Shown here: piece after piece, positions 1-64,000 of the stretch
Numbering within the stretch: position 1 is the stretch's first letter
Layout of the letters: every line of letters starts with the position of its first letter
Assembly (NCBI GenBank): GCA_026874595.1
Contig: CM049309.1
Location: forward strand, 95,564,723-95,628,722
Direction: 5' to 3'
Origin: Sipunculus nudus
Taxonomy: Eukaryota; Annelida; Sipuncula; Golfingiida; Sipunculidae
Length of the DNA: 64,000 bases
Notes under the pieces: model-generated
The model's input: only the letters and a program-made list of their open reading frames with translations
The model's database searches: none
What the model was told of the DNA's origin: nothing
Position numbers and translations under genes: made by a program

Positions 1-3000
1 CAATATAGAACTACAAAGAACCTGACCCTGAATCCCAGTAGCTGAGGTCTGACAATATAGAACTACAAAGAACCTGACCCTGAATCTCAGTAGCGGAGGT
101 CTGACAATATAGAACTACAAAGAACCTGACTCTGAATCCCAGTAGCGGAGGTCTGACAATATAATCTACCCAGAACCTGACCCTGAATCCCAGTAGTGGA
201 GGTCTGACAATATAGAACTACAAAGAACCTGACCTTGAATACGAGTAGGGGAGGTCTGACAATATAATCTACCCAGAACCTGACCCTGAATCCCAGTAGC
301 GGAGGTCTGACAATAAAGAACTACAAAGAACCTGAACTACAAAGAACCTGACCTTGAATCCCGGTAGCGGAGGTCTGACAATATAGAACTACAAAGAACC
401 TGACCTTGAATCCCGGTAGCGGAGGTCTGACAATATAGAACTACAAAGATCCTGACCTTGAATCCCAGTAGCGGAGGTCTGACAATATAGAACTACAAAG
501 AACCTGACCTTGAATCCCAGTAGCAGAGGTCTGACAATATAGAACTACAAAGAACCTGACCTTGAATCCCAGTAGGGGAGGTCTGACAATATAGAACTAC
601 AAAGAACCTGACCCTGAATCCCAGTAGCGGAGGTCTGACAATATAGAACTACAAAGAACCTGACCTTGAATCCCAGTAGGGGAGGTCTGACAATATAGAA
701 CTACAAAGAACCTGACACTGAATCCCAGTAGCAGAGGTCTGACAATATAGAACTACCCAGAACCTGACCCTGAATCCCAGTAGCGGAGGTCTGACAATAA
801 AGAACTACAAAGAACCTGACCTTGAATCCCAGTAGCGGAGGTCTGACAATATAGAACTACAAAGAACCTGACCTTGAATCCCAGTAGGGGAGGTCTGACA
901 ATATAGAACTACAAAGAACCTGACCCTGAATCCAAGTAGCGGAGGTCTGACAATATAATCTACCCAGAACCTGACCCTGAATCCCAGTAGCGGAGGTCTG
1001 ACAATATAGAACTACAAAGAACCTGACCTTGAATACGAGTAGGGGAGGTCTGACAATATAATCTACCCAGAACCTGACCCTGAATCCCAGTAGCGGAGGT
1101 CTGACAATAAAGAACTACAAAGAACCTGAACTACAAAGAACCTGACCTTGAATCCCGGTAGCGGAGGTCTGACAATATAGAACTACAAAGAACCTGACCT
1201 TGAATCCCGGTAGCGGAGGTCTGACAATATAGAACTACAAAGATCCTGACCTTGAATCCCAGTAGCGGAGGTCTGACAATATAGAACTACAAAGAACCTG
1301 ACCTTGAATCCCAGTAGCAGAGGTCTGACAATATAGAACTACAAAGAACCTGACCTTGAATCCCAGTAGGGGAGGTCTGACAATATAGAACTACAAAGAA
1401 CCTGACCCTGAATCCCAGTAGCGGAGGTCTGACAATATAGAACTACAAAGAACCTGACCTTGAATCCCAGTAGGGGAGGTCTGACAATATAGAACTACAA
1501 AGAACCTGACACTGAATCCCAGTAGCAGAGGTCTGACAATATAGAACTACCCAGAACCTGACCCTGAATCCCAGTAGCGGAGGTCTGACAATAAAGAACT
1601 ACAAAGAACCTGACCTTGAATCCCAGTAGCGGAGGTCTGACAATATAGAACTACAAAGAACCTGACGTTGAATCCCAGTAGGGGAGGTCTGACAATATAG
1701 AACTACAAAGAACCTGACCCTGAATCCAAGTAGCGGAGGTCTGACAATATAGAACTACAAAGAACCTGACCCTGAATCCCAATAGCGGAGGTCTGACAAT
1801 ATAGAACTACAAAGAACCTGACCTTGAATCCCAGTAGGGGAGGTCTGACAATATAGAACTACAAAGAACCTGACACTGAATCCCAGTAGCAGAGGTCTGA
1901 CAATATAGAACTACCCAGAACCTGACCCTGAATCCCAGTAGCGGAGGTCTGACAATAAAGAACTACAAAGAACCTGACCTTGAATCCCAGTAGCGGAGGT
2001 CTGACAATATAGAACTACAAAGAACCTGACCTTGAATCCCAGTAGGGGAGGTCTGACAATATAGAACTACAAAGAACCTGACCCTGAATCCCAGTAGGGG
2101 AGGTCTGACAATATAGAACTACAAAGAACCTGACCCTGAATCCCAGTAGGGGAGGTCTGACAATATAGAACTACAAAGAACCTGACCCTGAATCCCAGTA
2201 GCGGAGGTCTGACAATATAGAACTACAAAGAACCTGACCCTGAATCCCAGTAGCGGAGGTCTGACAATATAGAACTACAAAGAACCTGACCTTGAATCCC
2301 AGTAGGGGAGGTCTGACAATATAGAACTACAAAGAACCTGACCCTGAATCCCAGTAGCGGAGGTCTGACAATATAGAACTACAAAGAACCTGACCTTGAA
2401 TCCCGGTAGCGGAGGTCTGACAATATAGAACTACAAAGATCCTGACCTTGAATCCCAGTAGCGGAGGTCTGACAATATAGAACTACCCAGAACCTGACCC
2501 TGAATCCCAGTTGGGGAGGTCTGACAATATAGAACTACAAAGAACCTGACCTTGAATCCTAGTAGGGGAGGTCTGACAATATAGAACTACAAAGAACCTG
2601 ACACTGAATCCCAGTAGCAGAGGTCTGACAATATAGAACTACCCAGAACCTGACCCTGAATCCCAGTAGCGGAGGTCTGACAATAAAGAACTACAAAGAA
2701 CCTGACCTTGAATCCCAGTAGCGGAGGTCTGACAATATAGAACTACAAAGAACCTGACCTTGAATCCCAGTAGGGGAGGTCTGACAATATAGAACTACAA
2801 AGAACCTGACCCTGAATCCCAGTAGCGGAGGTCTGACAATATAGAACTACAAAGAACCTGACACTGAATCCCAATAGCGGAGGTCTGACAATAAAGAACT
2901 ACAAAGAACCTGACTCTGAATCCCAGTAGGGGAGGTCTGACAATATAGAACTACAAAGAACCTGACCTTGAATCCCAGTAGCAGAGGTCTGACAATATAG

Positions 3001-3458
3001 AACTACAAAGAACCTGACCCTTATTCCCAGTAGCGGAGGTCTGACAATATAGAACTACAAAGAACCTGACTCTGAATCCCAGTAGCGGAGGTCTGACAAT
3101 ATAGAACTACAAAGAACCTGACCTTGAATCCCAGTAGCAGAGGTCTGACAATATAGAACTACAAAGAACCTGACCCTTATTCCCAGTAGCGGAGGTCTGA
3201 CAATATAGAACTACAAAGAACCTGACCCTGAATCCCAATAGCGGAGGTCTGACAATATAGAACTACAAAGAACCTGACCATGAATCCCAGTAGGAGAGGT
3301 CTGACAATATAGAACTACAAAGAACCTGACCCTGAATCCCAGTAGCGGAGGTCTGACAATAAATAACTACCCAGAACCTGACCTTGCATCCAAGTAGTGG
3401 AGGTCTGACAATATAGGACAAGAAAGAACCTGACCTTGAATCCCAGTAGCGGAGGTCT
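1..3458. repeat. 52-bp minisatellite built on a UBE3C exon/donor junction
   Basis: About 66 near-identical copies of a 52-bp unit run from the left edge into the exon at 3435-3565. Read on the minus strand, each unit has 24 nt equal to the exon end (AGACCTCCGCTACTGGGATT and CAAG or CAGG), the donor gtcagg, and about 22 nt more of intron. Minor variants (aaag/ccca, ggag/agag) recur in a larger pattern. For instance, the block with the rare 16-nt insertion near 325 reappears near 1110, giving a higher-order period of about 0.79 kb. There are no unique spacers, so this is not a CRISPR. The array continues off the left end. Confidence 0.97.
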
Positions 3459-3565
3459 TGAGCAGCTTGTAACAAACTTCAGCAGTTGACGTTTCTGTCG
3501 ATCAGAGAACTGAACCAGCACTCTCCAGAAAGACTGTATGACTGGGTGGTCTGACGCATAACCGC
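3435..3565 (-). CDS. UBE3C: UBE3C coding exon: HECT C-lobe start
   Basis: 131 nt, entered in phase 1 (completes a Gly codon) and left in phase 0. The acceptor is a T-rich tract ending gcag, and the donor is AAG/gtcagg. The 43 codons after the split Gly read GGYASDHPVIQSFWRVLVQF..., then KFVTSCSRPPLLGFK, matching the UBE3C segment just before its last exon. The FVT.CSRPPL.GF block is the conserved start of the HECT C-lobe, which carries the ubiquitin thioester. The catalytic Cys itself is in the next exon, off the left edge. Oddity: the last 24 nt (RPPLLGFK) plus 28 nt of intron form the unit of the adjoining 52-bp array, so the true donor is the first of dozens of near-identical sites. Confidence 0.96.
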
Positions 3566-3648
3566 CTGCAAAATTTAAAAGTGGCTATAAATTCACTATT
3601 CTTTAGTTTACAAGAAATATCAAGGTGGCAAGGTATATAACTGGTTTG

Positions 3649-3688
3649 TTAAACAACCCTGACCCATGGGTCTAAATGCTCAGCTGAC
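3649..3688. repeat. Family-2 terminus remnant (GACCCATGGGTC palindrome)
   Basis: The stretch holds the palindrome gacccatgggtc followed by gctcagctga, the same arrangement as the left termini at 9687, 39492 and 46426. It is degenerate in between. The hAT-like element at 3689 has inserted into it, duplicating CAGCTGAC. Confidence 0.6.
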
Positions 3689-4570
3689 TAGTGTTGGGAC
3701 GATACAGGTTTTTGATATCATGATAATTATTCAAATTTTATCGCGATATACCGTGATATCGCGATATATTTAATTATATATAATGGCAATAATAAGCCAT
3801 CAATAATGATATTTATAACAACCACCTTTAAAGTCTTGACTTTATACAAGGGGTTAAGTATTAATATCATTTATACCTATTGTGCCAGTACCACAGAATG
3901 ACTCATTAAGTGATGTAAGTTGCATGAAGGTCCTGCAGGTGTGCAAGCTTGAGGCGCGGGAAGTCCTGCCCCCATCGTCGAATCACGCTTGTCAGAACTT
4001 TCCATCAGTTTCCTATAGCTACATTAGAGCCGGAGAATCCCGGCGAATTTTCGGAGAGCGTGTCATACCAATCATGGCTAAATATACCTTCCTAATTTTT
4101 TATGGCAAAATATGCAACCCGTATGGAATGTTCGATTCAGTTGTGACACTTTTATGTTGACATTTTCGTTCCATGTAATAAAAGCATAAATATGTGTATT
4201 TATTGCTCTTCAATTATAATGTTATTTTCTCCTGTAATTCTCAAGCTTTTGTCCTCTCTGATTCATCCTGCTACTTCCGGACATTTCCGACTAATCCCGA
4301 AGTCTGTAAGCACACTTTTCCACCTACACGCGGACATTTCCGACTAATCCCGAAGTCTGTAAGTACACGGTTCCACCCACGCGCGTGTATTCAGATACAT
4401 GTGATTCTTTGAAATAAATTTATTTTGAACCTAAAGGGCTTGCTTGTGAACCAAAATCGTGAACAAAAAATGATATCGTGGTATCGCGATAATAGGAAAG
4501 TTGACGGTATGATAACCGTAGCTGTCAGATATCATGATAATACCGTATACCGGTAACCGTCCCAACCCTA
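3689..4570. mobile_element. Non-autonomous hAT-like DNA transposon
   Basis: The 882-bp element starts TAGTGTTGGGACG and ends CGTCCCAACCCTA, an imperfect inverted repeat. It is flanked on both sides by the 8-bp duplication CAGCTGAC (3681-3688 and 4571-4578). Eight-bp duplications and TAG/CAG-type termini are typical of the hAT superfamily. Inside both ends are runs of alternating purine-pyrimidine palindromic sequence (atatcgcgatat, atcatgat). No transposase was recognised, so it is a MITE-like derivative. It separates the exon at 3435 from the 33-bp array. Confidence 0.8.
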
Positions 4571-4680
4571 CAGCTGACTAGCATGACATTCTAGATTAAG
4601 TGCAATTCAGATCTTTGAAAAACAGTGTAATGTTGTTCAGTCGTATGATGATCAGTGGAAAAAAGATCTGACAGAGGTCT

Positions 4681-4870
4681 TTAATCTGATATAAAGGACC
4701 TGGCTATGGATGAGAAAGCAGATATAAAGGACCTGACTATGGATGATTAAGCTTATATAAAGGATCTGACTGTAGATATTGTCAGACCTCTGCTACTGGG
4801 ATTCAGTGTCAGGTTCTGGGTAGTTCTATGTTGTCAGGCCTCCTCTACTGGGATTCAGGGTCAGGTTCTT
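4681..4870. repeat. Inverted patch of the 33-bp and 52-bp repeats
   Basis: Positions 4690-4779 hold about three 33-bp units in the opposite orientation to the main array at 4871-9350. Positions 4780-4869 hold two 52-bp units opposite to the array at 1-3458. The order suggests an inversion or template switch joining the two arrays. The patch could form foldbacks with either main array. Confidence 0.85.
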
Positions 4871-4994
4871 TGCAGTAAAGCTTTATCTGGCTATGGTTTA
4901 TATCAGCTTTATCATCTATAGCCAGGTCCTTTAAATCAGCTTTATCATCTATAGTCAGGTCCTATAAGTTAGCTTTGTTATCTATAGTCAGGTC

Positions 4995-7208
4995 CTATAA
5001 ATTAGCTTTATCATCTACAATCAAGTCCTCCATATTAGCTTTATCATCCATAGTCAGGTCCATTATATCAGCTTTATCATCTATAGCCAGTTCCTTTATA
5101 TCAGCTTTATCATCCATAGCCAGGTCCTTTAAATCAGCTTTTTCATTTATAGTCAGGTCATTCTTATCAGCTTTATCAGTTATAGTCAGGCCTTTTATAT
5201 CAGCTTCATCATCTACATTGAAGTCCTCCATATAAGCTTTATCATCCACAGTCAGGTCCTTTATATAAGCTTTATCATCCACAGTCAGGTCCTTTATATT
5301 AGCTTTATCATTTATAGTCAGGTCCTTTATATCAGCTTTATCATCTATAGCCAGGTCCTTTATATCAGCTTTATCACCTATGGCCAGGTTCTTTAAATTA
5401 GTTTTATCATCCATAGCCAGGTCCTTTATATCAGCTTCATCATCTATGGGCAAGTCCTCCATATTAGTTTTATCATCCATAGTCAGGTCCTTTATATCAG
5501 CTTCATCATCTATAGTAAGGTCCTTTATATCAGCTTCATCAACTATAGTAAGGTCCTTTATATCAGCTTCATCATCTATGGGCAAGTCCTCCATATTAGT
5601 TTTATCATCCATAGCCAGGTCCTTTATTTCAGCTTCATCATCTAAAAACAGGTCCTTTAAATTAGCTTTATCATCTATAGTAAGGTCCTTTATATCAGCT
5701 TCATCATCTATGGGCAAGTCCTCCATATTAGTTTTATCATCTATAGTAAGGTCCTTTATTTCAGCTTCATCATCTACATTGAAGTCCTCCATATAAGCTT
5801 TATCATCCACAGTCAGGTCCTTTATATAAGCTTTATCATCCACAGTCAGGTCCTTTATATTAGCTTTATCATTTATAGTCAGGTCCTTTATATCAGCTTT
5901 ATCATCTATAGCCAGGTCCTTTATATCAGCTTTATCACCTATGGCCAGGTTCTTTAAATTAGTTTTATCATCCATAGCCAGGTCCTTTATATCAGCTTCA
6001 TCATCTATGGGCAAGTCCTCCATATTAGTTTTATCATCCATAGTCAGGTCCTTTATATCAGCTTCATCATCTATAGTAAGGTCCTTTATATCAGCTTCAT
6101 CAACTATAGTAAGGTCCTTTATATCAGCTTCATCATCTATGGGCAAGTCCTCCATATTAGTTTTATCATCCATAGCCAGGTCCTTTATTTCAGCTTCATC
6201 ATCTAAAAACAGGTCCTTTAAATTAGCTTTATCATCTATAGTAAGGTCCTTTATATCAGCTTCATCATCTATGGGCAAGTCCTCCATATTAGTTTTATCA
6301 TCTATAGTAAGGTCCTTTATTTCAGCTTCATCATCTATGGGCAAGTCCTCCATATTAGTTTTATCATCCATAGCCAGGTCCTTTATTTCAGCTTCATCAT
6401 CTAAAAACAGGTCCTTTAAATTAGCTTTATCATCTACAATCAAGTCCTCCATATTAGCTTTATCATCCATAGTCAGGTCCTTTATATCAGCTTTATCATC
6501 CATAGCCAGTTCCTTTATATCAGCTTTATCATCCATAGCCAGGTCCTTTAAATCAGCTTTCTCATTTATAGTCAGGTCATTCTTATCAGCTTTATCAGTT
6601 ACAGTCAGGCCTTTTATATCAGCTTCATCATCTACATTCAAGTCCTCCATATAACCTTTATCATCCGCAGTCAGGTCTTTTATATAACTTTTATCATCCG
6701 CAGTCAGGTCCTTTATATTAGCTTTATCATTTATAGTCAGGTCCTTTATATCAGCTTTATCATCTATAGCCAGGTCCTTTATATCAGCTTTATCACCTAT
6801 GACCAGGTTCTTTAAATTAGTTTCATCCATAGCCAGGTCCTTTATATCAGCTTCATCATCTATGGGCAAGTCCTCCATATTAGTTTTATCATCCATAGCC
6901 AGGTCCTTTATATCAGCTTCATCATCTATAGTAAGGTCCTTTATATCAGCTTCATCAACTATAGTAAGGTCCTTTATATCAGCTTCATCATCTATAGTAA
7001 GGTCCTTTATATCAGCTTCATCATCTATAGTAAGGTCCTTTATATCAGCTTCATCATCTATGGGCAAGTCCTCCATATTAGTTTTATCATCCATAGCCAG
7101 GTCCTTTATTTCAGCTTCATCATCTAAAAACAGGTCCTTTAAATTAGCTTTATCATCTATAGTAAGGTCCTTTATATCAGCTTCATCATCTATGGGCAAG
7201 TCCTTCAT
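4995..7208 (-). other. Open frame of 11-residue repeats, left part (probably not a gene)
   Basis: A 737-codon minus-strand frame made wholly of 11-residue repeats of the form D-I-K-D-L-T-I-D-D-E-A, with variants NMEDLPIDDEA, NLKDLFLDDEA and EIKDLAMDDKT. The translation is acidic and could form amphipathic 11-mer helices. A 1-bp deletion separates it from the right-hand frame. The consensus has no stop in this frame, so a tandem DNA repeat of 33 bp stays open automatically. A plus-strand frame is also long. No promoter, splice site, poly-A signal or non-repeat domain was found. I infer a repeat by-product, but expression has not been excluded. Confidence 0.3.
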
Positions 7209-9337
7209 ATTAGTTTATCATCTATAGTAAGGTCCTTTATTTCAGCTTCATCATCTATGGGCAAGTCCTCCATATTAGTTTTATCATCTATAGTAAGGTC
7301 CTTTATTTCAGCTTCATCATCTATGGGCAAGTCCTCCATATTAGTTTTATCATCCATAGCCAGGTCCTTTATATCAGCTTCATCATCTAAAGTCAGGTCC
7401 TTTAAATTAGCTTCATCATCTATAGTAAGGTCCTTTATATCAGCTTCATCATCTATGGGCGAGTCCTCCATATTAGTTTTATCATCCATAGCCAGGTCCT
7501 TTATTTCAGCTTCATCATCTAAAAACAGGTCCTTTAAATTAGCTTTATCATCTATAGTAAGGTCCTTTATATCAGCTTCATCATCTATGTGCAAGTCCTC
7601 CATATTAGTTTTATCATCTATAGTTAGGTCCTTTATTTCAGCTTCATCATCTAAAAACAGGTCCTTTATATCAGCTTCATCATCTATAGTCAGGTCCTTT
7701 ATATCAGCTTTATCATCCATAGCCAGGTCCTTTATATCAGCTTCATCATCTATAGTAAGGTCCTTTATATCAGCTTCATCATCTATAGTAAGGTCCTTTA
7801 TATCAGCTTCATCATCTATAGTAAGGTCCTTTATATCAGCTTCATCATCTATAGTAAGGTCCTTTATGTCAGCTTCATCATCTATGGGCAAGTCCTCCAT
7901 ATTAGTTTTATCATCCATAGCCAGGTCCTTTATATCAGCTTCATCATCTATAGTAAGGTCTTTTATATCAGCTTCATCATCTATAGTAAGGTCCTTTATA
8001 TCAGCTTCATCATCTATAGTAAGGTCCTTTATGTCAGCTTCATCATCTATAGTAAGGTCCTTTATATCAGCTTCATCATCTATGGGCAAGTCCTCCATAT
8101 TAGTTTTATCATCCATAGCCAGGTCCTTTATATCAGCTTCATCATCTAAAAACAGGTCCTTTAAATTAGCTTTATCATCTATAGTAAGGTCCTTTATATC
8201 AGCTTCATCATCTATGGGCAAGTCCTCCATATTAGTTTTATCATCCATAGCCAGGTCCTTTATATCAGCTTCATCATCTATGGGCAAGTCCTCCATATTA
8301 GTTTTATCATCCATAGCCAGGTCCTTTATATCAGCTTCATCATCTAAAAACAGGTCCTTTAAATTAGCTTTATCATCTATAGTAAGGTCCTTTATATCAG
8401 CTTCATCATCTATGGGCAAGTCCTCCATATTAGTTTTATCATCCATAGCCAGGTCCTTTATTTCAGCTTCATCATCTAAAAACAGGTCCTTTAAATTAGC
8501 TTTATCATCTATAGTAAGGTCATTTATATCAGCTTCTTCATCTATGGGCAAGTCCTCCATATTAGTTTTATCATCCATAGCCAGGTCCTTTATATCAGCT
8601 TCATCATCTATGGGCAAGTCCTCCATATTAGTTTTATCATCCTTAGCCAGGTCCTTTATATCAGCTTCATCATCTAAAAACAGATCCTTTAAATTAGCTT
8701 CATCATCTATAGTAAGGTCCTTTATATCAGCTTCATCATCTATGGGCAAGTCCTCCATATTAGTTTTATCATCCATAGCCAGGTCCTTTATTTCAGCTTC
8801 ATCATCTAAAAACAGGTCCTTTAAATTAGCTTTATCATCTATAGTAAGGTCCTTTATATCAGCTTCATCATCTATGGGCAAGTCCTCCATATTAGTTTTA
8901 TCATCCATAGCCAGGTCCTTTATATCAGCTTCATCATCTATAGTCAGGTCCTTTAAATTAGCTTTATCATCTAAAGTCAGCTCCTTTATATCAGCTTCAT
9001 CATCTAAAGTCAGGTCCTTTAAATTAGCTTTATCATCTAAAGTCAGGTCCTTTATATCAGCTTCATCATCTATGGGCAAGTCCTCCATATTAGTTTTATC
9101 ATCCATAGCCAGGTCCTTTATATAAGCTTCATCATCTAAAGTCAGGTCCTTTAAATTAGCTTTATCATCTAAAGTCAGGTCCTTTATATCAGCTTCATCA
9201 TCTATGGGCAAGTCCTCCATATTAGTTTTATCATCCATAGCCAGGTCCTTTATATTAGCTTTATCATTTATAGTCAGGTCCTTTATATCAGCTTCATCAT
9301 CTATAGTCAGGTCCTTTATATTAGCTTTATCATCCAT
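7205..9337 (-). other. Open frame of 11-residue repeats, right part (probably not a gene)
   Basis: About 710 codons in the same repeat style, starting from an ATG at 9337. A TAG lies eight codons upstream, and no coding-like sequence or splice acceptor is visible before it. The frame is the +1 partner of the left part, broken by a missing base in the run near 7216. The sense strand is the same as that of UBE3C. Changes between units fall at first and second codon positions as readily as at third positions by eye, which argues against selection on protein. Confidence 0.3.
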
Positions 9338-9594
9338 AGCAAGGTCCAAGAATTTTGCATGCTAACAGGACTATAGTGAACCAGGGGTGCATTTATTCAA
9401 TGTTAAGGTTCAACTGTGAATTTGGGTTCACCAACCTTGAACACTCAGAGGGGCATGGGTGATCAAAAAGAAGACTCAAAATCATGTATTCACTGTGTAG
9501 CTTTAAATAGGTCAGTGAGACCTTACTTTTGGTTTGCCAGAGATTTCTGCATATTGAGCAAGAACCTTCTGACCTCATGGTTAAGATTTGTGCT

Positions 9595-9676
9595 GACAGA
9601 CTGACAGATGGACAGACAGAATAACAATGGACAGAGATCAATTGCTAAAGCTCATCATGACTTACAGTCAGCTGAT
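9595..9676. repeat. Family-2 right-terminus remnant
   Basis: The stretch holds gacagac-type repeats, then caatggacag and a tail ending cagtcagctga, a decayed version of the tail at 46330-46425. A fresh family-2 left terminus begins 11 bp later at 9687. Confidence 0.55.
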
Positions 9677-9686
9677 TTAAAAAAAA

Positions 9687-9725
9687 ACAAGGGACCCATG
9701 GGTCACAGCGCTCAGCTGAACTTTG
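9687..9725. repeat. Family-2 left terminus
   Basis: The sequence acaagggacccatgggtcac followed by agcgctcagctga has the 12-bp palindrome and the subterminal GCTCAGCTGA. No matching right end could be assigned with confidence. Confidence 0.6.
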
Positions 9726-9814
9726 CAAAATTTTAGCAAATGAAAACTCTACTTATTTCTATTTTTTTATATATTAGCATTTGTAAAGCTAAGAGGAAAT
9801 GGCTTTACTATTTG

Positions 9815-10783
9815 TAGAGCCCCATTTTTTCCGTTATAACAGAAAAACGGACAGAAAAACGGAATCAGGGTTCAAAAACGGAATTATATTAAATGCACTG
9901 AATATGGTGGAAAGTCGGATTTAGAGCAGATTTAAACTGCACATATGGAAATCCTCAGCAAATATCTTGCAAATAAAAATTTTTCAAACTGCGCCAGCCA
10001 TCTACATAACAAGCAAAGTCTGCCAATTTTGGCTCACAACCACCAAGCACCAAGGTTTGATGTTACAATTATTACACATGCCTAAAAAGCTGGTTCGATC
10101 ATTATGCGATATTTTACGATAATGCGGTTTTGCCGTGCGGTGGTAACAATTCAGAATTATTCCAGATTCACTTCTTCGGTCCATTAAACAAACGTTTTAC
10201 AAAGGTTAAAAGACATGATTACCGACCAACTACGCAAAAATTGTTTGGATGTGAGGGTACCAGTCACTGTCGTGGTCGCGCATAACCATATTAAAGAAGC
10301 AAACAGGTCAAAATCTTTTAGCGGGAAAGCCCCATCTTACCGCATATCATGGAGTCTCTGAGGCAAAATAGCTTTGAATATAATATTATCATACTTGTTT
10401 CAAATGTTTGAAATGATTGATGGTAAAACGCAGACAAAGCAGGTCCTTACTGATTTGTTTACAGATGAAGACCAACTGTCTTGCCGATTCAGTGAACTCA
10501 TGCGCTGGATTACTTATGTGTGGGCTTGACAAAGAACATTTCATGCGGAGGACCAAGTATGATTTTAAATATACTTAAGTAACTATAGCATCAATGATAG
10601 CAGTATTTAAATTAAAAACATATGAACAGCTTCTTGAACACATAATCCATTTAATCATCCTGATTTTACCAGATTTAACTCTTAAGGGTATGTAGCAATT
10701 ATATTACATAAATGGAACATTCCGGAATTTTGATTTTATTCAATTGGAAAATAAATAATTATTTAACGGAAAAAAGGGTTCTA
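9815..10783. mobile_element. Non-autonomous DNA transposon with 6-bp flanking repeat
   Basis: The 969-bp segment starts TAGAGCCCCATTTTTTCCGT and ends ACGGAAAAAAGGGTTCTA, an inverted repeat of about 18 bp with a few mismatches. TATTTG flanks both sides (9809-9814 and 10784-10789). Several further aaaacgga motifs lie just inside the left end. No coding frame of interest was found. The superfamily is uncertain: termini starting TAG suggest hAT, but the duplication looks 6 bp long. Confidence 0.6.
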
Positions 10784-11606
10784 TATTTGGTGATAATCAA
10801 ATAATAAATATATGAATGCAAGACAAATACTACATGTGTACTTTTATTGACAACAAACATGCAGGAGCCTCTAATGCTCAAATATTTGAAAAACTATCTG
10901 TATTTCAACTATGTGAAAGTAATATGTGTTTAAAATACTAACTGGAAATATATGAAACCCTGTAAATTAGAGAGAAAAAAAAAGTGGAGATAAGCTGTTG
11001 TATAACAATACACATTTAATTAATTAACTGAAATAAAATGCTGTAAAAAATTAGAGTTGTACATTTTCATATGAGCATGAACTAAATCTAATTATCTAAG
11101 TATATACTAGCAATTACCCGTGCTACGCACGGTTTTGGGCGAGCATTTAGATCTGATGTCAAATAGTCTGTCATAGTTGAATGTCTTGGTTGTACAATGT
11201 TAACGTCACAAGATCTCTTTAAATCCAACAGTTGGTATAAGTGTATAGTCTTTGATTTGACCTTATGTAGGAGTCTGGTTGACTTGGACGAATACTTCCT
11301 GTACGAATGGTGGAATGTCTTCGGACAAACCCGGGGCATATGTTTGTAGAAAATCACGTGTTCTCTAAAATTGCATTCCCATTTTCACGCACAAAAACTG
11401 AGCACTCACGTGGTCCAGCAATCCCGCTGCGCAAAAGTTTGTGGTTTCATTATATTATATTGTACACTTAATGGCTTTATATATTTTTAAAGATCACGCA
11501 CTCCCAAAGACCTTTCCTGTTTGAAAGCTGAGCCAATGTTTCCAGTGAGACAGTCACTGCATTCAGGAAGTGTAAAACCCCTGATCCCAGTCCGGATCCT
11601 TGACCC
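10784..11606. other. Intron sequence, mostly featureless
   Basis: AT-rich intron. The only structure noted is ccgtgctacgcacgg at about 11119-11133, a perfect 6-bp stem with a 3-nt loop, in a context (acccgtgctacgcacgg) that looks like a dispersed repeat end. No coding exon was seen. Confidence 0.5.
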
Positions 11607-11610
11607 AAGA

Positions 11611-11660
11611 ACAAGGGACCCTTGGGTCACGGCGCTCAGCTGTTATATATGATAAAAAAT
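11611..11660. repeat. Family-2 left terminus (variant palindrome)
   Basis: acaagggacccttgggtcac, then ggcgctcagctg and ttatatatgataaaa. The same continuation occurs at 59166, showing a subfamily distinct from the 39492/46426 type. Confidence 0.65.
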
Positions 11661-12114
11661 ATGATTTTGGAAAGAGGCACATGCTTGTTTTGTGTGGTAA
11701 TAAATATAAGCTTTATTATGAGTTGTTGGTGTTTAGCTTATGTATGATTTTGACAGTATCTTTAGAGACAGGGAAGAGGATTGATTTCATTTATTTTAAT
11801 AACAAATGGAGTGCTATTGTCACACAGATTTTGACTTGGCCATATAACTTATAAGCAGTACATATTATAAAAGAGTTTAACTATTTATTAAAGTTTAATA
11901 ACAAATATTGTGCCAATATAATTTTTATTTAAAAAAAATAATAAGAAAATCATATGATTTTTTTTTAATAAAATATAACTGAAAAGATTATTGAAATAAT
12001 ATCATAGAATATATTCATGAATGCATTCATGAATACATTTTAAAAGTATCTGCACTGGTATTCAAATACCTTCATTTTTACCTGAATTCCCATTCTTATG
12101 CAATAAAATTTTTT

Positions 12115-15100
12115 ATTGGGAAATACACCAGGTATAATGCTTCAATGCTGGACCATTACTTCTCATGTATATGAACAATGCAAGTACTAAACATTTTGAA
12201 TAAGAAACAATTACACAAACATCACTGCTGAAATTCTGGCATGGGCGCACACAACACAAAAATGATTGTAGCTGGCACCATCAGTCTTGTATACAACAAA
12301 GCTATCAGAGATATATACATATGCCCAATTTCAGGCTGATATATCAAATTCCTCTGTAGAAATAAGCAGGCGCATACACTGCGCAAAAGTCATTGTAGGT
12401 GGCGACACCTGTCTTGTGAACAAGAAAACCATCAAAGACACATAGACAGGTCAAAATATCAGGCCAATACATCAAACTTACCTTGAGTCTGATGCATGGG
12501 GCTGACCAGGCTTTGGTGAGATAGGCAGTTGCCCCGAGTGAACTGTGACAAATTTGCTAGCTGGCTCAGGCAACTGCACTAAATGAACTCATGACCTGCA
12601 CCTGGCTAGACTGAGTGAACTTTCCACCTGTACCTGGCTGCACTGAGTGAACTCTTGACCTGTTGCATAATCTGACACAGTTGGTAGTCCACATGCAGCC
12701 CTGAGGGGCATGACACCCATGAGGTGATCACATGGTAGCCATGAGGTGTTCACATGTCACCCATGAGGTGATCACATGCCTTGTGCCTGGCTGCACTGAC
12801 TGAACTCTTGACCTATATCTGACTGCACTGAATGAACTCTTTATCTGTTGCCAAATCTGAAACAGTTGGCAGTTTCTCAACCTATTTAAAGATACAATCT
12901 TGGTCTGTTGGTAAATCTTTTACACATACTAAAAGACTTTGGCTAAAATGCTTTTTTTTTCAAGCCGACATATTCATAAACTTTTTATCAAAATATCTGA
13001 AATAACAAAAGATGCAGTTCTTTAATTGTTAAAGGTCCAATAATTCTGCCAAAAATCATTCAAGTAAACTTGAACAAAGGCCACCTAAGAATAATTTTTG
13101 TGCAATATTACAGAAGTTATAATTGAAACAATAATTTTGTAGAAGAACAGTTTTGCAGTCCTCAGTTTGAAATAGACATAATAATGGCCATAAGACCAAC
13201 TTAAGCTTTTCTGATATGATTGAAAGAACCATGTCTTAGGATAATTCTTTTGAAAAATTGAACGATTCAACTTGACAGTTTCATCATAAACATTTTAAGA
13301 TGAAAGAGGCTAAAATTATGAGGTTTTTTGCCCATAAAAAAACAGGTCAATGTAGGTGGCACCACAAAATCTGCAACTTCAAATATGAGTCATGTGACCA
13401 ACATTTGCACAATACTTGGTAATGCTAGCTTCTGTCATTTCTGAGATTACTATGTCAGTATGCTTAATTGGCAAAATGACTGTTCAAATTTGTGTAACAC
13501 CACTAAAATTCATCAAATGCAAACCATTTGAACAAACTTGAGAGGGCTTGCCTCTGGGATCATTTTTGTACAATAAGAAGACTTTTAAAGGATTTTCAGC
13601 TTTTCCCCTATAAAATCTTAAGTAAATGCAGATAGCAAATAAATAAGCTGAATCCCATAACATTTGATATGTGACAGATTATTGCATTAGATCTAGGGAT
13701 TGTAGCTCCTGCTATTCCTGAGAAATTATGGGTAAATGTACAGATGACCAATGACCCCCGTACAAAAAAAGGTCAATGCAGGTGGCACCACCAATAACTG
13801 AATTTCATATGTGACTCGTGACCAACACTGGCATAAAATTTGGTGATGATAGCTCCGGCCTTTCCTGAGATTGTCATTTTAGTATGCTTTTTTGGACAGT
13901 TAGCTAAGTTTAACATTTTGTAACTCAGCCAAAATTCACCGAACTTGAACCATTCGAACAAACTTGAGAGATATGGTATAAAAGATTATTTCTGTGAAAT
14001 ATTGAACAATTTGGCTTGACTGTTTCTGAGGAGAAGATTTTTAAAGATTTTTAGCTTTTTCTCTATAAAATCTCAGAAAATGCAGAGATTTTCAGATGGC
14101 TAATTTTTTGCATTAAATTTCATGATACTAGGTCCAGTTGTTTTTGAAATAGTATGGGTTAAGGACGACAACAGACGATGCCAAACCATCGCCTTAGCTC
14201 ACAGGTTCGCAAAAAATTACTACAGATGCATATTGAATGCAAAATTATAATACAGATACATCTCACTGATGGCAAAATCTTGAATAAAGCTGAGTATGGA
14301 TACCAATTATTTATAATCCATGTACAGCCATCTTTATACACCCTCAGAGAGCTGTATACCTGTGTTTGTAAACATTGCCTGGCATGAGGAATATCTAAAA
14401 TCATAAATCTACATTTTTTAAAAGCTTTTAAAAAACATTCTTGTCAATATTAACACTAGATAACCTGAAATCTAAATGTCTAGAGGCAAGATGTAACAGA
14501 TGCTAATAAACTGGTGCCAGGCTATATGTATCTGCTTCACACAGCTAACATATATGGTAAAATGACTCAATTCAATCTTTGTAATTCAACCAAAATTCAT
14601 TCTTTGGAACCATAAAAGACAATTATCATGAGAATTATTCAGGGGATTATTCCTGTAAAATATTAAACAAATTGGCCTCAGTGGCGTCAGTCAAAAAACG
14701 TTTTGCAGGTTTATAACTCATATGGGAAAATACAGCTAAATGGCTAAGTTAAGCTTCCCATATCTCAGCCAAAAATTAGTGAACCAAAACCATTTGAACA
14801 AACTTGACTTATCAACATCTAAGGATAATTTATGTGTGAGATTTAAGAATTTGGCCCAGTGGTTTTTGAGAAGAAGTTCTTTGTAGCCACGGAGCCAAAA
14901 TGGGCTGTTATGGCATATGACTAAATTCAGCTTCCCATAACTCAGCCAAAAGTCACTGAACTGAGACTATTTGAACAAACTTCAGAAAGCACTACCCTAG
15001 GATCATTTCTGTGCGATATTAAACAATTTGGCCATATGGCTTCAGAGAAGAAGTTTTTTGTAGCAGTCAGTATGATTGGGGCACTGATGACCCCAGTACA

Positions 15101-15584
15101 AAAAAGGCCGATGCAGGTGGTGCCACCAATACCTCAATTTCAGATATGACTCATGTGACCAACATTGGCATCAAATTTGGTGATGATAGCTCCAGCCATT
15201 TCAGAGACTGTAATTTTAGTATGCTTTTTTGGACAGATAACTAAGTTCAACTTCCTGTAACTTGGCCAAAAATCACCGAAATTAAACCATTCGAACAAAC
15301 TTGAGAGAGATTGTTCCAGGAATCATTTCTGTGAAGAATTGGACAATTTGGTTGAACAGTATGGAGAAGAAGATTTTTAAAGCTTTTTTAGCTTTTTCTC
15401 TATAAAATCTAAGAAAATGCAATTAGCCAAAAAATAAGCAAATCTGATAGTTTTTTAGATGACTAATTTTTGCATAAAATTTTGTGATGCTAACTCTTGT
15501 CGATTTTGAGATAGTATAGGTTAACGTACCGAAGACGGACAACGGACGACGCCACACCATCGCATAAGCTCACAGGTTCGCTAA
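12115..15584. mobile_element. Family-1 element, left-truncated
   Basis: The sequence aligns from inside the left end (aaatacaccaggtataatgc) to the right terminus cacaggttcgctaa. It carries the internal tandem modules of this family: the ctgcactgagtgaactc block, the gaggtgatcacatg block at 12717-12780, and several modules with ccatttgaacaaacttg. A second terminus-like copy (ctcacaggttcgc) lies at about 14200. There is no long reading frame. Confidence 0.7.
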
Positions 15585-16190
15585 AAAATAAATGTAATAT
15601 ATTCACTTTGGACTACTTTCACTTCAATCTACACACTAGACACAGTAGGAATCTAGATTAATATTATCAACTGCATCTTTGTCTATCATTAAATTCCTTC
15701 ATATGATCCCTAATGATTAGTAATGAATAATGATTTATTTTTTTTTATCATTAAAATTTCACTGAAAAATACCATAGGTGACTGCATGGTGTTATTTGGA
15801 ATAACATTGACATTGACATTCTATTCATCCATACAATATTCTTACATCATCAGTAACTGCAAGTTAATTTTCTGTTACTCAGCAACTAACAAATTCCTTT
15901 TCTATTAATTTTTTCTTTAATTTGTTATAAAAAAAAAATACAAAATTATTAATTTATTGTTTATTGTTATGTTGTTTTTCAAAACAACTACTGGATGAGT
16001 TGGGTTGGACACCTGGATCAACTGTGGCTGGGCATTAGCTGTCTGGCTGCCCCAGTGTATGCTTCCCTCAAGCATGCATAATCTGATGAAAGGACAACAA
16101 GGTCAACATACAGGTGACTGAAGAGGGGCTGGATTAAGCCTGGGTCTGACATGGTCTCATATAAACATTAATAAAAGCTACAATATTTGG
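15585..16190. other. Intron sequence without recognised features
   Basis: AT-rich sequence with homopolymer runs; no exon, terminus or tandem repeat was recognised. Confidence 0.4.
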
Positions 16191-17563
16191 CCAATTTCTT
16201 TCAGCTTTCTAAACTTCAAAGATGAAATCCTTATGTGTGCATGATATGAAAATTATATCAACAGTGCTCTCAGGAAACAAACGTGCCATGGTTCAAGTTG
16301 GGCAAAATTTAAGGTACTAATTTTATATTAATACAAATAACTTATAAAATTTGAAAAATTCAGAACTTATTTTTGGTATTCAATTGAATCTTGATTAAAT
16401 AATGTTACATCCCTGACCAAAAATCTTTAGCTTCAGCAATCCTCTTGTTAAAGGAGTTAATATACTTCTTTATTTTTAAAAAGTGCATTATGTTTGGGCC
16501 CATAACTTAAAACAATTACGCAATACTGACATCATTTCAGGCATGTGCATAGCAAATGTGTAGAAAAATATGTATATTATATATGATCAAAGTCAGATCA
16601 GTGGTTTTGATATTAGGCAGTCTTACAGTGTAACAATGGGGATTTAATTGAAAAATTAAGTTTTTCATTAATATTTCGAAGGAATTAAGTCCTAGTGATA
16701 AAATTCTTGGCATGGTAGGGGATTTTGGAGACATCTAACTGTATGCTAAATTTAAGGAACTTAGAGCTGAAGCTGGGGAGCTGAGCTCTAGCAAACTGCA
16801 TAACACCAGCTTGATGTAAACTTGATGTGACATGGTGCTTGAAAACTACAGTTTTTGATCAACTGGTTTCAAATGTTTGGTGTTAACAGACAAAATGCTA
16901 ACAAAAACATGCTGTCAAAATTAAATCCACAGTACTTACAGGAAAAAAACGTGCCATGGTCAAACTTGGGCAAAATTTATGTTACAAATTTTATATTTTT
17001 GCCAATATTAACAAAAATTTAACAGATTTTGATCTAATTTTTGGTATACAATTAAATTTTGATCAATTAAAGTTGTATTACTGAAAAAAAGTCCCTACCT
17101 TTTACACTTTTGGTCTTAAGTGACCAAATATCTTTCCTGATTTTTTTTACAAAGTCCATTATGTTTGGGCCCATAACTTTTTAAATTAAATAATACTGAC
17201 TTAATTTCTGGCAGGTTCATAGGAACTATATAGAGGAATATTTATGGTAAATATGAAGAAAACCAGATGAGTGGTTTTGATATTAGGCAGTCCAGAAGTG
17301 TGAAAATATATTTCTAATAAAAAATTGAGGTTTTTCCTTAATACCTCGAAGGAACGAAGTCCTATTGACCCAATTTTCCGCATGGTAGGAGATTTTTGGG
17401 ACATCTAACTGTGTGGCAAATTTCAGATTCGTAGGTCCAATGGTGTTGAAACGTGCCAGTCTTACGGACGGACATCTGGACAGACGGACGGACGGATGGA
17501 CAGACGGATGACGGACAATGGACCACTACTATAGCTCAGATGACTTATAGTCAGCTGAGCTAA
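16191..17563. mobile_element. Family-2 right-hand segments (two similar modules)
   Basis: Two related modules (about 16191-16840 and 16841-17563) share tatgtttgggcccataactt, a gatattaggcagtc block and catctaactgtatg. The second ends with the GACGGACGG tail, then gactt-ata-gtcagctgagctaa at 17563. A roughly 65-codon minus-strand frame (MS.KSPTM..I.S.GL.SFE) recurs in both. Confidence 0.65.
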
Positions 17564-18347
17564 TAAAAGCTACAGTTTTTGTAAAATTCCTTTCAAATTT
17601 CAGAATTTAGAAACTTAAAATCCTTTCATATGCATGATATGAAAATAAAATCAACGGTGCTTACAGGGAAAAAATGTGCCAAGGCCAAAGTTAGGCAAAA
17701 TTTAAGGTACTGATTTTATATTTATGCAAAAAACTTATAAAATTTTTAATATTCAAATCTAATTTTTGGTTTAAAATTGAATCTTGATTAAATGAAGTTA
17801 TATCCCTAAAAAAACTCTAGCTTCAGCAATTCTTATGTAAAGTGAGTAAATATATTTCCTGATTTTTTACAAGGTGAATTATGTTTGGGCCAATAACTTC
17901 AACAAATTAAGCATAACTGACCTTATTTTTGGTATGTACATGTATATGTAATGTATCGAAGAATATGCGTACTAAATATGATCAAAAACAGATCAGTGGT
18001 TCTGATTTTAGGCAGTCCTGAAGTGTCACAATGGGTTTTAAATGGAAAACGGAGGTTTTTCCTTAATATCTCAAAGAAACAAAGTCCTAGTGACCCAATT
18101 TTAAGAATTTGTGTAATTTTCCCCAAAATGGACCTATTCAAGGTCAAGGTCACTCTCCTAGTAAAGGTGATGACCTCATTTAATAGGGTTTGTCCTCTCA
18201 CCCATATCTTTACATATACCAAGTTTGGTAAAGATCCGTGAAATATTTTTTGAGTTATCACACAGACAAGATTTATCTGCGGCGCAGTGGTGGCAGCGGT
18301 GAGACCGACATAAAACCATAGTATCCCCTGATTTTGTCTGGGGATAC
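17564..18347. repeat. Family-2 fragment joined to a family-3 right end with terminal hairpin
   Basis: 17564-18060 repeats the family-2 internal sequence. 18060-18347 carries the aaggtcaaggtcactctc block and ends with the hairpin GTATCCCC (18321-18328) and GGGGATAC (18340-18347), 8 bp perfect with an 11-nt loop. The same layout ends the copy at 49486. Confidence 0.6.
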
Positions 18348-18419
18348 AATAACACAAATATAAAATGGAGTCTCATTATATAGGAGTGATACTGAGGGAG
18401 TAATACCGAGGGCATTTAC

Positions 18420-18576
18420 CTGAGTATTTAGTGTGAACTCGGAGGTCGTCCAGGTCAACAGGAACCACAGCTCCTGATATCAACACCTGAAGCTCATGAT
18501 GATCAAACATACGCAGCCATTCTAAATTAATAACATCAGCCAGGCCATGTCTGAAAGCCTGACAGTGGGCACGGAT
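18420..18576 (-). CDS. UBE3C: UBE3C coding exon: HECT N-lobe, end
   Basis: 157 nt, phase 0 in, phase 1 out (first base of a split Gly). The acceptor is ttttttacag and the donor TCAG/gtaaat. It encodes IRAHCQAFRHGLADVINLEW, then LRMFDHHELQVLISGAVVPV and DLDDLRVHTKYSG, matching UBE3C RQHCLAFRQGL...EWLRMFD..E.QVLISG in order. The F..G......L.MF...E.Q.LI.G signature is characteristic of HECT domains near the N-lobe/C-lobe hinge. The first 76 nt of this exon plus about 20 nt of intron make up the unit of the 95-bp array at 18501-19960. The array copies have lost the acceptor AG. Confidence 0.96.
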
Positions 18577-19960
18577 CTGTAAAAAATACAAACAGTACAT
18601 CAAATATACACAGCCTCTCTAAATTAATAACATCAGCCAGGCCATGTCAGAGAGCCTGACAGTGGGTACAGATATGTAAAATATAAACAGTACATCAAAC
18701 ATACACAGCCTCCCCAAATTAATAACATCAACCAGGCCATGTCAGAAAGCCTGACAGTGTGTGCAGATATGTAAAATACAAACAGTACACCAAACATACG
18801 CAGCCTCTCTAAATTAATAACTTCAGCCAGGCCATGTCAGAAAGCCTGACAATGGGTACACATATGTAAAATACAAACAGTACACCAAACATACACAGCC
18901 TCCCTAAATTAAAAACATCAGCCAGGCCATGTCAGAAAGCCTGACAGTGGCTACAGATATGTGAAATACAAACAGTACATCAAACATACACAGCCTCCTT
19001 AAATTAATAACATCAGCCAGGCCATGTCAGAAAGCCTGACAGTGGGTTCAGATATGTGAAATACAAACAGTACATCAAACATACACAGCCTTTCTAAATT
19101 AATAACATCAGCCAGGCCGTGTCAGAAAGCCTGACAATGGGTACACATAAGTAAAATACAAACAGTACATCAAACAGACGCAGCCTCTCTAAATTAATAA
19201 CTTCAGCCAGGCCATGTCAGAAAGCCTGACAGCGGGTACAGATATGTAAAATACAAACAGTACACCAAACATACACAGCCTCCCTAAATTAAAAACATCA
19301 GCCAGGCCATGTCAGAAAGCCTGACAGCGGGTACAGATATGTAAAATACAAACAGTACACCAAACATACACAGCCTCCCTAAATTAAAAACATCAGCCAG
19401 GCCATGTCAGAAAGCCTGACAGTGGGTACAGATATGTGAAATACAAACAGTTCATCAAACATACACAGCCTCCCTAAATTAAAAACATCAGCCAGGCCAT
19501 GTCAGAAAGCCTGACAGTGGGTACAGATATGTAAAATACAAACAGTACATCAAACATACACAGCCTCTCTAAATAAATAACATCAGCCAGGCCGCGTCAG
19601 AAAGCCTGACAGCAGGTACAGATATGTAAAATACAAACAGTACATCAAACATACACAGCCTCCTTAAATTAAAAACATCAGCCAGGCCATGTCAGAAAGC
19701 CTGACAATGGGTACATATATGTAAAATACAAACAGTACATCAAACATACACAGCCTCTCTAAATTAATAACATCAGCCAGGCCGTGTCAGAAAGCCTAAG
19801 AGCGGGTACAGATATGTGAACTACAAACAGTACATCAAACATACCCAGCCTCTCTAAATTAATAACATCAGCCAGGCCATGTCAGAAAGCCTGACAGCGG
19901 GTACAGATATGTAAAATACAAACAGTTCATCAAACAGACACAGCCTCTCTAAATTATTAA
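18501..19960. repeat. 95-bp minisatellite built on a UBE3C acceptor/exon junction
   Basis: About 14 copies at 95-bp spacing (cagcc starts at 18611, 18706, 18801, 18896, 18991 and so on), plus the exon itself. On the minus strand the unit has about 20 nt of intron and then 76 nt of the exon at 18420-18576. In the gene the junction reads ttttacag/atccgtgccc. In the copies it reads attttacatatctgtaccc, so the AG has become AT (ctt in the copy at 19146). Exon-like sequence is about 85-90% similar by eye. Confidence 0.95.
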
Positions 19961-20108
19961 CATGATGAATATGAACATATGAATAATAGCTATGAGAAGG
20001 CCAGGCCGTGCTGATGGTTGTTTAAGCTATGAGAAGTTGCAATGTTTGGTCTGAATTGAAGAATAAGGGATTGGTGCTACTAATATCTTGTGATCTGACC
20101 ATGTGTTT

Positions 20109-20840
20109 TTATAATGTTGAAACTGAAGCGTTTAAACAGTAAGTAAAGACAAGATCTATGGTATTTCCATGGTCACTGGTTGGTTCTCTGACTAGTTGTT
20201 GACATTTAAAGAGTTGACATAATTGTGTCAATTTGGTGTCATATATTATATTAGAAATGTCAATATTGAAATCGCCCATGATCAATATAGGCAGGATGAG
20301 GTCAACCTGAGACTAAAACTGGGAGTTCAGAGAAGAAGTTACTGATGGGACATGCGGGTGACCTATAGAGGAAAACAATCTGAAGTGACTGAGTCTAAGT
20401 GTGAATATGGAGAAGAGATGACTAAAATCTGGTGTTGTGTGGTGGTGAAGGGTTACATGGGGACTCAGCTGTTCATGTAAATAAATGGCTAAACCATGAG
20501 GTGGTCTTTTGTTTGTTGTTCCTCTGACAGCTATATGATCATTTTTTGATAAGTTTGTAATGAGGTATTTCATACATTTCATTTTGGTCTCTAGAGCAAA
20601 GGCATGACCCTGCAAAAGCAATGATTTGGGCGTTTAGTATATGGCAATCAGATTTTACATCCTGATGATGCAAATGTAGGGACCGCGTGTTATGGTAGAT
20701 CACCTGTCATAATTCATTTGATTCAACTGATGGTTGTTTGAAATTCACTTTCAGAGGCATGTCATTGCGTAATCGGTTCATTTCATTTTTGACCCGAGGA
20801 TCAGTAGCAATTCTACGTTCAACTAAATTCAACTGGCATG
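20109..20840 (-). pseudogene. Decayed AP-endonuclease-type domain of a retroelement or Helentron
   Basis: The minus-strand translation contains NTRSLHLHHQDVKSD...LNAQIIAFA (about 20600-20690), RPPHGLAIYLHEQLSP, ILIMGDFNIDI (about 20255-20290) and QLCQLFKCQQLVREPTSDHG. The GDFN motif and layout fit the exonuclease-endonuclease-phosphatase fold of CR1-like retroelements and of the endonuclease carried by Helentrons. An in-frame TAG at 20310-20312, a frameshift near 20590 and a final TAA at 20109 make it non-functional. Further upstream, VERRIATDPRVKNEMNRL (about 20800) may belong to the same protein. No reverse transcriptase or helicase was found beside it, so the parent element is not settled. 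Confidence 0.65.
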
Positions 20841-21147
20841 TACATAGGAACTATATAGAGGAATATTTATGGTAAATATAAAGAAAATCAGATGAGTGGT
20901 TTTGATATATGGCAGTCCTGAAGTGTGTAAATAGATTTTTAATAAAAAAATTGAGGTTTTCCCTTAATTTCTCAAAGGAAAGAAGTTGCAAAGACCCAGT
21001 TTTCGGCTTGGTAGGAGATCTTGGGGACATCTAACATTATGCCAATTTAGGATTCCAAGGTCTTACAGTTACAAAACTTGCCACATCTACAGACGGACGG
21101 ACAGATGGACGGACGACAGACAATGGACCACGACTATAGCTCAGATG
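20841..21147. repeat. Family-2 right-end fragment
   Basis: Contains ggcatgtacataggaactat, the gtggttttgatat block, the gacggacggacagatgg tail and ctatagctcagatg. It is cut before the final cagctgagctaa. It directly adjoins the endonuclease pseudogene. Confidence 0.65.
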
Positions 21148-23418
21148 TCACCCTTGCAGTTACAAAAGAGCCAAGAGAAAGGGTATCCACAAGAAAAACG
21201 TACGTACTTATGGAAACAGTTTTTGCGGACTGCGCACTATGGAGCGTATGTACATCTTTTGCGGATACAATATTTGCGGATGCATGGAAACACAGCTTTA
21301 ATAATAGCCCAGCCTTGAGCTGACAATGTACATGATCTAAGGAGACTGAAATATCACTGGAAAGTCATCCTGTTACCTTGCAACAATAAATAGGCATTAT
21401 CATCACCTCATCATATACAACCTGAGGGAATGTGGCAGGTGTGAAAAACACCCTCTGGTTTTAACAAAAACATATGAACAAAAATAGCCTTTCAGAGCAC
21501 TGAAGTGCAGATCTTTATCTCAAATTATCACTCCATTAAACTGACATGTAACATCATGACATGTAACAACCCTCTGAAGAAGGGCCTAGAGGTATAAATA
21601 GTCCCCCGCTATGTGTAACAAGGACGGTGTGCCCTGTTATCTCCAAACCTTGGTTAAATTAAAATAAATGCAAAATACAAACCGTGGATGATTAACTTTC
21701 AAATTATCCAGATGCCCCTGTTTTTAACTTGGAGTGTTTGGGATGTAATTTAAGTAGCAGGGGTTTTACAGATAATTGGGTAAAACAAAGGGACAAACTG
21801 ACAGACAGTTGGACGGTTGTGGACCATGCCATTTAGTAGTCCTCCCTCTTAAAGCAGGGAACGAAAACATAGATGGTGTGAGGAAGTGTAACGAGCCTTC
21901 ATCAGTGTTAACATAACTGCTTATTAATGGCATCAAGGAGAAGGCCTCGCAATATTATTTAAATATATCTGTAGAAATCATGTTTAAACTTATATCTGCA
22001 AGTCTACAGTGATCAGCTGGAAGTGATCATGATCACATTAATGAAGTAATGAAACTGTGCCTTCAAACACAAACCTTGACTATTATGAAGGAATGAATTG
22101 TTGGTCATACAGTGGGCCCTGCTTTAACCTTTTCTGCCAAAGAAAAACAGTGGTTAATTGCAGGTGATTGCAAAACTAAGGAGCATGAAGAACAGGACCC
22201 AAGACAACAGTAATTGGGATACTGACAAGGATTCAGAATAAATCTGTTTTATATTTCTTTATGTGATGTGTACCGTAAAAATATCAATCGAATACGCGCA
22301 TTATATTAAGATAAAGTCATCAACAAATTGGGGAATTTCACATCTCTACCATGCATCTTATATTGGGAGCATCACCATGAACCTGATCTGGGGCGTCATG
22401 AAAATTGCCGAGAGTGAGCCATAAAAAGTGCATTTACAGGAATGTGTTTGCACTCTATAATTTACAAATATCATTCTAATATCTATATAAAAGTCTAAAA
22501 TTTATTTTTAAGCTACTTTAACAGTGTTTCCAGTGGAAGTTGTAAAATATATGATTATCTTATCATCACCAGCCAATCACATACTGCTTGATGTGTCATA
22601 TGTTCAGTAAGTCATGTAAGTCTTTTAAACAGACACAAGGTGGCACTACCCTAATGCTTCATTCACTACTTTCGGGAGCAAATTCTATTCATTAGCATTT
22701 ACTAATTACTGCACATTGTAAAAGAGTACCCACAATTAAATATTCATTTTGGCCCCAGTGGATGTCTTTAAGCTTGGCATACAAGTACTTCAGATATATC
22801 AGAAGTACTTGTCAAATTATTGTCAAACCACACACATATTATCCATGTGGAATTTCCTTTTCACCTAAATTCCTAGGATAACCTCTTTGTAACATATTGA
22901 ATGAGGATTGTAATATATATTAATTTTATTGGCTAATTTTTTATGTCAAACAGAATGGTGGCATTACAAAAGCAAGCGACATGATAATAAAATTAAGAGA
23001 GCCACAGGATGTTACAAAATCAAGCAAGCATGATAATAATATTACAAGGTTCACAGGACTGACCAATAACAAAAGACGACTGAAAAGGCACAAAAACTTC
23101 AAGACATTTTACAAGAAATAATTACTTTGGTTCTTTTTTTTACATTCGACATAGTACTACAATGGTAACAGATAACCACATGACTAAATATGATCCATGA
23201 TCAGCATAATGTGTCACACCAGCACAGAAACAGCCTATGCTCAGACCCCAGGACATTAATATTAGGTATACAAGAAAAGTGTACCAGAATTTAAGTGTGT
23301 AAAACTTCTTCAATTGTCTACTACACAGGGTTCACAGAAGTTATGTGCAAACAGAAATCTCCCCTACTACAACATGAACCACACCTGAAACATTAAATAG
23401 TACAAGTAGTGAGTTTAC
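21148..23418. other. Intron sequence without recognised features
   Basis: 2.3 kb of AT-rich intron between a family-2 fragment and the exon at 23419. No terminal inverted repeat, tandem array or further exon was recognised. Confidence 0.4.
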
Positions 23419-23517
23419 CTGTCTGTTGAGTTTATGGTGAGCCATCAGATGTATGTATTCTATCTTGTTATAGTTGTTGACTGTTATATCTTTACCTCCA
23501 GGCTTCAGTTCATCAAC
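23419..23517 (-). CDS. UBE3C: UBE3C coding exon: HECT N-lobe, middle
   Basis: 99 nt, phase 0 at both ends, giving 33 codons: [20 protein letters not shown], then [13 protein letters not shown]. The acceptor is ttgtatag and the donor CAG/gtaaac. It corresponds to the UBE3C stretch VELKFGGKDIPVT..NRI.YIHL.ADYRLNRQ. The [10 protein letters not shown]...YI motif is widely conserved in HECT N-lobes. It lies in an isolated position, 4.8 kb from the next exon and 10.9 kb from the previous one. It is the one exon in the window with no tandem array at either edge. Confidence 0.95.
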
Positions 23518-23872
23518 CTATACAAACATCAAAACACATCATTCACACTCACATTTTACACTGTCATGGTAATAGAAGAAACAGCTATTATTTCAGTTAT
23601 ATTATTTTTAACTGATGTATATTTACAGGGTTCATACACTTCGAAAAAAAAAATTTCATGACTTTTTCATGACTTTAACAGGGCCTGCAACAAAAAAATC
23701 CTGACTTTTTTCTCGCCACTTTGACATGTAAATGTGACTTAGGAAACTGGCAATACAGATCATCCTGGATCATTTAGATGTGAAGCTAAGAGAATACATA
23801 GTGACACAGCTACAATATGTCCTGAGAGGAGAAACATAAAAATAAGGATTTTTCATTTTCCTCTCGTTTGTA

Positions 23873-25865
23873 ACAAGGCATACAGGCCTAATGCGAACCT
23901 GTGCAATGGTTTATACACCAGGTATAATGCTTCAATGCTGGGCCATTACTTTTCAAGTAGGCCTACATATCTTGTATACGATGAAGGTATCAGAGATGTA
24001 TACATATACCCAATTTCAGGCTGATATACCCTCCTGAGAAATAAGCTGGGACATACACTGTGCAAATATTATTGTAGGTAGCGCCACCAGTCTTGTATAC
24101 AACAAAGCTTTATGATATGTATAAATTTGCCCAATTTCAGGCTGTTATATCAAATTCCTCTGGAGAAATAAGCAGGCACATACACTGTGCAAAAGTCATT
24201 GTAGGTGGCGACACCTGTCTTGTGAACGAGAAAGCTATCAAAGACACAGACAGGCCAAATATCAGGCCAATACATCAAACTACTGGAGTTTGATGCACTA
24301 GCTGACCAGGCTTAGGTGAGAAAGGCAGTTTCCCTGAGTGAACTGTGACAAATTGCTGGCTCAAGCTACTGCACTGAGTGAACTCTTGACCTGCATCTGA
24401 CTAGACTGAGTGAACTTTTGACCTGAACCTAGCTGCACTGAGTAAACTCTTGACCTGTTGCATAATCTGACCAAGCTGGCAGTTTGCGAAAGCTATAGAT
24501 AGATCCAGGCTGACCTTTGGCTCCAAATCTGATACAGTGGGCAGTCTGCCAAAGCTATAAATAGAATGCAGCTACTGCACTGAGTGAACTCTTGACCTAT
24601 ACCTGGCTGCACTGAGTGAACTCTTGACCTGTTGCCTAATCTGTTACAGTTGCAAATCTGCCAAAGCTATAAACAGATCCAGGCTGACCTTTGGCCTGTT
24701 ACAAAATCTGAAATAGTTGGCAGTCTGCCAAGCTATTTAACCTGAAATCTAGTGGCATGATGTTATAGAAGCTGATAAAATGGTGCCAGGCTAGATGTAA
24801 CTGCTTCACACAGTTAACATATATGGTAAAATGACTCAATTCAGGCTCCATAATTCAGCCAAAAATCATTCATGTGGAACCATTAAAAACAATAATTATA
24901 AGAATTATTGTGGGGATTATTCTAATAAAATATCTAACAAATTTGCTTCAGGGGCATTAGTCGTAAAACGTTTTGCAGGTCTATCACTCATATAGGAAGA
25001 TACAGCAAACTGGCAAATAGCAAACAAAGTTCAGCTTCCTGTAACTCAGCCAAAAAGCACTGAACCAAAACCATTTGAACAAACTTGAATTATCAACATT
25101 TGAGGATAATTAATGTGTGAGATTTAAGAATTTGGCCCAGTGGTTTTTGAGAAGAAGATCTTTGTAGCCACTAAGCTGAAATGTGCTGTTATGGCATATG
25201 ACTAAATTCAGCTTCCCATTACTCAGCCAAAAGTCACTAAACAGAGACAATTTGAACAAACTTCAGAAAGTACTACCCTAGGATCATTTCCTTGCAATAT
25301 TAAACAATTTGGCCATATGGTTTCAGAGAAGAAGTTTTTTGTAGCCCTCAGTGTGATATAGGCACTGATGACCTCCGTACAAAAAAGGCCAATGCAGGTG
25401 GGGCCACCAACACCTCAATTTCAGATATGACTCATGTGACCAACATTGGCACAAAATTTGGTGATGTTGCTCCAGCCGTTTTTTTAGATTTAAATTTTAA
25501 TATGCCTTTTGGACAGATGACTAAGTTCAACTTCCTGTAACTTGGCAAAAAATTAACGAACTGGAACCATTTGAACAAATTTGAGAGAGATGGTATAAAA
25601 GATCATTTCTGTGAAATACTGAACAATTTGGCTGGACTGTTTCGTCGGAGAAGATTTTTAAATGTTTTTTAGCTCTTTCCCTATAAAATCTAAGAAAATG
25701 CAGTTATCCAAAAAATAAGCAAAATCTGATTGAGTTTTTCAGATGGCTAATTTTTTGCATAAAAATTTGTGATGCCAGCACCTGTTGTTTTCGAGATAGT
25801 ATATGGGTTAACGTACAGACGACGGATGACGCCACACAATCGCATTTGCTCACAGGTTCGCTTAA
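23873..25865. mobile_element. Family-1 element, shorter copy
   Basis: Starts acaaggcatacaggcctaat and gcgaacctgtgc, and ends cacaggttcgcttaa. The 11-bp subterminal inverted repeat GCGAACCTGTG / CACAGGTTCGC is intact. At 2.0 kb it lacks part of the interior seen in the 3.7-kb copies. Internal modules include the palindrome-bearing segment ggtagcgccacc. Confidence 0.8.
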
Positions 25866-25997
25866 AAATATTTAACTATGCTTCATGTTTAACATCTCTG
25901 TATTATTATAATGTATATACATAGGATTTTAACTATTTTAACTATTCAGCTATGCTTACAGGATAAAGAAGTTCATTCCCAATTACTTAATATTTAA

Positions 25998-26040
25998 ACA
26001 AGTGACCCATGGGTCATGACTCTCAGCTGACTGGGAAAAG
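25998..26040. repeat. Family-2 left terminus
   Basis: acaagtgacccatgggtcat, then gactctcagctga. One base differs from consensus in the start and two in the subterminal repeat. Confidence 0.6.
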
Positions 26041-26324
26041 ATTCGCAAAAGGAAATTTTATCATCAGAATGGTAGTATATACCCATTCAGCTGAAGCATC
26101 AGACAGATTAACCAACAGGCCAAGATTTAGTCTGTATTTATATATCTCAAAAATTGAGAAAAATGTGTAAACTTTAAAAACTAGAATATGGGAAGCCGAC
26201 AAGTGACTACGTGTGTCAGCCAAAATCAGAGTGGAATGGGTGAAGTGAGGCATGGATTGAGTGGCAAGGGGAAACAGAGTGAAGTATGTTGCATATTAGC
26301 ATGGATGTCTGCAGCCTAAATGTG

Positions 26325-27445
26325 TAGGTAGGTTGTGCCACCTACCACAAATTCAGGAATCTGTCTAAGTTGTATACATATGCAAAATTTTAGGCAGAAA
26401 GGTCCAACCACTACATGTATATGAGTGATTTTAGCCCATGGCAGACAAACAGACAGACACTGTGCAAAAATGGTTGCAGGTGACCCCTCCAGTTTTGTGT
26501 ATGATAAAGACCTATGTGAGATCTAAACACATGCATAATTTTGGCCTAATCGGTCAAATGGTTCCTGAGATATGAGCTTGGATGTGTGCAGCGTTAACTA
26601 GAATGTAGGTGGCGCCACCTGTCATAAAATCAAGAAAGCTGTCCAGGATGTATAAACCTGCAAAATTTTAGGCAGTTATGTAAAACCACTAGAGAGAAAT
26701 GAGTGATTTTAGGCCACGGCAGACAAACATACAGACGCTGTGCAAAATGTGCAAAAATGGTTGCATGTGGCCCCTCCAGTTTTGCGTATGATAAAGAGCT
26801 ATGTGAGATCTATACACATGCAAAATTTGGCCCAATCGGTCAAACGGTTCCAGAGATATGAGCTTGGATGTCATCAGCGTGAACGTGAATGCCACCTGTC
26901 ATAAAATCAAGAAAGCCCTCCTGGATGAATACGCATGCCGAATTTCAGGTAAATTAGTCAATTAACTGCAGAGATATGAGTGATGTTAACCTAAGGCAGT
27001 TAACAGATGGTCATTGTGCAAACATGGTTACATGTGGCGCCACCATTTTTTGACCATTTTTTGTGTATGTTATAGAGCTATCCAAGGGCTACATTTGTAT
27101 AAATTTTATTTCCTGATCAGTCATTCGTTTCCTGAGATATGAGCTTGGATGTCATCAGCGTGAACGTGGATGTAGGTGGCGCCACCTATCATAAAATCAA
27201 GAAAGCTATCCAGGATGTATACGCATGACGAATTTCAGGTGAATTAGTCAATTCACTGTGAATTAGTCAATTCACTGCAGAGATATGAGTGATTTTAACC
27301 CAAGGCAGATGAACAGATGGACACTGTGAAAACATGGTTACAGGTGGCGCCACCATTTTTTGTGTATGTTATAAAGCAATCCAAGGGCTACATTTGTATA
27401 AATTTTATTTCCTGATCGGTCAAATGGTTCCCGAGATATGAGGGT
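26325..27445. repeat. Four imperfect tandem modules of about 285 bp
   Basis: Modules begin at the palindrome-like gtaggtggcgccacc or its derivative (about 26330, 26605, 26888, 27174). Each then runs ataaaatcaagaaagc..., a gcagacaaacagac block, gttgca.gtggc.cc.ccagtttt, and ends ttcc-gagatatgagc-ttggatg. They have diverged by tens of percent. Confidence 0.75.
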
Positions 27446-27639
27446 TTATGTGGTGAAACAGATGCACAAATGGACGCTGGATAGAGAGGAAAGGTCAGAG
27501 GTCAACGCAAATTGGTTAGGCACCAGTTCACATTTGACCCGATAATTGGTGTAAGTTTCGGAATAATCGGTCCATTAGTCTCACAGGAGCTCTCTGGAAA
27601 TGAACGTGGCGGCGGCAGAGGAACCCGGTCAAAAACATA

Positions 27640-28995
27640 GTATCCGCAAAACTTCGTTTTGGCAGATACAAAAATACAGGTGGCTCCACCAGTCTGCAGA
27701 AACTAATAAAAACACTTAATGGTCAATATCAATGCAAAGAATCATTGTGATCTCCGCATTAATTGTTCAGATACTTCAGCTTTTGTATTAAATTGTCCAT
27801 TATTCTGAGGGATACTTCAGAATCCTATAGCTAGAAGGATATGGGTAACAGAGACCTAATTTCAAGTTTCCACAGGCACTTATCATGGGCCTCCTTGCAT
27901 GACAAGAATGAAGATTCTAGGTCCAGTTGTTGCGATTTGTACCCTGTTGACAGAAAACCACATCTTTACAGGTCTCAAAAAAAGAGAAAAAAATTTGTAA
28001 AAATTTGAAAAAAAATAGAGGTGGCACACCCAGTCTGCAGAAACTGAAGGAACAGCTCATGATCAATATGTATGCCGAAAATCATGACCATCAGTGTTGT
28101 AGTTATTGAGATACTGCAGTTTTTGTATCAAATTCTCCATTATTCTGGGGGGGTATTTTGGAGCCATACAGCTTAAAGAATATGGGTAACAGAGACCTAA
28201 TTTCAGGTTTCCATGGAGACTTTTCATGGGTCTCCCTGTGTGTCAAGAATGAAGATTCTAGGTCCAGTTTTTATGATTTGTGCCCTGTTAACAGATGTTA
28301 ATATCTTTAAAGGTCTCAAAAATAAAGAAAAAAATCGTAAAAAAACCCAAACAAATACAGGTGGTGCCACCAGTCTGCAGAAACTGATGAAACACTCCAT
28401 GATCAATATCCATGCAAACAATTATGGTGATCTCTGCATTAGCTGTTCAGATACTTCAGCTTTTGTATCAAATTTTCCATTATTCTGAGCTGTACTTTGG
28501 AGTGCCATAGCTCAAAGGATATGGGTAACAGAGACCTAATTTCTGGTTTCCATGGAGACTTTTCATAAGTCTCTCAGTGTGTGGAGAATGAAGATTCTAG
28601 GTCCAGTCGTTACGATTTGTGCCACGTTAACAGATGACAGCATCCTTAAAGGTCTCAAAAATAGAGGAAAACAATCATAAAAAACAAACAATACAGGTGG
28701 CGCCACCAGTCTGCATGAACTGATGGAACATCTCATTATCAATATGTATGCCAAAAATCATGACCATCAGTGATGTAGTTATTGAGATATTGAAGTTTTT
28801 GTATGAAATTTTTGACTATTCTGGGAGGTACTTTTGGGCCCCATAGCTTGAAGGATATGGGCAACAGAGCCCTAATTTCTGGTTTCCAAGGAGATTTTTC
28901 ATGGACCTCTCAGAATCCCAAGTTACAAGGTTCTGGGTCCAGCCGTTCAGTTTGTGCCTGGTTAACGGACGGACAGACGGACAGACAGACGGACG
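27640..28995. repeat. Four imperfect tandem modules of about 345 bp
   Basis: Each module has caggtggcgccaccagtctg, a catgatcaatatg block, gttcagatacttcagctttt, atggagacttttcatgg and agattctaggtccag. Starts are near 27668, 28018, 28358 and 28693. The last runs into a GACGGACGG tail ending gctgagctaa at 29048. A fifth, isolated copy is at about 30082-30365. Confidence 0.75.
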
Positions 28996-29048
28996 ACGGA
29001 CAAAGAGTGATCGCTATAGCTCAGATGACTTTCAGTCAGCTGAGCTAA

Positions 29049-30066
29049 CAATTACGCAATACTGATATCATTTCTGGCATGTGCATAGCGAATGTATAGA
29101 AAAATATATATATTATATATGATCAAAGTCAGATCAGTGGTTTTGATATTGGGCAGTCTGAAAGTGTAACAATTTTTTTTTTCATTAATATCTTGAAGGA
29201 ATTAAGTCCTAGTGCCCAAATTCTTGGCTTGGTAGGGGATTTTGGAGACATCTAACTGTATGCCAAATTTAAGGAACTTAGAGCTGAAGCTGGGGAGCTG
29301 AGCTCTAGCAAACTGCATAACACTAGCTTGATGTAAACAATATGTGACATGGTGCTTGAAAACTTGAATAAAATCTACAGTTTTTTATAAACTGGTTTCA
29401 AAGTTTTGGTGTTAACAGTTGAAATCCTATCAAAAACATGCTTTGAAAATTAAATCCACAGCAGTTACAGGAAAAAAACATGCCATGGTAAAAGTTGGGC
29501 AAAATTTAAGGTACCAATTTTTTATTTTTGCTAATATTTTAAAAAATTTTAAAGATTTTGATCTAATTTTGGGTATACAATTTAATTTTGATTAATAAAA
29601 GTTATATTACTGGAAAAAAGTGCTTAGCTTTGACAAGTTTTGTGTTAAGGGATCAAATTTCTTTCCTGATTATTTACAAAATGCATTATGTTTGGGCCCA
29701 TAACTTTTTTAAATTATAAAATACAGACCTAATTTCTGGCATGTACATAGGAACTATATAGAGGATTTTTTATGGTGAATACAAGGAAAAACAGATGAGT
29801 GGTTTTGATATTAGGCAGTCCTGAAGTGTGAAAATAGGTTTTGAATAAAAAATTGAGGTTTTTCCTTAATTTCTCAAAGGAACAAAGTCGCAAAGACCCA
29901 ATTTTTGGCTTGGTAGGAGATCTTGGGGACATCTAACATTATGCAATTTTGGATTCCTTGGTCTTACAGTTTCAAAACGTGCCACATCTATGGACAGACA
30001 GATGGACAGACAGACGGACAATGGACAACGACTATAGCTCAGATGACTTATAGTCAGCTGAGCTAA
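29049..30066. mobile_element. Family-2 right-hand segment
   Basis: Repeats the module order of 16191-17563 and ends with the tail at 30066 (tatagtcagctgagctaa). A minus-strand frame of 67 codons at 29729-29932 again starts MSP.SPT and matches those at 17201-17404 and 45408-45614. Confidence 0.65.
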
Positions 30067-30369
30067 AAAATTTTTTAAAATCTAGGTGGCACCACCAGTG
30101 TGCAGGAACAGACGATACACTCCAACATCCATGCAAAGAACCATGGTGATCAATGCATTGGTTGTTCAAATACTGGAGCTTTTGTATCAAATTTTAAGTT
30201 AATCTGGGGGATATTTTGAGCCAAATAGTGTGGATAATATGGGTGACAGAGACCTAATGTCAGGTTTCCAAGGACTTTTAATGGGCCTCCCTGTATGTCA
30301 AGAAAGAAGATTCTAGGTCCAGTCGTTACGATTTGTGCCCTGTTAACAGATGACCACATCTTTTAAGGA

Positions 30370-31190
30370 GATATCGTGCGCGAAAGAAATTCAGCAACTG
30401 GGCTGTGGCGGCCATATTGGAATACCGACAGGTCTCTTATGCAAAAGGTCTGGAGCCCTCGTATGTACAAATCATCCCTGTGAATTTGGGAAAGTTGAAG
30501 TATGTTGTTGTTAAGTTATTGCATGCGAAAGAAAATCAGCTGTGGTGGCCATATTGGAATTCCAACAAGTCTGTAATTTGATAGGTCTGGAGCCCTCATA
30601 GGCACCAGTTATCCCTGTGAATTTGGGAAAGCTGCATTATATGTTGTTGTTGAGTTATCCCATGCAAAAGAAAATCAGCAATTAGGCTGTGGCAGCCATA
30701 TTCTAAATCTGACAAGTCTGTAATTCGATAGGTCTGGAGCCCTCATAAGTACCAGTCATCCCTGTGAATTTTGGAAAGCTCAGTTTGTTGTTGTTGAGTT
30801 ATCGTACTAAAAGAGAAAATCAGCGATTTGGCTGTGGCAGCCATATATGAAATGCGACAAGTCTGTTATTCGATAGGTCTGGAACCCACATAGGTACCAA
30901 TCATCCCTGTGAATTTTGGAAAGCTGCAGTATGTTGTTGTTGAGTTATTGCGTGCAAAAGAAAATCAGCGATTGGGCTTTGGCGGCCATATTGGAATTCT
31001 GACAAGTTTGTAATTGGAAAGGTCTTGAGCCCTCATAGGTACCAATCATCCCTGTGACTTTGGGAAACCTGCAGTGTGTTCTTGTTGAGTTATTGCGCGC
31101 GAAAGAAAGTGTCACTGAAGGAAGGACTGAAGGAAGGATGGACTGAAGGACGGACTGACATGGTGATCACTATAGGGCACTGCTTGTCAA
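30370..31190. repeat. Five tandem modules of about 145 bp
   Basis: Each module has gcgaaagaaaatcagc, ggctgtgg(c/t)ggccatatt, aggtctggagccctcata, atccctgtgaattt and gttgttgttgagttatt. Starts are near 30375, 30522, 30661, 30805 and 30950. The array ends in a ggaaggactgaagga tail and gatcactatagggc, resembling the tails of the other families. Confidence 0.75.
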
Positions 31191-31690
31191 GTGGGGCCCT
31201 AATTATTGTTTCATAAAATAACAGCAAAACTGTACCTATGTAGGTGTTTGGCTGGTGCTTAAGTCCTGTCATAATATTTCTTGCTATCAGCCATGAGGCA
31301 CAGTTGCACCTGTCTGAACATTAACAAGCTGTGTATAAGACATGGGGTTTAAGTAATGCGAGAAGTAAGAACATTTATTTCTCGAAAAAAGTATTGGATA
31401 TTACTGATTATTTTAACCTCCTCGCTAATTGCAGAAAGATTAATAATGCATTTCATTCAGAAGCCTGCAACAGATTTTTGTACCGGCAAAGTCAAAAGGC
31501 GGGAAAATGTTGGTGCCCTTGGTGTTGTTTACTCATTCTATTGAAGTAGACCGTAGCTATTTTCTTCTTAATCATTCAGGCCAATTTCTTGGCCAATTCT
31601 CCATTTTCGATATTTTGAAGACTTAAATTATTTTAACTCCTCATTTTTGCGATTTCCTGATTAGACCAGCAGACCGTGAGTTCAAGAAAA
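31191..31690. other. Intron sequence without recognised features
   Basis: Nothing beyond short open frames was seen; two overlapping plus-strand frames at 31331-31549 match no recognised protein. Confidence 0.4.
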
Positions 31691-32350
31691 CTTAAATGAA
31701 AGCTACCTTTTTTTTTCACAAATTCCTTTCAAATTTAAAATTTTATTAAATTAAAACCTCATCTGTCTATCATGTAAAAAGCAAATGTACATACAGGGAA
31801 CAAATGTGACATAATCAAACTTGAGCAAACTTTAAGGTAAAGATTTTACATTTATGCTTATAACTGAATAAAAATTAAAACTAAGTTGAATATAAATATA
31901 TGTTTGAAATAAGCTCTCTAGCTATACAATTTATCATATTAAGTGAGTAAACATATTTACTGATTTTTTGAAAAAGTGCAGTACGTTTTGGCCCATAATT
32001 TCAAATACTTATGCAATATTGACCTAAGTTCTGGCATGTACATAGGAAATATATGCAGAATGGTTATATCAAATATGAATAGATTAACAACAGCAGTTTT
32101 CATAGAAAGCAGTTTTGAATTGTAACAATATTTTTTACTGGAAAATCAGGGTTTTCCTTGTTCCCTCAAAGGAACAAAGTCACAGTGACCTAGTTTTGGG
32201 TTAGTGATGTCTAACTGTTGAATTTTTTTTATTTGTATGTCCAATGCTTCAAAATGTGCCTCGTTAAAGGTTAGACTACTGGATGGACGGTGGGATGACA
32301 GACAAAGGACCATCACTAGAGCTCAGATGACTTATAGTCAGCTGAGCTAA
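31691..32350. mobile_element. Family-2 right-hand segment, diverged
   Basis: Carries tttggcccataat, ctggcatgtacataggaa, the aaggaacaaagtc block and a shortened tail ending tcagctgagctaa at 32350. Confidence 0.6.
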
Positions 32351-32583
32351 AAATTTCAAATGAAATATGTTTTTACATGTCACTAAAAGATTATGGCACT
32401 ATCTATTCCATTTAAACTTTCATCTTATGGATGACTTTCTGTTTCCTTTTAACCCTTCATTTAACCGATGACTTACTGGTTTCTTGAACACTTTTGATTT
32501 CCCTTTAAACTTTCCTTTTAATGGAAGCTTACTGCCTTCATGAATCTTAGTTGTATCCATCAGCAAGGTCAAAAAAGCATTAA

Positions 32584-34398
32584 CTTTTTAAGTAATCTGT
32601 ATTTACACAGGCACTCAGTCCAGCCAGTCAGCCATACATACTTTTTAAGTAATCTGTACCTACACAGGTACTCAGTCCAGCCAGTCAGCCATACATACTT
32701 TTTAAGTAATCTGTATCTACACAGGCACTCAGTCCAGCCAGTCAGCCATACATACTTTTTAAGTAATCTGTATCTACACAGGCACTCAGTCCAGCCAGTC
32801 AGCCATACATACTTTTTAAGTATCTGTATCTACATAGGCACTCAGTCCAGCCAGTCAGCCATACATACTTTTTAAGTAATCTGTATCTACACAGGCACTC
32901 AGTCCAGCCAGTCAGCCATACATACTTTTTAAGTAATCTGTATCTACACAGGCACTCAGTCCAGCCAGTCAGCCATACATACTTTTTAAGTAATCTGTAT
33001 CTACACAGGCACTCAGTCCAGCCAGTCAGCCATACATACTTTTTAAGTAATCTGTATCTACACAGGCACTCAGTCCAGCCAGTCAGCCATACATACTTTT
33101 TAAGTAATCTGTATCTACACAGGCACTCAGTCCAGCCATACATACTTTTTAAGTAATCTGTATCTACACAGGCACTCAGTCCAGCCAGTCAGCCATACAT
33201 ACTTTTTAAGTAATCTGTATCTACACAGGCACTCAGTCCAGCCAGTCAGCCATACATACTTTTTAAGTAATCTGTATCTACACAGTCACTCAGTCCAGCC
33301 AGTCAGCCATACATACTTTTTAAGTAATCTGTATCTACACAGGCACTCAGTCCAGCCAGTCAGCCATACATACTTTTTAAGTAATCTGTATCTACACAGG
33401 CACTCAGTCCAGCCAGTCAGCCATACATACTTTTTAAGTAATCTGTATCTACACAGGCACTCAGTCCAGCCAGTCAGCCATACATACTTTTTAAGTAATC
33501 TGTATCTACACAGGCACTCAGTCCAGCCAGTCAGCCATACATACTTTTTAAGTAATCTGTATCTACACAGGCACTCAGTCCAGCCAGTCAGCCGTACATT
33601 CTTTTTAAGTAATCTGTATCTACACAGGCACTCAGTCCAGCCAGTCAGCCGTACATACTTTTTAAGTAATCTGTATCTACACAGGCACTCAGTCCAGCCA
33701 GTCAGCCGTACATACTTTTTAAGTAATCTGTATCAACACAGGCACTCAGTCCAGCCAGTCACCCATACATACTTTTTAAGTAATCTGTATCTACACAGGC
33801 ACTCAGTCCAGCCAGTCAGCCATACATACTTTTAAAGTAATCTGTATCTACACAGGCACTCAGTCCAGCCAGTCAGCCATACATACTTTTTAAGTAATCT
33901 GTATCTACACAGGCACTCAGTCCAGCCAGTCAGCCATACATACTTTTTAAGTAATCTGTAACTACACAGGCACTCAGTCCAGCCAGTCAGCCATACATAC
34001 TTTTTAAGTAATCTGTATCTACACAGGCACTCAGTCCAGCCAGTCACCCATACATACTTTTTAAGTAATCTGTATCTACACAGGCACTCAGTCCAGCCAG
34101 TCAGCCATACATACTTTTTAAGTAATCTGTATCTACACAGGCACTCAGTCCAGCCAGTCAGCCATACATACTTTTTAAGTAATCTGTATCTACACAGGCA
34201 CTCAGTCCAGCCAGTCAGCCATACATACTTTTTAAGTAATCTGTATCTACACAAGTACTCAGTCCAGCCAGTCAGCCATACATACTTTTTAAGTAATCTG
34301 TATCTACACAGGCACTCAGTCCAGCCAGTCAGACATACATACTTTTTAATTAATCTGTATCAACACAGGTACTCAGTCCAGCCAGTCAGCCATACATA
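32584..34398. repeat. 57-bp minisatellite abutting a UBE3C donor
   Basis: About 32 copies of a 57-bp unit (ctttttaagtaatctg...cagccatacata on the plus strand). They end at 34398, immediately before the donor of the exon 34404-34494. On the minus strand the gene reads ACG/gtaagtatgtatggctgac, while each copy reads aaaaagtatgtatggctgac. The copied donor GT is therefore AA in the units, while the next GTATGT is retained. Because 57 is a multiple of 3, long spurious frames arise on both strands. Most copies differ by 0-2 bases. Confidence 0.96.
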
Positions 34399-34403
34399 CT
34401 TAC

Positions 34404-34494
34404 CGTGACCTCACCCAGCCTATCATTGGTAATCGTAAAGTCAAGACCAAGGTCAGACACATCACCATCATAATGCTTCAGGAACAACAAATTT
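34404..34494 (-). CDS. UBE3C: UBE3C coding exon: HECT N-lobe
   Basis: 91 nt, phase 2 in (completes AA/A, Lys), phase 0 out. The acceptor is gattgtag and the donor ACG/gtaagt. It encodes NLLFLKHYDGDVSDLGLDFT then ITNDRLGEVT, matching UBE3C NLLFLKSYEDDVEELGLNFT.VNN.LGE. The DV..L.L.F pattern is typical of HECT N-lobes. Its donor is contiguous with the 57-bp array: the first intronic bases after gtaag are already array sequence. The splice site therefore marks the array border. Confidence 0.95.
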
Positions 34495-34885
34495 CTACAA
34501 TCACAAACACAGAAGAACCAGTAACCCCAGTTAACAAGAAAACACACATACATTTATACTGTTTATACTGAAGAAGGGAAAAGATGGTTTTTGACCACCC
34601 TGTTGAGGGTGTCACATTTCCAGTTTCCTAACTTAGTCATGACTTTTAAAGCGAGAACAAATCCTGTTCAGGGGCAGGCCATGGAGGAGTGCTAGCTTAG
34701 GGCAAAAATAACACTTCAGCACTTTTGTCTCAAAGTTAGGTCCAAAAAATTAGAATGACAAGCTGAGATGGGGTACTTGCCTATAGTAGAAAAGGGCCAT
34801 AGATTAAATCTGCAGCCTCAAACATCCTGATAAATGCTAATACTGTAACAAAGAAGGAACACAAGATGATGGTTATTAAGCTTGA

Positions 34886-35006
34886 AACTTAGCATGAATT
34901 GCCTCTGTTATTTAGATTGTAACTTAGCATGAATTGAATCTGTTATTTAGCTTGTAACTTAGCATGAATTACCACCATTATTTAGATTGTAACTTAGCAT
35001 GAATTG
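34886..35006. repeat. 35-bp repeat, about 3.5 copies, next to a UBE3C donor
   Basis: The unit is aacttagcatgaattg plus about 19 nt, ending at 35006, with the donor at 35021-35026. On the minus strand the gene reads TACAA/gtaagtaaaaga, then caattcatgctaag. The units read tacaagctaaataacaga, then caattcatgctaag. The unit is thus a copy of the exon end and donor with GT changed to GC or TC. Confidence 0.8.
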
Positions 35007-35026
35007 CCAGTTTGTCTTTTACTTAC

Positions 35027-35151
35027 TTGTACATTTCAGGGTCCAAGGAAGCCAAGTGATGGATATCAACTTCACCGCCATGACGACCGAGAATCTTGGA
35101 CAGGAAGAAGCTGGCAAATGGTAGCTCCACCAGCATGTTTTCATACAGTGC
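35027..35151 (-). CDS. UBE3C: UBE3C coding exon: HECT N-lobe
   Basis: 125 nt, phase 0 in, phase 2 out. The acceptor is tatttacag and the donor TACAA/gtaagt. It encodes ALYENMLVELPFASFFLSKI, then LGRHGGEVDIHHLASLDPEM, then Y and two bases of Lys. The UBE3C counterpart is ALYENMLVELPFA.FFLSKLLG....VDIHHLASLDPE.YK. It belongs to the N-lobe region that helps hold the E2. Compared with the human protein there is a small length difference in the RHGGE loop. A 35-bp array at 34886-35006 starts about 15 nt after the donor and appears to be derived from it. A 22-bp array lies about 90 nt upstream of the acceptor. Confidence 0.96.
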
Positions 35152-35237
35152 CTGTAAATAAAAATGCTCAGTCACTAAAAACAACTAATCTGAGGAAGAA
35201 CTGATTGGAAAAAATAAAGACCCTAAATTAGGGCCAT

Positions 35238-35391
35238 GCTTGGTGAAGATCCTTGATCTGCTTGGTGAGGATCCTTGATCTGCTTGGTGAGGATCCTTGA
35301 TCTGCTTGGTGAGGATCCTTGATCTGCTTGGTGAGGATCCTTGATCTGCTTGGTGAGGATCCTTGATCTGCTTGGTGAGGATCCTTGATCT
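35238..35391. repeat. 22-bp minisatellite, 7 copies
   Basis: Seven exact or near-exact copies of gcttggtgaggatccttgat plus ct, with a GGATCC core. They lie in the intron about 90 nt upstream of the acceptor of exon 35027-35151. No resemblance to the splice site was seen. Confidence 0.95.
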
Positions 35392-35736
35392 AATGCACTG
35401 GAAAGTAATGACAAGATGATTGCCTGGAGGACATCTACTATTTTTTAAGTCTGAAATTAGACAGAACACATCTTGTGAAAGGTACCATTCTTAAGTAAAG
35501 ATTCACTGCAGCTGCTCACAAGTTTCTTCAGATACTGGGCAGGAAAGAGTGTAACAAATGGATTGATTATCACATGACCAATAGAAACATGCTTACAAAT
35601 GCTCTTTTTGTTTTGAGTTTCTTCAGACACAGGACCCTTGCTGAGTGTGGATTGTCCTTTGGCTGACCTGAACTGTGAACCTGATGACCACAAACAGTAT
35701 TATCCTATCCTAACAATTCATACTGTTAGTGCCTAC

Positions 35737-35981
35737 CTTTCCTAGAAGTCTTCCTATGAAGTAGTAATGGTTGGTCATGTTGTCCACCACTGCCTGGGCC
35801 TGGGGGTTTGGATACAACAACTGGTCACTGGTGAACCTGAAGAACCCTCGGTTTGGATCAAATGCAGTTTTAAGGACTTCTGATAAAAATTCCCGGAACA
35901 GCCCTCCTCCATCAATGCCTGCCTCGTTCAGACCCGCAAAGTTTGTCAGCTGAACTTGCATCCGAAGTTTCATGTTTGGTT
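35737..35981 (-). CDS. UBE3C: UBE3C coding exon: HECT N-lobe with EAGIDGGG motif
   Basis: 245 nt, phase 1 in, phase 0 out. The acceptor is tttattcag and the donor AAAG/gtaggc. It encodes EPNMKLRMQVQLTNFAGLNE, then AGIDGGGLFREFLSEVLKTA, FDPNRGFFRFTSDQLLYPNP, and ends HYYFIGRLLGK. The motifs GL.EAGIDGGG.FREFL.E, NP..G.F, LYPNP and YYF.GR.LGK are the hallmark of HECT N-lobes, and the exact wording is UBE3C rather than UBE3B or NEDD4. An ATG occurs four codons into the exon, but the acceptor and upstream conserved residues show that it is internal and not a start. Confidence 0.97.
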
Positions 35982-36559
35982 CTGAATAAATAAAAAACCT
36001 GACTAGAGTTTATAAAGATTAACTTCCCTAAAACATAAAGGCTGTCTTCACTTAAAGTAACCATCATAACATTTCCTTCTGCTCAACCTTCAGGCAATAT
36101 GTTAATCATCAGCACCATGCCTAAATATTTGAATAGTATTTGGTAAATAGGCATTTTCATTAACAAAGGATATTGATAATCAATATTTATAAATTCATGT
36201 CTACTATCATAATCACTCTGTTTAGGGATTGAAGGTAGAGAAACCATTTCGAAACAATGCCATGGAGCTTCTAAATTTACTTATAGTCAAAAGTATTCAT
36301 GAATTTAATATGTAGGATCAGAATGGTTCAAGGCAAATTACAGGCACATGAACATTTTATGTTGAGGACATCAAGTCAGTTATATTTGGTAAGCTTGAAC
36401 ATGTGCAATTTGAATTTTCTTTTGTTGTGACAAATTTTAATTTTAAGTGTGATGGTTGAGTACAGTTGTCCAAGCTTTCCAACAATCCCTTACTGTCAGA
36501 GGTTTGAGTGATGTCATCCTAATGTTCTTTTGATCAAATAATATTATTGCACTTGACAA
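35982..36559. other. Intron sequence without recognised features
   Basis: About 0.6 kb of AT-rich intron between the exon at 35737-35981 and a family-1 element; nothing was recognised in it. Confidence 0.4.
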
Positions 36560-39160
36560 ACAAGGCCTACAGGCCTAATGCGAACCTGTGCATATTGATA
36601 TACACCAGGTATAACACTTCAATGCTGAACCACTACTTTTCATATATATGAACAATGCAAGTACTAAACATTTTGAACAAGAAACAATACACAAACATCA
36701 CTGCTGAAATTCTGGCATGGGTGCACACATCACAAAAATTATTGTAGGTGGCACCACCAGTCTTGTATACGACGAAGCTATTTGACATGTATAAATATGC
36801 CCAATTTCAGGCTGATATATCAAATTCTTCCGTAGAATTAAGCAGGCACATACACTTTGCAAAAGTCATTGTAGATGGCAACACCATTCTTGTGAATGAG
36901 AAAGCCATTAGAGACACATAGACAGGTCAGAATATCAGCCCAATACATCAAACTTACCTTGAGTCTGATGCACGGGGCTGACCGGGCTTAGGTGAGAAAG
37001 GCTGTTGCCCCAAGTGTACTGTGACAAATTACTGGCTCAGGCTACTGCACTGAGTGAACTCTTGACCTGCACCTGGCTAGACTGAGTGAACTTTTGACCT
37101 GTACCTGGCTGCACTGAATGAACATGAGGTGATCACATGAAACTCATGAGGTGATCACATGCTACCCATGAAATGATCACATGCTGCCCATGAGGTGATC
37201 ACATGCCTTGTGCTTGGCTGCACTGATTGAACTCTTGACCTAAATCTGGCTGCACTGAATGAACTCTTGATCTGTTGCCAAATCTGAAACAGTTGGCAGT
37301 TTCTCAACCTATTTAAGAAACATACACAATCTTGGCCTGTTATGTAACTCTGCTAAAATTTATCCAACACAAACCATTTGAACAAACTTGAGAAGGCTCG
37401 CCTCTGGGATCATTTCTGTAAAATATTGAACAATTTGGCTGGACTCTTTACAAGAAGAAGAAGTTTTTTCAGCTTTTCCCCTGAAAAATCTAAGTAAATG
37501 CAGATAGCAAAAATAAGCTGAATCCATCAACATTTGATATGTGACTGATAATTGCATAAAATTTGGAGATGGTAGCTCCTGCTATTCCTGAGAAATTATA
37601 ATTATTGTATAGATATGTAATCATAAATCTACAATTTTTAAAAGCTTTTAAAAAACATTGTCAATATTTTCCATAGATATTCTGAAATCTAAATGTCTAG
37701 AGGCATGATGTAATGGATGCTGATAAAATGGTGCTAGGCTAGATGTATCTGCTTCACACAGCTAACATATATGGTAAAGCGACTCAATTCAATCTTTATA
37801 ATTCAGCCAAAATTCAATTTTTGGAACCATAAAAGACAATTATTATTAGAATGATTCAGGGAATTATTCTTGCAAAATATTAAACAAACTGGCCTCAGTA
37901 TCATCAGTCGAAAAACGTTTTGTAGGTTTATAACTCATATGGGAAAATAAAGCAAAATGGCAAAGTTCAGCTTCCCATAACTCAGCCAAAAATCATTGAA
38001 CTAAAACCATTTGAACAAACTTGAATTATCAACTTCTAAGGATAATCAATGTGTGAGATTTAAGAATTTGGCCCAGTGGTTTTTGAGAAGAAGATTTTTG
38101 TAGCCACTCAGCTAACATGGGCTGTTATGGCATATGACTAAATTCAGCTTCCCATAACTTAGCCAAAAGTCACTGAACTGAGACCATTTGAACAAACTTG
38201 AATTATCAACATCTAAGGATAATTAATGTGTGAGATTTAAGAATTTGGACCAGTGGTTTTTGAGAAGAAGATTTTTGTAGCCACTAAGCTTACATGGGCT
38301 GTTATGGCATATGACTAAATTCAGCTTCCCATAACTCAGCCAAAAGTCACTGAACTGAGACCATTTGAACAAACTTGAATTATCAACATCTAAGGATAAT
38401 CAATGTGTGAGATTTTAGAATTTGGCCCAGTGGTTTTTGAGAAGAAGATTTTTGTAGCCACTTAGCTAAAATGGGCTGTTATGGCATATGACTAAATTCA
38501 GCTTCCCATAACTTAGCCAAAAGTCACTGAACTGAGACCATTTGAACAAACTTCAGAAAGCACTACCCTAGGATCATTTCTGTGCGATATTAAACAATTT
38601 GGCCATATTGTTTCAGAGAAGAAGTTATTTGTAGCTGTCAGTATGATACAGGCACTGATGACCCCCGTACAAAAAAGGCCGATGCAGGTGGCGCTACCAA
38701 TACCTCAATTTCAGATATGACTCATGTGACCAATATTGGCATAAAATTTTGTGATGATAGCTCAAGCCATTTCTGAAATTGTAATTTTAGTATGTTTTTT
38801 TGGACAGATGACTAAGTTCAACATCCTGTAACTCGGCCAAAAATCACCGAACTTAAACCATTCAAACAAACTTGAGAGAGATTGTTCCAAGAATCATTTC
38901 TGTAAAATATTGGACAATTTGGCTGAACAGATTCGGAGAAGAAGATTATTTAAGCTTTTTTAGCTTTTTCCCTATTAAATCTAAGAAAATGCAGTTAGCC
39001 AAAAAATAAGCAAAATCCGATAGAGTTTTTTAGATGACTAATTTTATGCATAAGATTTCAAGATGCTAATTCTTGCCGTTTTCAAGATAGTATGGGTTAA
39101 CGTACAGACGACGGACGCTGGACGACGCCACACCATCGCATAAGCTCACAGGTTCGCTAA
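36560..39160. mobile_element. Family-1 element, 2.6 kb
   Basis: Starts acaaggcctacaggcctaat and gcgaacctgtgc, and ends cataagctcacaggttcg and ctaa. Subterminal inverted repeats GCGAACCTGTG / CACAGGTTCGC are perfect. The interior has three tandem copies (about 37930-38530) of a module of about 180 bp with ccatttgaacaaacttg and gtggtttttgagaagaag. No long reading frame was found. It ends only 23 bp from the donor of the exon at 39189. Confidence 0.85.
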
Positions 39161-39188
39161 AAATAGATATGTGTATCTGAAAACTTAC

Positions 39189-39330
39189 CATTTTCAGGAG
39201 AGAGTTTATCAAAAGCATCCTCATACAGGTAGTTTCTCCTGACTGATATCTGTATCATCTGACCACGGCCAAAGTGATGCAGCTCACCCTGGTTTTCCTT
39301 CTTGTCTTGTTCCACCAGCTTCTGGAAAAT
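39189..39330 (-). CDS. UBE3C: UBE3C coding exon: start of HECT domain
   Basis: 142 nt, phase 0 in, phase 1 out. The acceptor is tatcttgcag and the donor AATG/gtaagt. It encodes IFQKLVEQDKKENQG, then ELHHFGRGQMIQISV, then RRNYLYEDAFDKLSPEN. The human UBE3C counterpart reads IFQRLI.ADKQE.QG ... INVTIRRNYIYEDAYDKLSPENEP. The I.VRRNY..ED.......EN signature opens the HECT domain. This is the most upstream exon found in the window. Its acceptor region aligns with the unit of the roughly 56-bp array that follows it and is now broken up by transposons. Confidence 0.95.
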
Positions 39331-39491
39331 CTGCAAGATAAAATCATAGTAAAAAAATCATGAGGAATACAGCCAGAAAACATCTATGGTAAACTCTGAG
39401 AGATCTGATACAATAATGAACCATAAAGCCACAAAATATCTATGGTAAAATCTGTAAGATGTGATACAATAATGAAGAATACAGCCATAAA
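39331..39491. repeat. About 56-bp minisatellite on a UBE3C acceptor, fragment 1
   Basis: About 2.7 units of the type catctatggtaaactctg, taagatgtaataaaat, aatgaagaatacagcc. On the minus strand each unit reads ggctgtattcttcattattt and attacatcttacag/a. The real acceptor reads ggctgtattcctcatgattt and ttatcttgcag/ATTTTCC. The unit is therefore a copy of the splice acceptor with AG kept. Later fragments are at 51990 and 58022. Confidence 0.8.
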
Positions 39492-39979
39492 ACAAGGGAC
39501 CCATGGGTCACGGCACTCAGCTGATCGTGCTTGGACTATAAATGTTTCTCCACTGTGATACTATATCGAGTCGATAAAGCTTATGAATATCATGGACATG
39601 TTGGGCTATTATAAAGGAATGTAATTTAATATGTGAGTAAATGATCAATGAAATTACCTGACTGATGGATTAATAGAGTCAAATAAAGTGGTTTATTTTT
39701 TATTTATTTAGGAGGGGTTGAAAACTGTGATATATTTGAGCAAATATGAATGCAATGACAGCAGTAATAAGCAGTAGTAGAATGATGATAAGGCTATTTG
39801 TTGAAGGATCTAAAGTGTATGGTAGTCTGCAAGCTTTCAATTTGACAGATATGATGTTATGATTAACTATGCTGATGAAGTGATTTATGAATTTGTGACT
39901 GTATGACACAATATCTCTTTAGTCTTGACAAGGTACATTATTGTGATGCCCACTATGTCTACATATTACACAATATTGA

Positions 39980-41555
39980 CAATTTCTGGCATGTACATAG
40001 GTACCTATGGACGAATAGTTATACATATATTAAAGTATGAATATATCTGATTCATCTTGTTCTTGCTTACTGAGGCTGACTTAGGGATGGGGTATGGAGA
40101 AGGAAAAAGTGAGGGCAGCACGAAGGTGGATGTAGAAATATTCTATTGTTATATTTTTCATTTATATAAGAATATGAAAAGCTAAGAGGAAAGGGGCCCT
40201 CCTACTTGGTTATAGTAAAGTTCTAAATATATGATTGCAAACTAATACTCTGACAAGACTGTCATGAAGAAAAACAGTAAAAGTTTTGAGATACTGTGAT
40301 GCATATGAAAATTTACAGATGGACAGGCAAGTGGACAGAATGGACTAATACCTTTATTTTACTTTCAAGGGAATAATGAATTTACGTTTATATATAATCC
40401 TATTTTTTTAAGCATATCCACTTTTTCCATTAAGAAGTTTTTATCTGAATCATTTTTTTACTTACAGGTTTTATAAATTTTTAATAAAAAAACCTGAAAA
40501 TATAAGTTAAAATATTAGAATTGTTGCAAAAAATGCAATCATTATATATACAGAGTAAAAAACTGAAACTATAAGTTAAAATATTAGAATTGTTGCAAAA
40601 GTTGCAATCATCATATATCCAGAGTGTAGCTCATATTGGGTCATATTATGCATATTTTATTATTTTTAAATCATAAATGTTTAAACTGAATCTAAAAGAA
40701 AATAATGCCACAACATGGCATCTACAAGAATATTCCTTGAATCACTATTTAAAAGTTTTGCACATGGAGTTTTCAGTACATGCTTAATTTTATTCACCAA
40801 ACTAAAATAAAAGATTCAGTAAATTTGATAAAATAAAACATCTTTTCAAATAAAGTATACACACTGTTGGTTGAATGAGGGACAAACAATATCATTGTGC
40901 TAATTACTATCCCCGTTTTAATTTATTACTGGAATTAATAGTCAATTTCACACCTGGTGAAGTTTTTACTCTTCTGAAGTAAGGAATTACTTATCTGATA
41001 AACATCTACACTTTCATAGCAATACACCACTTTGTGGACACAATTAAATGTACACTTTAATCATTGTAACCCTGGTGGTACAATACAAAATCTAAAATGT
41101 AGCATAGCCTAGAATAAGAATGAATCAAATACAGAAAATAATAACATTCATCTAGTTTATGCACCATCTGGGGAAGGGGGGGGGGGGGGTGCAGGGCAGA
41201 GGGGAAGCCTGCTGGTAGTGGCCAAGCTGACCCAAGGCAAGCTGCCTGGGGTGGGTTACATAATGCAAGTGAAGGCTGTACTACTAGGTGGGCTAGATGT
41301 AAACAACACTTGAGATGGTGAATGAAAACATGAATAAAAGCTATTCTTTCCAATCAATTTCTTTGAAATTTCAGATTTTAAAAGATTAAATCCTTATGTA
41401 TATATGCTGTGAAAATTAAATCAACAGTGCCAAGGTTGGACAAAATTTAAGATATTGATTTTTTATTTATGCTAATAACTTGAAAAATTTGCAAAATTCA
41501 GATCTAATTTTGGGTAAACAATTGAATCTTGATTAATAAAGGTATTTTCCTGAAA
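39980..41555. other. AT-rich filler in the composite insertion; G14 run
   Basis: Contains a short direct repeat (40495-40620, the aaaatattagaattgttgca block twice), then a run of 14 G at 41176-41189. A family-2-like stretch follows before the family-1 start. No exon was recognised. Confidence 0.45.
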
Positions 41556-44500
41556 ACAAGGCCTACAGGCCTAATGCGAACCTGTGCATTGGGAAATACA
41601 CCAGGTATAATGCTTCAATGCTGGACCATTACTTTTCATGTATATGAACAATGCAAGTACTAAACAATTCGAATAAGAAACAATTACACAAACTCTGCTG
41701 AAATTCTGGCATGAGTGCACAGAACACTAAAAAAATTGTAGCTGGCACCACAAGTCTTGTATACAATGAAGCTATCAGAGATATAGATACATATGCCCAA
41801 TTTCAGACTGATATATCTAACCCCTCATGAAAAAACGCAGGGACACACACTGTGCAAAAGTCATGGTAGGTGGCAACACCTGTCTTGTGAGCGAGAGAGC
41901 CATCAAAGACACATAGACAGGTCAAAATATTAGGCCAATACATCAAACTTACCTTAAGTCTGATGCATGGGGCTGACCAGGCTTAGGTGAGAAAGGCTGT
42001 TGCCCCGAGTGAACTGTGACAAATTGCTTGCTCAGGCTACTGCACTGAGTGAACTCATGACATGCACCTGGCTAGACTGAGGGAACTTTTGACCTGTACC
42101 TGGCTGCACAGAGTGAACTTTTGACCTGTTGCATAATCTGACACAGTTGGCAGTCTGCCAAAGCTATAAATAGTATGCAGCTCCTGCACTGAGTAAACTC
42201 CTGACCCATACCTTGCTGCACTGAGTGAACTCTTGACCTGTCGCCTAATCTGATACAGCTGGCAGTCTGCCAAAGCTATAAATAGATCCAGACTGACCTC
42301 TAGCCTGTTGCCAAATCTGTAATAGTAGCCACACCATTGCATAAGCTCATGCAGGGGCCCTGCCCTGAGGGGCTTGACACCCATGAAGTGATCACATGGT
42401 GCCCATGAGGTGTTCACATGTCACCCATTAGGTGATCACATGCCATGTGCTTGGCTGCACTGATTGAACTCTTGACCTATATCTGGCTGCACTGAATGAA
42501 CTCTTGATCTGTTCCCAAATCTGAAACAGTTGGCAGTTTCTCAGCCTATTTACAGATACGGATTCAGTCTTGGCTTGTTTGTATATCTGTTTACACATAC
42601 TGAAAGACTTTGGCTAAAATTTTTTTTTCAAGCCGACATATTCATAAACTTTTTATCAAAATATCTAGAATAATAAAAGATGCAGTATTTTCACTGTTAA
42701 AGGTCCAACAGTTCTGCCAAAAATCATTCTAGTAAACTTGAACAAAGGCCACCTATGAATAATTTTTGTGCAATGTTACAGAAGATATAATTGAAATAAT
42801 AATTATGTAGAAGAACACTACTGCAGTCCTCAGTTTGAAAAAGACATAATAATGGGCATAAGACCAACTTAAGCTTTTCACAACTCAACCAAAAATCAAC
42901 AAACTCAGTATATTCTGATATGATTGAAAGAACCATGTCCTAGGATAATTCTTTTGAAAAATTGAACAATTCAACTTAACAGTTTAATCATTAAGCTGAA
43001 AGAGACTAATATTAGGAGGTTTTTTGCCCATAAAAAACAGGTCAATGTAGGTGGCACCACAAAATCTGCAATTTCAAATATGAGTCATGTGACCAACATT
43101 TGCACAATACCTGGTAATGCTAGCTTCTGTCATTTCTGAGAGTACTATGTCAGTATGCTTACTTGGTCAAATGATTGTTCAAATTTGTGCAACTCCACTA
43201 AAATTCATCAAATGCAAACCATTTGAACAAACTTGAGAGGGCTTGGCTCTGGGATCATTTATGTGAAATATTGAACAATTTGGCTGGACCGTCTACAAGA
43301 AGCTTTTTCCCTATAAAATCTAAGTAAATGCAGATAGCAAAAAAATAAGCTGAATCCCACAAAATTTGATATGTGACAAGATTATTGCATAAAATCTGGG
43401 AATGGTAGCTCCGGCTATTCCTGAGAAATTATGGATTAATGTACAGATGACCAATGACCCCCGTACAAAAAAAGGTCATTTCAGGTGGCGCCACCAATAC
43501 CTGAATTTAATATATGACTCATGTGACCAACACTGGCAAAAATTTGGTGATGATAGCTCTGGACGTTTCTGAGACAGTCATTTTAGTATGCTTTTTTGGA
43601 CAGATGACTAAGTTCAATTCCTGTAACTCGGCCAAAATTCACCAAACTTGAACAATTGGAACAAAATTGAGGGAGATGGTATAAAAGATTATTCCTGTGA
43701 AATATTGAACAATTTGGCTTGAGTGTTTTGGAGGAGAAGATTTTTATAGGTTTTTTTAGCTTTTTCTCTATAAAATTTAAGAAAATTTTCAGATGGCTAA
43801 TTTTTTGCATTAAATTTCATGATGCTAGCTCCAATCATTTTCAAAATAGTATGGGTTAACGTACAGAAGACAAACGTTGCACACCATCGCATTAGCTCAT
43901 AGGTTAACTAAAAATTAATACAGATGCATATTGAATGCAAAATTGTAATACAGATACATCTCACTGATGACAAAATCTTGAATTAATTTGACTATGGATA
44001 CCAATTATTTATAATCCATGTACAGCCATCTTTATATACCCACAGAGAGCTGTATACCTGTGATTGTAAACATTGCCTGGCATGAGGAATATCTAAAAAT
44101 CATGAATCTACATTTTTTAAAAGCTTTTACTGAAAAAACATTCTTGTCAATATTAACTATAGATAACCTGAAATCTAAATGTCTAGAGGCATGATGTAAT
44201 AAATGCTGATAAACTGGTGCCAGTTTAGATGTATCTGCTTCACACAGCTAACATATATGGTAAAATGACTCAACTGAATCTTTATAATTCAGCCAAAATT
44301 CATTCTTTGGAACCATAAAAGACAATTATTATAAGAATTATTCAGGGGATTATTCTTGTAAAATATTAAACAAATTGGCCTAAGTAGCGTCAGTCAAAAA
44401 AATTTTTACAGGTTTTTAACTCATATGGGAAAATACAGCAAAATGGCCAAGTTAAGCTTCCCATAACTCAGCCAAAAGTCACTGAACCAAAACCATTTGA

Positions 44501-45293
44501 ACAAACTTAAATTATCAACATCTAAGGATAATTAATGTGTGAGATTTAAGAATTTGGCCCAGTGGTTTTTGAGGAGAAGATCCTTGTAGCCACTGAGCTA
44601 AAATGGGCTGTTACAGCATATGACTAAATTCAGCTTCCCATAACTCAGCCAAAAGTCACTGAACTGAGACCATTTGAACAAACTTCAGAAAGCACTACCC
44701 TAGGATCATTTATGTGCGATATTAAACTATTTGGCCATATGGTTTCAGAGAAGAAGTTTTTTGTAGCCGTCAGTATGATACCGACACTGATGACCCCTGT
44801 ACAAAAAAGGCCGATGCAGGTGACGCCACCAATACCTCAATTTCAGACATGTCTCATGTGAACAACATTGGCATAAAACTTGGTGATGATAGCTCGAGCC
44901 GTTTCTGAGATTGTAATTTTAGTATGCTTTTATGGACAGATGACTAAGTTCAACTTCCTCTAACTCGGCCAAAAATCACCAAACTTAAACCATTCGTACA
45001 AACTTGAGAAAGATTATTCCAGGAATCATTTCTGTGAAATATTGGACAATTTGGCTGAATGGTTTCGGAGAAGAAGATTTTTCAAGCTTTTTTAACTTTT
45101 TCCCTATAAAATCTAAGAAAATGCAGTTAGCCAAAAAATAAGCAAAATCCCATAGAGTTTTTTAGATGACTAATTTTTTGCATAAAATTTCGTGATGCTA
45201 CCTCTTGCCATTTTCAAGATAGTATGGGTTAACGTACAGACGACGGACCACGGCCGACGGACGCACCATCGCATAAGCTCACAGGTTCGCTAA
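41556..45293. mobile_element. Family-1 element, full-length type (3.7 kb)
   Basis: Starts acaaggcctacaggcctaat and gcgaacctgtgc, and ends cataagctcacaggttcg and ctaa. Subterminal inverted repeats are perfect. The length equals that of the copy at 52087-58021 once its 2.2-kb insertion is removed, so 3.7 kb is probably full length. An internal, older right-terminus copy is at about 43890-43910. The interior is a chain of related modules of 100-180 bp, several with ggtggc(g/a)ccacc. It has no protein-coding capacity that I can see. Confidence 0.85.
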
Positions 45294-46425
45294 AAAGTCT
45301 CTAGGTTCAGCAATTCTCATGTTAGGTGAGTAAATATATTTCCTGATTTTTTAATAAATTTGCCTTATGTTTTGGCCCGTAACTTCAAAATAATACCCAA
45401 TACTGACCTAATTTTTGGTATGTTCATAGAAAATGTATGAAAGAATGTGAATACTCAATACAATCAAAAACAGATCAGTGGTTTTGATATTAGGCAGCCT
45501 TGAAGTGTAACAATGGCTTTTTTTATGAAAAACAGAGGTTTTTTTCCTTAATATCTCAAAGGAACGAAGTCCTAATGACCCAACTTTCGGTGTGGTAGGA
45601 GATTTTGGGGACATCTAAAATTATGCCAACAGCCAGGGGAGCATAGAGATGTGCACTGAATGACCTACAGTCATCAAAGTGGACTGCTTGACAATGTAAG
45701 GGAATACAACAAGAGCCTCCAAAAAAATTCAATAACTAGCCTAATTTTGCAGCTTTTATTTTCAAATTTCAGATTTTAACAGATTAAATCCTTATGTATA
45801 CATGCTGTGAAAATTAAATCCACAGTACTTACAGGAAAAAAACGTGCCGTGGCCAAAGTTGGGCAAAATTTAAGGTACCAATTTTATATTTTTGATTTTG
45901 ATCTAATTTTTGGTATACAATTAAATTTTGATTTATTTAAGTTGTATTACTGGAAAAAAGTCCCTACCTTTAACATTTTTGGTCTTAAGTGACCAAATAT
46001 CTTCCTGATTTTTTTACAAAGTCCATTATGTTTGGGCCCATAACTTTTTTAAATTATATAATACTGACTTAATATCTGGCATGTACATAGGAACTATATA
46101 GAAGAATATTTATGGTAAATATTAAGAAAACCAGATGAGTGGTTTTGATATTAGGCAGTCCTGAAGTGTGAAAATAGATTTCTAATAAAAAAAATTGAGG
46201 TTTTCCCTTAATATCTCGAAGGAAAGAAGTCCTATTGACCCAATTTTCGGCATGGTAGCAGATTTTGGGAACATCTAACTGTATGCCGAATTTCAGATTC
46301 GTAGGTCCAACCGTGTCGAAACGTGGCAGTCTTACGGACGGACATCCGGACAGACGGACGGAAGGACGGACGACGGACAATGGACCAGGACTATAGCTCA
46401 GATGACTTATAGTCAGCTGAGCTAA
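45294..46425. mobile_element. Family-2 right-hand segment
   Basis: Two modules as in 16191-17563. The tail holds the acggacggacatccggacag and gacggacgg runs and ends cagctgagctaa at 46425. The next base starts another family-2 left terminus. Minus-strand small frames at 45408-45614 and 46069-46380 repeat the peptide seen in other copies. Confidence 0.7.
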
Positions 46426-46960
46426 ACAAGGGACCCATGGGTCACGGCGCTCAGCTGATCATGACTGGACTATAAATGTATCACCATTGTGATACTATAT
46501 TGAGTAGATAAAGCTTAGAATATCATGGTCATGTTGGGCTTTTATAAAGGAATATAATGTAATATGTGAGTAAATAATATATGAAATAACCTGACTGATG
46601 GATTAATATGGAGTAAAATATAGTGGTTTATTTTTTCTTTATTTGGGAGGGGTCAAAAAAAGCAATTTATTTGAGCAAATATGAATGCAATGACAGTATG
46701 CCAAGCAGTGGTATAATGATGATAAGGCTATTTGTTGAAGGATCTATAGTGTATGGAAAACTGCAAGAGTTCAATTTGACAGATGAAAGGTTAAGATTAA
46801 CTATACTGATGAGGGGATTTATGAATTTGTGACTGTATGACATAACATCTTGACAAGATCGGTCTTGACAAGGTGCATTATTTTGATGCCCCTCACGTCT
46901 GCATATTACACAATATTGACATTATTTCTGGCATGTACATAGGTACCTATGGACAAATGG
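46426..46960. mobile_element. Family-2 left segment
   Basis: Starts acaagggacccatgggtcac and ggcgctcagctgatc. It is about 85% similar by eye to 39492-40020, including gatgataaggctatttgttg and ctggcatgtacataggtacc. It abuts the preceding element with no spacer. Confidence 0.7.
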
Positions 46961-47248
46961 TCAACAGTACTGAACCACCTGGAAGGTTAAAATCTTAAAA
47001 ATATGATGAAATGTAGATAATGTTTGAGAGATAGAGGTAATCTGGGCCATGGTTGGTTTATATGATTGAAGAAAATGTTGCAAATAATATTTGAGACCTG
47101 ACCATGCCTTTCCATTGGTTACCTTTTTGATAAGCTGTTGACAGTTCAACAGTTTACACATTTGTCTGATGAGATCCAATTTATTTGGTAAACCTTTTTT
47201 TATCAATTTTATGATATGTATACAGTTGCCATAACGTCCCCATTCCAC
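46961..47248 (-). pseudogene. Possible second, more decayed endonuclease fragment
   Basis: The minus-strand frame contains NKLDLIRQMCKLLNCQQLIKKVT, comparable to TKLTQLCQLFKCQQLVREPT in the pseudogene at 20109-20840. The following nucleotides (tggtcaggtctcaaatatt against tggtcagatcacaagatatt) also match. The GDFN motif is not seen. It lies directly after a family-2 left segment. The match is short, so this is tentative. Confidence 0.4.
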
Positions 47249-47265
47249 AGGTGCAATGACTTGAT

Positions 47266-47284
47266 GGGGGGGGGGGGGGGGGGG
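47266..47284. repeat. Homopolymer run of 19 G
   Basis: Nineteen G, then A and four more G on the plus strand. This is a likely assembly or sequencing weak point and a candidate G-quadruplex. Confidence 0.95.
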
Positions 47285-47555
47285 AGGGGTGTTGTGTTAT
47301 AATCAGAGTTACAATGCCTCTGTCTCTCTGTAGATATTTTCTTTAATTATTAAATTTTATGCTATAGCCATAGAACTATTGTTCACAGTGCCAAGGAGCA
47401 AAGCCTCAGTGGGATAAAGAAGGGGATGGTGAGAGTTACAACACCCTTGCATATACATACAGGATATGAAATTTAATTCAACAGTGCTTATAAAAAAAGT
47501 TTATTCATGAACATTAAATATTTAAAACAGACAGAAAGATGGAGAAACAAAGCAA

Positions 47556-49490
47556 ACTAGACAATTCTTGGCACCGCTGGTGCCATAGTATCGCCAGACA
47601 AATGAGGTTTTGTGGTATTTTGTTGATATAATGTGATGTATTTGTATTTTTGCAATGAATGTGAGAAACATTTGTACAAAATGTAGGAATATTTAAAGTG
47701 AAGGCAATTGTTATGTAAAAGGTTATGTATAAATAGAAGTATATATTTAATGATGTATTGAGTTGTATATGTATGTCTGGAGTAACTTGTTTGAGAATAA
47801 TATAGAGTAAAGCAGAAAGAAAGAGAAAGAGATGGATAGACAGGATTTCAGAGAGATGGAGAGATATGATAATGAGAATGAAATAATAATATCTGTTATA
47901 TTTTGTTTCACATCAAATTTTGTTCTTTGTAATAAATTGTTATATTGTCATAAAAATTGTCATTTGTTCCTTATCAATAGCATAAATTGTGGAAAAACAA
48001 GAAAATAGTGTAGGGGGTGCCACCATGCAGTTCCCAGCAAATGACTCATCACATTACCCATATCTATCTATATGCATAATATGAAAGATATCTGCCAATT
48101 AGTTTCTGTCAAGTCCCATATAGGCAACATTCATGAGCCATTTTAAATAGTCTTCGTCCAAAGGTCAAGACCACTCTCAAAGGAAAATGATCCAGTTGTG
48201 ACTCTGTGGTACACCCAGTGCACTAATTCATTTATCACTGACCATCATATCTATTTATAGAATCTGACCATGGCCCAGAACTGCTGATGTTTGGGCAAAA
48301 CATGATGCAACACCATGTGCAGACCACTAGCTGAAGCAATCCCCCAGGTTCACTGGAGATTTTCATGATTGTTGGTGATTTTTACCATAAATGGCAATAT
48401 TTAAAGTCAAGTCCACTCTCATATGCAAGGTCAGGACCCAAATTTAAATAAATCTCATCCCATAATCCAAATCTATGTATATGCATAATATAAAAGAAAT
48501 CTGTCCATTTGTTTTTGACTTATACTGCTCACAGTGCTGTCAAGTGGCCCTTTTTAAGATATTCGTGATTTTATGTTCTTCACCAAATATGGGAATATTC
48601 AAGGTCAAGGTCACTCTCATAGTCACGGTCATGACCCCAAATCAATAAACTGCATTCCAAAATATCCAACATTTGAATACCTCATTCCATAAACCATATC
48701 TATATACATGCATAACATGAAAGAAATCTGTCCATTACTGTTTGACTTATAATGCTCACAGTATTTACTGTCAAGTGGCAATGATGGGGTATTCAAAGGC
48801 GCAAAAAACAAGAAAAGGACAACAGGTGGCGCCACCTATCTTCTGCAAAAGACAACACTATCCAAGATCTTCCGTCAACTTGATTTTTGGACCAATCCAT
48901 GCATTCCTTTTAAAGATATTCATGATTTTATGTGATTTTCACCATATATGGTAATATTCAAGGTCAAAGCCACTCTCAAAGGAAAGGTCATGACCCCAAT
49001 TTTAATATACATCATCCCATAACCCATACCTATGTACATGCATAATATTGAAGAAATCTGTCAATCAGTTTTTGACTTGTGATGCTAAAAGTACTGTCAA
49101 GCGGCAATGATGGGGGTATTAAACGGCACAAAAACAAGAAAAGGATACTAGGTGGCACCACCAGTTTCCGGTACATGACATCACTATCCAAGATCTTTGT
49201 CCAACTTGATTTTTGGATAAATCCATGAAAGATTTCTTGAGATATTTAAGTATTTGTGTGATTTTCCCCAAAAATGGATCTATTCAAGGTCAAGGTCACT
49301 CTCCTAGTTGAGGTCATGACCCCATTTTAAATAGGCTTCGTCCTCTCACCTATATCTATAAATGTGTCAAGTTTGAAAAAGATCCTTGAAATATTTTTTG
49401 AGTTATTGTGTCCAAAAGAAATCTCTGCGTCGGCGGCGCAACCGTGCCTAAACCATAGTATCTCCAGACTATGTCTGGCGATACAATAAT
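47556..49490. mobile_element. Family-3 element with 12-bp inverted repeats and terminal hairpin
   Basis: Begins actagacaattcttggcacc. GTATCGCCAGAC (47588-47599) is the exact reverse complement of GTCTGGCGATAC (49473-49484). The latter pairs with GTATCTCCAGAC (49458-49469) in a 12-bp hairpin with a 3-nt loop. The interior has tandem modules of about 330 bp with aaggtcaaggtcactctc, atgcataatatgaaagaaat and caggtggcgccacctatc. It was not recognised as coding. Confidence 0.7.
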
Positions 49491-49731
49491 TTTTTTCCCC
49501 ATTCTACTGAGCCAAGAAAAAATTAACAATATTTGCATTTATTCCTTTTTTTCATTACATAATTTTAATCCAAGTTTCTGAATGTTACTATAAATTTACA
49601 GTATAACATACATTTGATTGTGAATATTTCAGTTGATTCACATTTCTAAATTGCATCAACATTTATAGCTAATGTATCTAGTTTATAGTACCTGTCAACA
49701 GAATGGGATGGAGGGAGGAAGGGAGGCAATT

Positions 49732-49732
<1 letters not shown>

Positions 49733-49782
<50 letters not shown>

Positions 49783-49870
49783 AAGATGGAGAAAGAAAGA
49801 GAAAAAGCAGAGGAGAGAGAGAGAGAGAAAGAGAGACCTAGACTGCCAGAGAGAGAGAGAAAGAGAGGCT
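49733..49870. repeat. GA-rich microsatellite
   Basis: (GA)n with interruptions, which produces an Arg-Glu rich frame on the plus strand and Ser-Leu on the minus. These are simple repeats, not genes. Confidence 0.95.
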
Positions 49871-49929
49871 CTCTGGTAATTACTGCCTGACCCAGCCTGA
49901 CCCACTCACAGTGGCAGTAGGTCAGACCT

Positions 49930-51989
49930 GAAGGTGTTATGTAACTGCCCAGTACACTGCATTTAAATACTGATCTGATGCAAACAATGAAGACATGGTA
50001 CCTGGAAACTTAAATAAAATCTACAGTTTTTGATCAATTGGTTTCAAATTTCAGATTTTAACAGATGAAATGTTAATGTGTACATGCTGTGAAAATTATA
50101 TCCACAGCACTAACAGGAAAAATTTGAATATTTATATTTTTTTAAATGGTATCAGGAAAAAAAAGAAAAGTATTCTCAGCTATAAAACTAATACATGTGT
50201 TAAAATTAATCCAAGGATCAAAACACCCAATATATCATACCAGGAGCAAACTGAAGTTGGGAATGTTTAATTTTATGAACTGAAATAAAGGACCAGCAAT
50301 ATAAATTTTGATTATTTAGCCAGTCTCATGTAACAACTGATACAACCATGAGTTATAAGTCAAACAAATTAAAATCTTTAATGAACACTTGTCTGAGTAA
50401 TATTTTAAATTTTTGACATATTTATTTATTATTTTAATTTTGTAATAAATATAAACCAACAAGTTAAAGACCTGGAAAAGACCTGGAAATTTAGATTAAT
50501 TTAGTGCCTCGCTTCAAGCATGCATAATTGGCCTGAAAGGTCAATGTGGGGACATAAAAGAGGGGCTTCAGTACAGCTAAGGTGTGAAATGGTCTCATAA
50601 AAACTTTTATAAAAGCTAGTTTTTGACCAATTCCTTTTATAACTTCAGAATTTAGAAGCTAAAATCCTTATGTGTGCAAGATATGAAAATTAAATCAACA
50701 GTGCTTACAGGGAAAAACATGCCGTGGCCAAAGTCGGGCAAAATTTAAGGTACTGATTTTATATTTATGCTAATAACTGATAAAATTTGAAAAATTCAGA
50801 ACTAATTTTGGGAATACAATTGAATCTTGATTAAATAATGTTATATCCCTGGCAAAAAATGTCTACCTTCAGCAATTTTCATGTTAAGAGATTAAATATA
50901 TTTCTTGATTTTTTACAAAGTGCATTATGTTTGGGCCTAGAACTTAAAACAATTACACAATACTGACATCATTTCTGGCATATGCATAGCGAATGTATAG
51001 AAAAATATGTATATTATATATTATCTAAGTCAGATCAGTGGTTTTGATATTAGCAAACTTAAAAGTGTAACAATGGGTTTTTAATGGAAAAATGAAGATT
51101 TTCTTAATATCTCGAAGGAATGCAGTCCTAGTGACCAAACTTTTAGTATGGTAGAGGATTTGGGGGACATCTAACTGTATGCAAAATTTAAGGAACTTAG
51201 AGCTGAAGCTGGGAGCTGAGCTCTAGTAAACTGCATAACACTAGCTCGATGTAAACAATATGTGACATGGTGCTTGAAAACTTGAATACAATCCACAGTT
51301 TTTGATCAACTGGTTTCAAATTTTTTGTTTTAACAGTTGAAATGGTAACAAAAACATGCTTTGAAAATTAAATCCACAGCAGTTACAGGAAAAAAACTTG
51401 CCATGGTCAAACTTGGGCAAAATTTAAGGTACCAATTTTATATTTTTGCCAATATTTAAAAAAATTTAACAGATTTTAATCTAATTTTTGTATACAATTA
51501 AATTTTGATTATTTAAAGTAGTATTACTGAAAAAAAATTCCTACCTTTAACACTTTTGGTCTTAAGTGACAAAATATCTTTCCTCATTTTTTTACAAAGT
51601 CCATTATGTTTCGGCCCATAACTTTTTAAAATTAAATAATACTGACTTAATTTCTGGCATGTACATAGGAACCATATAGAGGAATATTTACGGTAAAAAT
51701 GAAGAAAACCAGATGAGTGGTTTTGATATTAGGCAGTCCTGAAGTGTGAAAATAGATTTCTAATAAAAATTTGAGGTTTTTCCTTAATATCTCGAAGGAA
51801 CGAAGTCATATTGACCCAATTTTTGGCATGGTAGGAGATTTTGGGGACATCTAACTGTATGCCGAATTTCAGATTCGTAGGTCCAATGGTGTCGAAACGT
51901 GCCAGACAGACGCATGGACAGACAGACCGACGGACAACGGACAATGGACCACGACTATAGCTCAGATGACTTATAGTCAGCTGAGCTAA
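49930..51989. mobile_element. Family-2 right-hand segments
   Basis: Repeats the module order of 16191-17563, with tatgtttgggcc, the gtggttttgatatta block twice, and catctaactgtatgc. It ends with the tail cagctgagctaa at 51989. The minus-strand frame at 51729-52043 shares FDTIGPTNLKFGIQLDVPKI with the frame at 46069-46380. Confidence 0.65.
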
Positions 51990-52086
51990 AAACATGGTAA
52001 AATCTGTAAATGTAGTGTAATAAAATAATGAAGAATCGGCCACAAAACATCTATGTTAAACTCTGTAAGATGTAATAGAATAATGA
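51990..52086. repeat. About 56-bp minisatellite, fragment 2
   Basis: 1.7 units between two transposon ends, nearly identical to 58205-58315. This shows that the array had a higher-order repeat before it was split. Confidence 0.8.
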
Positions 52087-55000
52087 ACAAGGCCTACAGG
52101 CCTAATGCGAACCTGTGCATTGGGAAATACACCAGGTATAATGCTTCAATGCTGGACCATTACTTTTCATGTATATGAACCATGCAAGTACTAAACATTT
52201 TGAACAAGAAACAATTACACAACCATCACTGCTGAAATTCTGGCATAGGTGCACACAACACTAAAAAGATTGTAGCTGGCACCACCAGTCTTGTCTACAA
52301 CGAAGCAATCAAAGATATATACATAAGCCCAATTTCAGACTGATATAACAAACCCCTCCTGAGAAAAACGTGTGCAAAGGTCATGGTAGGTGGCGACACC
52401 TGTCTTGTGAGCGAGAAAGCCATCAAAGACACATAGACAGGTCAAAATATTAGGCCAATACATCAAACTTACCTTGAGTCTGATGCATGGGGCTGACCAG
52501 GCTTAGGTGAGAAAGACTGTTGCCCCGAGTGAACTGTGACAAATTGCTTGCTCAGACTACTGCACTGAGTGAACTCATGACCAGCACCTGGCTAGACTGA
52601 GTGAACTTTTGACCTGTACCTGGCTGCACTGAGTGAGCTCTTGACCTGTTGCATAATCTGACACAGTTGGCAGTCTGCCAAAGCTATAAATAGAATGCAG
52701 CTACTGCACTGAGTAAACTCCTGACCCATACCTGGCTGCACTGAGTGAACTCTTGACCTGTTGCCTAATCAGATTCAGTTGGCAGTCTGCCAAAGCTATA
52801 AATAGATCCAGACTGACCTCTAGCCTGTTGCCAAATCTGAAATAGTAGCCACACCATTGCGTAAGCTCATGCAGGGGCCCTACCCTGAGGGGCTTGACAC
52901 CCATGAAGTGATTACATGGTGCCCATGAGGTGTTCACATGTCACCCATGAGGTGATCACATGCCATGTGCTTGGCTGCACTGATTGAACTCTTGACCTAT
53001 ATCTGGCTGCACTGAATGAACTCTTGATCTGTTCCCAAATCTGAAACAGTTGGCAGTTTCTCATTCTATTTAAAGATACAGATTCAATCTTGGCCTGTTG
53101 GTATATCTGTTTACACATACTGAAAGACTTTGGTTAAAATTTCTTTTCTTAAGCCGACATATTCATAAACTTTTTATCAAAATATCTAGAATAATAAAAG
53201 ATGCAGTACTTTCATTGTTAAAGGTCCAATAGTTCTGCCAAAAATCATTCTAGTAAACTTGAACAAAGGCCACCTATGAATAATTTTTGTGCAATGTTAC
53301 AGAAGATATAATTGAAATAATAATTATGTAGAAGAACACTATTGCAGTCCTCAGTTTGAAAAAGACATAATAATGGCCATAAGACCAACTTAAGCTTTTC
53401 ACAACTCAACCAAAAATCAACAAACTCAGTATTTTCTGATATGATTGAAAGAACCATGTCCTAGGATAATTCTTTTGAAAAATTGAACAATTCAACTTGA
53501 CAGTTTACCGTAAATCTTGTTTTTATGGCCGCACGTCTATTTATAGCCGCACCCTGAAATTGCAACGTCTCCTAAAGGAGCTCCCACTGAGGTCCAAATA
53601 CCCAAAACCCCCCTTAAAGGCCGCACCCCGACTCCATCTCTGGCCTGAGGGTAAAATATTTAGTTGCACGTAGCAAAATAAATCACGACATAGCTGCTTT
53701 AATGAAGACTAGAATAAAAAAGTATTAATTACAGAGGTTAAATATGTTGCCAGATTACGTATATTAAATATATTTAACGCTCGAGATAGGGACAAAACAG
53801 ACATTTTGTTCCTAACGACTTTTGCACATGGATTGGCAGGCATTTATCAGAAAAAGAAAGATTCCCCGAACGATCGTTTCGTTTGAATGGTGGTTACGCA
53901 AAACGATTTTGGAATGCATCAACACGCTTCTTGCATGTAAAAGACCATAGTATGAACACTGAATTGAGGTTTATATGTACATTTATTGAAGCAAAAAGCC
54001 CGAATACTATCCACTATTACGCACCATCACGCAGTAGCGTTCAGGGGGCGACATGATGGCTAAGACTGCTGAGACTGTCAGATTTTCAACCTGCAGGAAC
54101 TTAATCACGGCTTGTGGTATACATATAAAAATTTATATGTAGAACCTTGACATGTATATCTTTCGTGCGATATATAACTTGTTATAAAAAATCTTGGTAA
54201 TTGTCACCAAATAATACGTTTAAAACACCCCAACTGTAACACAGCGGCCCCCTTCGTTGGGCATGGTCAAGCAATATTGAAATAAATGCCTATTTTAAAC
54301 TCATTTGCAGCATTATTTAGCAACGATTATTTGTTTAGAAAGTAAAATGAATAAAAAGCTGACATCATAAAGAGTCGCACAATGGCTGACGATTGTTTTA
54401 AAATCAAGTTTGAGTGCCGCCATGTGCTGAAACGCCCTGGTGTTCTGCTAAGAATATTTTGAACGGCTGTACGCGGTGGGTGGTAAACAGAACAGCCACC
54501 TATTTCGTCCCAGTGTGCCTTGCGCGAACGTTACCTTGACAAGATGGCTCCCCACACGGACACTTTCTTGAGGAAAAAACCTTGCTTACCTCGACCGGCC
54601 ATTTTAATTTCACTTCAAAATCACTCGTTTTCACGCGTCATGTTTGCTATACATGCGTATCTCGACAAGGTAACTTCAGTTATTTTAATATTTAGTTGAG
54701 TTGACCAGCGATGTTTTCAAACGCATCAGCAAATTGTGACATGGAGCGATGTCAACGAACGATGTGACGATGATAATACCGAAGTTACCGGTATGAAAAT
54801 GATTCGAATCTTCCGAGTAATTCAAGAAATGGAATTTTTCATCATAGATTAAGATTTCAAAATATTACTTTTAGAATTAAAATATACAGTGACTTTAAAT
54901 GAATCAGCAGAATGTTTCTGTCCAAAATATATTGAAAATCAGTAGCAAACAAGAATACGGCACGGCATGTAAAATCTGTATAATTCCATCGGCTGTAGTG

Positions 55001-58000
55001 ACATGTTCTACCATTTATATCTACAAGCGGGTTTCCCCTCCAACACTCTTTCCATTCATACAATATATTCGTGATTGTATAAAAAAAACAAAGATTAAAC
55101 AGAAGTAAATGACCGGGCTATACGCATTCAAGGATGAAGGTTTTCCAGAAACATGACATGGGGGCGAGAAGATGGGCTATTCAATATCGAGGTACATGTA
55201 TCAGACATTATAAAAAATGTCAGTAAGTAACCTGCTAAATTTGAACTTTTATAAAGATTTCATAGTGTACTCAATTACATATTTTGATTTTCTGAATTAT
55301 TTTTATTAACAACAGATTCCAAGGCAATTCAGCTCCGTCAAAGGTATGACCGGTAATACCGATTTTTTCCAACAGACGTCACCACTAGTCCTCACCATGA
55401 ATAATCTCATTCATTTTAATCTCTTAATAAGTGTTGTTATTGTTCAATGTTTATTATTATTGTTTAATTGATTGCATATAATTATATTTTAAATGAACAT
55501 TTAGACTATACAATTTTATACAATAAATCTGTGACTACAAAGAGTATTTCCTCTGTGGTGTGCTTGATCTCCTTTTATCGCCCAAAGGAGCGCCATGTCC
55601 GGGAGAGAGTTCTTCTCACAGTTCATTTCTGATAAACCATCTATTTATGGCCGCATCCCGAGTTCAGAAAAAAAGTCGAGATTTTCGATTTTGAGTTTGT
55701 TTTTAAGGCCGCGGCGATAAAAACAGGATTTACGGTATTTATTAAGCTGAAAGAGGCAAAAATTATGAAGATTTTTGCCCATAAAAAAGGTCAATGTAGG
55801 TGGCACCACTAAATCTAAAACTTCAAATATGAGCTATGTGACCAACATTTGCACAATACCTGGTAATGCTAGCTTCTGTCATTTCTGAGAGTACTATGTC
55901 AGTATGCTTACTTTGCCGAATGACTGTTCAAATTTGTGTAACTCCACTAAAATTCATCAAATGCAAACCATTTGAACAAACTTGAGAGGGCTTGCCTCTG
56001 GGATCATGTATGTAAAATATTTAACAATTTGGCTGGACAGTCTACAAGAAGACAACTTTTAAAATATTGTCAGCTTTTTCCTTATAAAATCTAAGTAAAT
56101 GCAGATAGCAAAAAAATAAGCTGAATCCCACAAAATTTGATATGTGACAGATTATTGCATAAAATCTGGGAATGGTAGCTCCTGCTATTCCTGAGAAATT
56201 ATGGATTAATGTACAGATGACCAATGACCCCCGTACAAAAATAAGTCAATTCAGGTGGTGCCACCAATACCTGAATTTCATATATGACTCATGTGACCAA
56301 CACTTGCAAAAAATTTGGTGATGATAGCTCTGGCTGTTTCTGAGACTGTCATTTTAGTATGCTTTTTTGGACAGATGACTAAGTTCAACTTCCTGAACAA
56401 AATTGAGGGAGATGGTATAAAAGATTATTTCTGTGAAATATTGAACAATTTGGCTTGAGTGTTTCGGAGGAGAAGATTTTTAAAGGGTTTTTTAGCTTTT
56501 TCTCTATAAAATTTAAGAAAATTTTCAGATGGCTAATTTTTTGCATTAAATTTCATGATGCTAGCTCCAATCATTTTTAAAATAGTATGGGTAAACGTAC
56601 AGAAGACAAACGCCGCCACACCATCGCATTAGTTCACAGGTTCACTAAAAATTAATACAGATGCATATTGAATGCAAAATTAAAATACAGATATATCTCA
56701 CTGATGGCAAATTCTTGAATTAAGTTGAGTAGGGAAACCAATAATTTATAATCCACGTACAGTTGTCTTTATATAGCCACAGAGAGCTGAATATCCATGA
56801 TTGTAACATTGCCTGGTATGATGAATAACTTAAATCATAAATCAAGCTTTTAAAAAAACTTTCTTGTCAATATTAACCAAAGATAACCTGAAATCTAAAT
56901 GTATAGTGGCATGATGTAATAGATGCAGATAAACTGGTGCCAGGCTACATGTAACAGCATCACACAGCTAACATATATGGTAAAATGACTCAATTCAAGC
57001 TCCATAATTCAGCCAAAAGTCATTCATGTGGCACCATTAATGACAATTATTATAAGAATAATTGTAGGGATTATTCTTGTAAAATATTTAACAAACTGGC
57101 TTCAGTGGCATCAGTCGAAAAACGTTTTGCAGGTTTACAACTCATATAGGAAGATACAGCAAACTGGCTAAGTTCAGCTTCCCGTAACTCAGCCAAAAAG
57201 CACTGAACCAAAACCATTTAAAAAAACTTGAATTATCAACATCTGAGGATAATTAATGTGTGAGATTTAAGAATTTGGCCCAGTGGTTTTTGAGAAGAAG
57301 ATCTTTGTAGCCACTGAGCTAAAATGGGCTGTTATGGCATATGACTAAATTCAGCTTCCCATAACTTAGCCAAAAGTCACTGAACTGAGACCATTTGAAC
57401 AAACTTCAGAAAACACTACCCTAGGATCATTTCTGTGCGATATTAAACATTTTGGCCATATGGTTTCAGAGAAGAAGTCGTTTGTAGCCCTCAGTGTGAT
57501 ACAGGCACTGATGACCCCGTACAAAAAAGGCCGATGCAGGTGTCGCCACCAATACCTCAATTTCAGATATGACTTATGTGACCAACATTGGCATAAAATT
57601 TGGTGATGATAGCTCCAGCCATTTCTGAGATTTAAATTTTAATATGCTTTTTTGCACAGGTAACAAAGTTCAACCTCCTGTAACTCGGCCAAAAATCTCC
57701 GAACTGGAACCATTCGAACAAACTTGAGATAGATTGTTCCAGGGATCATTTCTGTGAAATATTGGACAATTTTGCTGGACAGTTTCGGAGAAGAAGTTTT
57801 TAAAGCTTTTTTTAGCTTTTCCCCTATAAAATCTAAGAAAATGCAGTTAGAAAAAAAATAAAATCCGATATAGTTTTTTGGATGACTGATTATTTGCGAA
57901 TATTTGGTGATGCTAGCTTCAGCCATTTTTGAGATAGCTATGGTTAACGTACAGACGACGCACCACGCACGACACACGACGGATGACGCCACACCATCGC

Positions 58001-58021
58001 ATAAGCTCACAGGTTCGCTAA
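52087..58021. mobile_element. Family-1 element, full-length type, carrying a nested insertion
   Basis: Starts acaaggcctacaggcctaat and gcgaacctgtgc, and ends cacaggttcgctaa. Subterminal inverted repeats are perfect. It is inserted in the 56-bp array: the left flank is aatagaataatga and the right flank aaatacagccac, so the array resumes with no duplicated target bases. Removing 53508-55735 leaves 3.7 kb, equal to the copy at 41556. Confidence 0.85.
53508..55735. mobile_element. 2.2-kb DNA transposon with TA target duplication
   Basis: Termini CCGTAAATCTTGTTTTTAT and GGCCGC at the left, matched by an inverted copy at the right with two differences in 25 bp. TA lies on both sides (53506-53507, 55736-55737). 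The homologous uninterrupted site at about 42980-43005 (cagtttaatcattaagctg) confirms the insertion point and the 2-bp duplication. Subterminal ggccgca / agccgca motifs occur near both ends, for example ctatttatagccgcaccc and ctatttatggccgcatcc. No transposase was recognised, so it is probably non-autonomous. TA duplications are known from Tc1/mariner and some other superfamilies. The terminal sequence does not let me choose. Confidence 0.85.
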
Positions 58022-58525
58022 AAATACAGCCACAAAACATCTATGTTAAACTCTGTAAGATGTAATAAAATCATGAGGAATACAGCAAGAAACCATCTAT
58101 GGTAAACTCTGTAAGATCTGATACAATAATGAACCATAAAGCCACAAAATATCTATGGTAAAATCTGTAAGATGTGAAACAATAATGAAGAATACAGCCA
58201 CAAAAAAAAACATGGTAAAATCTGTAAATGTAGTGTAATAAAATAATGAAGAATACAGCCACAAAAAATCTATGTTAATCTCTGTAAGATGTAATAGAAT
58301 AATGAAGAATACAGCCACAAAACATCTATTTTAACTCTGTAAGATGTAACAAAATAATGATCAAAACAGCAACAAAATATCTATGGTAAGCTCTGTAAGA
58401 CGTTATAAAATAATGAACAATACAGCCACAAAACATCTATGGTAAACTCTGTCAGATGTAATAAAATAATAAAGAATACAGCTACAAAACATATATGGTA
58501 AACTATGTAAGATGTAATAAAATAA
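58022..58525. repeat. About 56-bp minisatellite, fragment 3
   Basis: About nine units. 58068-58200 is almost identical to 39355-39488, and 58205-58315 to 51990-52086, in the same order. The three fragments therefore fit one former array with a repeated higher-order block. On the minus strand most units keep cttacag. Confidence 0.85.
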
Positions 58526-59165
58526 CTAGATATTTCTTGGCCCCGCAGGTGCCATAGTATCCCCAGACAGTTAACCCCCACTCCTCCCCCAGCCTCGAAG
58601 AATAGGATCCCATCTTGAATTCAGATGCAGAGACTGACACTTGGCAAGCCACCATGGTTTCTTATAAGTATGGGCATATTTAAGGTAAAGGTCACTCTAC
58701 AGGAGAGGTCATGAACCAAACTGAAATATATCTCATTCTGTAACCCATGTCTATATACATCATATGAAAGAAATCTGTCCATTAGTTTTCAACTTATCAT
58801 GCTCACAGTGCTGTGAAGTGGCAATGGTGGGGTATTACAAGGTGCGAAAGCAAGAAAACGACACAAGGTGGTGCCACCTGTATTCTGCAGAAGACAAAAC
58901 AATCCAAGATTAAAAAAAAAATTATTTAAAGATTAAAAAAAAAAATTGTTTTTTTAACTTAAAATATATATATGCATGATATGAAAGAAATCTCAGCGTT
59001 ATCGCCTCTGTGACCTTGAAAAATGCATCAAGGTCATCCATATTTGAACTTGGCCTAGCCCTTGATAAGATGCATCTAAACTTTAGGTTTGGTGACTGTA
59101 CCACAAATTCTTTTTGAGTTATTGCCCTAATAACATTTTAGCATAATCGCTGCTGTGACCTTGAA
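58526..59165. mobile_element. Family-3 left segment
   Basis: Starts ctagatatttcttggccccg and gtgccatagtatccccagac, followed by aaggtcactct, atgaaagaaatctgtccatt and caaggtggtgccacctgt blocks, as in 47556-49490. It is cut by a family-2 terminus at 59166. Confidence 0.6.
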
Positions 59166-59559
59166 ACAAGGTACCCATGGGTCACGGCGCTCAGCTGTTA
59201 TATATGATAAAACTAGATGTGTCGGAACGACACGAATGCCCCCGCCTGGGGCAAATTAGAAACATTTGTAAAATTTTGAAAATTTTTTTAAGTTCAGGAG
59301 GTGTCGTATGGTCAAAAGTAGGTCAACTAGGGCAATATGCAAACTCGATCTGTAACGGGTCATTATCAAGCAACACACCAAAAATCATGCCAGTATATGC
59401 AGGTATTGTGAAAAAAAGTCCATACATGTGCATTTTCCATAAAAATTTCTGTCTTTAATGAAATTTTCTATGTTTAGGAGCCGTAAAACAATCAAAAGTA
59501 GGTCAACCGGGACAAAATGCGATCTCGATCTGTAACTGTCATTATCTGCCCACACATAA
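59166..59559. repeat. Family-2 left terminus plus a duplicated module of about 200 bp
   Basis: acaaggtacccatgggtcac, then ggcgctcagctg. It is followed by ctagatgtgtcggaacgacac, which contains a 6-bp perfect stem, and two copies of a module with caaaagtaggtcaac and gatctcgatctgtaac. Confidence 0.65.
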
Positions 59560-61065
59560 ACAAGGCCTACAGGCCTAATGCGAACCTGTGCATATGGATA
59601 TACACCAGGTATAATGCTTCAATGCTGAACCACTACTTTTCATATATATGAACAATGCAAGTACTAAACATCTGAACAAGAAACAATACACAAACATCAC
59701 AGCTGAAATTCTCGCATGGGTGCACACAACACAAAAATTATTGTAGGTGGCACCACCAGTCTTGTATACAACAAAGCTATTTGACATGTATAAATATGCC
59801 CAATTTAAGGCTGATATATCAAATTCCTCGGTAGAATTAAGCAGGCACATACACTTTGCAATAGTAATTGCAGATGGCGACACCTGTCTTGTGAACGAGA
59901 AAGGCATTAAAGACACATAAACAGGTCAGAATAACAGGCCAATACATCAAACTTACCTTGAGTCTGATGCATGGGGCTGACCAGGCTTAGGTGAGAAAGG
60001 CTGTTGCCCCGAGTGTACTGTGACAAATTACTGGCTCAGGCTACTGCACTGAGTGAACTCTTGACCTGCACCTGGGTAGACTGAATGAACTTCTGACCTG
60101 AACCTGGCTGCACTGAGTGAATTCTTGACCTGTTGCATAATCTGACACAGTTGGCAGTCTGCTAAAGCTATAAATAAATCCAGACTGACCTTTTGCCTGT
60201 TGCAAAATCTGAAATAGTAGCCACACAATTGCATAAGCTCACAGATTGGCTCCATATGCAGCCCTGAGGGGCATGACACCCATGTGGTGATCACATGATA
60301 CTCATGATGTGATCACATGCTACCCATGAGATGATCACATGCTGCCCATGAGGTGCTCACATGATACCCATGAGGTGATCACATGCCTTGTGCTTGGCTG
60401 CACTGATTGAACTGTTGACCTATATTTGGCTGCACTGAATGAACTCTTGATCTGTTGCCAAATCTGAAACAGTTGGCAGTTTCTCAACCTATTCAAGAAA
60501 CATACACAATCTTGGCCTGTTATGTAACTCTGCTAAAATTTATCAAACACAAACCATTTGAACAAACTTGAGAGGGCTCGCCTCTTGGATCATTTCTGTA
60601 AATTTCTGACCGTTTAGTAGAATAAGACTTTTAAAGTTTTTTTCAGCTTTTTCCCTGTAAAATCTAAGTAAATACAGATAGCAAAAATAAGCTGAATCTA
60701 TCAACATTTATTTTGTGACAGATAATTGCATAAAATTTGGGGATGGTAGCTCCTGCTATTCCTGAGAAATTATGAGTTAGTGTACAGATGATATCTAATA
60801 TCATAAATCTACATTTTTAAAAGCTTTTAAAAAACATTCTTGTCAATATTTTCCATAGATAACCTGAAATCTAAATGTCTAGAGGCATGATGTAATGGAT
60901 GCTGATAAACTGGTGCTAGGCTAGATGTATCTGCTTCACACAGCTAACATATATGGTAAAATGACTCAATTCAATCTTTATAAATCAGCCAAAATTCATT
61001 CTTTGGAACCATAAAAGACAATTATTATAAGAATTATTCAGGGAATTATTCTTGCAAAATATTAA
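59560..61065. mobile_element. Family-1 element, left part only
   Basis: Starts acaaggcctacaggcctaat and gcgaacctgtgc. It follows 36560-37885 closely up to cttgcaaaatattaa (61065), where similarity stops abruptly and GC-rich sequence begins. Confidence 0.8.
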
Positions 61066-64000
61066 GGCTTTAAACTCCAATAACGCCCGCCAGGGCGCGC
61101 GTTTGTCACGGGCCTGTAGTTCAAAAGCGCCCGCCCGGGCGCGCTAAAGCCCATTTTACATACCCGTAATTGGGGCAAGTTTTGGGGGTAATGGTCTATT
61201 GTCATCCATCATATTTGTACTTAAATGAAAGAGAAAAACGTCAAGTGTTGTTCTAACATGTGACCAAGATCCAAACTGGCGCGAACGCAGACTTGTTGGA
61301 AAAATATAAAAATGATTGACTTTCACTCACGTGGCCTTGTTACGTGGGCCCTGGTAACATGTCGGCTGCGAGAGTAAAATCAGACTCCTACGCTAAATTC
61401 ATCAGAAATCGGGAAATTACCAAATGTTGGCAATCAATCCTGGTGACAAAATCAAGTGCAGTGTGTTTTACAGATTTAACTTCCGTTAAACATTTCCAAG
61501 ATCATATATTATCCCCTTTTTTATTGGTTTAACTTGTGACCAATGATCGCCGTCCGACTGACTGACGCACCTGACAGACACCACGCACGTGATCTGCGTG
61601 ACCTCCTTACTGTGTCATGTACTGGCACTGGAAAACCATTTTTAACCGATATCATATAATAAAATGAGTATTTATTTTAAATATTAACATATTTTCTTAA
61701 CTAAAAATCGAAGATACTGTCATATATCATGTCGTATATATATGTGATGTCTGATTGTTTACTAGTGATCATTTCTGTGCCAAACATGTTATGTACAATC
61801 GTAATCGGGCACAAGAACTGTCAATCATTCTAAGAGGCTTTTTGGATTGAAAATAAAATTAATACCGTCTTAAATTAGAAACAGCCAGATATTATAGAGA
61901 TATAGTTAATTTTCCAGTGTAAAATATAAAGATAACTTTATACTCCATGAAATATTGAAGTAATTATTTTACGACGTACGTGAAACTGTACGCCTATACA
62001 CCCAGTTCCTTGAATATGTAAAACAAGACAGTAAGTGACTTATACGCTTGAACAAATATGTATTAATACGGTTTTAACACATACTGAACAGATTTTACAA
62101 ATTTTTATATGTGTAGTACTTCCTTTATATGTATAGGCTACATGTGTACGTGCACGTGTGCGCGCTTTTGTGTGTGTGTGTGTATGTATATATATAGGCC
62201 TATGTGCGTATTATAATTTTCATTAGTGATTGATAAAAGCACCAGTAGTTGTCACTGCCAGTGAAACAGATTTTGGGCGGAGCTGCAAAACATCTTTAAA
62301 TATATATTGCACATAGCAAACTAAATTTTAAAAATATAACCTATTATTTAATGAATTGAAGTAAATATTTTTTTTTTTGTAATACGTTTGCCTATAACAG
62401 GCTATTCATTGTTGTAAGGAATAGTACTGCGTTATAAATGTTTGTACCTTTTAAACATAAAATCTGATCACTAATACCAGAACTTATAACTCCTTTTTAA
62501 TATTTCATCCATGAAAGTTTCTCAAATCGGTTTCATTCGCCGCCTATATTCATAAAAAATACATAACGTATACCGCAGACTGCATATATATCGCATATAC
62601 CGTACATGCACCCGGTATAAACGCCGCTTTATATTGATATCGCTCTCAAAACCCAGTCAACGCTTGCATGCATGGCCCAGGATTAAATATGGAAAATGTG
62701 TCGTGGTCATGATAATCCTTTAAAGTCATACGGCGGAGTCAGTCTCAGTCATGATACATGCAAGAAAATGAATAAAATGCATTCGCCAATCTTAAATTAG
62801 AAGCTATAGCGTATATATATAGTGATGGTGACACAGTGAAAGTAAAATATTAAGACCAAAGATGCGGACTTTCGATATGCATGCGCATGGTGTATTCAAA
62901 ATGACGATCGAGAAACCATGCAGGTGGACAAATTAGACTGAAATCTAATTGTACCTTTCCATTGCTGTAAAATAAGATTTAAAAGACGCAGGTATACAAA
63001 TATATCTATATTGCAAAATGTTTGATGGCTTTGTCTCAAACTTGCCCCTTTCGAAGACCTAAAATACCACAGGGTGTCGGCTTCTATTTTTACCCACCGA
63101 CCTTGTCATTTTCACGTTTGATTGACAGTTTTATTAGCACAAGGAAATTTTCCTATCACACAGAAGATTTTAGCGGAAAGACAGCACACAACATGTGGCC
63201 AACCAGACGGGGATTCGGAGTGAAAATTACTAATTTAAATTGGCATCTATTACATTAATCATCAAAGGATAATGACATCATTTACAATGTTCGGGAACCG
63301 AACGACATGTATAATTGCCAGGTGTAGGTCATGGTCCGCGTCTCTACAGCTGACGGGACTGGTGAATACAAAATAAATAAATTAACAAACACCCAAGAGA
63401 TCATAACTTATTAGAAGTTTTTGGAACATTCCAGGTGCTTCTTAAGAATTATTGAATTGTTGCTGCATATTGTTTTATAATTAACTGGAACTCTGCCTCT
63501 CCGTGAAATCACCATGCACCTTGCAGCCTGGGGAGACCGCATGCTTTCCTGCTAAAGCTGAAGTTTTATCAGCAGTGCACGATTTCTGACTATATGAGGG
63601 CCTAACTGTACAAAGTTGCATACGGAAGTTACCAGATTAGCTATATGATTTGAAGTTAGGTCTCGTGTATACATCTAGTTAACCAAGGAATTGTGCATCT
63701 CAAAATTATTAAATAAATTTCCTACTTTTCTTCAAGTGAAGTTGAATTAAATAAATGTAATTATATATTATATTTCCATTTTATATTAATTTCATATGAC
63801 GTAATTATGCTTCATTTAAATGTCACTGAAATAAAGTGCAAATTGAAGACCTGGATAAGTAAGTGCATGAAGATATGTAAGCCTACGTGCAATTTTCCTC
63901 TAAGACACCAGAATATATACTGCTATGAAATCATAGTAACTAGGCATGATTTTGATAAGCATTGTTGGACTTACGTAGGCCTATATATTTGAATAACATA
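61066..64000. other. Unassigned low-repeat region
   Basis: Begins ggctttaaactccaataacg right after TTAA. Two GC-rich hairpin-prone blocks (cgcccgccagggcgcg and gcgcccgcccgggcgcgc) follow, then taaagccc, which is complementary to ggcttta. This could be the left end of a transposon with a TTAA target, whose right end would lie outside. A plus-strand frame (61344-61532, with an internal MSAARVKSDSYAKF) and one at 63022-63258 match nothing I recognise. A GT/AT microsatellite is at 62158-62200. No UBE3C exon was seen on either strand. Confidence 0.4.

Follow-up and report, generated by a model that had tools for sequence, protein, structure and literature searches.

The tandem arrays known as mirages were reportedly first described by Canestro in 2002. 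Turri is likewise said to have described, in 1995, a human minisatellite carrying multiple splice donors, at a locus which we take to be the 6-16 gene (IFI6/G1P3).

In the available sections of two reports on amphioxus, mirages are minisatellite-like tandem duplications of exon-intron boundaries, found at 5' as well as 3' edges, with units between about 10 and 160 bp long and with the AG or GT kept in many, not all, copies (PMC3087553, PMC3902484). They are homogenised inside, the boundary units being left out, they show somatic instability and length polymorphism (6 and 3 units in two haplotypes of BflGb6), they leave mRNA splicing undisturbed, and they are reported from cephalochordates (PMC3087553, PMC3902484). 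The genes concerned are Adh3, the globins BflGb6 and BflGb9, troponin C, and PGBD5, with PGBD5, Adh, and troponin C being named as mirage genes in PMC3902484. Elsewhere, the accessible text describes internal tandem repeats at human exon-intron boundaries that alter splicing and may form introns, in primate-specific duplicated genes and with units of about 30 bp repeated 4 times on average (PMC2812944), and an intron gain in potato RdRp by a tandem duplication crossing an intron-exon boundary (PMC4974935). Our literature search, with subscription journals mostly outside its coverage, found no report of junction minisatellites in molluscs or genome-wide. The original prediction, which placed arrays derived from the gene's own splice junctions at five exon edges of UBE3C, regarded the phenomenon as undescribed; the amphioxus mirages, as far as the available text of both reports goes, contradict that view (PMC3087553, PMC3902484).

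The UBE3C locus

The window, i.e., the whole stretch of 64,000 nucleotides that was analysed (C4:95564723-95628722), comes from a genome of 1.43 Gb in 153 contigs. It carries part of UBE3C on the minus strand; the gene lies 1.9 Mb from the end of contig C4. With a human UBE3C protein as the query, tblastn placed ten exons collinearly across 118 kb, running from window coordinate 87722 to -30538. The seven predicted inside the window (Table 1) were confirmed by translation, by tblastn, and by the match of exon 18420-18576 to UBE3C chain 6k2c (best match, E = 4e-18; next NEDD4, 3e-5). Human residues 1-602 and about 640-664 found no tblastn match around the locus; UBE3C therefore has further exons beyond these ten.

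TRF returned 61 rows in the window, and 29 non-redundant arrays scoring at least 200 in the 144 kb around UBE3C. Seventeen of the 29 were dropped by eye as likely dispersed-repeat families (periods 112, 174, 177, and 278-593), and 12 were kept as locus-specific, with the 56-bp array counted once; all labels except that of the 56-bp array were given by eye. All five predicted arrays were found by TRF where they had been placed.

Table 1. Arrays and exons at the UBE3C locus (window coordinates), and junction arrays in the sampled exons
Feature	Position	Strand	Remarks	Basis
52-bp array	1..3458 in window, whole span -19234 to 3458	-		TRF, junction alignment
UBE3C exon (GYASDHPVIQ...SCSRPPLLGFK)	3435..3565	-	source of 52-bp array at its donor	
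66-bp (2 x 33) array	4897..9347	-	intronic, away from junctions: counter-example	
UBE3C exon (IRAHCQAFRHGLADVINLEWLRMFD...)	18420..18576	-		
95-bp array	18502..19963	-	15.4 units	TRF, junction alignment
UBE3C exon	23419..23517	-	edges without array	
57-bp array	32583..34401	-	32 units, begins at base +3 of donor of 34404-34494	
UBE3C exon	34404..34494	-		
35-bp array	34872..35008	-	3.9 units, about 18 bp from donor of 35027-35151	
UBE3C exon	35027..35151	-		
22-bp array	35237..35391	-	7 units, not copied from a junction; acceptor of 35027-35151 lies about 85 bp downstream	
UBE3C exon	35737..35981	-	edges without array	
UBE3C exon (IFQKLVEQDKKENQGE...)	39189..39330	-		
56-bp array	39349..39495	-	adjoins acceptor of 39189-39330	TRF, borderline alignment
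56-bp array, displaced piece	51988..52090	-	query 184-287	
56-bp array, largest piece	58023..58525	-	8.9 units, intron upstream of 39189-39330	
83-bp array	73614-80731		85.6 units, outside window	TRF, junction alignment
L034			donor, 1.9 copies	
L046			donor, at least 9.8 copies	
L108			donor, at least 4.6 copies of 59 bp (alternatively about 30)	
L083			acceptor, at least 6.5 copies	
L096			acceptor, 2.0 copies	

Arrays that copy splice junctions of UBE3C

To identify junction copies, each junction (+-25 bp) was aligned to the unit of its array and the score compared with the largest of 300 shuffles. The units of 52 bp (78 against 21), 95 bp (72 against 26), and 83 bp (90 against 21) align clearly, whereas the 57-bp unit (46 against 25) shares sequence from intron base +3 only, the 56-bp unit is borderline at its acceptor (23 against 26), and the 35-bp unit has no significant alignment with the donor of 35027-35151 (16 against 27). 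Hence the prediction that all five units align with junctions stands for 52 and 95 bp, is weakened to mere contact for 57 bp and to a borderline case for 56 bp, and is unsupported for 35 bp; the observation was largely real, with two of the five claimed arrays clearly copying a junction. The units do differ among arrays and are made from UBE3C's own junctions, as had been proposed, which is clear for 52, 95, and 83 bp.

These alignments demonstrate, at the level of the assembled DNA, that a short segment spanning the exon edge is repeated tandemly into the intron, the copy next to the exon persisting as the site that matches the conserved protein. It follows that the exon came first and that the intronic units derive from it. 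The parts lying in the exons encode conserved UBE3C protein. Junction-spanning arrays stop at the exon edge or reach no more than about 75 bases into the exon, which fits the suggestion that selection acts against arrays entering exons. An in-frame expansion of a protein repeat was rejected, since none of the unit lengths 52, 83, and 95 is divisible by three.

The 52-bp array holds 436 units and takes up 22.7 kb of an intron of roughly 33.8 kb, extending beyond the window to -19234 and ending inside exon 3435-3565. Its unit consists of about 24 bp of exon end, the donor, and about 28 bp of intron, and the exon end ...CTACTGGGATTCAAG/GTCAGGTTC is repeated throughout. The GT is kept in 428 of the 432 aligned copies (authentic copy included), 132 copies are identical to the authentic 24-base junction, and 168 equal or exceed the authentic donor in score under a simple consensus matrix; in the commonest copy, a G replaces the A two bases before the junction. 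When the array is written as a string of units, blocks of units repeat in order, and TRF rows recur 794 bp apart. In blocks of 40 units, divergence showed no gradient away from the exon.

In the 83-bp array the copied donor is that of an exon at roughly 80685-80798; the array repeats ELPFVIPFQDRVK/ plus its donor and keeps the GT in all 83 aligned copies (again with the authentic one included). The 95-bp unit comprises the first 75 bp of exon 18420-18576 and about 20 bp of intron end; the acceptor AG is missing from 14 of 14 aligned array copies, and all ten copies aligned by tblastn contain a stop in the exon frame (HCQAF*HGL and similar). The 57-bp array is confined to the intron, and the donor GT is missing from its array copies (31/31).

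The 56-bp unit contains ATCTTACAG/ATTTTACC, the authentic counterpart in the borderline alignment being ATCTTGCAG/ATTTTCC; its last unit has about 13 extra bases (by eye). It was found in at least three places, every one of them within the intron that precedes exon 39189-39330, by a search that yields a lower bound since it skips common words and missed the 52-bp array when queried with a piece of it. The first two pieces are consecutive within the third (query 40-186, then 184-287), as would be expected if one array had been split by insertions. Judging by the order of units and pieces, block duplication in the 52-bp array and the present division of the 56-bp array into three are thus demonstrated in part. 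A dispersed transposon is disfavoured, with at least three places all in one UBE3C intron. The 66-bp array, 4.5 kb long and lying in an intron only, was also considered as a copy of some other junction; a single weak match near exon 35737 (26 against 17.5 +- 2.5, one among 20 comparisons) was taken as chance.

Junction arrays in other genes

When the 12 UBE3C arrays are placed randomly over the 118 kb with its 20 junctions, 0.38 contacts are expected. The probability is 0.005 for at least three junction contacts and 2e-5 for at least five (touching and borderline ones included), so that the predicted proximity to junctions exceeds random placement, albeit in a post hoc test. Since UBE3C had been chosen for its arrays, other genes were sampled. 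From 239 listed domain matches (HECT 68, TCP-1 63, cullin 33, and myosin head 75) 184 were kept and 55 dropped by judgement (UBE3C, frames presumed to be bacterial or to lack introns, and others); the 184 were shuffled and the first 80 exons taken with 330 bases on each side. Seven of the 80 overlap HECT loci for which the TRF result had been seen beforehand, none of them with a junction array; the flanks of the other 73 were new to the analysis. Arrays were accepted at a score of at least 100 and a period of at least 15. A muscle myosin exon scored 194.1 bits against 3i5f, 193.0 against myosin-6, and 192.8 against 2ec6 (presumably squid, mammalian, and scallop-type myosins, respectively). The genome domain search gave no match for GFP (PF01353) or the haemocyanin domain PF14830, which does not prove absence.

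Flank arrays occur at eight of the 80 loci, and at five of these the unit spans the junction, with unit-junction alignments far above shuffles (L034, L046, L083, L096, and L108). Own-junction tandem copies are thus present at 5/80 exons (95% interval 2 to 14%) and in 5/40 gene clusters, at variance with the idea that they are confined to one gene. The GT is kept in 10/10 copies of L046, authentic copy included, and the donor in seven of ten CAGG(T/A)AAA words of L108 (3/7 in a rougher scan). Among the other three loci, the L086 array ends about 33 bases before an acceptor, and those of L094 and L065 lie farther off. In all, eight junction-spanning arrays, at separate junctions in six genes, have differing units of 36 to 95 bp and diverged copies; they affect donors (52 bp, 83 bp, L034, L046, and L108) as well as acceptors (95 bp, L083, and L096). 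Distances to contig ends range from 6 to 32 Mb for the five sampled arrays; a subtelomeric position is therefore not necessary, and was rejected as the sole cause.

Within the sampled flanks, 1.1 junction contacts are expected and five were seen (P = 0.002); with arrays of at least three copies only, three of four lie at a junction (P = 0.007). The 160 junctions of the sample are nominal, some match ends being domain ends. A background of 12 random 10-kb loci (120 kb) yielded 19 arrays; the density in random loci was 0.10 to 0.16 arrays per kb. Against this random DNA, the five contacts compare with 0.79 expected for units up to 100 bp (P = 0.001), 1.27 for units up to 150 bp (P = 0.010), and 2.53 for units up to 400 bp (P = 0.11). 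The predicted proximity to junctions is upheld in the sample by flank placement, but against random DNA the excess depends on the cut-off, and the array background accordingly accounts for part of it. The generous UBE3C count of five in ten exons (strictly three) lies above that of the sample (Fisher P = 0.001), as is to be expected of a gene picked for its arrays.

Genome-wide, three exact AGGTAAGT words 20-50 bases apart gave 1032 matches and the reversed word 662, while the control 8-mer GATGAAGT gave 511 and its reverse 507; these counts are per match, not per array, and long arrays dominate them. Among the matches listed, distinct arrays of the donor pattern AGGTAAGT amount to 0.074 per Mb (11 in 147.9 Mb), higher than those of GATGAAGT (0.025 per Mb, 15 in 592.9 Mb; P = 0.008) and lower than those of TGAATGGA (0.396 per Mb, three in only 7.6 Mb; P = 0.03).

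Origin and maintenance of the arrays

We regard the arrays as junction minisatellites of the mirage kind, formed by tandem duplication and unequal exchange and retained since the exon copy cannot be lost, with a probability of roughly 0.7. The initial duplication may have been an ordinary slippage or microhomology error, after which the array would have grown by unequal exchange. Purifying selection would hold the exonic unit, so that an array could regrow but not be lost, and junction arrays would be over-represented because this unit would be kept; growth would proceed only towards the intron, any extension into the exon being harmful to the protein. Hundreds of decoy donors would be tolerated because exon definition would select the donor adjoining the coding exon. 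Against this reading stand the two sampled cases that are mere doublets (L034 and L096, of five), the loss of the splice site from the decoys of 95 bp (0/14) and 57 bp (0/31), the intron-only arrays in UBE3C, and the lack of a divergence gradient in the 52-bp array. That splice junctions in general serve as sites of birth or refuge for minisatellites in this genome, with the exon as an undeletable seed, is a more tentative proposal, somewhat more doubtful than not.

The alternatives differ in what they make of the same data. In a minisatellite-rich genome arrays could arise at any position, and the ones lying by chance across an exon edge would simply be tolerated; UBE3C would stand out because of its place 1.9 Mb from the end of C4. 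The density of arrays in random loci and the P of 0.11 for units up to 400 bp speak for such chance overlap, and since the excess over random DNA is modest and varies with the cut-off, background plus tolerance remains a serious rival. We nevertheless consider it unlikely: for units up to 100 or 150 bp, which cover all five sampled cases, the excess is significant, the within-flank position test gives P = 0.002, the sampled arrays are far from contig ends, and dispersed repeats in the random loci inflate the background. A mutational hotspot, in which splicing or transcription structures (R-loops, AG/GT microhomology) provoke duplication at exon edges, would suit the involvement of donors and acceptors alike with differing units; the triple-donor rates fell between those of the two controls, and we judge such a hotspot improbable.

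If instead the many splice-site copies were selected to strengthen or regulate splicing of the exon, one would understand why the decoy donors of 52 and 83 bp are nearly all intact and why 168 of 432 match or exceed the authentic donor; but homogenisation by itself keeps copies alike, and the 95-bp copies without AG and 57-bp copies without GT do not suit such a function, which we hold to be very improbable. Finally, assembling long arrays is difficult, and the figure of 22.7 kb comes from a single assembly. An assembly artefact is hardly credible, though, in view of eight junction-spanning arrays with differing units and diverged copies in six genes, and of 56-bp pieces separated by other sequence.

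Should the exon indeed act as an undeletable seed, it would work as a ratchet that lengthens introns and fills them with intact decoy sites by the hundred, which the cell would have to ignore; retention of the exon unit would likewise offer a simple route to longer introns, and to new introns or exons from exon edges. The 428 tandem GT donors at one intron edge constitute a natural experiment on donor choice by the spliceosome, and the sampled rate of 5/80 exons makes the idea of junction arrays testable genome-wide.

Comparison with known systems

The arrays resemble amphioxus mirages in that the unit spans the boundary (52, 95, and 83 bp, plus the five sampled loci), in that donor and acceptor edges are both affected with units of 36 to 95 bp, and in that the sites are kept in many, not all, copies (GT in 428/432 and 83/83; AG of the 95-bp array in 0/14). 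As regards internal homogenisation, the 52-bp array has block repeats and no gradient over 40-unit blocks. The arrays differ from mirages in size, reaching 436 units and 22.7 kb where the available text gives 6 and 3 units for BflGb6, and in number, with clear copying of three junctions within UBE3C and a sampled frequency of 5/80 exons. Whereas splicing and instability are described for mirages in the accessible sections, the present arrays are known from the sequence of one assembly.

The human 6-16 (IFI6/G1P3) minisatellite, compared here by title-level description, is a single locus. Unlike the human internal tandem repeats, as far as the accessible text describes them, the arrays reported here lie in a conserved gene and are far larger (PMC2812944). 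The potato RdRp duplication, in the sections available, gave a new intron, and what UBE3C shares with it is the boundary-crossing tandem duplication (PMC4974935). The kind of array is already known from the amphioxus mirages; here it reaches a very large size and occurs in several genes of one genome.

Tandem repeats in and beyond the window

Between the 66-bp array, which lies in a UBE3C intron, and the 52-bp array at a UBE3C donor junction, an old inversion is suggested by the sequence of a short inverted relic: here, beside the 66-bp array, TRF finds that array's 33-bp unit repeated 2.5 times, and these copies are followed by a match to the 52-bp array in inverted orientation (90% identity). 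A repeat family with internal 32-bp tandem repeats recurs in the window and at a random locus, with 22-bp tandem repeats nearby at most of its sites; a 177-bp tandem unit is likewise recurrent in the window region.

At L086, one of the 80 sampled exons, a 45-bp array ends about 33 bases short of a cullin acceptor, and its unit fails to align with that junction. This cullin gene lies 1 Mb from a contig end.

Coordinates of the repeats and domain matches (C, contigs of the assembly; L, loci elsewhere in the genome)
Feature	Location	Detail
Inverted relic	window 4688-4876	inverted 52-bp-array match at 4776-4876
32-bp-repeat family	window 12574-12778, 24368-24736, 37048-37206, 42040-42442, 52560-52962, 60047-60385; L009, L026	
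Locus L086, holding the 45-bp array	C13:69966424-69967221	array 99%-matching
Cpn60 frames	C61, C62, C66, C72, C73, C75, C89 (two), C99	547 aa each
Myosin-head matches	C2:44849337-44852248	profile 109-153

Other domain matches

The nine intronless Cpn60 frames, all with equal scores and on higher-numbered contigs, are probably bacterial sequence inside the animal assembly, and partly redundant. Four successive myosin-head matches, all to about the same profile stretch, form the pattern that a muscle myosin gene with alternative exons would be expected to give.
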